Assembly (NCBI GenBank): GCA_032622095.1
Contig: CP136061.1
Coordinates: forward strand, 238,004,609 to 238,068,608
Length of the DNA: 64,000 nt
DNA from: Siphonodentalium dalli
Taxonomy: Eukaryota; Mollusca; Scaphopoda; Gadilida; Siphonodentaliidae
Direction of reading: 5' to 3'
Of the stretch, positions 1-64,000 are shown one piece after another. Position numbers and translations under genes: made by a program. The notes beneath the pieces were generated by a model that was given only the letters and a program-made list of their open reading frames with translations, was not told the origin of the DNA and ran no database searches. How positions within the stretch are numbered: the stretch's first letter is position 1; each line of letters opens with the position of its first letter.

Positions 1-240
1 GAATATCTCATGCTTGATGTGGCTATTCTTGCTGCTGATGCTTTCTTTCACTTACATCAGCCAAAAAAATAGTAAGATTTTTCATAAAAAATGCCAATTT
101 TTCAAGGTATTTTCAAAAAATTTCAAGGTGGTAATAGTCACATGATGATGCAAATGACCCATAACATGGGCATGTCAACGACACATATATCAATTGTTAT
201 AAGAACCTAATTTAACAAGTATTTTGGATTTTATAGCCAG

Positions 241-260
241 TGATATACAGATATATATCA
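241..260. other. AT-rich inverted repeat in the core
   Basis: TGATATA-CAGATA-TATATCA has perfect 7-bp arms with a 6-nt spacer, repeated in each monomer. In monomer 27 the spacer-side sequence is altered by an A to T change at 33615. No function can be assigned. Confidence 0.6.
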
Positions 261-788
261 TAAAAGTGTGTCATTTCCACTGGTGGGTATGGTCATTTGA
301 AGGTTAATAGCACTAAAACTTGGACACATTTAAGAAAATGCTTCAGCAATTCAAAGAGAGCATATCTTTATTCAACTAATTCAATATACACCCACATCCA
401 GTTATCTTGGATCACCCTTGCAGACCTGAAAATGTCATATTTTATTCTTCAATGTGCTGATAAAGTCATGCGCTTGATGCTCAGCTGATCAGATCTGGAC
501 TCAATGACCTCACATCACCAGAAGTTCTCTCATGGAAAGAATATTGAACAGTCTTCCATAGCTGATCCATGTATGCAACACCAGACCCCTAAAACTGAGT
601 GAAAATGGGGCCTGAACATGACTGGTGGTGGAAAATTGTGCTTTTTTGATGAATAATTTGTTAAAGGGGGTGGGGTTAAATTGTGTGTGATAAATAAAGA
701 ACCACAGAAGTGATATTGTTTTTGAACACATTTTTTCCATTGATGGGTAATTCTGAAGAAATGTAGGGAGTTACAATTATTCCGCGAA

Positions 789-806
789 AAAGCGGGCTAT
801 CGCTTT
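789..806. other. Inverted repeat ending at the insertion site
   Basis: AAAGCG-GGCTAT-CGCTTT has perfect 6-bp arms and a 6-nt spacer. The last arm base is the T of the TA target. It overlaps a GC-rich inverted repeat CCGC-GAAAAA-GCGG at 782-795, so only one of the two can form at a time. It is present in all monomers. The right arm is shortened by one or two T in the junction variants at 43643, 58068 and 6207. Confidence 0.6.
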
Positions 807-807
807 A

Positions 808-825
808 GGTTACACTGGTGTAAAT
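808..825 (+). repeat. Left terminal inverted repeat of the MITE
   Basis: GGTTACACTGGTGTAAAT, a perfect inverted match to 1241-1258. It contains its own palindrome TTACAC-TG-GTGTAA (810-823), so each end could fold or bind a dimeric protein on its own. The same repeat is present in every filled monomer. Confidence 0.9.
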
Positions 826-949
826 AAGGTTCCGAGTGACATCTAGCGGATGCGGGAGGAATATATAGGAGAGAATAAAATAGACACTGGGCCCTGATTG
901 GTCAATAGCCTTGTGTGATTTTCACATAAAAAAATCATCACACCTCTTC

Positions 950-967
950 CCTATGATTTCCCATAGG
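950..967. other. CCTATG/CATAGG inverted repeat inside the MITE
   Basis: Perfect 6-bp arms around a 6-nt spacer, in the middle of the 451-bp insert and repeated in every filled monomer. Just left of it, GTGTGAT (912-918) and ATCATCACAC (934-943) can pair partly. Confidence 0.5.
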
Positions 968-1240
968 TAAAATAACCATTGGCACAGGAATTAACCCTTT
1001 GTAGTGAAGTTTGAATTTTTTGGTGTGGTCTAAAATATGACTGTATTTTTTTATGCGGTTCTGACACTAGTTACGAAAACATAAGATTTAAAGGCGAATT
1101 CCCTGCTAGACAGACATGATTTTTTTGTGTAAAAAGTTTCCCAAAATGTCAATTTTTAAGATTTAAAGAAAATTTTGGACCCAACATTTATATTGCCAAC
1201 ACTATACGCTAAAACGTTAGCACTGAGGCCTATGGAAAAC

Positions 1241-1258
1241 ATTTACACCAGTGTAACC
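1241..1258 (-). repeat. Right terminal inverted repeat of the MITE
   Basis: ATTTACACCAGTGTAACC, the exact reverse complement of 808-825. It is followed by the second copy of the TA duplication (1259-1260) and then by the AAGGG that starts the next monomer. Confidence 0.9.
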
Positions 1259-1260
1259 TA

Positions 1261-2160
1261 AAGGGAAAAAGTAGCTTTTTATCATTTTTGATTCCTGGGA
1301 GTCACTTTAAAGCATTTTAATGCATTTTACAGAGCCTGGTCTTTCAGTCCAATGAATATCTCATGCTTGATGTGGCTATTCTTGCTGCTGATGCTTTCTT
1401 TCACTTACATCAGCCAAAAAAATAGTAAGATTTTTCATAAAAAATGCCAATTTTTCAAGGTATTTTCAAAAAATTTCAAGGTGGTAATAGTCACATGATG
1501 ATGCAAATGACCCATAACATGGGCATGTCAACGACACATATATCAATTGTTATAAGAACCTAATTTAACAAGTATTTTGGATTTTATAGCCAGTGATATA
1601 CAGATATATATCATAAAAGTGTGTCATTTCCACTGGTGGGTATGGTCATTTGAAGGTTAATAGCACTAAAACTTGGACACATTTAAGAAAATGCTTCAGC
1701 AATTCAAAGAGAGCATATCTTTATTCAACTAATTCAATATACACCCACATCCAGTTATCTTGGATCACCCTTGCAGACCTGAAAATGTCATATTTTATTC
1801 TTCAATGTGCTGATAAAGTCATGCGCTTGATGCTCAGCTGATCAGATCTGGACTCAATGACCTCACATCACCAGAAGTTCTCTCATGGAAAGAATATTGA
1901 ACAGTCTTCCATAGCTGATCCATGTATGCAACACCAGACCCCTAAAACTGAGTGAAAATGGGGCCTGAACATGACTGGTGGTGGAAAATTGTGCTTTTTT
2001 GATGAATAATTTGTTAAAGGGGGTGGGGTTAAATTGTGTGTGATAAATAAAGAACCACAGAAGTGATATTGTTTTTGAACACATTTTTTCCATTGATGGG
2101 TAATTCTGAAGAAATGTAGGGAGTTACAATTATTCCGCGAAAAAGCGGGCTATCGCTTTA
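1261..2160 (+). repeat. Satellite monomer 1, empty, 900 bp (reference core unit)
   Basis: This is the reference form of the core without insert. It starts AAGGGAAAAAGTAGC and ends CTATCGCTTTA, so the junction with the next copy reads CGC-TTTAAA-GGG, which is the intact insertion site. The core is AT-rich. It carries several short inverted repeats: AAAAAG/CTTTTT at 1266-1280, TGATATA/TATATCA at 1594-1613 and AAAGCG/CGCTTT at the right end. A nine-base direct repeat TTTCAAGGT occurs twice in its first third. Its only open frames are a TTG-start 63-codon frame on + and a 76-codon frame on -, neither with recognisable domains. I treat the core as non-coding. Confidence 0.97.
1266..1280. other. 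AAAAAG-TAG-CTTTTT inverted repeat at monomer start
   Basis: Perfect 6-bp arms with a 3-nt spacer lie five bases right of the insertion site. A following T run gives it the look of a hairpin plus U-tract, but the window is not bacterial and no gene precedes it. One monomer (5) has A to G at 5323, which breaks the arm. Confidence 0.5.
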
Positions 2161-3060
2161 AAGGGAAAAAGTAGCTTTTTATCATTTTTGATTCCTGGGA
2201 GTCACTTTAAAGCATTTTAATGCATTTTACAGAGCCTGGTCTTTCAGTCCAATGAATATCTCATGCTTGATGTGGCTATTCTTGCTGCTGATGCTTTCTT
2301 TCACTTACATCAGCCAAAAAAATAGTAAGATTTTTCATAAAAAATGCCAATTTTTCAAGGTATTTTCAAAAAATTTCAAGGTGGTAATAGTCACATGATG
2401 ATGCAAATGACCCATAACATGGGCATGTCAACGACACATATATCAATTGTTATAAGAACCTAATTTAACAAGTATTTTGGATTTTATAGCCAGTGATATA
2501 CAGATATATATCATAAAAGTGTGTCATTTCCACTGGTGGGTATGGTCATTTGAAGGTTAATAGCACTAAAACTTGGACACATTTAAGAAAATGCTTCAGC
2601 AATTCAAAGAGAGCATATCTTTATTCAACTAATTCAATATACACCCACATCCAGTTATCTTGGATCACCCTTGCAGACCTGAAAATGTCATATTTTATTC
2701 TTCAATGTGCTGATAAAGTCATGCGCTTGATGCTCAGCTGATCAGATCTGGACTCAATGACCTCACATCACCAGAAGTTCTCTCATGGAAAGAATATTGA
2801 ACAGTCTTCCATAGCTGATCCATGTATGCAACACCAGACCCCTAAAACTGAGTGAAAATGGGGCCTGAACATGACTGGTGGTGGAAAATTGTGCTTTTTT
2901 GATGAATAATTTGTTAAAGGGGGTGGGGTTAAATTGTGTGTGATAAATAAAGAACCACAGAAGTGATATTGTTTTTGAACACATTTTTTCCATTGATGGG
3001 TAATTCTGAAGAAATGTAGGGAGTTACAATTATTCCGCGAAAAAGCGGGCTATCGCTTTA
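2161..3060 (+). repeat. Satellite monomer 2, empty, 900 bp
   Basis: Intact TTTAAA junction with monomer 3. No differences from monomer 1 were noticed. Confidence 0.97.
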
Positions 3061-4413
3061 AAGGGAAAAAGTAGCTTTTTATCATTTTTGATTCCTGGGA
3101 GTCACTTTAAAGCATTTTAATGCATTTTACAGAGCCTGGTCTTTCAGTCCAATGAATATCTCATGCTTGATGTGGCTATTCTTGCTGCTGATGCTTTCTT
3201 TCACTTACATCAGCCAAAAAAATAGTAAGATTTTTCATAAAAAATGCCAATTTTTCAAGGTATTTTCAAAAAATTTCAAGGTGGTAATAGTCACATGATG
3301 ATGCAAATGACCCATAACATGGGCATGTCAACGACACATATATCAATTGTTATAAGAACCTAATTTAACAAGTATTTTGGATTTTATAGCCAGTGATATA
3401 CAGATATATATCATAAAAGTGTGTCATTTCCACTGGTGGGTATGGTCATTTGAAGGTTAATAGCACTAAAACTTGGACACATTTAAGAAAATGCTTCAGC
3501 AATTCAAAGAGAGCATATCTTTATTCAACTAATTCAATATACACCCACATCCAGTTATCTTGGATCACCCTTGCAGACCTGAAAATGTCATATTTTATTC
3601 TTCAATGTGCTGATAAAGTCATGCGCTTGATGCTCAGCTGATCAGATCTGGACTCAATGACCTCACATCACCAGAAGTTCTCTCATGGAAAGAATATTGA
3701 ACAGTCTTCCATAGCTGATCCATGTATGCAACACCAGACCCCTAAAACTGAGTGAAAATGGGGCCTGAACATGACTGGTGGTGGAAAATTGTGCTTTTTT
3801 GATGAATAATTTGTTAAAGGGGGTGGGGTTAAATTGTGTGTGATAAATAAAGAACCACAGAAGTGATATTGTTTTTGAACACATTTTTTCCATTGATGGG
3901 TAATTCTGAAGAAATGTAGGGAGTTACAATTATTCCGCGAAAAAGCGGGCTATCGCTTTAGGTTACACTGGTGTAAATAAGGTTCCGAGTGACATCTAGC
4001 GGATGCGGGAGGAATATATAGGAGAGAATAAAATAGACACTGGGCCCTGATTGGTCAATAGCCTTGTGTGATTTTCACATAAAAAAATCATCACACCTCT
4101 TCCCTATGATTTCCCATAGGTAAAATAACCATTGGCACAGGAATTAACCCTTTGTAGTGAAGTTTGAATTTTTTGGTGTGGTCTAAAATATGACTGTATT
4201 TTTTTATGCGGTTCTGACACTAGTTACGAAAACATAAGATTTAAAGGCGAATTCCCTGCTAGACAGACATGATTTTTTTGTGTAAAAAGTTTCCCAAAAT
4301 GTCAATTTTTAAGATTTAAAGAAAATTTTGGACCCAACATTTATATTGCCAACACTATACGCTAAAACGTTAGCACTGAGGCCTATGGAAAACATTTACA
4401 CCAGTGTAACCTA
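3061..4413 (+). repeat. Satellite monomer 3, filled, 1353 bp
   Basis: Single filled unit set between two pairs of empty ones. Confidence 0.97.
3961..4411. mobile_element. MITE copy in monomer 3
   Basis: 451 bp, with TA at 3959-3960 and 4412-4413. Confidence 0.85.
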
Positions 4414-5313
4414 AAGGGAAAAAGTAGCTTTTTATCATTTTTGATTCCTGGGAGTCACTTTAAAGCATTTTAATGCATTTTACAGAGCCTGGTCTTTCAG
4501 TCCAATGAATATCTCATGCTTGATGTGGCTATTCTTGCTGCTGATGCTTTCTTTCACTTACATCAGCCAAAAAAATAGTAAGATTTTTCATAAAAAATGC
4601 CAATTTTTCAAGGTATTTTCAAAAAATTTCAAGGTGGTAATAGTCACATGATGATGCAAATGACCCATAACATGGGCATGTCAACGACACATATATCAAT
4701 TGTTATAAGAACCTAATTTAACAAGTATTTTGGATTTTATAGCCAGTGATATACAGATATATATCATAAAAGTGTGTCATTTCCACTGGTGGGTATGGTC
4801 ATTTGAAGGTTAATAGCACTAAAACTTGGACACATTTAAGAAAATGCTTCAGCAATTCAAAGAGAGCATATCTTTATTCAACTAATTCAATATACACCCA
4901 CATCCAGTTATCTTGGATCACCCTTGCAGACCTGAAAATGTCATATTTTATTCTTCAATGTGCTGATAAAGTCATGCGCTTGATGCTCAGCTGATCAGAT
5001 CTGGACTCAATGACCTCACATCACCAGAAGTTCTCTCATGGAAAGAATATTGAACAGTCTTCCATAGCTGATCCATGTATGCAACACCAGACCCCTAAAA
5101 CTGAGTGAAAATGGGGCCTGAACATGACTGGTGGTGGAAAATTGTGCTTTTTTGATGAATAATTTGTTAAAGGGGGTGGGGTTAAATTGTGTGTGATAAA
5201 TAAAGAACCACAGAAGTGATATTGTTTTTGAACACATTTTTTCCATTGATGGGTAATTCTGAAGAAATGTAGGGAGTTACAATTATTCCGCGAAAAAGCG
5301 GGCTATCGCTTTA
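4414..5313 (+). repeat. Satellite monomer 4, empty, 900 bp
   Basis: Intact TTTAAA junction at its right end. Confidence 0.97.
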
Positions 5314-6211
5314 AAGGGAAAAGGTAGCTTTTTATCATTTTTGATTCCTGGGAGTCACTTTAAAGCATTTTAATGCATTTTACAGAGCCTGGTCTTTCAG
5401 TCCAATGAATATCTCATGCTTGATGTGGCTATTCTTGCTGCTGATGCTTTCTTTCACTTACATCAGCCAAAAAAATAGTAAGATTTTTCATAAAAAATGC
5501 CAATTTTTCAAGGTATTTTCAAAAAATTTCAAGGTGGTAATAGTCACATGATGATGCAAATGACCCATAACATGGGCATGTCAACGACACATATATCAAT
5601 TGTTATAAGAACCTAATTTAACAAGTATTTTGGATTTTATAGCCAGTGATATACAGATATATATCATAAAAGTGTGTCATTTCCACTGGTGGGTATGGTC
5701 ATTTGAAGGTTAATAGCACTAAAACTTGGACACATTTAAGAAAATGCTTCAGCAATTCAAAGAGAGCATATCTTTATTCAACTAATTCAATATACACCCA
5801 CATCCAGTTATCTTGGATCACCCTTGCAGACCTGAAAATGTCATATTTTATTCTTCAATGTGCTGATAAAGTCATGCGCTTGATGCTCAGCTGATCAGAT
5901 CTGGACTCAATGACCTCACATCACCAGAAGTTCTCTCATGGAAAGAATATTGAACAGTCTTCCATAGCTGATCCATGTATGCAACACCAGACCCCTAAAA
6001 CTGAGTGAAAATGGGGCCTGAACATGACTGGTGGTGGAAAATTGTGCTTTTTTGATGAATAATTTGTTAAAGGGGGTGGGGTTAAATTGTGTGTGATAAA
6101 TAAAGAACCACAGAAGTGATATTGTTTTTGAACACATTTTTTCCATTGATGGGTAATTCTGAAGAAATGTAGGGAGTTACAATTATTCCGCGAAAAAGCG
6201 GGCTATCGCTA
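5314..6211 (+). repeat. Satellite monomer 5, empty, 898 bp
   Basis: Private A to G at 5323. The right junction is shortened by two T (see 6207-6216). Confidence 0.97.
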
Positions 6212-6216
6212 AAGGG
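6207..6216. other. Empty-site variant CGC-TAAA-GGG (minus TT)
   Basis: The insertion site lacks two T compared with CGC-TTTAAA-GGG. It is the only copy of this form in the window. Confidence 0.8.
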
Positions 6217-7564
6217 AAAAAGTAGCTTTTTATCATTTTTGATTCCTGGGAGTCACTTTAAAGCATTTTAATGCATTTTACAGAGCCTGGTCTTTCAGTC
6301 CAATGAATATCTCATGCTTGATGTGGCTATTCTTGCTGCTGATGCTTTCTTTCACTTACATCAGCCAAAAAAATAGTAAGATTTTTCATAAAAAATGCCA
6401 ATTTTTCAAGGTATTTTCAAAAAATTTCAAGGTGGTAATAGTCACATGATGATGCAAATGACCCATAACATGGGCATGTCAACGACACATATATCAATTG
6501 TTATAAGAACCTAATTTAACAAGTATTTTGGATTTTATAGCCAGTGATATACAGATATATATCATAAAAGTGTGTCATTTCCACTGGTGGGTATGGTCAT
6601 TTGAAGGTTAATAGCACTAAAACTTGGACACATTTAAGAAAATGCTTCAGCAATTCAAAGAGAGCATATCTTTATTCAACTAATTCAATATACACCCACA
6701 TCCAGTTATCTTGGATCACCCTTGCAGACCTGAAAATGTCATATTTTATTCTTCAATGTGCTGATAAAGTCATGCGCTTGATGCTCAGCTGATCAGATCT
6801 GGACTCAATGACCTCACATCACCAGAAGTTCTCTCATGGAAAGAATATTGAACAGTCTTCCATAGCTGATCCATGTATGCAACACCAGACCCCTAAAACT
6901 GAGTGAAAATGGGGCCTGAACATGACTGGTGGTGGAAAATTGTGCTTTTTTGATGAATAATTTGTTAAAGGGGGTGGGGTTAAATTGTGTGTGATAAATA
7001 AAGAACCACAGAAGTGATATTGTTTTTGAACACATTTTTTCCATTGATGGGTAATTCTGAAGAAATGTAGGGAGTTACAATTATTCCGCGAAAAAGCGGG
7101 CTATCGCTTTAGGTTACACTGGTGTAAATAAGGTTCCGAGTGACATCTAGCGGATGCGGGAGGAATATATAGGAGAGAATAAAATAGACACTGGGCCCTG
7201 ATTGGTCAATAGCCTTGTGTGATTTTCACATAAAAAAATCATCACACCTCTTCCCTATGATTTCCCATAGGTAAAATAACCATTGGCACAGGAATTAACC
7301 CTTTGTAGTGAAGTTTGAATTTTTTGGTGTGGTCTAAAATATGACTGTATTTTTTTATGCGGTTCTGACACTAGTTACGAAAACATAAGATTTAAAGGCG
7401 AATTCCCTGCTAGACAGACATGATTTTTTTGTGTAAAAAGTTTCCCAAAATGTCAATTTTTAAGATTTAAAGAAAATTTTGGACCCAACATTTATATTGC
7501 CAACACTATACGCTAAAACGTTAGCACTGAGGCCTATGGAAAACATTTACACCAGTGTAACCTA
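6212..7564 (+). repeat. Satellite monomer 6, filled, 1353 bp
   Basis: First of twelve consecutive filled monomers. Confidence 0.97.
7112..7562. mobile_element. MITE copy in monomer 6
   Basis: 451 bp with standard junctions, although the junction at the left edge of this monomer is the TAAA variant. Confidence 0.85.
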
Positions 7565-8917
7565 AAGGGAAAAAGTAGCTTTTTATCATTTTTGATTCCT
7601 GGGAGTCACTTTAAAGCATTTTAATGCATTTTACAGAGCCTGGTCTTTCAGTCCAATGAATATCTCATGCTTGATGTGGCTATTCTTGCTGCTGATGCTT
7701 TCTTTCACTTACATCAGCCAAAAAAATAGTAAGATTTTTCATAAAAAATGCCAATTTTTCAAGGTATTTTCAAAAAATTTCAAGGTGGTAATAGTCACAT
7801 GATGATGCAAATGACCCATAACATGGGCATGTCAACGACACATATATCAATTGTTATAAGAACCTAATTTAACAAGTATTTTGGATTTTATAGCCAGTGA
7901 TATACAGATATATATCATAAAAGTGTGTCATTTCCACTGGTGGGTATGGTCATTTGAAGGTTAATAGCACTAAAACTTGGACACATTTAAGAAAATGCTT
8001 CAGCAATTCAAAGAGAGCATATCTTTATTCAACTAATTCAATATACACCCACATCCAGTTATCTTGGATCACCCTTGCAGACCTGAAAATGTCATATTTT
8101 ATTCTTCAATGTGCTGATAAAGTCATGCGCTTGATGCTCAGCTGATCAGATCTGGACTCAATGACCTCACATCACCAGAAGTTCTCTCATGGAAAGAATA
8201 TTGAACAGTCTTCCATAGCTGATCCATGTATGCAACACCAGACCCCTAAAACTGAGTGAAAATGGGGCCTGAACATGACTGGTGGTGGAAAATTGTGCTT
8301 TTTTGATGAATAATTTGTTAAAGGGGGTGGGGTTAAATTGTGTGTGATAAATAAAGAACCACAGAAGTGATATTGTTTTTGAACACATTTTTTCCATTGA
8401 TGGGTAATTCTGAAGAAATGTAGGGAGTTACAATTATTCCGCGAAAAAGCGGGCTATCGCTTTAGGTTACACTGGTGTAAATAAGGTTCCGAGTGACATC
8501 TAGCGGATGCGGGAGGAATATATAGGAGAGAATAAAATAGACACTGGGCCCTGATTGGTCAATAGCCTTGTGTGATTTTCACATAAAAAAATCATCACAC
8601 CTCTTCCCTATGATTTCCCATAGGTAAAATAACCATTGGCACAGGAATTAACCCTTTGTAGTGAAGTTTGAATTTTTTGGTGTGGTCTAAAATATGACTG
8701 TATTTTTTTATGCGGTTCTGACACTAGTTACGAAAACATAAGATTTAAAGGCGAATTCCCTGCTAGACAGACATGATTTTTTTGTGTAAAAAGTTTCCCA
8801 AAATGTCAATTTTTAAGATTTAAAGAAAATTTTGGACCCAACATTTATATTGCCAACACTATACGCTAAAACGTTAGCACTGAGGCCTATGGAAAACATT
8901 TACACCAGTGTAACCTA
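7565..8917 (+). repeat. Satellite monomer 7, filled, 1353 bp
   Basis: No variant noticed. Confidence 0.97.
8465..8915. mobile_element. MITE copy in monomer 7
   Basis: 451 bp, no variant noticed. Confidence 0.85.
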
Positions 8918-10270
8918 AAGGGAAAAAGTAGCTTTTTATCATTTTTGATTCCTGGGAGTCACTTTAAAGCATTTTAATGCATTTTACAGAGCCTGGTCTT
9001 TCAGTCCAATGAATATCTCATGCTTGATGTGGCTATTCTTGCTGCTGATGCTTTCTTTCACTTACATCAGCCAAAAAAATAGTAAGATTTTTCATAAAAA
9101 ATGCCAATTTTTCAAGGTATTTTCAAAAAATTTCAAGGTGGTAATAGTCACATGATGATGCAAATGACCCATAACATGGGCATGTCAACGACACATATAT
9201 CAATTGTTATAAGAACCTAATTTAACAAGTATTTTGGATTTTATAGCCAGTGATATACAGATATATATCATAAAAGTGTGTCATTTCCACTGGTGGGTAT
9301 GGTCATTTGAAGGTTAATAGCACTAAAACTTGGACACATTTAAGAAAATGCTTCAGCAATTCAAAGAGAGCATATCTTTATTCAACTAATTCAATATACA
9401 CCCACATCCAGTTATCTTGGATCACCCTTGCAGACCTGAAAATGTCATATTTTATTCTTCAATGTGCTGATAAAGTCATGCGCTTGATGCTCAGCTGATC
9501 AGATCTGGACTCAATGACCTCACATCACCAGAAGTTCTCTCATGGAAAGAATATTGAACAGTCTTCCATAGCTGATCCATGTATGCAACACCAGACCCCT
9601 AAAACTGAGTGAAAATGGGGCCTGAACATGACTGGTGGTGGAAAATTGTGCTTTTTTGATGAATAATTTGTTAAAGGGGGTGGGGTTAAATTGTGTGTGA
9701 TAAATAAAGAACCACAGAAGTGATATTGTTTTTGAACACATTTTTTCCATTGATGGGTAATTCTGAAGAAATGTAGGGAGTTACAATTATTCCGCGAAAA
9801 AGCGGGCTATCGCTTTAGGTTACACTGGTGTAAATAAGGTTCCGAGTGACATCTAGCGGATGCGGGAGGAATATATAGGAGAGAATAAAATAGACACTGG
9901 GCCCTGATTGGTCAATAGCCTTGTGTGATTTTCACATAAAAAAATCATCACACCTCTTCCCTATGATTTCCCATAGGTAAAATAACCATTGGCACAGGAA
10001 TTAACCCTTTGTAGTGAAGTTTGAATTTTTTGGTGTGGTCTAAAATATGACTGTATTTTTTTATGCGGTTCTGACACTAGTTACGAAAACATAAGATTTA
10101 AAGGCGAATTCCCTGCTAGACAGACATGATTTTTTTGTGTAAAAAGTTTCCCAAAATGTCAATTTTTAAGATTTAAAGAAAATTTTGGACCCAACATTTA
10201 TATTGCCAACACTATACGCTAAAACGTTAGCACTGAGGCCTATGGAAAACATTTACACCAGTGTAACCTA
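8918..10270 (+). repeat. Satellite monomer 8, filled, 1353 bp
   Basis: No variant noticed. Confidence 0.97.
9818..10268. mobile_element. MITE copy in monomer 8
   Basis: 451 bp, no variant noticed. Confidence 0.85.
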
Positions 10271-11623
10271 AAGGGAAAAAGTAGCTTTTTATCATTTTTG
10301 ATTCCTGGGAGTCACTTTAAAGCATTTTAATGCATTTTACAGAGCCTGGTCTTTCAGTCCAATGAATATCTCATGCTTGATGTGGCTATTCTTGCTGCTG
10401 ATGCTTTCTTTCACTTACATCAGCCAAAAAAATAGTAAGATTTTTCATAAAAAATGCCAATTTTTCAAGGTATTTTCAAAAAATTTCAAGGTGGTAATAG
10501 TCACATGATGATGCAAATGACCCATAACATGGGCATGTCAACGACACATATATCAATTGTTATAAGAACCTAATTTAACAAGTATTTTGGATTTTATAGC
10601 CAGTGATATACAGATATATATCATAAAAGTGTGTCATTTCCACTGGTGGGTATGGTCATTTGAAGGTTAATAGCACTAAAACTTGGACACATTTAAGAAA
10701 ATGCTTCAGCAATTCAAAGAGAGCATATCTTTATTCAACTAATTCAATATACACCCACATCCAGTTATCTTGGATCACCCTTGCAGACCTGAAAATGTCA
10801 TATTTTATTCTTCAATGTGCTGATAAAGTCATGCGCTTGATGCTCAGCTGATCAGATCTGGACTCAATGACCTCACATCACCAGAAGTTCTCTCATGGAA
10901 AGAATATTGAACAGTCTTCCATAGCTGATCCATGTATGCAACACCAGACCCCTAAAACTGAGTGAAAATGGGGCCTGAACATGACTGGTGGTGGAAAATT
11001 GTGCTTTTTTGATGAATAATTTGTTAAAGGGGGTGGGGTTAAATTGTGTGTGATAAATAAAGAACCACAGAAGTGATATTGTTTTTGAACACATTTTTTC
11101 CATTGATGGGTAATTCTGAAGAAATGTAGGGAGTTACAATTATTCCGCGAAAAAGCGGGCTATCGCTTTAGGTTACACTGGTGTAAATAAGGTTCCGAGT
11201 GACATCTAGCGGATGCGGGAGGAATATATAGGAGAGAATAAAATAGACACTGGGCCCTGATTGGTCAATAGCCTTGTGTGATTTTCACATAAAAAAATCA
11301 TCACACCTCTTCCCTATGATTTCCCATAGGTAAAATAACCATTGGCACAGGAATTAACCCTTTGTAGTGAAGTTTGAATTTTTTGGTGTGGTCTAAAATA
11401 TGACTGTATTTTTTTATGCGGTTCTGACACTAGTTACGAAAACATAAGATTTAAAGGCGAATTCCCTGCTAGACAGACATGATTTTTTTGTGTAAAAAGT
11501 TTCCCAAAATGTCAATTTTTAAGATTTAAAGAAAATTTTGGACCCAACATTTATATTGCCAACACTATACGCTAAAACGTTAGCACTGAGGCCTATGGAA
11601 AACATTTACACCAGTGTAACCTA
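10271..11623 (+). repeat. Satellite monomer 9, filled, 1353 bp
   Basis: No variant noticed. Confidence 0.97.
11171..11621. mobile_element. MITE copy in monomer 9
   Basis: 451 bp, no variant noticed. Confidence 0.85.
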
Positions 11624-12976
11624 AAGGGAAAAAGTAGCTTTTTATCATTTTTGATTCCTGGGAGTCACTTTAAAGCATTTTAATGCATTTTACAGAGCCT
11701 GGTCTTTCAGTCCAATGAATATCTCATGCTTGATGTGGCTATTCTTGCTGCTGATGCTTTCTTTCACTTACATCAGCCAAAAAAATAGTAAGATTTTTCA
11801 TAAAAAATGCCAATTTTTCAAGGTATTTTCAAAAAATTTCAAGGTGGTAATAGTCACATGATGATGCAAATGACCCATAACATGGGCATGTCAACGACAC
11901 ATATATCAATTGTTATAAGAACCTAATTTAACAAGTATTTTGGATTTTATAGCCAGTGATATACAGATATATATCATAAAAGTGTGTCATTTCCACTGGT
12001 GGGTATGGTCATTTGAAGGTTAATAGCACTAAAACTTGGACACATTTAAGAAAATGCTTCAGCAATTCAAAGAGAGCATATCTTTATTCAACTAATTCAA
12101 TATACACCCACATCCAGTTATCTTGGATCACCCTTGCAGACCTGAAAATGTCATATTTTATTCTTCAATGTGCTGATAAAGTCATGCGCTTGATGCTCAG
12201 CTGATCAGATCTGGACTCAATGACCTCACATCACCAGAAGTTCTCTCATGGAAAGAATATTGAACAGTCTTCCATAGCTGATCCATGTATGCAACACCAG
12301 ACCCCTAAAACTGAGTGAAAATGGGGCCTGAACATGACTGGTGGTGGAAAATTGTGCTTTTTTGATGAATAATTTGTTAAAGGGGGTGGGGTTAAATTGT
12401 GTGTGATAAATAAAGAACCACAGAAGTGATATTGTTTTTGAACACATTTTTTCCATTGATGGGTAATTCTGAAGAAATGTAGGGAGTTACAATTATTCCG
12501 CGAAAAAGCGGGCTATCGCTTTAGGTTACACTGGTGTAAATAAGGTTCCGAGTGACATCTAGCGGATGCGGGAGGAATATATAGGAGAGAATAAAATAGA
12601 CACTGGGCCCTGATTGGTCAATAGCCTTGTGTGATTTTCACATAAAAAAATCATCACACCTCTTCCCTATGATTTCCCATAGGTAAAATAACCATTGGCA
12701 CAGGAATTAACCCTTTGTAGTGAAGTTTGAATTTTTTGGTGTGGTCTAAAATATGACTGTATTTTTTTATGCGGTTCTGACACTAGTTACGAAAACATAA
12801 GATTTAAAGGCGAATTCCCTGCTAGACAGACATGATTTTTTTGTGTAAAAAGTTTCCCAAAATGTCAATTTTTAAGATTTAAAGAAAATTTTGGACCCAA
12901 CATTTATATTGCCAACACTATACGCTAAAACGTTAGCACTGAGGCCTATGGAAAACATTTACACCAGTGTAACCTA
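11624..12976 (+). repeat. Satellite monomer 10, filled, 1353 bp
   Basis: No variant noticed. Confidence 0.97.
12524..12974. mobile_element. MITE copy in monomer 10
   Basis: 451 bp, no variant noticed. Confidence 0.85.
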
Positions 12977-14329
12977 AAGGGAAAAAGTAGCTTTTTATCA
13001 TTTTTGATTCCTGGGAGTCACTTTAAAGCATTTTAATGCATTTTACAGAGCCTGGTCTTTCAGTCCAATGAATATCTCATGCTTGATGTGGCTATTCTTG
13101 CTGCTGATGCTTTCTTTCACTTACATCAGCCAAAAAAATAGTAAGATTTTTCATAAAAAATGCCAATTTTTCAAGGTATTTTCAAAAAATTTCAAGGTGG
13201 TAATAGTCACATGATGATGCAAATGACCCATAACATGGGCATGTCAACGACACATATATCAATTGTTATAAGAACCTAATTTAACAAGTATTTTGGATTT
13301 TATAGCCAGTGATATACAGATATATATCATAAAAGTGTGTCATTTCCACTGGTGGGTATGGTCATTTGAAGGTTAATAGCACTAAAACTTGGACACATTT
13401 AAGAAAATGCTTCAGCAATTCAAAGAGAGCATATCTTTATTCAACTAATTCAATATACACCCACATCCAGTTATCTTGGATCACCCTTGCAGACCTGAAA
13501 ATGTCATATTTTATTCTTCAATGTGCTGATAAAGTCATGCGCTTGATGCTCAGCTGATCAGATCTGGACTCAATGACCTCACATCACCAGAAGTTCTCTC
13601 ATGGAAAGAATATTGAACAGTCTTCCATAGCTGATCCATGTATGCAACACCAGACCCCTAAAACTGAGTGAAAATGGGGCCTGAACATGACTGGTGGTGG
13701 AAAATTGTGCTTTTTTGATGAATAATTTGTTAAAGGGGGTGGGGTTAAATTGTGTGTGATAAATAAAGAACCACAGAAGTGATATTGTTTTTGAACACAT
13801 TTTTTCCATTGATGGGTAATTCTGAAGAAATGTAGGGAGTTACAATTATTCCGCGAAAAAGCGGGCTATCGCTTTAGGTTACACTGGTGTAAATAAGGTT
13901 CCGAGTGACATCTAGCGGATGCGGGAGGAATATATAGGAGAGAATAAAATAGACACTGGGCCCTGATTGGTCAATAGCCTTGTGTGATTTTCACATAAAA
14001 AAATCATCACACCTCTTCCCTATGATTTCCCATAGGTAAAATAACCATTGGCACAGGAATTAACCCTTTGTAGTGAAGTTTGAATTTTTTGGTGTGGTCT
14101 AAAATATGACTGTATTTTTTTATGCGGTTCTGACACTAGTTACGAAAACATAAGATTTAAAGGCGAATTCCCTGCTAGACAGACATGATTTTTTTGTGTA
14201 AAAAGTTTCCCAAAATGTCAATTTTTAAGATTTAAAGAAAATTTTGGACCCAACATTTATATTGCCAACACTATACGCTAAAACGTTAGCACTGAGGCCT
14301 ATGGAAAACATTTACACCAGTGTAACCTA
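12977..14329 (+). repeat. Satellite monomer 11, filled, 1353 bp
   Basis: No variant noticed. Confidence 0.97.
13877..14327. mobile_element. MITE copy in monomer 11
   Basis: 451 bp, no variant noticed. Confidence 0.85.
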
Positions 14330-15689
14330 AAGGGAAAAAGTAGCTTTTTATCATTTTTGATTCCTGGGAGTCACTTGTCACTTTAAAGCATTTTAATGCA
14401 TTTTACAGAGCCTGGTCTTTCAGTCCAATGAATATCTCATGCTTGATGTGGCTATTCTTGCTGCTGATGCTTTCTTTCACTTACATCAGCCAAAAAAATA
14501 GTAAGATTTTTCATAAAAAATGCCAATTTTTCAAGGTATTTTCAAAAAATTTCAAGGTGGTAATAGTCACATGATGATGCAAATGACCCATAACATGGGC
14601 ATGTCAACGACACATATATCAATTGTTATAAGAACCTAATTTAACAAGTATTTTGGATTTTATAGCCAGTGATATACAGATATATATCATAAAAGTGTGT
14701 CATTTCCACTGGTGGGTATGGTCATTTGAAGGTTAATAGCACTAAAACTTGGACACATTTAAGAAAATGCTTCAGCAATTCAAAGAGAGCATATCTTTAT
14801 TCAACTAATTCAATATACACCCACATCCAGTTATCTTGGATCACCCTTGCAGACCTGAAAATGTCATATTTTATTCTTCAATGTGCTGATAAAGTCATGC
14901 GCTTGATGCTCAGCTGATCAGATCTGGACTCAATGACCTCACATCACCAGAAGTTCTCTCATGGAAAGAATATTGAACAGTCTTCCATAGCTGATCCATG
15001 TATGCAACACCAGACCCCTAAAACTGAGTGAAAATGGGGCCTGAACATGACTGGTGGTGGAAAATTGTGCTTTTTTGATGAATAATTTGTTAAAGGGGGT
15101 GGGGTTAAATTGTGTGTGATAAATAAAGAACCACAGAAGTGATATTGTTTTTGAACACATTTTTTCCATTGATGGGTAATTCTGAAGAAATGTAGGGAGT
15201 TACAATTATTCCGCGAAAAAGCGGGCTATCGCTTTAGGTTACACTGGTGTAAATAAGGTTCCGAGTGACATCTAGCGGATGCGGGAGGAATATATAGGAG
15301 AGAATAAAATAGACACTGGGCCCTGATTGGTCAATAGCCTTGTGTGATTTTCACATAAAAAAATCATCACACCTCTTCCCTATGATTTCCCATAGGTAAA
15401 ATAACCATTGGCACAGGAATTAACCCTTTGTAGTGAAGTTTGAATTTTTTGGTGTGGTCTAAAATATGACTGTATTTTTTTATGCGGTTCTGACACTAGT
15501 TACGAAAACATAAGATTTAAAGGCGAATTCCCTGCTAGACAGACATGATTTTTTTGTGTAAAAAGTTTCCCAAAATGTCAATTTTTAAGATTTAAAGAAA
15601 ATTTTGGACCCAACATTTATATTGCCAACACTATACGCTAAAACGTTAGCACTGAGGCCTATGGAAAACATTTACACCAGTGTAACCTA
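14330..15689 (+). repeat. Satellite monomer 12, filled, 1360 bp
   Basis: Seven bases longer because GTCACTT is tandemly duplicated at 14370-14383. This is the only such copy. Confidence 0.97.
15237..15687. mobile_element. MITE copy in monomer 12
   Basis: 451 bp; the extra 7 bp of this monomer lies in the core, not here. Confidence 0.85.
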
Positions 15690-17042
15690 AAGGGAAAAAG
15701 TAGCTTTTTATCATTTTTGATTCCTGGGAGTCACTTTAAAGCATTTTAATGCATTTTACAGAGCCTGGTCTTTCAGTCCAATGAATATCTCATGCTTGAT
15801 GTGGCTATTCTTGCTGCTGATGCTTTCTTTCACTTACATCAGCCAAAAAAATAGTAAGATTTTTCATAAAAAATGCCAATTTTTCAAGGTATTTTCAAAA
15901 AATTTCAAGGTGGTAATAGTCACATGATGATGCAAATGACCCATAACATGGGCATGTCAACGACACATATATCAATTGTTATAAGAACCTAATTTAACAA
16001 GTATTTTGGATTTTATAGCCAGTGATATACAGATATATATCATAAAAGTGTGTCATTTCCACTGGTGGGTATGGTCATTTGAAGGTTAATAGCACTAAAA
16101 CTTGGACACATTTAAGAAAATGCTTCAGCAATTCAAAGAGAGCATATCTTTATTCAACTAATTCAATATACACCCACATCCAGTTATCTTGGATCACCCT
16201 TGCAGACCTGAAAATGTCATATTTTATTCTTCAATGTGCTGATAAAGTCATGCGCTTGATGCTCAGCTGATCAGATCTGGACTCAATGACCTCACATCAC
16301 CAGAAGTTCTCTCATGGAAAGAATATTGAACAGTCTTCCATAGCTGATCCATGTATGCAACACCAGACCCCTAAAACTGAGTGAAAATGGGGCCTGAACA
16401 TGACTGGTGGTGGAAAATTGTGCTTTTTTGATGAATAATTTGTTAAAGGGGGTGGGGTTAAATTGTGTGTGATAAATAAAGAACCACAGAAGTGATATTG
16501 TTTTTGAACACATTTTTTCCATTGATGGGTAATTCTGAAGAAATGTAGGGAGTTACAATTATTCCGCGAAAAAGCGGGCTATCGCTTTAGGTTACACTGG
16601 TGTAAATAAGGTTCCGAGTGACATCTAGCGGATGCGGGAGGAATATATAGGAGAGAATAAAATAGACACTGGGCCCTGATTGGTCAATAGCCTTGTGTGA
16701 TTTTCACATAAAAAAATCATCACACCTCTTCCCTATGATTTCCCATAGGTAAAATAACCATTGGCACAGGAATTAACCCTTTGTAGTGAAGTTTGAATTT
16801 TTTGGTGTGGTCTAAAATATGACTGTATTTTTTTATGCGGTTCTGACACTAGTTACGAAAACATAAGATTTAAAGGCGAATTCCCTGCTAGACAGACATG
16901 ATTTTTTTGTGTAAAAAGTTTCCCAAAATGTCAATTTTTAAGATTTAAAGAAAATTTTGGACCCAACATTTATATTGCCAACACTATACGCTAAAACGTT
17001 AGCACTGAGGCCTATGGAAAACATTTACACCAGTGTAACCTA
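15690..17042 (+). repeat. Satellite monomer 13, filled, 1353 bp
   Basis: No variant noticed; the 7-bp duplication of monomer 12 has not spread to it. Confidence 0.97.
16590..17040. mobile_element. MITE copy in monomer 13
   Basis: 451 bp, no variant noticed. Confidence 0.85.
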
Positions 17043-18395
17043 AAGGGAAAAAGTAGCTTTTTATCATTTTTGATTCCTGGGAGTCACTTTAAAGCATTTT
17101 AATGCATTTTACAGAGCCTGGTCTTTCAGTCCAATGAATATCTCATGCTTGATGTGGCTATTCTTGCTGCTGATGCTTTCTTTCACTTACATCAGCCAAA
17201 AAAATAGTAAGATTTTTCATAAAAAATGCCAATTTTTCAAGGTATTTTCAAAAAATTTCAAGGTGGTAATAGTCACATGATGATGCAAATGACCCATAAC
17301 ATGGGCATGTCAACGACACATATATCAATTGTTATAAGAACCTAATTTAACAAGTATTTTGGATTTTATAGCCAGTGATATACAGATATATATCATAAAA
17401 GTGTGTCATTTCCACTGGTGGGTATGGTCATTTGAAGGTTAATAGCACTAAAACTTGGACACATTTAAGAAAATGCTTCAGCAATTCAAAGAGAGCATAT
17501 CTTTATTCAACTAATTCAATATACACCCACATCCAGTTATCTTGGATCACCCTTGCAGACCTGAAAATGTCATATTTTATTCTTCAATGTGCTGATAAAG
17601 TCATGCGCTTGATGCTCAGCTGATCAGATCTGGACTCAATGACCTCACATCACCAGAAGTTCTCTCATGGAAAGAATATTGAACAGTCTTCCATAGCTGA
17701 TCCATGTATGCAACACCAGACCCCTAAAACTGAGTGAAAATGGGGCCTGAACATGACTGGTGGTGGAAAATTGTGCTTTTTTGATGAATAATTTGTTAAA
17801 GGGGGTGGGGTTAAATTGTGTGTGATAAATAAAGAACCACAGAAGTGATATTGTTTTTGAACACATTTTTTCCATTGATGGGTAATTCTGAAGAAATGTA
17901 GGGAGTTACAATTATTCCGCGAAAAAGCGGGCTATCGCTTTAGGTTACACTGGTGTAAATAAGGTTCCGAGTGACATCTAGCGGATGCGGGAGGAATATA
18001 TAGGAGAGAATAAAATAGACACTGGGCCCTGATTGGTCAATAGCCTTGTGTGATTTTCACATAAAAAAATCATCACACCTCTTCCCTATGATTTCCCATA
18101 GGTAAAATAACCATTGGCACAGGAATTAACCCTTTGTAGTGAAGTTTGAATTTTTTGGTGTGGTCTAAAATATGACTGTATTTTTTTATGCGGTTCTGAC
18201 ACTAGTTACGAAAACATAAGATTTAAAGGCGAATTCCCTGCTAGACAGACATGATTTTTTTGTGTAAAAAGTTTCCCAAAATGTCAATTTTTAAGATTTA
18301 AAGAAAATTTTGGACCCAACATTTATATTGCCAACACTATACGCTAAAACGTTAGCACTGAGGCCTATGGAAAACATTTACACCAGTGTAACCTA
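17043..18395 (+). repeat. Satellite monomer 14, filled, 1353 bp
   Basis: No variant noticed. Confidence 0.97.
17943..18393. mobile_element. MITE copy in monomer 14
   Basis: 451 bp, no variant noticed. Confidence 0.85.
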
Positions 18396-19748
18396 AAGGG
18401 AAAAAGTAGCTTTTTATCATTTTTGATTCCTGGGAGTCACTTTAAAGCATTTTAATGCATTTTACAGAGCCTGGTCTTTCAGTCCAATGAATATCTCATG
18501 CTTGATGTGGCTATTCTTGCTGCTGATGCTTTCTTTCACTTACATCAGCCAAAAAAATAGTAAGATTTTTCATAAAAAATGCCAATTTTTCAAGGTATTT
18601 TCAAAAAATTTCAAGGTGGTAATAGTCACATGATGATGCAAATGACCCATAACATGGGCATGTCAACGACACATATATCAATTGTTATAAGAACCTAATT
18701 TAACAAGTATTTTGGATTTTATAGCCAGTGATATACAGATATATATCATAAAAGTGTGTCATTTCCACTGGTGGGTATGGTCATTTGAAGGTTAATAGCA
18801 CTAAAACTTGGACACATTTAAGAAAATGCTTCAGCAATTCAAAGAGAGCATATCTTTATTCAACTAATTCAATATACACCCACATCCAGTTATCTTGGAT
18901 CACCCTTGCAGACCTGAAAATGTCATATTTTATTCTTCAATGTGCTGATAAAGTCATGCGCTTGATGCTCAGCTGATCAGATCTGGACTCAATGACCTCA
19001 CATCACCAGAAGTTCTCTCATGGAAAGAATATTGAACAGTCTTCCATAGCTGATCCATGTATGCAACACCAGACCCCTAAAACTGAGTGAAAATGGGGCC
19101 TGAACATGACTGGTGGTGGAAAATTGTGCTTTTTTGATGAATAATTTGTTAAAGGGGGTGGGGTTAAATTGTGTGTGATAAATAAAGAACCACAGAAGTG
19201 ATATTGTTTTTGAACACATTTTTTCCATTGATGGGTAATTCTGAAGAAATGTAGGGAGTTACAATTATTCCGCGAAAAAGCGGGCTATCGCTTTAGGTTA
19301 CACTGGTGTAAATAAGGTTCCGAGTGACATCTAGCGGATGCGGGAGGAATATATAGGAGAGAATAAAATAGACACTGGGCCCTGATTGGTCAATAGCCTT
19401 GTGTGATTTTCACATAAAAAAATCATCACACCTCTTCCCTATGATTTCCCATAGGTAAAATAACCATTGGCACAGGAATTAACCCTTTGTAGTGAAGTTT
19501 GAATTTTTTGGTGTGGTCTAAAATATGACTGTATTTTTTTATGCGGTTCTGACACTAGTTACGAAAACATAAGATTTAAAGGCGAATTCCCTGCTAGACA
19601 GACATGATTTTTTTGTGTAAAAAGTTTCCCAAAATGTCAATTTTTAAGATTTAAAGAAAATTTTGGACCCAACATTTATATTGCCAACACTATACGCTAA
19701 AACGTTAGCACTGAGGCCTATGGAAAACATTTACACCAGTGTAACCTA
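18396..19748 (+). repeat. Satellite monomer 15, filled, 1353 bp
   Basis: No variant noticed. Confidence 0.97.
19296..19746. mobile_element. MITE copy in monomer 15
   Basis: 451 bp, no variant noticed. Confidence 0.85.
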
Positions 19749-21105
19749 AAGGGAAAAAGTAGCTTTTTATCATTTTTGATTCCTGGGAGTCACTTTAAAG
19801 CATTTTAATGCATTTTACAGAGCCTGGTCTTTCAGTCCAATGAATATCTCATGCTTGATGTGGCTATTCTTGCTGCTGATGCTTTCTTTCACTTACATCA
19901 GCCAAAAAAATAGTAAGATTTTTCATAAAAAATGCCAATTTTTCAAGGTATTTTCAAAAAATTTCAAGGTGGTAATAGTCACATGATGATGCAAATGACC
20001 CATAACATGGGCATGTCAACGACACATATATCAATTGTTATAAGAACCTAATTTAACAAGTATTTTGGATTTTATAGCCAGTGATATACAGATATATATC
20101 ATAAAAGTGTGTCATTTCCACTGGTGGGTATGGTCATTTGAAGGTTAATAGCACTAAAACTTGGACACATTTAAGAAAATGCTTCAGCAATTCAAAGAGA
20201 GCATATCTTTATTCAACTAATTCAATATACACCCACATCCAGTTATCTTGGATCACCCTTGCAGACCTGAAAATGTCATATTTTATTCTTCAATGTGCTG
20301 ATAAAGTCATGCGCTTGATGCTCAGCTGATCAGATCTGGACTCAATGACCTCACATCACCAGAAGTTCTCTCATGGAAAGAATATTGAACAGTCTTCCAT
20401 AGCTGATCCATGTATGCAACACCAGACCCCTAAAACTGAGTGAAAATGGGGCCTGAACATGACTGGTGGTGGAAAATTGTGCTTTTTTGATGAATAATTT
20501 GTTAAAGGGGGTGGGGTTAAATTGTGTGTGATAAATAAAGAACCACAGAAGTGATATTGTTTTTGAACACATTTTTTCCATTGATGGGTAATTCTGAAGA
20601 AATGTAGGGAGTTACAATTATTCCGCGAAAAAGCGGGCTATCGCTTTAGGTTACACTGGTGTAAATAAGGTTCCGAGTGACATCTAGCGGATGCGGGAGG
20701 AATATATAGGAGAGAATAAAATAGACACTGGGCCCTGATTGGTCAATAGCCTTGTGTGATTTTCACATAAAAAAATCATCACACCTCTTCCCTATGATTT
20801 CCCATAGGTAAAATAACCATTGGCACAGGAATTAACCCTTTGTAGTGAAGTTTGAATTTTTTGGTGTGGTCTAAAATATGACTGTATTTTTTTATGCGGT
20901 TCTGACACTAGTTACGAAAACATAAGATTTAAAGGCGAATTCCCTGCTAGACAGACATGATTTTTTTGTGTAAAAAGTTTCCCAAAATGTCAATTTTTAA
21001 GATTTAAAGAAAATTTTGGACCCAACATTTATATTGCCAACACTATACGCTAAAACGTTAGCACTGAGGCAGGCCTATGGAAAACATTTACACCAGTGTA
21101 ACCTA
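19749..21105 (+). repeat. Satellite monomer 16, filled, 1357 bp
   Basis: The extra four bases lie in the insert. Confidence 0.97.
20649..21103. mobile_element. MITE copy in monomer 16, 455 bp
   Basis: AGGC is tandemly duplicated at 21067-21074. This is the only length variant of the insert in the window. Confidence 0.85.
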
Positions 21106-22458
21106 AAGGGAAAAAGTAGCTTTTTATCATTTTTGATTCCTGGGAGTCACTTTAAAGCATTTTAATGCATTTTACAGAGCCTGGTCTTTCAGTCCAATGA
21201 ATATCTCATGCTTGATGTGGCTATTCTTGCTGCTGATGCTTTCTTTCACTTACATCAGCCAAAAAAATAGTAAGATTTTTCATAAAAAATGCCAATTTTT
21301 CAAGGTATTTTCAAAAAATTTCAAGGTGGTAATAGTCACATGATGATGCAAATGACCCATAACATGGGCATGTCAACGACACATATATCAATTGTTATAA
21401 GAACCTAATTTAACAAGTATTTTGGATTTTATAGCCAGTGATATACAGATATATATCATAAAAGTGTGTCATTTCCACTGGTGGGTATGGTCATTTGAAG
21501 GTTAATAGCACTAAAACTTGGACACATTTAAGAAAATGCTTCAGCAATTCAAAGAGAGCATATCTTTATTCAACTAATTCAATATACACCCACATCCAGT
21601 TATCTTGGATCACCCTTGCAGACCTGAAAATGTCATATTTTATTCTTCAATGTGCTGATAAAGTCATGCGCTTGATGCTCAGCTGATCAGATCTGGACTC
21701 AATGACCTCACATCACCAGAAGTTCTCTCATGGAAAGAATATTGAACAGTCTTCCATAGCTGATCCATGTATGCAACACCAGACCCCTAAAACTGAGTGA
21801 AAATGGGGCCTGAACATGACTGGTGGTGGAAAATTGTGCTTTTTTGATGAATAATTTGTTAAAGGGGGTGGGGTTAAATTGTGTGTGATAAATAAAGAAC
21901 CACAGAAGTGATATTGTTTTTGAACACATTTTTTCCATTGATGGGTAATTCTGAAGAAATGTAGGGAGTTACAATTATTCCGCGAAAAAGCGGGCTATCG
22001 CTTTAGGTTACACTGGTGTAAATAAGGTTCCGAGTGACATCTAGCGGATGCGGGAGGAATATATAGGAGAGAATAAAATAGACACTGGGCCCTGATTGGT
22101 CAATAGCCTTGTGTGATTTTCACATAAAAAAATCATCACACCTCTTCCCTATGATTTCCCATAGGTAAAATAACCATTGGCACAGGAATTAACCCTTTGT
22201 AGTGAAGTTTGAATTTTTTGGTGTGGTCTAAAATATGACTGTATTTTTTTATGCGGTTCTGACACTAGTTACGAAAACATAAGATTTAAAGGCGAATTCC
22301 CTGCTAGACAGACATGATTTTTTTGTGTAAAAAGTTTCCCAAAATGTCAATTTTTAAGATTTAAAGAAAATTTTGGACCCAACATTTATATTGCCAACAC
22401 TATACGCTAAAACGTTAGCACTGAGGCCTATGGAAAACATTTACACCAGTGTAACCTA
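21106..22458 (+). repeat. Satellite monomer 17, filled, 1353 bp
   Basis: Last of the twelve-unit filled run. Confidence 0.97.
22006..22456. mobile_element. MITE copy in monomer 17
   Basis: 451 bp, no variant noticed. Confidence 0.85.
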
Positions 22459-23357
22459 AAGGGAAAAAGTAGCTTTTTATCATTTTTTATTCCTGGGAGT
22501 CACTTTAAAGCATTTTAATGCATTTTACAGAGCCTGGTCTTTCAGTCCAATGAATATCTCATGCTTGATGTGGCTATTCTTGCTGCTGATGCTTTCTTTC
22601 ACTTACATCAGCCAAAAAAATAGTAAGATTTTTCATAAAAAATGCCAATTTTTCAAGGTATTTTCAAAAAATTTCAAGGTGGTAATAGTCACATGATGAT
22701 GCAAATGACCCATAACATGGGCATGTCAACGACACATATATCAATTGTTATAAGAACCTAATTTAACAAGTATTTTGGATTTTATAGCCAGTGATATACA
22801 GATATATATCATAAAAGTGTGTCATTTCCACTGGTGGGTATGGTCATTTGAAGGTTAATAGCACTAAAACTTGGACACATTTAAGAAAATGCTTCAGCAA
22901 TTCAAAGAGAGCATATCTTTATTCAACTAATTCAATATACACCCACATCCAGTTATCTTGGATCACCCTTGCAGACCTGAAAATGTCATATTTTATTCTT
23001 CAATGTGCTGATAAAGTCATGCGCTTGATGCTCAGCTGATCAGATCTGGACTCAATGACCTCACATCACCAGAAGTTCTCTCATGGAAAGAATATTGAAC
23101 AGTCTACCATAGCTGATCCATGTATGCAACACCAGACCCCTAAAACTGAGTGAAAATGGGGCCTGAACATGACTGGTGATGGAAAATTGTGCTTTTTTGA
23201 TGAATAATTTGTTAAAGGGGGTGGGGTTAAATTGTGTGTGATAAATAAAGAACCACAGAAGTGATATTGTTTTTGAACACATTTTTTCCATTGATGGGTA
23301 ATTCTGAAGAAATGTAGGGAGTTACAATTATTCCGCGAAAAAGCGGGCTATCGCTTT
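22459..23357 (+). repeat. Satellite monomer 18, empty, 899 bp
   Basis: Carries G to T at 22488 (private), T to A at 23106 (shared with monomer 19) and G to A at 23179, plus a TTTAA junction. The 23179 change and the junction form occur together in monomers 18, 19, 39 and 51 only. Confidence 0.97.
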
Positions 23358-23362
23358 AAGGG
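23352..23362. other. Empty-site variant CGC-TTTAA-GGG (minus A)
   Basis: One A is missing at the insertion site. It is linked to the G to A change 176 bp upstream at 23179. Confidence 0.8.
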
Positions 23363-24256
23363 AAAAAGTAGCTTTTTATCATTTTTGATTCCTGGGAGTC
23401 ACTTTAAAGCATTTTAATGCATTTTACAGAGCCTGGTCTTTCAGTCCAATGAATATCTCATGCTTGATGTGGCTATTCTTGCTGCTGATGCTTTCTTTCA
23501 CTTACATCAGCCAAAAAAATAGTAAGATTTTTCATAAAAAATGCCAATTTTTCAAGGTATTTTCAAAAAATTTCAAGGTGGTAATAGTCACATGATGATG
23601 CAAATGACCCATAACATGGGCATGTCAACGACACATATATCAATTGTTATAAGAACCTAATTTAACAAGTATTTTGGATTTTATAGCCAGTGATATACAG
23701 ATATATATCATAAAAGTGTGTCATTTCCACTGGTGGGTATGGTCATTTGAAGGTTAATAGCACTAAAACTTGGACACATTTAAGAAAATGCTTCAGCAAT
23801 TCAAAGAGAGCATATCTTTATTCAACTAATTCAATATACACCCACATCCAGTTATCTTGGATCACCCTTGCAGACCTGAAAATGTCATATTTTATTCTTC
23901 AATGTGCTGATAAAGTCATGCGCTTGATGCTCAGCTGATCAGATCTGGACTCAATGACCTCACATCACCAGAAGTTCTCTCATGGAAAGAATATTGAACA
24001 GTCTACCATAGCTGATCCATGTATGCAACACCAGACCCCTAAAACTGAGTGAAAATGGGGCCTGAACATGACTGGTGATGGAAAATTGTGCTTTTTTGAT
24101 GAATAATTTGTTAAAGGGGGTGGGGTTAAATTGTGTGTGATAAATAAAGAACCACAGAAGTGATATTGTTTTTGAACACATTTTTTCCATTGATGGGTAA
24201 TTCTGAAGAAATGTAGGGAGTTACAATTATTCCGCGAAAAAGCGGGCTATCGCTTT
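23358..24256 (+). repeat. Satellite monomer 19, empty, 899 bp
   Basis: Shares T to A (24005), G to A (24078) and the short junction with monomer 18, so the two are recent tandem duplicates. The private G to T of monomer 18 is absent. Confidence 0.97.
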
Positions 24257-24261
24257 AAGGG
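24251..24261. other. Empty-site variant CGC-TTTAA-GGG (minus A)
   Basis: Same form as in monomer 18. Confidence 0.8.
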
Positions 24262-25609
24262 AAAAAGTAGCTTTTTATCATTTTTGATTCCTGGGAGTCA
24301 CTTTAAAGCATTTTAATGCATTTTACAGAGCCTGGTCTTTCAGTCCAATGAATATCTCATGCTTGATGTGGCTATTCTTGCTGCTGATGCTTTCTTTCAC
24401 TTACATCAGCCAAAAAAATAGTAAGATTTTTCATAAAAAATGCCAATTTTTCAAGGTATTTTCAAAAAATTTCAAGGTGGTAATAGTCACATGATGATGC
24501 AAATGACCCATAACATGGGCATGTCAACGACACATATATCAATTGTTATAAGAACCTAATTTAACAAGTATTTTGGATTTTATAGCCAGTGATATACAGA
24601 TATATATCATAAAAGTGTGTCATTTCCACTGGTGGGTATGGTCATTTGAAGGTTAATAGCACTAAAACTTGGACACATTTAAGAAAATGCTTCAGCAATT
24701 CAAAGAGAGCATATCTTTATTCAACTAATTCAATATACACCCACATCCAGTTATCTTGGATCACCCTTGCAGACCTGAAAATGTCATATTTTATTCTTCA
24801 ATGTGCTGATAAAGTCATGCGCTTGATGCTCAGCTGATCAGATCTGGACTCAATGACCTCACATCACCAGAAGTTCTCTCATGGAAAGAATATTGAACAG
24901 TCTTCCATAGCTGATCCATGTATGCAACACCAGACCCCTAAAACTGAGTGAAAATGGGGCCTGAACATGACTGGTGGTGGAAAATTGTGCTTTTTTGATG
25001 AATAATTTGTTAAAGGGGGTGGGGTTAAATTGTGTGTGATAAATAAAGAACCACAGAAGTGATATTGTTTTTGAACACATTTTTTCCATTGATGGGTAAT
25101 TCTGAAGAAATGTAGGGAGTTACAATTATTCCGCGAAAAAGCGGGCTATCGCTTTAGGTTACACTGGTGTAAATAAGGTTCCGAGTGACATCTAGCGGAT
25201 GCGGGAGGAATATATAGGAGAGAATAAAATAGACACTGGGCCCTGATTGGTCAATAGCCTTGTGTGATTTTCACATAAAAAAATCATCACACCTCTTCCC
25301 TATGATTTCCCATAGGTAAAATAACCATTGGCACAGGAATTAACCCTTTGTAGTGAAGTTTGAATTTTTTGGTGTGGTCTAAAATATGACTGTATTTTTT
25401 TATGCGGTTCTGACACTAGTTACGAAAACATAAGATTTAAAGGCGAATTCCCTGCTAGACAGACATGATTTTTTTGTGTAAAAAGTTTCCCAAAATGTCA
25501 ATTTTTAAGATTTAAAGAAAATTTTGGACCCAACATTTATATTGCCAACACTATACGCTAAAACGTTAGCACTGAGGCCTATGGAAAACATTTACACCAG
25601 TGTAACCTA
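24257..25609 (+). repeat. Satellite monomer 20, filled, 1353 bp
   Basis: No variant noticed; none of the markers of monomers 18-19. Confidence 0.97.
25157..25607. mobile_element. MITE copy in monomer 20
   Basis: 451 bp, no variant noticed. Confidence 0.85.
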
Positions 25610-26962
25610 AAGGGAAAAAGTAGCTTTTTATCATTTTTGATTCCTGGGAGTCACTTTAAAGCATTTTAATGCATTTTACAGAGCCTGGTCTTTCAGTCCA
25701 ATGAATATCTCATGCTTGATGTGGCTATTCTTGCTGCTGATGCTTTCTTTCACTTACATCAGCCAAAAAAATAGTAAGATTTTTCATAAAAAATGCCAAT
25801 TTTTCAAGGTATTTTCAAAAAATTTCAAGGTGGTAATAGTCACATGATGATGCAAATGACCCATAACATGGGCATGTCAACGACACATATATCAATTGTT
25901 ATAAGAACCTAATTTAACAAGTATTTTGGATTTTATAGCCAGTGATATACAGATATATATCATAAAAGTGTGTCATTTCCACTGGTGGGTATGGTCATTT
26001 GAAGGTTAATAGCACTAAAACTTGGACACATTTAAGAAAATGCTTCAGCAATTCAAAGAGAGCATATCTTTATTCAACTAATTCAATATACACCCACATC
26101 CAGTTATCTTGGATCACCCTTGCAGACCTGAAAATGTCATATTTTATTCTTCAATGTGCTGATAAAGTCATGCGCTTGATGCTCAGCTGATCAGATCTGG
26201 ACTCAATGACCTCACATCACCAGAAGTTCTCTCATGGAAAGAATATTGAACAGTCTTCCATAGCTGATCCATGTATGCAACACCAGACCCCTAAAACTGA
26301 GTGAAAATGGGGCCTGAACATGACTGGTGGTGGAAAATTGTGCTTTTTTGATGAATAATTTGTTAAAGGGGGTGGGGTTAAATTGTGTGTGATAAATAAA
26401 GAACCACAGAAGTGATATTGTTTTTGAACACATTTTTTCCATTGATGGGTAATTCTGAAGAAATGTAGGGAGTTACAATTATTCCGCGAAAAAGCGGGCT
26501 ATCGCTTTAGGTTACACTGGTGTAAATAAGGTTCCGAGTGACATCTAGCGGATGCGGGAGGAATATATAGGAGAGAATAAAATAGACACTGGGCCCTGAT
26601 TGGTCAATAGCCTTGTGTGATTTTCACATAAAAAAATCATCACACCTCTTCCCTATGATTTCCCATAGGTAAAATAACCATTGGCACAGGAATTAACCCT
26701 TTGTAGTGAAGTTTGAATTTTTTGGTGTGGTCTAAAATATGACTGTATTTTTTTATGCGGTTCTGACACTAGTTACGAAAACATAAGATTTAAAGGCGAA
26801 TTCCCTGCTAGACAGACATGATTTTTTTGTGTAAAAAGTTTCCCAAAATGTCAATTTTTAAGATTTAAAGAAAATTTTGGACCCAACATTTATATTGCCA
26901 ACACTATACGCTAAAACGTTAGCACTGAGGCCTATGGAAAACATTTACACCAGTGTAACCTA
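25610..26962 (+). repeat. Satellite monomer 21, filled, 1353 bp
   Basis: No variant noticed. Confidence 0.97.
26510..26960. mobile_element. MITE copy in monomer 21
   Basis: 451 bp, no variant noticed. Confidence 0.85.
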
Positions 26963-27862
26963 AAGGGAAAAAGTAGCTTTTTATCATTTTTGATTCCTGG
27001 GAGTCACTTTAAAGCATTTTAATGCATTTTACAGAGCCTGGTCTTTCAGTCCAATGAATATCTCATGCTTGATGTGGCTATTCTTGCTGCTGATGCTTTC
27101 TTTCACTTACATCAGCCAAAAAAATAGTAAGATTTTTCATAAAAAATGCCAATTTTTCAAGGTATTTTCAAAAAATTTCAAGGTGGTAATAGTCACATGA
27201 TGATGCAAATGACCCATAACATGGGCATGTCAACGACACATATATCAATTGTTATAAGAACCTAATTTAACAAGTATTTTGGATTTTATAGCCAGTGATA
27301 TACAGATATATATCATAAAAGTGTGTCATTTCCACTGGTGGGTATGGTCATTTGAAGGTTAATAGCACTAAAACTTGGACACATTTAAGAAAATGCTTCA
27401 GCAATTCAAAGAGAGCATATCTTTATTCAACTAATTCAATATACACCCACATCCAGTTATCTTGGATCACCCTTGCAGACCTGAAAATGTCATATTTTAT
27501 TCTTCAATGTGCTGATAAAGTCATGCGCTTGATGCTCAGCTGATCAGATCTGGACTCAATGACCTCACATCACCAGAAGTTCTCTCATGGAAAGAATATT
27601 GAACAGTCTTCCATAGCTGATCCATGTATGCAACACCAGACCCCTAAAACTGAGTGAAAATGGGGCCTGAACATGACTGGTGGTGGAAAATTGTGCTTTT
27701 TTGATGAATAATTTGTTAAAGGGGGTGGGGTTAAATTGTGTGTGATAAATAAAGAACCACAGAAGTGATATTGTTTTTGAACACATTTTTTCCATTGATG
27801 GGTAATTCTGAAGAAATGTAGGGAGTTACAATTATTCCGCGAAAAAGCGGGCTATCGCTTTA
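26963..27862 (+). repeat. Satellite monomer 22, empty, 900 bp
   Basis: Lone empty unit among filled ones, with the intact TTTAAA site. Confidence 0.97.
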
Positions 27863-29215
27863 AAGGGAAAAAGTAGCTTTTTATCATTTTTGATTCCTGG
27901 GAGTCACTTTAAAGCATTTTAATGCATTTTACAGAGCCTGGTCTTTCAGTCCAATGAATATCTCATGCTTGATGTGGCTATTCTTGCTGCTGATGCTTTC
28001 TTTCACTTACATCAGCCAAAAAAATAGTAAGATTTTTCATAAAAAATGCCAATTTTTCAAGGTATTTTCAAAAAATTTCAAGGTGGTAATAGTCACATGA
28101 TGATGCAAATGACCCATAACATGGGCATGTCAACGACACATATATCAATTGTTATAAGAACCTAATTTAACAAGTATTTTGGATTTTATAGCCAGTGATA
28201 TACAGATATATATCATAAAAGTGTGTCATTTCCACTGGTGGGTATGGTCATTTGAAGGTTAATAGCACTAAAACTTGGACACATTTAAGAAAATGCTTCA
28301 GCAATTCAAAGAGAGCATATCTTTATTCAACTAATTCAATATACACCCACATCCAGTTATCTTGGATCACCCTTGCAGACCTGAAAATGTCATATTTTAT
28401 TCTTCAATGTGCTGATAAAGTCATGCGCTTGATGCTCAGCTGATCAGATCTGGACTCAATGACCTCACATCACCAGAAGTTCTCTCATGGAAAGAATATT
28501 GAACAGTCTTCCATAGCTGATCCATGTATGCAACACCAGACCCCTAAAACTGAGTGAAAATGGGGCCTGAACATGACTGGTGGTGGAAAATTGTGCTTTT
28601 TTGATGAATAATTTGTTAAAGGGGGTGGGGTTAAATTGTGTGTGATAAATAAAGAACCACAGAAGTGATATTGTTTTTGAACACATTTTTTCCATTGATG
28701 GGTAATTCTGAAGAAATGTAGGGAGTTACAATTATTTCGCGAAAAAGCGGGCTATCGCTTTAGGTTACACTGGTGTAAATAAGGTTCCGAGTGACATCTA
28801 GCGGATGCGGGAGGAATATATAGGAGAGAATAAAATAGACACTGGGCCCTGATTGGTCAATAGCCTTGTGTGATTTTCACATAAAAAAATCATCACACCT
28901 CTTCCCTATGATTTCCCATAGGTAAAATAACCATTGGCACAGGAATTAACCCTTTGTAGTGAAGTTTGAATTTTTTGGTGTGGTCTAAAATATGACTGTA
29001 TTTTTTTATGCGGTTCTGACACTAGTTACGAAAACATAAGATTTAAAGGCGAATTCCCTGCTAGACAGACATGATTTTTTTGTGTAAAAAGTTTCCCAAA
29101 ATGTCAATTTTTAAGATTTAAAGAAAATTTTGGACCCAACATTTATATTGCCAACACTATACGCTAAAACGTTAGCACTGAGGCCTATGGAAAACATTTA
29201 CACCAGTGTAACCTA
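27863..29215 (+). repeat. Satellite monomer 23, filled, 1353 bp
   Basis: C to T at 28737 (TTCCGCG becomes TTTCGCG), shared only with the next monomer. Confidence 0.97.
28763..29213. mobile_element. MITE copy in monomer 23
   Basis: 451 bp; first of eleven consecutive filled monomers. Confidence 0.85.
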
Positions 29216-30568
29216 AAGGGAAAAAGTAGCTTTTTATCATTTTTGATTCCTGGGAGTCACTTTAAAGCATTTTAATGCATTTTACAGAGCCTGGTCTTTC
29301 AGTCCAATGAATATCTCATGCTTGATGTGGCTATTCTTGCTGCTGATGCTTTCTTTCACTTACATCAGCCAAAAAAATAGTAAGATTTTTCATAAAAAAT
29401 GCCAATTTTTCAAGGTATTTTCAAAAAATTTCAAGGTGGTAATAGTCACATGATGATGCAAATGACCCATAACATGGGCATGTCAACGACACATATATCA
29501 ATTGTTATAAGAACCTAATTTAACAAGTATTTTGGATTTTATAGCCAGTGATATACAGATATATATCATAAAAGTGTGTCATTTCCACTGGTGGGTATGG
29601 TCATTTGAAGGTTAATAGCACTAAAACTTGGACACATTTAAGAAAATGCTTCAGCAATTCAAAGAGAGCATATCTTTATTCAACTAATTCAATATACACC
29701 CACATCCAGTTATCTTGGATCACCCTTGCAGACCTGAAAATGTCATATTTTATTCTTCAATGTGCTGATAAAGTCATGCGCTTGATGCTCAGCTGATCAG
29801 ATCTGGACTCAATGACCTCACATCACCAGAAGTTCTCTCATGGAAAGAATATTGAACAGTCTTCCATAGCTGATCCATGTATGCAACACCAGACCCCTAA
29901 AACTGAGTGAAAATGGGGCCTGAACATGACTGGTGGTGGAAAATTGTGCTTTTTTGATGAATAATTTGTTAAAGGGGGTGGGGTTAAATTGTGTGTGATA
30001 AATAAAGAACCACAGAAGTGATATTGTTTTTGAACACATTTTTTCCATTGATGGGTAATTCTGAAGAAATGTAGGGAGTTACAATTATTTCGCGAAAAAG
30101 CGGGCTATCGCTTTAGGTTACACTGGTGTAAATAAGGTTCCGAGTGACATCTAGCGGATGCGGGAGGAATATATAGGAGAGAATAAAATAGACACTGGGC
30201 CCTGATTGGTCAATAGCCTTGTGTGATTTTCACATAAAAAAATCATCACACCTCTTCCCTATGATTTCCCATAGGTAAAATAACCATTGGCACAGGAATT
30301 AACCCTTTGTAGTGAAGTTTGAATTTTTTGGTGTGGTCTAAAATATGACTGTATTTTTTTATGCGGTTCTGACACTAGTTACGAAAACATAAGATTTAAA
30401 GGCGAATTCCCTGCTAGACAGACATGATTTTTTTGTGTAAAAAGTTTCCCAAAATGTCAATTTTTAAGATTTAAAGAAAATTTTGGACCCAACATTTATA
30501 TTGCCAACACTATACGCTAAAACGTTAGCACTGAGGCCTATGGAAAACATTTACACCAGTGTAACCTA
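29216..30568 (+). repeat. Satellite monomer 24, filled, 1353 bp
   Basis: C to T at 30090, the same change as in monomer 23, which marks a local duplication. Confidence 0.97.
30116..30566. mobile_element. MITE copy in monomer 24
   Basis: 451 bp, no variant noticed. Confidence 0.85.
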
Positions 30569-31921
30569 AAGGGAAAAAGTAGCTTTTTATCATTTTTGAT
30601 TCCTGGGAGTCACTTTAAAGCATTTTAATGCATTTTACAGAGCCTGGTCTTTCAGTCCAATGAATATCTCATGCTTGATGTGGCTATTCTTGCTGCTGAT
30701 GCTTTCTTTCACTTACATCAGCCAAAAAAATAGTAAGATTTTTCATAAAAAATGCCAATTTTTCAAGGTATTTTCAAAAAATTTCAAGGTGGTAATAGTC
30801 ACATGATGATGCAAATGACCCATAACATGGGCATGTCAACGACACATATATCAATTGTTATAAGAACCTAATTTAACAAGTATTTTGGATTTTATAGCCA
30901 GTGATATACAGATATATATCATAAAAGTGTGTCATTTCCACTGGTGGGTATGGTCATTTGAAGGTTAATAGCACTAAAACTTGGACACATTTAAGAAAAT
31001 GCTTCAGCAATTCAAAGAGAGCATATCTTTATTCAACTAATTCAATATACACCCACATCCAGTTATCTTGGATCACCCTTGCAGACCTGAAAATGTCATA
31101 TTTTATTCTTCAATGTGCTGATAAAGTCATGCGCTTGATGCTCAGCTGATCAGATCTGGACTCAATGACCTCACATCACCAGAAGTTCTCTCATGGAAAG
31201 AATATTGAACAGTCTTCCATAGCTGATCCATGTATGCAACACCAGACCCCTAAAACTGAGTGAAAATGGGGCCTGAACATGACTGGTGGTGGAAAATTGT
31301 GCTTTTTTGATGAATAATTTGTTAAAGGGGGTGGGGTTAAATTGTGTGTGATAAATAAAGAACCACAGAAGTGATATTGTTTTTGAACACATTTTTTCCA
31401 TTGATGGGTAATTCTGAAGAAATGTAGGGAGTTACAATTATTCCGCGAAAAAGCGGGCTATCGCTTTAGGTTACACTGGTGTAAATAAGGTTCCGAGTGA
31501 CATCTAGCGGATGCGGGAGGAATATATAGGAGAGAATAAAATAGACACTGGGCCCTGATTGGTCAATAGCCTTGTGTGATTTTCACATAAAAAAATCATC
31601 ACACCTCTTCCCTATGATTTCCCATAGGTAAAATAACCATTGGCACAGGAATTAACCCTTTGTAGTGAAGTTTGAATTTTTTGGTGTGGTCTAAAATATG
31701 ACTGTATTTTTTTATGCGGTTCTGACACTAGTTACGAAAACATAAGATTTAAAGGCGAATTCCCTGCTAGACAGACATGATTTTTTTGTGTAAAAAGTTT
31801 CCCAAAATGTCAATTTTTAAGATTTAAAGAAAATTTTGGACCCAACATTTATATTGCCAACACTATACGCTAAAACGTTAGCACTGAGGCCTATGGAAAA
31901 CATTTACACCAGTGTAACCTA
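30569..31921 (+). repeat. Satellite monomer 25, filled, 1353 bp
   Basis: Returns to the common TTCCGCG form. Confidence 0.97.
31469..31919. mobile_element. MITE copy in monomer 25
   Basis: 451 bp, no variant noticed. Confidence 0.85.
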
Positions 31922-33274
31922 AAGGGAAAAAGTAGCTTTTTATCATTTTTGATTCCTGGGAGTCACTTTAAAGCATTTTAATGCATTTTACAGAGCCTGG
32001 TCTTTCAGTCCAATGAATATCTCATGCTTGATGTGGCTATTCTTGCTGCTGATGCTTTCTTTCACTTACATCAGCCAAAAAAATAGTAAGATTTTTCATA
32101 AAAAATGCCAATTTTTCAAGGTATTTTCAAAAAATTTCAAGGTGGTAATAGTCACATGATGATGCAAATGACCCATAACATGGGCATGTCAACGACACAT
32201 ATATCAATTGTTATAAGAACCTAATTTAACAAGTATTTTGGATTTTATAGCCAGTGATATACAGATATATATCATAAAAGTGTGTCATTTCCACTGGTGG
32301 GTATGGTCATTTGAAGGTTAATAGCACTAAAACTTGGACACATTTAAGAAAATGCTTCAGCAATTCAAAGAGAGCATATCTTTATTCAACTAATTCAATA
32401 TACACCCACATCCAGTTATCTTGGATCACCCTTGCAGACCTGAAAATGTCATATTTTATTCTTCAATGTGCTGATAAAGTCATGCGCTTGATGCTCAGCT
32501 GATCAGATCTGGACTCAATGACCTCACATCACCAGAAGTTCTCTCATGGAAAGAATATTGAACAGTCTTCCATAGCTGATCCATGTATGCAACACCAGAC
32601 CCCTAAAACTGAGTGAAAATGGGGCCTGAACATGACTGGTGGTGGAAAATTGTGCTTTTTTGATGAATAATTTGTTAAAGGGGGTGGGGTTAAATTGTGT
32701 GTGATAAATAAAGAACCACAGAAGTGATATTGTTTTTGAACACATTTTTTCCATTGATGGGTAATTCTGAAGAAATGTAGGGAGTTACAATTATTCCGCG
32801 AAAAAGCGGGCTATCGCTTTAGGTTACACTGGTGTAAATAAGGTTCCGAGTGACATCTAGCGGATGCGGGAGGAATATATAGGAGAGAATAAAATAGACA
32901 CTGGGCCCTGATTGGTCAATAGCCTTGTGTGATTTTCACATAAAAAAATCATCACACCTCTTCCCTATGATTTCCCATAGGTAAAATAACCATTGGCACA
33001 GGAATTAACCCTTTGTAGTGAAGTTTGAATTTTTTGGTGTGGTCTAAAATATGACTGTATTTTTTTATGCGGTTCTGACACTAGTTACGAAAACATAAGA
33101 TTTAAAGGCGAATTCCCTGCTAGACAGACATGATTTTTTTGTGTAAAAAGTTTCCCAAAATGTCAATTTTTAAGATTTAAAGAAAATTTTGGACCCAACA
33201 TTTATATTGCCAACACTATACGCTAAAACGTTAGCACTGAGGCCTATGGAAAACATTTACACCAGTGTAACCTA
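31922..33274 (+). repeat. Satellite monomer 26, filled, 1353 bp
   Basis: No variant noticed. Confidence 0.97.
32822..33272. mobile_element. MITE copy in monomer 26
   Basis: 451 bp, no variant noticed. Confidence 0.85.
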
Positions 33275-34628
33275 AAGGGAAAAAGTAGCTTTTTATCATT
33301 TTTGATTCCTGGGAGTCACTTTAAAGCATTTTAATGCATTTTACAGAGCCTGGTCTTTCAGTCCAATGAATATCTCATGCTTGATGTGGCTATTCTTGCT
33401 GCTGATGCTTTCTTTCACTTACATCAGCCAAAAAAAATAGTAAGATTTTTCATAAAAAATGCCAATTTTTCAAGGTATTTTCAAAAAATTTCAAGGTGGT
33501 AATAGTCACATGATGATGCAAATGACCCATAACATGGGCATGTCAACGACACATATATCAATTGTTATAAGAACCTAATTTAACAAGTATTTTGGATTTT
33601 ATAGCCAGTGATATTCAGATATATATCATAAAAGTGTGTCATTTCCACTGGTGGGTATGGTCATTTGAAGGTTAATAGCACTAAAACTTGGACACATTTA
33701 AGAAAATGCTTCAGCAATTCAAAGAGAGCATATCTTTATTCAACTAATTCAATATACACCCACATCCAGTTATCTTGGATCACCCTTGCAGACCTGAAAA
33801 TGTCATATTTTATTCTTCAATGTGCTGATAAAGTCATGCGCTTGATGCTCAGCTGATCAGATCTGGACTCAATGACCTCACATCACCAGAAGTTCTCTCA
33901 TGGAAAGAATATTGAACAGTCTTCCATAGCTGATCCATGTATGCAACACCAGACCCCTAAAACTGAGTGAAAATGGGGCCTGAACATGACTGGTGGTGGA
34001 AAATTGTGCTTTTTTGATGAATAATTTGTTAAAGGGGGTGGGGTTAAATTGTGTGTGATAAATAAAGAACCACAGAAGTGATATTGTTTTTGAACACATT
34101 TTTTCCATTGATGGGTAATTCTGAAGAAATGTAGGGAGTTACAATTATTCCGCGAAAAAGCGGGCTATCGCTTTAGGTTACACTGGTGTAAATAAGGTTC
34201 CGAGTGACATCTAGCGGATGCGGGAGGAATATATAGGAGAGAATAAAATAGACACTGGGCCCTGATTGGTCAATAGCCTTGTGTGATTTTCACATAAAAA
34301 AATCATCACACCTCTTCCCTATGATTTCCCATAGGTAAAATAACCATTGGCACAGGAATTAACCCTTTGTAGTGAAGTTTGAATTTTTTGGTGTGGTCTA
34401 AAATATGACTGTATTTTTTTATGCGGTTCTGACACTAGTTACGAAAACATAAGATTTAAAGGCGAATTCCCTGCTAGACAGACATGATTTTTTTGTGTAA
34501 AAAGTTTCCCAAAATGTCAATTTTTAAGATTTAAAGAAAATTTTGGACCCAACATTTATATTGCCAACACTATACGCTAAAACGTTAGCACTGAGGCCTA
34601 TGGAAAACATTTACACCAGTGTAACCTA
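33275..34628 (+). repeat. Satellite monomer 27, filled, 1354 bp
   Basis: First monomer with an eight-A tract (33430-33437; seven is usual). Private A to T at 33615. Confidence 0.97.
34176..34626. mobile_element. MITE copy in monomer 27
   Basis: 451 bp, no variant noticed. Confidence 0.85.
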
Positions 34629-35981
34629 AAGGGAAAAAGTAGCTTTTTATCATTTTTGATTCCTGGGAGTCACTTTAAAGCATTTTAATGCATTTTACAG
34701 AGCCTGGTCTTTCAGTCCAATGAATATCTCATGCTTGATGTGGCTATTCTTGCTGCTGATGCTTTCTTTCACTTACATCAGCCAAAAAAATAGTAAGATT
34801 TTTCATAAAAAATGCCAATTTTTCAAGGTATTTTCAAAAAATTTCAAGGTGGTAATAGTCACATGATGATGCAAATGACCCATAACATGGGCATGTCAAC
34901 GACACATATATCAATTGTTATAAGAACCTAATTTAACAAGTATTTTGGATTTTATAGCCAGTGATATACAGATATATATCATAAAAGTGTGTCATTTCCA
35001 CTGGTGGGTATGGTCATTTGAAGGTTAATAGCACTAAAACTTGGACACATTTAAGAAAATGCTTCAGCAATTCAAAGAGAGCATATCTTTATTCAACTAA
35101 TTCAATATACACCCACATCCAGTTATCTTGGATCACCCTTGCAGACCTGAAAATGTCATATTTTATTCTTCAATGTGCTGATAAAGTCATGCGCTTGATG
35201 CTCAGCTGATCAGATCTGGACTCAATGACCTCACATCACCAGAAGTTCTCTCATGGAAAGAATATTGAACAGTCTTCCATAGCTGATCCATGTATGCAAC
35301 ACCAGACCCCTAAAACTGAGTGAAAATGGGGCCTGAACATGACTGGTGGTGGAAAATTGTGCTTTTTTGATGAATAATTTGTTAAAGGGGGTGGGGTTAA
35401 ATTGTGTGTGATAAATAAAGAACCACAGAAGTGATATTGTTTTTGAACACATTTTTTCCATTGATGGGTAATTCTGAAGAAATGTAGGGAGTTACAATTA
35501 TTCCGCGAAAAAGCGGGCTATCGCTTTAGGTTACACTGGTGTAAATAAGGTTCCGAGTGACATCTAGCGGATGCGGGAGGAATATATAGGAGAGAATAAA
35601 ATAGACACTGGGCCCTGATTGGTCAATAGCCTTGTGTGATTTTCACATAAAAAAATCATCACACCTCTTCCCTATGATTTCCCATAGGTAAAATAACCAT
35701 TGGCACAGGAATTAACCCTTTGTAGTGAAGTTTGAATTTTTTGGTGTGGTCTAAAATATGACTGTATTTTTTTATGCGGTTCTGACACTAGTTACGAAAA
35801 CATAAGATTTAAAGGCGAATTCCCTGCTAGACAGACATGATTTTTTTGTGTAAAAAGTTTCCCAAAATGTCAATTTTTAAGATTTAAAGAAAATTTTGGA
35901 CCCAACATTTATATTGCCAACACTATACGCTAAAACGTTAGCACTGAGGCCTATGGAAAACATTTACACCAGTGTAACCTA
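34629..35981 (+). repeat. Satellite monomer 28, filled, 1353 bp
   Basis: No variant noticed. Confidence 0.97.
35529..35979. mobile_element. MITE copy in monomer 28
   Basis: 451 bp, no variant noticed. Confidence 0.85.
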
Positions 35982-37334
35982 AAGGGAAAAAGTAGCTTTT
36001 TATCATTTTTGATTCCTGGGAGTCACTTTAAAGCATTTTAATGCATTTTACAGAGCCTGGTCTTTCAGTCCAATGAATATCTCATGCTTGATGTGGCTAT
36101 TCTTGCTGCTGATGCTTTCTTTCACTTACATCAGCCAAAAAAATAGTAAGATTTTTCATAAAAAATGCCAATTTTTCAAGGTATTTTCAAAAAATTTCAA
36201 GGTGGTAATAGTCACATGATGATGCAAATGACCCATAACATGGGCATGTCAACGACACATATATCAATTGTTATAAGAACCTAATTTAACAAGTATTTTG
36301 GATTTTATAGCCAGTGATATACAGATATATATCATAAAAGTGTGTCATTTCCACTGGTGGGTATGGTCATTTGAAGGTTAATAGCACTAAAACTTGGACA
36401 CATTTAAGAAAATGCTTCAGCAATTCAAAGAGAGCATATCTTTATTCAACTAATTCAATATACACCCACATCCAGTTATCTTGGATCACCCTTGCAGACC
36501 TGAAAATGTCATATTTTATTCTTCAATGTGCTGATAAAGTCATGCGCTTGATGCTCAGCTGATCAGATCTGGACTCAATGACCTCACATCACCAGAAGTT
36601 CTCTCATGGAAAGAATATTGAACAGTCTTCCATAGCTGATCCATGTATGCAACACCAGACCCCTAAAACTGAGTGAAAATGGGGCCTGAACATGACTGGT
36701 GGTGGAAAATTGTGCTTTTTTGATGAATAATTTGTTAAAGGGGGTGGGGTTAAATTGTGTGTGATAAATAAAGAACCACAGAAGTGATATTGTTTTTGAA
36801 CACATTTTTTCCATTGATGGGTAATTCTGAAGAAATGTAGGGAGTTACAATTATTCCGCGAAAAAGCGGGCTATCGCTTTAGGTTACACTGGTGTAAATA
36901 AGGTTCCGAGTGACATCTAGCGGATGCGGGAGGAATATATAGGAGAGAATAAAATAGACACTGGGCCCTGATTGGTCAATAGCCTTGTGTGATTTTCACA
37001 TAAAAAAATCATCACACCTCTTCCCTATGATTTCCCATAGGTAAAATAACCATTGGCACAGGAATTAACCCTTTGTAGTGAAGTTTGAATTTTTTGGTGT
37101 GGTCTAAAATATGACTGTATTTTTTTATGCGGTTCTGACACTAGTTACGAAAACATAAGATTTAAAGGCGAATTCCCTGCTAGACAGACATGATTTTTTT
37201 GTGTAAAAAGTTTCCCAAAATGTCAATTTTTAAGATTTAAAGAAAATTTTGGACCCAACATTTATATTGCCAACACTATACGCTAAAACGTTAGCACTGA
37301 GGCCTATGGAAAACATTTACACCAGTGTAACCTA
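35982..37334 (+). repeat. Satellite monomer 29, filled, 1353 bp
   Basis: Unmarked unit just left of the first marked higher-order copy. Confidence 0.97.
36882..37332. mobile_element. MITE copy in monomer 29
   Basis: 451 bp, no variant noticed. Confidence 0.85.
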
Positions 37335-38688
37335 AAGGGAAAAAGTAGCTTTTTATCATTTTTGATTCCTGGGAGTCACTTTAAAGCATTTTAATGCATT
37401 TTACAGAGCCTGGTCTTTCAGTCCAATGAATATCTCATGCTTGATGTGGCTATTCTTGCTGCTGATGCTTTCTTTCACTTACATCAGCCAAAAAAAATAG
37501 TAAGATTTTTCATAAAAAATGCCAATTTTTCAAGGTATTTTCAAAAAATTTCAAGGTGGTAATAGTCACATGATGATGCAAATGACCCATAACATGGGCA
37601 TGTCAACGACACATATATCAATTGTTATAAGAACCTAATTTAACAAGTATTTTGGATTTTATAGCCAGTGATATACAGATATATATCATAAAAGTGTGTC
37701 ATTTCCACTGGTGGGTATGGTCATTTGAAGGTTAATAGCACTAAAACTTGGACACATTTAAGAAAATGCTTCAGCAATTCAAAGAGAGCATATCTTTATT
37801 CAACTAATTCAATATACACCCACATCCAGTTATCTTGGATCACCCTTGCAGACCTGAAAATGTCATATTTTATTCTTCAATGTGCTGATAAAGTCATGCG
37901 CTTGATGCTCAGCTGATCAGATCTGGACTCAATGACCTCACATCACCAGAAGTTCTCTCATGGAAAGAATATTGAACAGTCTTCCATAGCTGATCCATGT
38001 ATGCAACACCAGACCCCTAAAACTGAGTGAAAATGGGGCCTGAACATGACTGGTGGTGGAAAATTGTGCTTTTTTGATGAATAATTTGTTAAAGGGGGTG
38101 GGGTTAAATTGTGTGTGATAAATAAAGAACCACAGAAGTGATATTGTTTTTGAACACATTTTTTCCATTGATGGGTAATTCTGAAGAAATGTAGGGAGTT
38201 ACAATTATTCCGCGAAAAAGCGGGCTATCGCTTTAGGTTACACTGGTGTAAATAAGGTTCCGAGTGACATCTAGCGGATGCGGGAGGAATATATAGGAGA
38301 GAATAAAATAGACACTGGGCCCTGATTGGTCAATAGCCTTGTGTGATTTTCACATAAAAAAATCATCACACCTCTTCCCTATGATTTCCCATAGGTAAAA
38401 TAACCATTGGCACAGGAATTAACCCTTTGTAGTGAAGTTTGAATTTTTTGGTGTGGTCTAAAATATGACTGTATTATTTTATGCGGTTCTGACACTAGTT
38501 ACGAAAACATAAGATTTAAAGGCGAATTCCCTGCTAGACAGACATGATTTTTTTGTGTAAAAAGTTTCCCAAAATGTCAATTTTTAAGATTTAAAGAAAA
38601 TTTTGGACCCAACATTTATATTGCCAACACTATACGCTAAAACGTTAGCACTGAGGCCTATGGAAAACATTTACACCAGTGTAACCTA
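37335..38688 (+). repeat. Satellite monomer 30, filled, 1354 bp
   Basis: Eight-A tract. Partner of monomer 43 in the higher-order repeat. Confidence 0.97.
38236..38686. mobile_element. MITE copy in monomer 30, T to A variant
   Basis: T to A at element position 241 (38476) interrupts a T run. Shared only with the copy at 54014. Confidence 0.85.
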
Positions 38689-40041
38689 AAGGGAAAAAGT
38701 AGCTTTTTATCATTTTTGATTCCTGGGAGTCACTTTAAAGCATTTTAATGCATTTTACAGAGCCTGGTCTTTCAGTCCAATGAATATCTCATGCTTGATG
38801 TGGCTATTCTTGCTGCTGATGCTTTCTTTCACTTACATCAGCCAAAAAAATAGTAAGATTTTTCATAAAAAATGCCAATTTTTCAAGGTATTTTCAAAAA
38901 ATTTCAAGGTGGTAATAGTCACATGATGATGCAAATGACCCATAACATGGGCATGTCAACGACACATATATCAATTGTTATAAGAACCTAATTTAACAAG
39001 TATTTTGGATTTTATAGCCAGTGATATACAGATATATATCATAAAAGTGTGTCATTTCCACTGGTGGGTATGGTCATTTGAAGGTTAATAGCACTAAAAC
39101 TTGGACACATTTAAGAAAATGCTTCAGCAATTCAAAGAGAGCATATCTTTATTCAACTAATTCAATATACACCCACATCCAGTTATCTTGGATCACCCTT
39201 GCAGACCTGAAAATGTCATATTTTATTCTTCAATGTGCTGATAAAGTCATGCGCTTGATGCTCAGCTGATCAGATCTGGACTCAATGACCTCACATCACC
39301 AGAAGTTCTCTCATGGAAAGAATATTGAACAGTCTTCCATAGCTGATCCATGTATGCAACACCAGACCCCTAAAACTGAGTGAAAATGGGGCCTGAACAT
39401 GACTGGTGGTGGAAAATTGTGCTTTTTTGATGAATAATTTGTTAAAGGGGGTGGGGTTAAATTGTGTGTGATAAATAAAGAACCACAGAAGTGATATTGT
39501 TTTTGAACACATTTTTTCCATTGATGGGTAATTCTGAAGAAATGTAGGGAGTTACAATTATTCCGCGAAAAAGCGGGCTATCGCTTTAGGTTACACTGGT
39601 GTAAATAAGGTTCCGAGTGACATCTAGCGGATGCGCGAGGAATATATAGGAGAGAATAAAATAGACACTGGGCCCTGATTGGTCAATAGCCTTGTGTGAT
39701 TTTCACATAAAAAAATCATCACACCTCTTCCCTATGATTTCCCATAGGTAAAATAACCATTGGCACAGGAATTAACCCTTTGTAGTGAAGTTTGAATTTT
39801 TTGGTGTGGTCTAAAATATGACTGTATTTTTTTATGCGGTTCTGACACTAGTTACGAAAACATAAGATTTAAAGGCGAATTCCCTGCTAGACAGACATGA
39901 TTTTTTTGTGTAAAAAGTTTCCCAAAATGTCAATTTTTAAGATTTAAAGAAAATTTTGGACCCAACATTTATATTGCCAACACTATACGCTAAAACGTTA
40001 GCACTGAGGCCTATGGAAAACATTTACACCAGTGTAACCTA
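38689..40041 (+). repeat. Satellite monomer 31, filled, 1353 bp
   Basis: Core unmarked; its insert is marked. Confidence 0.97.
39589..40039. mobile_element. MITE copy in monomer 31, G to C variant
   Basis: G to C at element position 48 (39636), giving GCGCG. Shared with the copies at 40942 and 55367. Confidence 0.85.
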
Positions 40042-41394
40042 AAGGGAAAAAGTAGCTTTTTATCATTTTTGATTCCTGGGAGTCACTTTAAAGCATTTTA
40101 ATGCATTTTACAGAGCCTGGTCTTTCAGTCCAATGAATATCTCATGCTTGATGTGGCTATTCTTGCTGCTGATGCTTTCTTTCACTTACATCAGCCAAAA
40201 AAATAGTAAGATTTTTCATAAAAAATGCCAATTTTTCAAGGTATTTTCAAAAAATTTCAAGGTGGTAATAGTCACATGATGATGCAAATGACCCATAACA
40301 TGGGCATGTCAACGACACATATATCAATTGTTATAAGAACCTAATTTAACAAGTATTTTGGATTTTATAGCCAGTGATATACAGATATATATCATAAAAG
40401 TGTGTCATTTCCACTGGTGGGTATGGTCATTTGAAGGTTAATAGCACTAAAACTTGGACACATTTAAGAAAATGCTTCAGCAATTCAAAGAGAGCATATC
40501 TTTATTCAACTAATTCAATATACACCCACATCCAGTTATCTTGGATCACCCTTGCAGACCTGAAAATGTCATATTTTATTCTTCAATGTGCTGATAAAGT
40601 CATGCGCTTGATGCTCAGCTGATCAGATCTGGACTCAATGACCTCACATCACCAGAAGTTCTCTCATGGAAAGAATATTGAACAGTCTTCCATAGCTGAT
40701 CCATGTATGCAACACCAGACCCCTAAAACTGAGTGAAAATGGGGCCTGAACATGACTGGTGGTGGAAAATTGTGCTTTTTTGATGAATAATTTGTTAAAG
40801 GGGGTGGGGTTAAATTGTGTGTGATAAATAAAGAACCACAGAAGTGATATTGTTTTTGAACACATTTTTTCCATTGATGGGTAATTCTGAAGAAATGTAG
40901 GGAGTTACAATTATTCCGCGAAAAAGCGGGCTATCGCTTTAGGTTACACTGGTGTAAATAAGGTTCCGAGTGACATCTAGCGGATGCGCGAGGAATATAT
41001 AGGAGAGAATAAAATAGACACTGGGCCCTGATTGGTCAATAGCCTTGTGTGATTTTCACATAAAAAAATCATCACACCTCTTCCCTATGATTTCCCATAG
41101 GTAAAATAACCATTGGCACAGGAATTAACCCTTTGTAGTGAAGTTTGAATTTTTTGGTGTGGTCTAAAATATGACTGTATTTTTTTATGCGGTTCTGACA
41201 CTAGTTACGAAAACATAAGATTTAAAGGCGAATTCCCTGCTAGACAGACATGATTTTTTTGTGTAAAAAGTTTCCCAAAATGTCAATTTTTAAGATTTAA
41301 AGAAAATTTTGGACCCAACATTTATATTGCCAACACTATACGCTAAAACGTTAGCACTGAGGCCTATGGAAAACATTTACACCAGTGTAACCTA
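40042..41394 (+). repeat. Satellite monomer 32, filled, 1353 bp
   Basis: Twin of monomer 31. Copy 2 of the higher-order repeat has only one such unit. Confidence 0.97.
40942..41392. mobile_element. MITE copy in monomer 32, G to C variant
   Basis: G to C at 40989, element position 48. Confidence 0.85.
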
Positions 41395-42748
41395 AAGGGA
41401 AAAAGTAGCTTTTTATCATTTTTGATTCCTGGGAGTCACTTTAAAGCATTTTAATGCATTTTACAGAGCCTGGTCTTTCAGTCCAATGAATATCTCATGC
41501 TTGATGTGGCTATTCTTGCTGCTGATGCTTTCTTTCACTTACATCAGCCAAAAAAAATAGTAAGATTTTTCATAAAAAATGCCAATTTTTCAAGGTATTT
41601 TCAAAAAATTTCAAGGTGGTAATAGTCACATGATGATGCAAATGACCCATAACATGGGCATGTCAACGACACATATATCAATTGTTATAAGAACCTAATT
41701 TAACAAGTATTTTGGATTTTATAGCCAGTGATATACAGATATATATCATAAAAGTGTGTCATTTCCACTGGTGGGTATGGTCATTTGAAGGTTAATAGCA
41801 CTAAAACTTGGACACATTTAAGAAAATGCTTCAGCAATTCAAAGAGAGCATATCTTTATTCAACTAATTCAATATACACCCACATCCAGTTATCTTGGAT
41901 CACCCTTGCAGACCTGAAAATGTCATATTTTATTCTTCAATGTGCTGATAAAGTCATGCGCTTGATGCTCAGCTGATCAGATCTGGACTCAATGACCTCA
42001 CATCACCAGAAGTTCTCTCATGGAAAGAATATTGAACAGTCTTCCATAGCTGATCCATGTATGCAACACCAGACCCCTAAAACTGAGTGAAAATGGGGCC
42101 TGAACATGACTGGTGGTGGAAAATTGTGCTTTTTTGATGAATAATTTGTTAAAGGGGGTGGGGTTAAATTGTGTGTGATAAATAAAGAACCACAGAAGTG
42201 ATATTGTTTTTGAACACATTTTTTCCATTGATGGGTAATTCTGAAGAAATGTAGGGAGTTACAATTATTCCGCGAAAAAGCGGGCTATCGCTTTAGGTTA
42301 CACTGGTGTAAATAAGGTTCCGAGTGACATCTAGCGGATGCGGGAGGAATATATAGGAGAGAATAAAATAGACACTGGGCCCTGATTGGTCAATAGCCTT
42401 GTGTGATTTTCACATAAAAAAATCATCACACCTCTTCCCTATGATTTCCCATAGGTAAAATAACCATTGGCACAGGAATTAACCCTTTGTAGTGAAGTTT
42501 GAATTTTTTGGTGTGGTCTAAAATATGACTGTATTTTTTTATGCGGTTCTGACACTAGTTACGAAAACATAAGATTTAAAGGCGAATTCCCTGCTAGACA
42601 GACATGATTTTTTTGTGTAAAAAGTTTCCCAAAATGTCAATTTTTAAGATTTAAAGAAAATTTTGGACCCAACATTTATATTGCCAACACTATACGCTAA
42701 AACGTTAGCACTGAGGCCTATGGAAAACATTTACACCAGTGTAACCTA
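41395..42748 (+). repeat. Satellite monomer 33, filled, 1354 bp
   Basis: Eight-A tract. It is directly followed by an empty monomer with the same tract. Partner of monomer 45. Confidence 0.97.
42296..42746. mobile_element. MITE copy in monomer 33
   Basis: 451 bp, end of the eleven-unit filled run. Confidence 0.85.
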
Positions 42749-43648
42749 AAGGGAAAAAGTAGCTTTTTATCATTTTTGATTCCTGGGAGTCACTTTAAAG
42801 CATTTTAATGCATTTTACAGAGCCTGGTCTTTCAGTCCAATGAATATCTCATGCTTGATGTGGCTATTCTTGCTGCTGATGCTTTCTTTCACTTACATCA
42901 GCCAAAAAAAATAGTAAGATTTTTCATAAAAAATGCCAATTTTTCAAGGTATTTTCAAAAAATTTCAAGGTGGTAATAGTCACATGATGATGCAAATGAC
43001 CCATAACATGGGCATGTCAACGACACATATATCAATTGTTATAAGAACCTAATTTAACAAGTATTTTGGATTTTATAGCCAGTGATATACAGATATATAT
43101 CATAAAAGTGTGTCATTTCCACTGGTGGGTATGGTCATTTGAAGGTTAATAGCACTAAAACTTGGACACATTTAAGAAAATGCTTCAGCAATTCAAAGAG
43201 AGCATATCTTTATTCAACTAATTCAATATACACCCACATCCAGTTATCTTGGATCACCCTTGCAGACCTGAAAATGTCATATTTTATTCTTCAATGTGCT
43301 GATAAAGTCATGCGCTTGATGCTCAGCTGATCAGATCTGGACTCAATGACCTCACATCACCAGAAGTTCTCTCATGGAAAGAATATTGAACAGTCTTCCA
43401 TAGCTGATCCATGTATGCAACACCAGACCCCTAAAACTGAGTGAAAATGGGGCCTGAACATGACTGGTGGTGGAAAATTGTGCTTTTTTGATGAATAATT
43501 TGTTAAAGGGGGTGGGGTTAAATTGTGTGTGATAAATAAAGAACCACAGAAGTGATATTGTTTTTGAACACATTTTTTCCATTGATGGGTAATTCTGAAG
43601 AAATGTAGGGAGTTACAATTATTCCGCGAAAAAGCGGGCTATCGCTTA
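42749..43648 (+). repeat. Satellite monomer 34, empty, 900 bp
   Basis: Eight-A tract (plus one) and a TTAAA junction (minus one) cancel to 900 bp. The eight-A allele is otherwise found only in filled monomers and in its partner, monomer 46. Confidence 0.97.
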
Positions 43649-43653
43649 AAGGG
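43643..43653. other. Empty-site variant CGC-TTAAA-GGG (minus T)
   Basis: One T is missing at the insertion site. Confidence 0.8.
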
Positions 43654-44548
43654 AAAAAGTAGCTTTTTATCATTTTTGATTCCTGGGAGTCACTTTAAAG
43701 CATTTTAATGCATTTTACAGAGCCTGGTCTTTCAGTCCAATGAATATCTCATGCTTGATGTGGCTATTCTTGCTGCTGATGCTTTCTTTCACTTACATCA
43801 GCCAAAAAAATAGTAAGATTTTTCATAAAAAATGCCAATTTTTCAAGGTATTTTCAAAAAATTTCAAGGTGGTAATAGTCACATGATGATGCAAATGACC
43901 CATAACATGGGCATGTCAACGACACATATATCAATTGTTATAAGAACCTAATTTAACAAGTATTTTGGATTTTATAGCCAGTGATATACAGATATATATC
44001 ATAAAAGTGTGTCATTTCCACTGGTGGGTATGGTCATTTGAAGGTTAATAGCACTAAAACTTGGACACATTTAAGAAAATGCTTCAGCAATTCAAAGAGA
44101 GCATATCTTTATTCAACTAATTCAATATACACCCACATCCAGTTATCTTGGATCACCCTTGCAGACCTGAAAATGTCATATTTTATTCTTCAATGTGCTG
44201 ATAAAGTCATGCGCTTGATGCTCAGCTGATCAGATCTGGACTCAATGACCTCACATCACCAGAAGTTCTCTCATGGAAAGAATATTGAACAGTCTTCCAT
44301 AGCTGATCCATGTATGCAACACCAGACCCCTAAAACTGAGTGAAAATGGGGCCTGAACATGACTGGTGGTGGAAAATTGTGCTTTTTTGATGAATAATTT
44401 GTTAAAGGGGGTGGGGTTAAATTGTGTGTGATAAATAAAGAACCACAGAAGTGATATTGTTTTTGAACACATTTTTTCCATTGATGGGTAATTCTGAAGA
44501 AATGTAGGGAGTTACAATTATTCCGCGAAAAAGCGGGCTATCGCTTTA
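43649..44548 (+). repeat. Satellite monomer 35, empty, 900 bp
   Basis: Seven-A tract and intact TTTAAA site. Partner of monomer 47. Confidence 0.97.
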
Positions 44549-45901
44549 AAGGGAAAAAGTAGCTTTTTATCATTTTTGATTCCTGGGAGTCACTTTAAAG
44601 CATTTTAATGCATTTTACAGAGCCTGGTCTTTCAGTCCAATGAATATCTCATGCTTGATGTGGCTATTCTTGCTGCTGATGCTTTCTTTCACTTACATCA
44701 GCCAAAAAAATAGTAAGATTTTTCATAAAAAATGCCAATTTTTCAAGGTATTTTCAAAAAATTTCAAGGTGGTAATAGTCACATGATGATGCAAATGACC
44801 CATAACATGGGCATGTCAACGACACATATATCAATTGTTATAAGAACCTAATTTAACAAGTATTTTGGATTTTATAGCCAGTGATATACAGATATATATC
44901 ATAAAAGTGTGTCATTTCCACTGGTGGGTATGGTCATTTGAAGGTTAATAGCACTAAAACTTGGACACATTTAAGAAAATGCTTCAGCAATTCAAAGAGA
45001 GCATATCTTTATTCAACTAATTCAATATACACCCACATCCAGTTATCTTGGATCACCCTTGCAGACCTGAAAATGTCATATTTTATTCTTCAATGTGCTG
45101 ATAAAGTCATGCGCTTGATGCTCAGCTGATCAGATCTGGACTCAATGACCTCACATCACCAGAAGTTCTCTCATGGAAAGAATATTGAACAGTCTTCCAT
45201 AGCTGATCCATGTATGCAACACCAGACCCCTAAAACTGAGTGAAAATGGGGCCTGAACATGACTGGTGGTGGAAAATTGTGCTTTTTTGATGAATAATTT
45301 GTTAAAGGGGGTGGGGTTAAATTGTGTGTGATAAATAAAGAACCACAGAAGTGATATTGTTTTTGAACACATTTTTTCCATTGATGGGTAATTCTGAAGA
45401 AATGTAGGGAGTTACAATTATTCCGCGAAAAAGCGGGCTATCGCTTTAGGTTACACTGGTGTAAATAAGGTTCCGAGTGACATCTAGCGGATGCGGGAGG
45501 AATATATAGGAGAGAATAAAATAGACACTGGGCCCTGATTGGTCAATAGCCTTGTGTGATTTTCACATAAAAAAATCATCACACCTCTTCCCTATGATTT
45601 CCCATAGGTAAAATAACCATTGGCACAGGAATTAACCCTTTGTAGTGAAGTTTGAATTTTTTGGTGTGGTCTAAAATATGACTGTATTTTTTTATGCGGT
45701 TCTGACACTAGTTACGAAAACATAAGATTTAAAGGCGAATTCCCTGCTAGACAGACATGATTTTTTTGTGTAAAAAGTTTCCCAAAATGTCAATTTTTAA
45801 GATTTAAAGAAAATTTTGGACCCAACATTTATATTGCCAACACTATACGCTAAAACGTTAGCACTGAGGCCTATGGAAAACATTTACACCAGTGTAACCT
45901 A
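44549..45901 (+). repeat. Satellite monomer 36, filled, 1353 bp
   Basis: Partner of monomer 48. Confidence 0.97.
45449..45899. mobile_element. MITE copy in monomer 36
   Basis: 451 bp, no variant noticed. Confidence 0.85.
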
Positions 45902-46801
45902 AAGGGAAAAAGTAGCTTTTTATCATTTTTGATTCCTGGGAGTCACTTTAAAGCATTTTAATGCATTTTACAGAGCCTGGTCTTTCAGTCCAATGAATAT
46001 CTCATGCTTGATGTGGCTATTCTTGCTGCTGATGCTTTCTTTCACTTACATCAGCCAAAAAAATAGTAAGATTTTTCATAAAAAATGCCAATTTTTCAAG
46101 GTATTTTCAAAAAATTTCAAGGTGGTAATAGTCACATGATGATGCAAATGACCCATAACATGGGCATGTCAACGACACATATATCAATTGTTATAAGAAC
46201 CTAATTTAACAAGTATTTTGGATTTTATAGCCAGTGATATACAGATATATATCATAAAAGTGTGTCATTTCCACTGGTGGGTATGGTCATTTGAAGGTTA
46301 ATAGCACTAAAACTTGGACACATTTAAGAAAATGCTTCAGCAATTCAAAGAGAGCATATCTTTATTCAACTAATTCAATATACACCCACATCCAGTTATC
46401 TTGGATCACCCTTGCAGACCTGAAAATGTCATATTTTATTCTTCAATGTGCTGATAAAGTCATGCGCTTGATGCTCAGCTGATCAGATCTGGACTCAATG
46501 ACCTCACATCACCAGAAGTTCTCTCATGGAAAGAATATTGAACAGTCTTCCATAGCTGATCCATGTATGCAACACCAGACCCCTAAAACTGAGTGAAAAT
46601 GGGGCCTGAACATGACTGGTGGTGGAAAATTGTGCTTTTTTGATGAATAATTTGTTAAAGGGGGTGGGGTTAAATTGTGTGTGATAAATAAAGAACCACA
46701 GAAGTGATATTGTTTTTGAACACATTTTTTCCATTGATGGGTAATTCTGAAGAAACGTAGGGAGTTACAATTATTCCGCGAAAAAGCGGGCTATCGCTTT
46801 A
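45902..46801 (+). repeat. Satellite monomer 37, empty, 900 bp
   Basis: Private T to C at 46756. Intact TTTAAA site. Partner of monomer 49, which lacks this change. Confidence 0.97.
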
Positions 46802-48154
46802 AAGGGAAAAAGTAGCTTTTTATCATTTTTGATTCCTGGGAGTCACTTTAAAGCATTTTAATGCATTTTACAGAGCCTGGTCTTTCAGTCCAATGAATAT
46901 CTCATGCTTGATGTGGCTATTCTTGCTGCTGATGCTTTCTTTCACTTACATCAGCCAAAAAAATAGTAAGATTTTTCATAAAAAATGCCAATTTTTCAAG
47001 GTATTTTCAAAAAATTTCAAGGTGGTAATAGTCACATGATGATGCAAATGACCCATAACATGGGCATGTCAACGACACATATATCAATTGTTATAAGAAC
47101 CTAATTTAACAAGTATTTTGGATTTTATAGCCAGTGATATACAGATATATATCATAAAAGTGTGTCATTTCCACTGGTGGGTATGGTCATTTGAAGGTTA
47201 ATAGCACTAAAACTTGGACACATTTAAGAAAATGCTTCAGCAATTCAAAGAGAGCATATCTTTATTCAACTAATTCAATATACACCCACATCCAGTTATC
47301 TTGGATCACCCTTGCAGACCTGAAAATGTCATATTTTATTCTTCAATGTGCTGATAAAGTCATGCGCTTGATGCTCAGCTGATCAGATCTGGACTCAATG
47401 ACCTCACATCACCAGAAGTTCTCTCATGGAAAGAATATTGAACAGTCTTCCATAGCTGATCCATGTATGCAACACCAGACCCCTAAAACTGAGTGAAAAT
47501 GGGGCCTGAACATGACTGGTGGTGGAAAATTGTGCTTTTTTGATGAATAATTTGTTAAAGGGGGTGGGGTTAAATTGTGTGTGATAAATAAAGAACCACA
47601 GAAGTGATATTGTTTTTGAACACATTTTTTCCATTGATGGGTAATTCTGAAGAAATGTAGGGAGTTACAATTATTCCGCGAAAAAGCGGGCTATCGCTTT
47701 AGGTTACACTGGTGTAAATAAGGTTCCGAGTGACATCTAGCGGATGCGGGAGGAATATATAGGAGAGAATAAAATAGACACTGGGCCCTGATTGGTCAAT
47801 AGCCTTGTGTGATTTTCACATAAAAAAATCATCACACCTCTTCCCTATGATTTCCCATAGGTAAAATAACCATTGGCACAGGAATTAACCCTTTGTAGTG
47901 AAGTTTGAATTTTTTGGTGTGGTCTAAAATATGACTGTATTTTTTTATGCGGTTCTGACACTAGTTACGAAAACATAAGATTTAAAGGCGAATTCCCTGC
48001 TAGACAGACATGATTTTTTTGTGTAAAAAGTTTCCCAAAATGTCAATTTTTAAGATTTAAAGAAAATTTTGGACCCAACATTTATATTGCCAACACTATA
48101 CGCTAAAACGTTAGCACTGAGGCCTATGGAAAACATTTACACCAGTGTAACCTA
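46802..48154 (+). repeat. Satellite monomer 38, filled, 1353 bp
   Basis: Partner of monomer 50. Confidence 0.97.
47702..48152. mobile_element. MITE copy in monomer 38
   Basis: 451 bp, no variant noticed. Confidence 0.85.
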
Positions 48155-49053
48155 AAGGGAAAAAGTAGCTTTTTATCATTTTTGATTCCTGGGAGTCACT
48201 TTAAAGCATTTTAATGCATTTTACAGAGCCTGGTCTTTCAGTCCAATGAATATCTCATGCTTGATGTGGCTATTCTTGCTGCTGATGCTTTCTTTCACTT
48301 ACATCAGCCAAAAAAATAGTAAGATTTTTCATAAAAAATGCCAATTTTTCAAGGTATTTTCAAAAAATTTCAAGGTGGTAATAGTCACATGATGATGCAA
48401 ATGACCCATAACATGGGCATGTCAACGACACATATATCAATTGTTATAAGAACCTAATTTAACAAGTATTTTGGATTTTATAGCCAGTGATATACAGATA
48501 TATATCATAAAAGTGTGTCATTTCCACTGGTGGGTATGGTCATTTGAAGGTTAATAGCACTAAAACTTGGACACATTTAAGAAAATGCTTCAGCAATTCA
48601 AAGAGAGCATATCTTTATTCAACTAATTCAATATACACCCACATCCAGTTATCTTGGATCACCCTTGCAGACCTGAAAATGTCATATTTTATTCTTCAAT
48701 GTGCTGATAAAGTCATGCGCTTGATGCTCAGCTGATCAGATCTGGACTCAATGACCTCACATCACCAGAAGTTCTCTCATGGAAAGAATATTGAACAGTC
48801 TTCCATAGCTGATCCATGTATGCAACACCAGACCCCTAAAACTGAGTGAAAATGGGGCCTGAACATGACTGGTGATGGAAAATTGTGCTTTTTTGATGAA
48901 TAATTTGTTAAAGGGGGTGGGGTTAAATTGTGTGTGATAAATAAAGAACCACAGAAGTGATATTGTTTTTGAACACATTTTTTCCATTGATGGGTAATTC
49001 TGAAGAAATGTAGGGAGTTACAATTATTCCGCGAAAAAGCGGGCTATCGCTTT
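48155..49053 (+). repeat. Satellite monomer 39, empty, 899 bp
   Basis: G to A at 48875 with the TTTAA junction. It lacks the T to A change found in monomers 18 and 19. Confidence 0.97.
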
Positions 49054-49058
49054 AAGGG
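49048..49058. other. Empty-site variant CGC-TTTAA-GGG (minus A)
   Basis: Same form as at 23352 and 24251, with the same linked G to A. Confidence 0.8.
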
Positions 49059-50406
49059 AAAAAGTAGCTTTTTATCATTTTTGATTCCTGGGAGTCACTT
49101 TAAAGCATTTTAATGCATTTTACAGAGCCTGGTCTTTCAGTCCAATGAATATCTCATGCTTGATGTGGCTATTCTTGCTGCTGATGCTTTCTTTCACTTA
49201 CATCAGCCAAAAAAATAGTAAGATTTTTCATAAAAAATGCCAATTTTTCAAGGTATTTTCAAAAAATTTCAAGGTGGTAATAGTCACATGATGATGCAAA
49301 TGACCCATAACATGGGCATGTCAACGACACATATATCAATTGTTATAAGAACCTAATTTAACAAGTATTTTGGATTTTATAGCCAGTGATATACAGATAT
49401 ATATCATAAAAGTGTGTCATTTCCACTGGTGGGTATGGTCATTTGAAGGTTAATAGCACTAAAACTTGGACACATTTAAGAAAATGCTTCAGCAATTCAA
49501 AGAGAGCATATCTTTATTCAACTAATTCAATATACACCCACATCCAGTTATCTTGGATCACCCTTGCAGACCTGAAAATGTCATATTTTATTCTTCAATG
49601 TGCTGATAAAGTCATGCGCTTGATGCTCAGCTGATCAGATCTGGACTCAATGACCTCACATCACCAGAAGTTCTCTCATGGAAAGAATATTGAACAGTCT
49701 TCCATAGCTGATCCATGTATGCAACACCAGACCCCTAAAACTGAGTGAAAATGGGGCCTGAACATGACTGGTGGTGGAAAATTGTGCTTTTTTGATGAAT
49801 AATTTGTTAAAGGGGGTGGGGTTAAATTGTGTGTGATAAATAAAGAACCACAGAAGTGATATTGTTTTTGAACACATTTTTTCCATTGATGGGTAATTCT
49901 GAAGAAATGTAGGGAGTTACAATTATTCCGCGAAAAAGCGGGCTATCGCTTTAGGTTACACTGGTGTAAATAAGGTTCCGAGTGACATCTAGCGGATGCG
50001 GGAGGAATATATAGGAGAGAATAAAATAGACACTGGGCCCTGATTGGTCAATAGCCTTGTGTGATTTTCACATAAAAAAATCATCACACCTCTTCCCTAT
50101 GATTTCCCATAGGTAAAATAACCATTGGCACAGGAATTAACCCTTTGTAGTGAAGTTTGAATTTTTTGGTGTGGTCTAAAATATGACTGTATTTTTTTAT
50201 GCGGTTCTGACACTAGTTACGAAAACATAAGATTTAAAGGCGAATTCCCTGCTAGACAGACATGATTTTTTTGTGTAAAAAGTTTCCCAAAATGTCAATT
50301 TTTAAGATTTAAAGAAAATTTTGGACCCAACATTTATATTGCCAACACTATACGCTAAAACGTTAGCACTGAGGCCTATGGAAAACATTTACACCAGTGT
50401 AACCTA
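49054..50406 (+). repeat. Satellite monomer 40, filled, 1353 bp
   Basis: First of six filled monomers that separate the marked parts of the two higher-order copies. Confidence 0.97.
49954..50404. mobile_element. MITE copy in monomer 40
   Basis: 451 bp, no variant noticed. Confidence 0.85.
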
Positions 50407-51759
50407 AAGGGAAAAAGTAGCTTTTTATCATTTTTGATTCCTGGGAGTCACTTTAAAGCATTTTAATGCATTTTACAGAGCCTGGTCTTTCAGTCCAATG
50501 AATATCTCATGCTTGATGTGGCTATTCTTGCTGCTGATGCTTTCTTTCACTTACATCAGCCAAAAAAATAGTAAGATTTTTCATAAAAAATGCCAATTTT
50601 TCAAGGTATTTTCAAAAAATTTCAAGGTGGTAATAGTCACATGATGATGCAAATGACCCATAACATGGGCATGTCAACGACACATATATCAATTGTTATA
50701 AGAACCTAATTTAACAAGTATTTTGGATTTTATAGCCAGTGATATACAGATATATATCATAAAAGTGTGTCATTTCCACTGGTGGGTATGGTCATTTGAA
50801 GGTTAATAGCACTAAAACTTGGACACATTTAAGAAAATGCTTCAGCAATTCAAAGAGAGCATATCTTTATTCAACTAATTCAATATACACCCACATCCAG
50901 TTATCTTGGATCACCCTTGCAGACCTGAAAATGTCATATTTTATTCTTCAATGTGCTGATAAAGTCATGCGCTTGATGCTCAGCTGATCAGATCTGGACT
51001 CAATGACCTCACATCACCAGAAGTTCTCTCATGGAAAGAATATTGAACAGTCTTCCATAGCTGATCCATGTATGCAACACCAGACCCCTAAAACTGAGTG
51101 AAAATGGGGCCTGAACATGACTGGTGGTGGAAAATTGTGCTTTTTTGATGAATAATTTGTTAAAGGGGGTGGGGTTAAATTGTGTGTGATAAATAAAGAA
51201 CCACAGAAGTGATATTGTTTTTGAACACATTTTTTCCATTGATGGGTAATTCTGAAGAAATGTAGGGAGTTACAATTATTCCGCGAAAAAGCGGGCTATC
51301 GCTTTAGGTTACACTGGTGTAAATAAGGTTCCGAGTGACATCTAGCGGATGCGGGAGGAATATATAGGAGAGAATAAAATAGACACTGGGCCCTGATTGG
51401 TCAATAGCCTTGTGTGATTTTCACATAAAAAAATCATCACACCTCTTCCCTATGATTTCCCATAGGTAAAATAACCATTGGCACAGGAATTAACCCTTTG
51501 TAGTGAAGTTTGAATTTTTTGGTGTGGTCTAAAATATGACTGTATTTTTTTATGCGGTTCTGACACTAGTTACGAAAACATAAGATTTAAAGGCGAATTC
51601 CCTGCTAGACAGACATGATTTTTTTGTGTAAAAAGTTTCCCAAAATGTCAATTTTTAAGATTTAAAGAAAATTTTGGACCCAACATTTATATTGCCAACA
51701 CTATACGCTAAAACGTTAGCACTGAGGCCTATGGAAAACATTTACACCAGTGTAACCTA
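50407..51759 (+). repeat. Satellite monomer 41, filled, 1353 bp
   Basis: No variant noticed. Confidence 0.97.
51307..51757. mobile_element. MITE copy in monomer 41
   Basis: 451 bp, no variant noticed. Confidence 0.85.
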
Positions 51760-53112
51760 AAGGGAAAAAGTAGCTTTTTATCATTTTTGATTCCTGGGAG
51801 TCACTTTAAAGCATTTTAATGCATTTTACAGAGCCTGGTCTTTCAGTCCAATGAATATCTCATGCTTGATGTGGCTATTCTTGCTGCTGATGCTTTCTTT
51901 CACTTACATCAGCCAAAAAAATAGTAAGATTTTTCATAAAAAATGCCAATTTTTCAAGGTATTTTCAAAAAATTTCAAGGTGGTAATAGTCACATGATGA
52001 TGCAAATGACCCATAACATGGGCATGTCAACGACACATATATCAATTGTTATAAGAACCTAATTTAACAAGTATTTTGGATTTTATAGCCAGTGATATAC
52101 AGATATATATCATAAAAGTGTGTCATTTCCACTGGTGGGTATGGTCATTTGAAGGTTAATAGCACTAAAACTTGGACACATTTAAGAAAATGCTTCAGCA
52201 ATTCAAAGAGAGCATATCTTTATTCAACTAATTCAATATACACCCACATCCAGTTATCTTGGATCACCCTTGCAGACCTGAAAATGTCATATTTTATTCT
52301 TCAATGTGCTGATAAAGTCATGCGCTTGATGCTCAGCTGATCAGATCTGGACTCAATGACCTCACATCACCAGAAGTTCTCTCATGGAAAGAATATTGAA
52401 CAGTCTTCCATAGCTGATCCATGTATGCAACACCAGACCCCTAAAACTGAGTGAAAATGGGGCCTGAACATGACTGGTGGTGGAAAATTGTGCTTTTTTG
52501 ATGAATAATTTGTTAAAGGGGGTGGGGTTAAATTGTGTGTGATAAATAAAGAACCACAGAAGTGATATTGTTTTTGAACACATTTTTTCCATTGATGGGT
52601 AATTCTGAAGAAATGTAGGGAGTTACAATTATTCCGCGAAAAAGCGGGCTATCGCTTTAGGTTACACTGGTGTAAATAAGGTTCCGAGTGACATCTAGCG
52701 GATGCGGGAGGAATATATAGGAGAGAATAAAATAGACACTGGGCCCTGATTGGTCAATAGCCTTGTGTGATTTTCACATAAAAAAATCATCACACCTCTT
52801 CCCTATGATTTCCCATAGGTAAAATAACCATTGGCACAGGAATTAACCCTTTGTAGTGAAGTTTGAATTTTTTGGTGTGGTCTAAAATATGACTGTATTT
52901 TTTTATGCGGTTCTGACACTAGTTACGAAAACATAAGATTTAAAGGCGAATTCCCTGCTAGACAGACATGATTTTTTTGTGTAAAAAGTTTCCCAAAATG
53001 TCAATTTTTAAGATTTAAAGAAAATTTTGGACCCAACATTTATATTGCCAACACTATACGCTAAAACGTTAGCACTGAGGCCTATGGAAAACATTTACAC
53101 CAGTGTAACCTA
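51760..53112 (+). repeat. Satellite monomer 42, filled, 1353 bp
   Basis: No variant noticed. Confidence 0.97.
52660..53110. mobile_element. MITE copy in monomer 42
   Basis: 451 bp, no variant noticed. Confidence 0.85.
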
Positions 53113-54466
53113 AAGGGAAAAAGTAGCTTTTTATCATTTTTGATTCCTGGGAGTCACTTTAAAGCATTTTAATGCATTTTACAGAGCCTGGTCTTTCAGT
53201 CCAATGAATATCTCATGCTTGATGTGGCTATTCTTGCTGCTGATGCTTTCTTTCACTTACATCAGCCAAAAAAAATAGTAAGATTTTTCATAAAAAATGC
53301 CAATTTTTCAAGGTATTTTCAAAAAATTTCAAGGTGGTAATAGTCACATGATGATGCAAATGACCCATAACATGGGCATGTCAACGACACATATATCAAT
53401 TGTTATAAGAACCTAATTTAACAAGTATTTTGGATTTTATAGCCAGTGATATACAGATATATATCATAAAAGTGTGTCATTTCCACTGGTGGGTATGGTC
53501 ATTTGAAGGTTAATAGCACTAAAACTTGGACACATTTAAGAAAATGCTTCAGCAATTCAAAGAGAGCATATCTTTATTCAACTAATTCAATATACACCCA
53601 CATCCAGTTATCTTGGATCACCCTTGCAGACCTGAAAATGTCATATTTTATTCTTCAATGTGCTGATAAAGTCATGCGCTTGATGCTCAGCTGATCAGAT
53701 CTGGACTCAATGACCTCACATCACCAGAAGTTCTCTCATGGAAAGAATATTGAACAGTCTTCCATAGCTGATCCATGTATGCAACACCAGACCCCTAAAA
53801 CTGAGTGAAAATGGGGCCTGAACATGACTGGTGGTGGAAAATTGTGCTTTTTTGATGAATAATTTGTTAAAGGGGGTGGGGTTAAATTGTGTGTGATAAA
53901 TAAAGAACCACAGAAGTGATATTGTTTTTGAACACATTTTTTCCATTGATGGGTAATTCTGAAGAAATGTAGGGAGTTACAATTATTCCGCGAAAAAGCG
54001 GGCTATCGCTTTAGGTTACACTGGTGTAAATAAGGTTCCGAGTGACATCTAGCGGATGCGGGAGGAATATATAGGAGAGAATAAAATAGACACTGGGCCC
54101 TGATTGGTCAATAGCCTTGTGTGATTTTCACATAAAAAAATCATCACACCTCTTCCCTATGATTTCCCATAGGTAAAATAACCATTGGCACAGGAATTAA
54201 CCCTTTGTAGTGAAGTTTGAATTTTTTGGTGTGGTCTAAAATATGACTGTATTATTTTATGCGGTTCTGACACTAGTTACGAAAACATAAGATTTAAAGG
54301 CGAATTCCCTGCTAGACAGACATGATTTTTTTGTGTAAAAAGTTTCCCAAAATGTCAATTTTTAAGATTTAAAGAAAATTTTGGACCCAACATTTATATT
54401 GCCAACACTATACGCTAAAACGTTAGCACTGAGGCCTATGGAAAACATTTACACCAGTGTAACCTA
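53113..54466 (+). repeat. Satellite monomer 43, filled, 1354 bp
   Basis: Eight-A tract. Partner of monomer 30. Confidence 0.97.
54014..54464. mobile_element. MITE copy in monomer 43, T to A variant
   Basis: T to A at 54254, element position 241, as in monomer 30. Confidence 0.85.
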
Positions 54467-55819
54467 AAGGGAAAAAGTAGCTTTTTATCATTTTTGATTC
54501 CTGGGAGTCACTTTAAAGCATTTTAATGCATTTTACAGAGCCTGGTCTTTCAGTCCAATGAATATCTCATGCTTGATGTGGCTATTCTTGCTGCTGATGC
54601 TTTCTTTCACTTACATCAGCCAAAAAAATAGTAAGATTTTTCATAAAAAATGCCAATTTTTCAAGGTATTTTCAAAAAATTTCAAGGTGGTAATAGTCAC
54701 ATGATGATGCAAATGACCCATAACATGGGCATGTCAACGACACATATATCAATTGTTATAAGAACCTAATTTAACAAGTATTTTGGATTTTATAGCCAGT
54801 GATATACAGATATATATCATAAAAGTGTGTCATTTCCACTGGTGGGTATGGTCATTTGAAGGTTAATAGCACTAAAACTTGGACACATTTAAGAAAATGC
54901 TTCAGCAATTCAAAGAGAGCATATCTTTATTCAACTAATTCAATATACACCCACATCCAGTTATCTTGGATCACCCTTGCAGACCTGAAAATGTCATATT
55001 TTATTCTTCAATGTGCTGATAAAGTCATGCGCTTGATGCTCAGCTGATCAGATCTGGACTCAATGACCTCACATCACCAGAAGTTCTCTCATGGAAAGAA
55101 TATTGAACAGTCTTCCATAGCTGATCCATGTATGCAACACCAGACCCCTAAAACTGAGTGAAAATGGGGCCTGAACATGACTGGTGGTGGAAAATTGTGC
55201 TTTTTTGATGAATAATTTGTTAAAGGGGGTGGGGTTAAATTGTGTGTGATAAATAAAGAACCACAGAAGTGATATTGTTTTTGAACACATTTTTTCCATT
55301 GATGGGTAATTCTGAAGAAATGTAGGGAGTTACAATTATTCCGCGAAAAAGCGGGCTATCGCTTTAGGTTACACTGGTGTAAATAAGGTTCCGAGTGACA
55401 TCTAGCGGATGCGCGAGGAATATATAGGAGAGAATAAAATAGACACTGGGCCCTGATTGGTCAATAGCCTTGTGTGATTTTCACATAAAAAAATCATCAC
55501 ACCTCTTCCCTATGATTTCCCATAGGTAAAATAACCATTGGCACAGGAATTAACCCTTTGTAGTGAAGTTTGAATTTTTTGGTGTGGTCTAAAATATGAC
55601 TGTATTTTTTTATGCGGTTCTGACACTAGTTACGAAAACATAAGATTTAAAGGCGAATTCCCTGCTAGACAGACATGATTTTTTTGTGTAAAAAGTTTCC
55701 CAAAATGTCAATTTTTAAGATTTAAAGAAAATTTTGGACCCAACATTTATATTGCCAACACTATACGCTAAAACGTTAGCACTGAGGCCTATGGAAAACA
55801 TTTACACCAGTGTAACCTA
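54467..55819 (+). repeat. Satellite monomer 44, filled, 1353 bp
   Basis: Counterpart of both monomers 31 and 32. Confidence 0.97.
55367..55817. mobile_element. MITE copy in monomer 44, G to C variant
   Basis: G to C at 55414, element position 48. Confidence 0.85.
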
Positions 55820-57173
55820 AAGGGAAAAAGTAGCTTTTTATCATTTTTGATTCCTGGGAGTCACTTTAAAGCATTTTAATGCATTTTACAGAGCCTGGTC
55901 TTTCAGTCCAATGAATATCTCATGCTTGATGTGGCTATTCTTGCTGCTGATGCTTTCTTTCACTTACATCAGCCAAAAAAAATAGTAAGATTTTTCATAA
56001 AAAATGCCAATTTTTCAAGGTATTTTCAAAAAATTTCAAGGTGGTAATAGTCACATGATGATGCAAATGACCCATAACATGGGCATGTCAACGACACATA
56101 TATCAATTGTTATAAGAACCTAATTTAACAAGTATTTTGGATTTTATAGCCAGTGATATACAGATATATATCATAAAAGTGTGTCATTTCCACTGGTGGG
56201 TATGGTCATTTGAAGGTTAATAGCACTAAAACTTGGACACATTTAAGAAAATGCTTCAGCAATTCAAAGAGAGCATATCTTTATTCAACTAATTCAATAT
56301 ACACCCACATCCAGTTATCTTGGATCACCCTTGCAGACCTGAAAATGTCATATTTTATTCTTCAATGTGCTGATAAAGTCATGCGCTTGATGCTCAGCTG
56401 ATCAGATCTGGACTCAATGACCTCACATCACCAGAAGTTCTCTCATGGAAAGAATATTGAACAGTCTTCCATAGCTGATCCATGTATGCAACACCAGACC
56501 CCTAAAACTGAGTGAAAATGGGGCCTGAACATGACTGGTGGTGGAAAATTGTGCTTTTTTGATGAATAATTTGTTAAAGGGGGTGGGGTTAAATTGTGTG
56601 TGATAAATAAAGAACCACAGAAGTGATATTGTTTTTGAACACATTTTTTCCATTGATGGGTAATTCTGAAGAAATGTAGGGAGTTACAATTATTCCGCGA
56701 AAAAGCGGGCTATCGCTTTAGGTTACACTGGTGTAAATAAGGTTCCGAGTGACATCTAGCGGATGCGGGAGGAATATATAGGAGAGAATAAAATAGACAC
56801 TGGGCCCTGATTGGTCAATAGCCTTGTGTGATTTTCACATAAAAAAATCATCACACCTCTTCCCTATGATTTCCCATAGGTAAAATAACCATTGGCACAG
56901 GAATTAACCCTTTGTAGTGAAGTTTGAATTTTTTGGTGTGGTCTAAAATATGACTGTATTTTTTTATGCGGTTCTGACACTAGTTACGAAAACATAAGAT
57001 TTAAAGGCGAATTCCCTGCTAGACAGACATGATTTTTTTGTGTAAAAAGTTTCCCAAAATGTCAATTTTTAAGATTTAAAGAAAATTTTGGACCCAACAT
57101 TTATATTGCCAACACTATACGCTAAAACGTTAGCACTGAGGCCTATGGAAAACATTTACACCAGTGTAACCTA
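55820..57173 (+). repeat. Satellite monomer 45, filled, 1354 bp
   Basis: Eight-A tract. Partner of monomer 33. Confidence 0.97.
56721..57171. mobile_element. MITE copy in monomer 45
   Basis: 451 bp, no variant noticed. Confidence 0.85.
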
Positions 57174-58073
57174 AAGGGAAAAAGTAGCTTTTTATCATTT
57201 TTGATTCCTGGGAGTCACTTTAAAGCATTTTAATGCATTTTACAGAGCCTGGTCTTTCAGTCCAATGAATATCTCATGCTTGATGTGGCTATTCTTGCTG
57301 CTGATGCTTTCTTTCACTTACATCAGCCAAAAAAAATAGTAAGATTTTTCATAAAAAATGCCAATTTTTCAAGGTATTTTCAAAAAATTTCAAGGTGGTA
57401 ATAGTCACATGATGATGCAAATGACCCATAACATGGGCATGTCAACGACACATATATCAATTGTTATAAGAACCTAATTTAACAAGTATTTTGGATTTTA
57501 TAGCCAGTGATATACAGATATATATCATAAAAGTGTGTCATTTCCACTGGTGGGTATGGTCATTTGAAGGTTAATAGCACTAAAACTTGGACACATTTAA
57601 GAAAATGCTTCAGCAATTCAAAGAGAGCATATCTTTATTCAACTAATTCAATATACACCCACATCCAGTTATCTTGGATCACCCTTGCAGACCTGAAAAT
57701 GTCATATTTTATTCTTCAATGTGCTGATAAAGTCATGCGCTTGATGCTCAGCTGATCAGATCTGGACTCAATGACCTCACATCACCAGAAGTTCTCTCAT
57801 GGAAAGAATATTGAACAGTCTTCCATAGCTGATCCATGTATGCAACACCAGACCCCTAAAACTGAGTGAAAATGGGGCCTGAACATGACTGGTGGTGGAA
57901 AATTGTGCTTTTTTGATGAATAATTTGTTAAAGGGGGTGGGGTTAAATTGTGTGTGATAAATAAAGAACCACAGAAGTGATATTGTTTTTGAACACATTT
58001 TTTCCATTGATGGGTAATTCTGAAGAAATGTAGGGAGTTACAATTATTCCGCGAAAAAGCGGGCTATCGCTTA
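57174..58073 (+). repeat. Satellite monomer 46, empty, 900 bp
   Basis: Eight-A tract and TTAAA junction. Partner of monomer 34. Confidence 0.97.
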
Positions 58074-58078
58074 AAGGG
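58068..58078. other. Empty-site variant CGC-TTAAA-GGG (minus T)
   Basis: Same form as at 43643, at the higher-order offset of 14425 bp. Confidence 0.8.
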
Positions 58079-58973
58079 AAAAAGTAGCTTTTTATCATTT
58101 TTGATTCCTGGGAGTCACTTTAAAGCATTTTAATGCATTTTACAGAGCCTGGTCTTTCAGTCCAATGAATATCTCATGCTTGATGTGGCTATTCTTGCTG
58201 CTGATGCTTTCTTTCACTTACATCAGCCAAAAAAATAGTAAGATTTTTCATAAAAAATGCCAATTTTTCAAGGTATTTTCAAAAAATTTCAAGGTGGTAA
58301 TAGTCACATGATGATGCAAATGACCCATAACATGGGCATGTCAACGACACATATATCAATTGTTATAAGAACCTAATTTAACAAGTATTTTGGATTTTAT
58401 AGCCAGTGATATACAGATATATATCATAAAAGTGTGTCATTTCCACTGGTGGGTATGGTCATTTGAAGGTTAATAGCACTAAAACTTGGACACATTTAAG
58501 AAAATGCTTCAGCAATTCAAAGAGAGCATATCTTTATTCAACTAATTCAATATACACCCACATCCAGTTATCTTGGATCACCCTTGCAGACCTGAAAATG
58601 TCATATTTTATTCTTCAATGTGCTGATAAAGTCATGCGCTTGATGCTCAGCTGATCAGATCTGGACTCAATGACCTCACATCACCAGAAGTTCTCTCATG
58701 GAAAGAATATTGAACAGTCTTCCATAGCTGATCCATGTATGCAACACCAGACCCCTAAAACTGAGTGAAAATGGGGCCTGAACATGACTGGTGGTGGAAA
58801 ATTGTGCTTTTTTGATGAATAATTTGTTAAAGGGGGTGGGGTTAAATTGTGTGTGATAAATAAAGAACCACAGAAGTGATATTGTTTTTGAACACATTTT
58901 TTCCATTGATGGGTAATTCTGAAGAAATGTAGGGAGTTACAATTATTCCGCGAAAAAGCGGGCTATCGCTTTA
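58074..58973 (+). repeat. Satellite monomer 47, empty, 900 bp
   Basis: Intact TTTAAA site. Partner of monomer 35. Confidence 0.97.
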
Positions 58974-60326
58974 AAGGGAAAAAGTAGCTTTTTATCATTT
59001 TTGATTCCTGGGAGTCACTTTAAAGCATTTTAATGCATTTTACAGAGCCTGGTCTTTCAGTCCAATGAATATCTCATGCTTGATGTGGCTATTCTTGCTG
59101 CTGATGCTTTCTTTCACTTACATCAGCCAAAAAAATAGTAAGATTTTTCATAAAAAATGCCAATTTTTCAAGGTATTTTCAAAAAATTTCAAGGTGGTAA
59201 TAGTCACATGATGATGCAAATGACCCATAACATGGGCATGTCAACGACACATATATCAATTGTTATAAGAACCTAATTTAACAAGTATTTTGGATTTTAT
59301 AGCCAGTGATATACAGATATATATCATAAAAGTGTGTCATTTCCACTGGTGGGTATGGTCATTTGAAGGTTAATAGCACTAAAACTTGGACACATTTAAG
59401 AAAATGCTTCAGCAATTCAAAGAGAGCATATCTTTATTCAACTAATTCAATATACACCCACATCCAGTTATCTTGGATCACCCTTGCAGACCTGAAAATG
59501 TCATATTTTATTCTTCAATGTGCTGATAAAGTCATGCGCTTGATGCTCAGCTGATCAGATCTGGACTCAATGACCTCACATCACCAGAAGTTCTCTCATG
59601 GAAAGAATATTGAACAGTCTTCCATAGCTGATCCATGTATGCAACACCAGACCCCTAAAACTGAGTGAAAATGGGGCCTGAACATGACTGGTGGTGGAAA
59701 ATTGTGCTTTTTTGATGAATAATTTGTTAAAGGGGGTGGGGTTAAATTGTGTGTGATAAATAAAGAACCACAGAAGTGATATTGTTTTTGAACACATTTT
59801 TTCCATTGATGGGTAATTCTGAAGAAATGTAGGGAGTTACAATTATTCCGCGAAAAAGCGGGCTATCGCTTTAGGTTACACTGGTGTAAATAAGGTTCCG
59901 AGTGACATCTAGCGGATGCGGGAGGAATATATAGGAGAGAATAAAATAGACACTGGGCCCTGATTGGTCAATAGCCTTGTGTGATTTTCACATAAAAAAA
60001 TCATCACACCTCTTCCCTATGATTTCCCATAGGTAAAATAACCATTGGCACAGGAATTAACCCTTTGTAGTGAAGTTTGAATTTTTTGGTGTGGTCTAAA
60101 ATATGACTGTATTTTTTTATGCGGTTCTGACACTAGTTACGAAAACATAAGATTTAAAGGCGAATTCCCTGCTAGACAGACATGATTTTTTTGTGTAAAA
60201 AGTTTCCCAAAATGTCAATTTTTAAGATTTAAAGAAAATTTTGGACCCAACATTTATATTGCCAACACTATACGCTAAAACGTTAGCACTGAGGCCTATG
60301 GAAAACATTTACACCAGTGTAACCTA
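58974..60326 (+). repeat. Satellite monomer 48, filled, 1353 bp
   Basis: Partner of monomer 36. Confidence 0.97.
59874..60324. mobile_element. MITE copy in monomer 48
   Basis: 451 bp, no variant noticed. Confidence 0.85.
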
Positions 60327-61226
60327 AAGGGAAAAAGTAGCTTTTTATCATTTTTGATTCCTGGGAGTCACTTTAAAGCATTTTAATGCATTTTACAGAG
60401 CCTGGTCTTTCAGTCCAATGAATATCTCATGCTTGATGTGGCTATTCTTGCTGCTGATGCTTTCTTTCACTTACATCAGCCAAAAAAATAGTAAGATTTT
60501 TCATAAAAAATGTCAATTTTTCAAGGTATTTTCAAAAAATTTCAAGGTGGTAATAGTCACATGATGATGCAAATGACCCATAACATGGGCATGTCAACGA
60601 CACATATATCAATTGTTATAAGAACCTAATTTAACAAGTATTTTGGATTTTATAGCCAGTGATATACAGATATATATCATAAAAGTGTGTCATTTCCACT
60701 GGTGGGTATGGTCATTTGAAGGTTAATAGCACTAAAACTTGGACACATTTAAGAAAATGCTTCAGCAATTCAAAGAGAGCATATCTTTATTCAACTAATT
60801 CAATATACACCCACATCCAGTTATCTTGGATCACCCTTGCAGACCTGAAAATGTCATATTTTATTCTTCAATGTGCTGATAAAGTCATGCGCTTGATGCT
60901 CAGCTGATCAGATCTGGACTCAATGACCTCACATCACCAGAAGTTCTCTCATGGAAAGAATATTGAACAGTCTTCCATAGCTGATCCATGTATGCAACAC
61001 CAGACCCCTAAAACTGAGTGAAAATGGGGCCTGAACATGACTGGTGGTGGAAAATTGTGCTTTTTTGATGAATAATTTGTTAAAGGGGGTGGGGTTAAAT
61101 TGTGTGTGATAAATAAAGAACCACAGAAGTGATATTGTTTTTGAACACATTTTTTCCATTGATGGGTAATTCTGAAGAAATGTAGGGAGTTACAATTATT
61201 CCGCGAAAAAGCGGGCTATCGCTTTA
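60327..61226 (+). repeat. Satellite monomer 49, empty, 900 bp
   Basis: Private C to T at 60513. Intact TTTAAA site. Confidence 0.97.
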
Positions 61227-62579
61227 AAGGGAAAAAGTAGCTTTTTATCATTTTTGATTCCTGGGAGTCACTTTAAAGCATTTTAATGCATTTTACAGAG
61301 CCTGGTCTTTCAGTCCAATGAATATCTCATGCTTGATGTGGCTATTCTTGCTGCTGATGCTTTCTTTCACTTACATCAGCCAAAAAAATAGTAAGATTTT
61401 TCATAAAAAATGCCAATTTTTCAAGGTATTTTCAAAAAATTTCAAGGTGGTAATAGTCACATGATGATGCAAATGACCCATAACATGGGCATGTCAACGA
61501 CACATATATCAATTGTTATAAGAACCTAATTTAACAAGTATTTTGGATTTTATAGCCAGTGATATACAGATATATATCATAAAAGTGTGTCATTTCCACT
61601 GGTGGGTATGGTCATTTGAAGGTTAATAGCACTAAAACTTGGACACATTTAAGAAAATGCTTCAGCAATTCAAAGAGAGCATATCTTTATTCAACTAATT
61701 CAATATACACCCACATCCAGTTATCTTGGATCACCCTTGCAGACCTGAAAATGTCATATTTTATTCTTCAATGTGCTGATAAAGTCATGCGCTTGATGCT
61801 CAGCTGATCAGATCTGGACTCAATGACCTCACATCACCAGAAGTTCTCTCATGGAAAGAATATTGAACAGTCTTCCATAGCTGATCCATGTATGCAACAC
61901 CAGACCCCTAAAACTGAGTGAAAATGGGGCCTGAACATGACTGGTGGTGGAAAATTGTGCTTTTTTGATGAATAATTTGTTAAAGGGGGTGGGGTTAAAT
62001 TGTGTGTGATAAATAAAGAACCACAGAAGTGATATTGTTTTTGAACACATTTTTTCCATTGATGGGTAATTCTGAAGAAATGTAGGGAGTTACAATTATT
62101 CCGCGAAAAAGCGGGCTATCGCTTTAGGTTACACTGGTGTAAATAAGGTTCCGAGTGACATCTAGCGGATGCGGGAGGAATATATAGGAGAGAATAAAAT
62201 AGACACTGGGCCCTGATTGGTCAATAGCCTTGTGTGATTTTCACATAAAAAAATCATCACACCTCTTCCCTATGATTTCCCATAGGTAAAATAACCATTG
62301 GCACAGGAATTAACCCTTTGTAGTGAAGTTTGAATTTTTTGGTGTGGTCTAAAATATGACTGTATTTTTTTATGCGGTTCTGACACTAGTTACGAAAACA
62401 TAAGATTTAAAGGCGAATTCCCTGCTAGACAGACATGATTTTTTTGTGTAAAAAGTTTCCCAAAATGTCAATTTTTAAGATTTAAAGAAAATTTTGGACC
62501 CAACATTTATATTGCCAACACTATACGCTAAAACGTTAGCACTGAGGCCTATGGAAAACATTTACACCAGTGTAACCTA
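61227..62579 (+). repeat. Satellite monomer 50, filled, 1353 bp
   Basis: Partner of monomer 38. Confidence 0.97.
62127..62577. mobile_element. MITE copy in monomer 50
   Basis: 451 bp, last copy in the window. Confidence 0.85.
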
Positions 62580-63478
62580 AAGGGAAAAAGTAGCTTTTTA
62601 TCATTTTTGATTCCTGGGAGTCACTTTAAAGCATTTTAATGCATTTTACAGAGCCTGGTCTTTCAGTCCAATGAATATCTCATGCTTGATGTGGCTATTC
62701 TTGCTGCTGATGCTTTCTTTCACTTACATCAGCCAAAAAAATAGTAAGATTTTTCATAAAAAATGCCAATTTTTCAAGGTATTTTCAAAAAATTTCAAGG
62801 TGGTAATAGTCACATGATGATGCAAATGACCCATAACATGGGCATGTCAACGACACATATATCAATTGTTATAAGAACCTAATTTAACAAGTATTTTGGA
62901 TTTTATAGCCAGTGATATACAGATATATATCATAAAAGTGTGTCATTTCCACTGGTGGGTATGGTCATTTGAAGGTTAATAGCACTAAAACTTGGACACA
63001 TTTAAGAAAATGCTTCAGCAATTCAAAGAGAGCATATCTTTATTCAACTAATTCAATATACACCCACATCCAGTTATCTTGGATCACCCTTGCAGACCTG
63101 AAAATGTCATATTTTATTCTTCAATGTGCTGATAAAGTCATGCGCTTGATGCTCAGCTGATCAGATCTGGACTCAATGACCTCACATCACCAGAAGTTCT
63201 CTCATGGAAAGAATATTGAACAGTCTTCCATAGCTGATCCATGTATGCAACACCAGACCCCTAAAACTGAGTGAAAATGGGGCCTGAACATGACTGGTGA
63301 TGGAAAATTGTGCTTTTTTGATGAATAATTTGTTAAAGGGGGTGGGGTTAAATTGTGTGTGATAAATAAAGAACCACAGAAGTGATATTGTTTTTGAACA
63401 CATTTTTTCCATTGATGGGTAATTCTGAAGAAATGTAGGGAGTTACAATTATTCCGCGAAAAAGCGGGCTATCGCTTT
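62580..63478 (+). repeat. Satellite monomer 51, empty, 899 bp
   Basis: G to A at 63300 with the TTTAA junction. Partner of monomer 39. Confidence 0.97.
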
Positions 63479-63483
63479 AAGGG
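63473..63483. other. Empty-site variant CGC-TTTAA-GGG (minus A)
   Basis: Fourth copy of this form, 14425 bp from the one at 49048. Confidence 0.8.
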
Positions 63484-64000
63484 AAAAAGTAGCTTTTTAT
63501 CATTTTTGATTCCTGGGAGTCACTTTAAAGCATTTTAATGCATTTTACAGAGCCTGGTCTTTCAGTCCAATGAATATCTCATGCTTGATGTGGCTATTCT
63601 TGCTGCTGATGCTTTCTTTCACTTACATCAGCCAAAAAAATAGTAAGATTTTTCATAAAAAATGCCAATTTTTCAAGGTATTTTCAAAAAATTTCAAGGT
63701 GGTAATAGTCACATGATGATGCAAATGACCCATAACATGGGCATGTCAACGACACATATATCAATTGTTATAAGAACCTAATTTAACAAGTATTTTGGAT
63801 TTTATAGCCAGTGATATACAGATATATATCATAAAAGTGTGTCATTTCCACTGGTGGGTATGGTCATTTGAAGGTTAATAGCACTAAAACTTGGACACAT
63901 TTAAGAAAATGCTTCAGCAATTCAAAGAGAGCATATCTTTATTCAACTAATTCAATATACACCCACATCCAGTTATCTTGGATCACCCTTGCAGACCTGA
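63479..64000 (+). repeat. Satellite monomer 52, right-truncated by window
   Basis: First 522 bases only. Whether it is filled cannot be seen; its higher-order partner, monomer 40, is filled. Confidence 0.95.

Follow-up and report, generated by a model that had tools for sequence, protein, structure and literature searches.

Small indels cluster at the empty insertion sites of a MITE-like element in a satellite array of the scaphopod Siphonodentalium dalli

Introduction

When some monomers of a satellite array carry an inserted element and others are empty at the same position, the question arises whether the empty monomers never had the element or have lost it. We addressed this question in a 64,000-bp stretch of the S. 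dalli genome (hereafter the window), whose empty monomers had been interpreted in a first-pass annotation as possible scars of repeated loss. Satellite arrays are in effect a natural replicate experiment on the loss of small transposons, with dozens of near-identical copies of the same site; should reads bear out the scars, one array would allow the rates at which elements are lost and the DNA mutates or duplicates to be compared with one another.

The satellite array and its insert

The entire window (1–64000) is a single satellite array that extends beyond both window ends and contains 52 insertion sites, 37 filled and 15 empty, located between 894-bp cores (for example, 4416–5309). Monomers are 1353–1360 bp long if filled and 898–900 bp if empty. 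Ten places were found to vary among the 51 complete cores and the partial one that closes the array at the right, which was excluded from counts where its bases are missing; its left-hand counterpart (1–803), also partial, has no variants. The core indels are exactly the two kinds listed in the first-pass annotation, an A7/A8 tract (eight A in 7 copies) and a 7-bp tandem duplication in one copy. A third indel outside the junctions, a 4-bp tandem duplication (21067), lies within one insert and not in the core.

The insert is 451 bp long (455 bp in one copy; example at 3961–4411) and MITE-like, with inverted repeats GGTTACACTGGTGTAAAT...ATTTACACCAGTGTAACC and a TA duplication, inside TTTA...TAAA (3957–3960 and 4412–4415 in the example). 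The filled junctions, TTTAGGTT...AACCTAAA, are uniform in all 37 copies, down to the terminal bases and the TA duplication, and none of the 37 inserts is internally deleted. The inverted repeat extends into the flank: its 26-nt left arm (3953–3978, plus strand) is 96% complementary to the right arm (4394–4419, minus strand), and folding of 3957–4415 as a single strand predicts a stem of 22 bp into which TTTA/TAAA is drawn (z = −3.67 relative to 100 shuffles, a value that covers the whole insert and not the stem alone).

The insert shows the TA target site duplication of Tc1/mariner (Stowaway-like) elements (TTTA[451 bp]TAAA versus the commonest empty form, TTTAAA), as well as their terminal inverted repeats (TIRs) and lack of coding capacity: among the ORFs listed for positions 3000–5300, none of at least 50 aa lies inside the insert and the longest, of 76 aa, is located in the core, the remaining monomers being near-identical. 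The footprint of this group, TA followed by 2–3 TIR bases and another TA, was found at none of the 15 empty sites, which weighs against excision by a Tc1/mariner-type transposase but not against such an origin of the insert. The best explanation of the element is that it is non-autonomous, MITE-like and amplified along with its satellite monomer.

The array also contains a tandem duplication of 13 monomers, whose period is 15,778 bp. Its first copy spans 33616–49393 and its second starts at 49394 (49394–64000 in the window), although the similarity of the monomers leaves the exact ends ambiguous. Because the second copy is shorter by one filled monomer, it lies for the most part at an offset of 14,425. 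Two SNPs separate the paired stretches, and the paired sites agree in filled or empty state and in junctions in 12 cases out of 12. No loss is directly seen, as there is no pair of marked sister monomers that differ in state and none of the 12 paired sites has changed since the duplication.

Forms and origins of the empty sites

A recount of the window agreed with the first-pass annotation both on the 37 uniform filled junctions and on the four forms of the 15 empty sites. TTTAAA is found at eight sites (2157–2162 and sites starting at 3057, 5310, 27859, 44545, 46798, 58970 and 61223), TTTAA at four (23355–23359 and starts at 24254, 49051 and 63476), TTAAA at two (43646–43650 and its tandem-duplication copy starting at 58071) and TAAA at a single site (6210–6213). 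The three deviant forms are confined to empty sites, with none among the 37 filled ones (P = 0.024 by copy, 0.005 by boundary).

All four TTTAA sites are preceded, at a distance of 176 bp, by a G>A SNP (core position 719) that is seen in 0 of the 47 other complete cores (chance 4e-6) and is the sole SNP shared by every copy of a deviant form; TTTAA therefore arose once. Both TTAAA sites are copies within the tandem duplication and have one origin. With the single TAAA, and with duplication allowed for, this makes three origins, in agreement with the earlier claim of at least three separate indels within six bases. The other variants in the cores next to deviant sites are one at position 646, found at two of the four TTTAA sites, the eight-A tract, which precedes each TTAAA site, and one at position 8 of the core preceding TAAA, at the end away from that site.

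Empty monomers are not clustered along the array, with 5 adjacent pairs for 15 empty sites out of 52 (p = 0.37) and 4 for the 11 empty sites among the first 40 (p = 0.27). The eight-A allele occurs at 7 of 37 filled and 0 of 15 empty sites (p = 0.09), a link that was not used.

All four empty forms can be written as joins of the flanks with 1–2 bp of microhomology. None of the 15 empty sites has a TIR-base footprint or a doubled TA and, as the first-pass annotation had noted, the usual Tc1/mariner footprint of TIR bases between two TAs is absent from every one of them. If only the flanks are joined and at most four bases are lost, nine products are possible, five with microhomology and four without. 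The observed forms are four of the five microhomology joins; the fifth is absent, as are all four products without microhomology, including the double TA, TTTATAAA. A post hoc hand count gives 5/126 = 0.04 for this pattern, a value that is not independent of the reading by contraction: TTTAA, TTAAA and TAAA are equally well described as TTTAAA shortened by one or two bases, and the letters would be the same whether a filled site lost its element or an empty site shrank later. The eight TTTAAA sites may predate the insertion or result from gene conversion.

Junction indels against the background

The 64-kb window contains three indel events at the junctions and three others, namely the A7/A8 tract, which is possibly recurrent, and the 7-bp and 4-bp tandem duplications. 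Three of these six events fall within 90 of the 64,000 bp (binomial 5.5e-8, or 1.5e-7 with the A tract counted as three events). The first-pass annotation had suggested a comparison with other AT-rich hexamers, and TTTAAA itself serves for this: it is found at three other places in the array, where 126 of 126 copies are intact (one being touched by the 7-bp duplication), against three origins at the insertion site. Of these copies, 52 belong to the 8-mer CTTTAAAG, which lies ∼ 40 bp from the site. Fisher tests of three origins among 15 empty sites gave 0.001 against 0 of the 126 other TTTAAA copies and 0.0095 against 0 of the 52 CTTTAAAG copies, and these values are guides only, as origins are being compared with copies that are related and the site was picked because of the finding. 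One of the 52 CTTTAAAG controls shares its first bases with the 7-bp duplication, which weakens the 8-mer control a little; if the duplication is counted as a change, the values become 0.004 (hexamer) and 0.033 (8-mer). Chance as the source of the junction indels was ruled out by the hexamer and 8-mer controls. The junction indels are clustered far above background, have three origins and are sited only at the position of the element, so the process behind them is likely to be tied to the element.

Possible explanations of the empty sites

Among the explanations considered, the most likely is deletion of the element as a hairpin or loop, with excision by a transposase in second place. We tentatively favour, with less than even confidence, an imprecise loss that takes place at the base of a hairpin or loop formed by the inverted repeats, via microhomology and without a transposase. 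The inverted repeats, lengthened by the palindromic target (CTTTA/TAAAG), would pair as a hairpin when single-stranded; alternatively, the insert could loop out when filled and empty monomers pair in recombination. The hairpin or loop would be removed during replication or recombination of the array and the flanks rejoined via the short microhomology (1–2 bp) that surrounds the TA duplication. Precise rejoining would give TTTAAA and imprecise rejoining, with one or two further bases lost, TTTAA, TTAAA or TAAA; later duplication of array segments would copy each scar. In vitro, slippage at a hairpin flanked by short direct repeats has been described (PMC4134008).

The forms, their three origins, the clustering at the junctions, the microhomology joins, the predicted stem and the tandem duplication are what the analysis shows; they speak for this account, as do the near-site variants (see below) and the rearrangement of the array. 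That the change was a loss of the element and that a transposase was unnecessary is what we infer. Against hairpin loss stand the contraction reading, the lack of any change of state at 12 paired sites, the shortness of the microhomology (1–2 bp), the small number of near-site variants and the value of 0.033 that the 8-mer control gives if the 7-bp duplication is counted.

Alternatively, a transposase acting in trans might have excised the element, the ends being trimmed or paired by TA before end joining, so that a precise join gave TTTAAA and other joins one or two bases fewer. We consider this doubtful. It would agree with the identity of the terminal bases and TA duplication in all filled copies, and non-canonical footprints with gaps have been reported for mariner-type transposases, although the one studied is held, in the text available from PMC3770610, to be not fully functional; excision as proposed in an excerpt of PMC4561436 for Tourist-like MITEs, with cuts within the duplication and microhomology repair, would also fit the products seen here. 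However, the TA duplication suggests a Tc1/mariner-like element, and these usually leave TIR bases (PMC7827188 and PMC4561436, in the portions at hand), which no empty site has; no transposase gene was seen in the array, where the longest ORF listed for 3000–5300 is the 76-aa one in the core; and internally deleted inserts are absent. It is less likely still that TTTAAA is the pre-insertion form and that sites already empty were later contracted by slippage, perhaps while paired with a filled monomer. Every deviant form does shorten the T or the A run of TTTAAA, and TTTAAA is the commonest form (8 of 15), but plain slippage leaves unexplained why none of the 126 controls, 52 of them within the same 8-mer, is contracted. 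Contraction thus requires a filled partner or some other local cause, which involves the element again.

An ancestral target-site polymorphism that predates the insertion is improbable, because the cores next to deviant forms have hardly diverged, with a single SNP shared by all copies of a form and few others, and older lineages should carry more. We give even less credence to an assembly or consensus error. The array is nearly uniform and TAAA is seen once, as such an error would allow, but TTTAA travels with a SNP 176 bp away in four cases out of four, and errors should strike longer runs first, whereas among 4574 runs of at least three bases the seven-A tract alone varies by a gained or lost base outside the junctions (tandem duplications apart).

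The idea that the empty monomers are scars of loss is therefore upheld in part: clustered, element-linked indels of three origins fit it, but the TTTAAA sites may have other histories and contraction would leave the same sequences. 'Repeated' loss would mean at least three events; there is no sign of a high rate, as judged from the 12 paired sites. As to the routes proposed in the first-pass annotation, deletion of the inverted-repeat structure with microhomology is the one we prefer, and transposase cutting fares worse for lack of a footprint at any of the 15 sites and of an internally deleted insert among the 37.

Related systems and database searches

Stowaway-like MITEs and Tc1/mariner elements share with the insert the TA target duplication, short TIRs and the lack of a long ORF. 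Unlike them, the insert has a TIR (GGTTACAC...) that was matched here to no named family, and its empty sites are without the TIR-base footprint that PMC4561436, in the excerpt at hand, calls usual for the group; Mos1 excision leaves a 3-base overhang according to the available part of PMC4505599. The duplication of Tourist-like MITEs (mPing, PIF/Harbinger) is 3 bp (TTA/TAA), whereas in the insert the left TTA and right TAA form no direct repeat and TA alone is repeated. mPing ends in GG...CC, as does the insert. Tourist-like MITEs further resemble the present case in footprint-free joins via microhomology in the duplication, for which the authors propose cuts in the duplication and repair that leaves no TIR bases (PMC4561436, same excerpt). 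In the systems of slippage at hairpins with short direct repeats, deletion would likewise stop at the base of the inverted repeat (PMC4134008, passages available), but the direct repeat here is just 2 bp and the insert is 451 bp long and located in a satellite array.

Positions 3000–5000 (2001 bases) had no match in phages or plasmids, four short patterns were not found in viral contigs and Rfam gave no match up to E = 1 for 2150–5400. An 18-mer of the TIR occurs in four bacterial contigs, and was dismissed, as seven or eight occurrences are expected by chance (257 billion bases, two strands). Among papers on MITEs or transposons in satellites, none matched this case by title or opening of the abstract, which does not imply that it is unpublished, and the listed literature matches to sequence words were unrelated by title and opening of the abstract. 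PMC5874043, from the satellite papers, deals, as far as its available text goes, with a bivalve and with its repeats and MITE-like element.

Variants near the insertion site

Five of the nine core variants (A tract apart) lie within 42 bp of the site, at core positions 8, 28, 38.5, 853 and 873 of 894. They are a SNP at 5323, 8 bp from an empty site, and the variants at 14370 (the 7-bp duplication), 22488, 28737/30090 and 46756; three of these events are next to filled sites (14370, 22488 and 28737/30090) and two next to empty ones (5323 and 46756). This crowding gave 0.007 in the sum test, 0.02 with SNPs alone, 0.004 in the free-window test and 0.038 for any 90-bp window, values that stem from nine events only and from a 42-bp bound set after the variants had been seen. 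The A7/A8 tract was omitted from the main distance test (p = 0.007) and its restoration as a check also gave p = 0.007. Two of the three insert variants are within 48 bp of the insert ends (distances include 211 and 33.5), and the distance test on core plus insert gave p = 0.010.

The crowding fits less well with excision alone than with a structure that interferes with replication or repair there, although nine events are few. Conceivably, but improbably, the insert is inherently unstable and its hairpin makes filled sites weak spots that are subject to imprecise loss and nearby mutation, so that elements would be shed without a transposase and the scars kept. Substitutions raised close to indels are also described in the available parts of PMC3114760 and PMC5127803, the former of which attributes such clusters to local repeat sequence and error-prone polymerases and not to the indel; the variants seen here differ in that they lie inside one array, between neighbouring monomers, and represent few events.

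The short tandem duplications at 14370 (7 bp, core) and 21067 (4 bp, insert) are both within ∼ 40 bp of an insert end. In the stretch 39585–43645, we compared an insert SNP at element position 48 with the A7/A8 tract: all four combinations of the two are present in the array, which therefore points to gene conversion or recurrent slippage.
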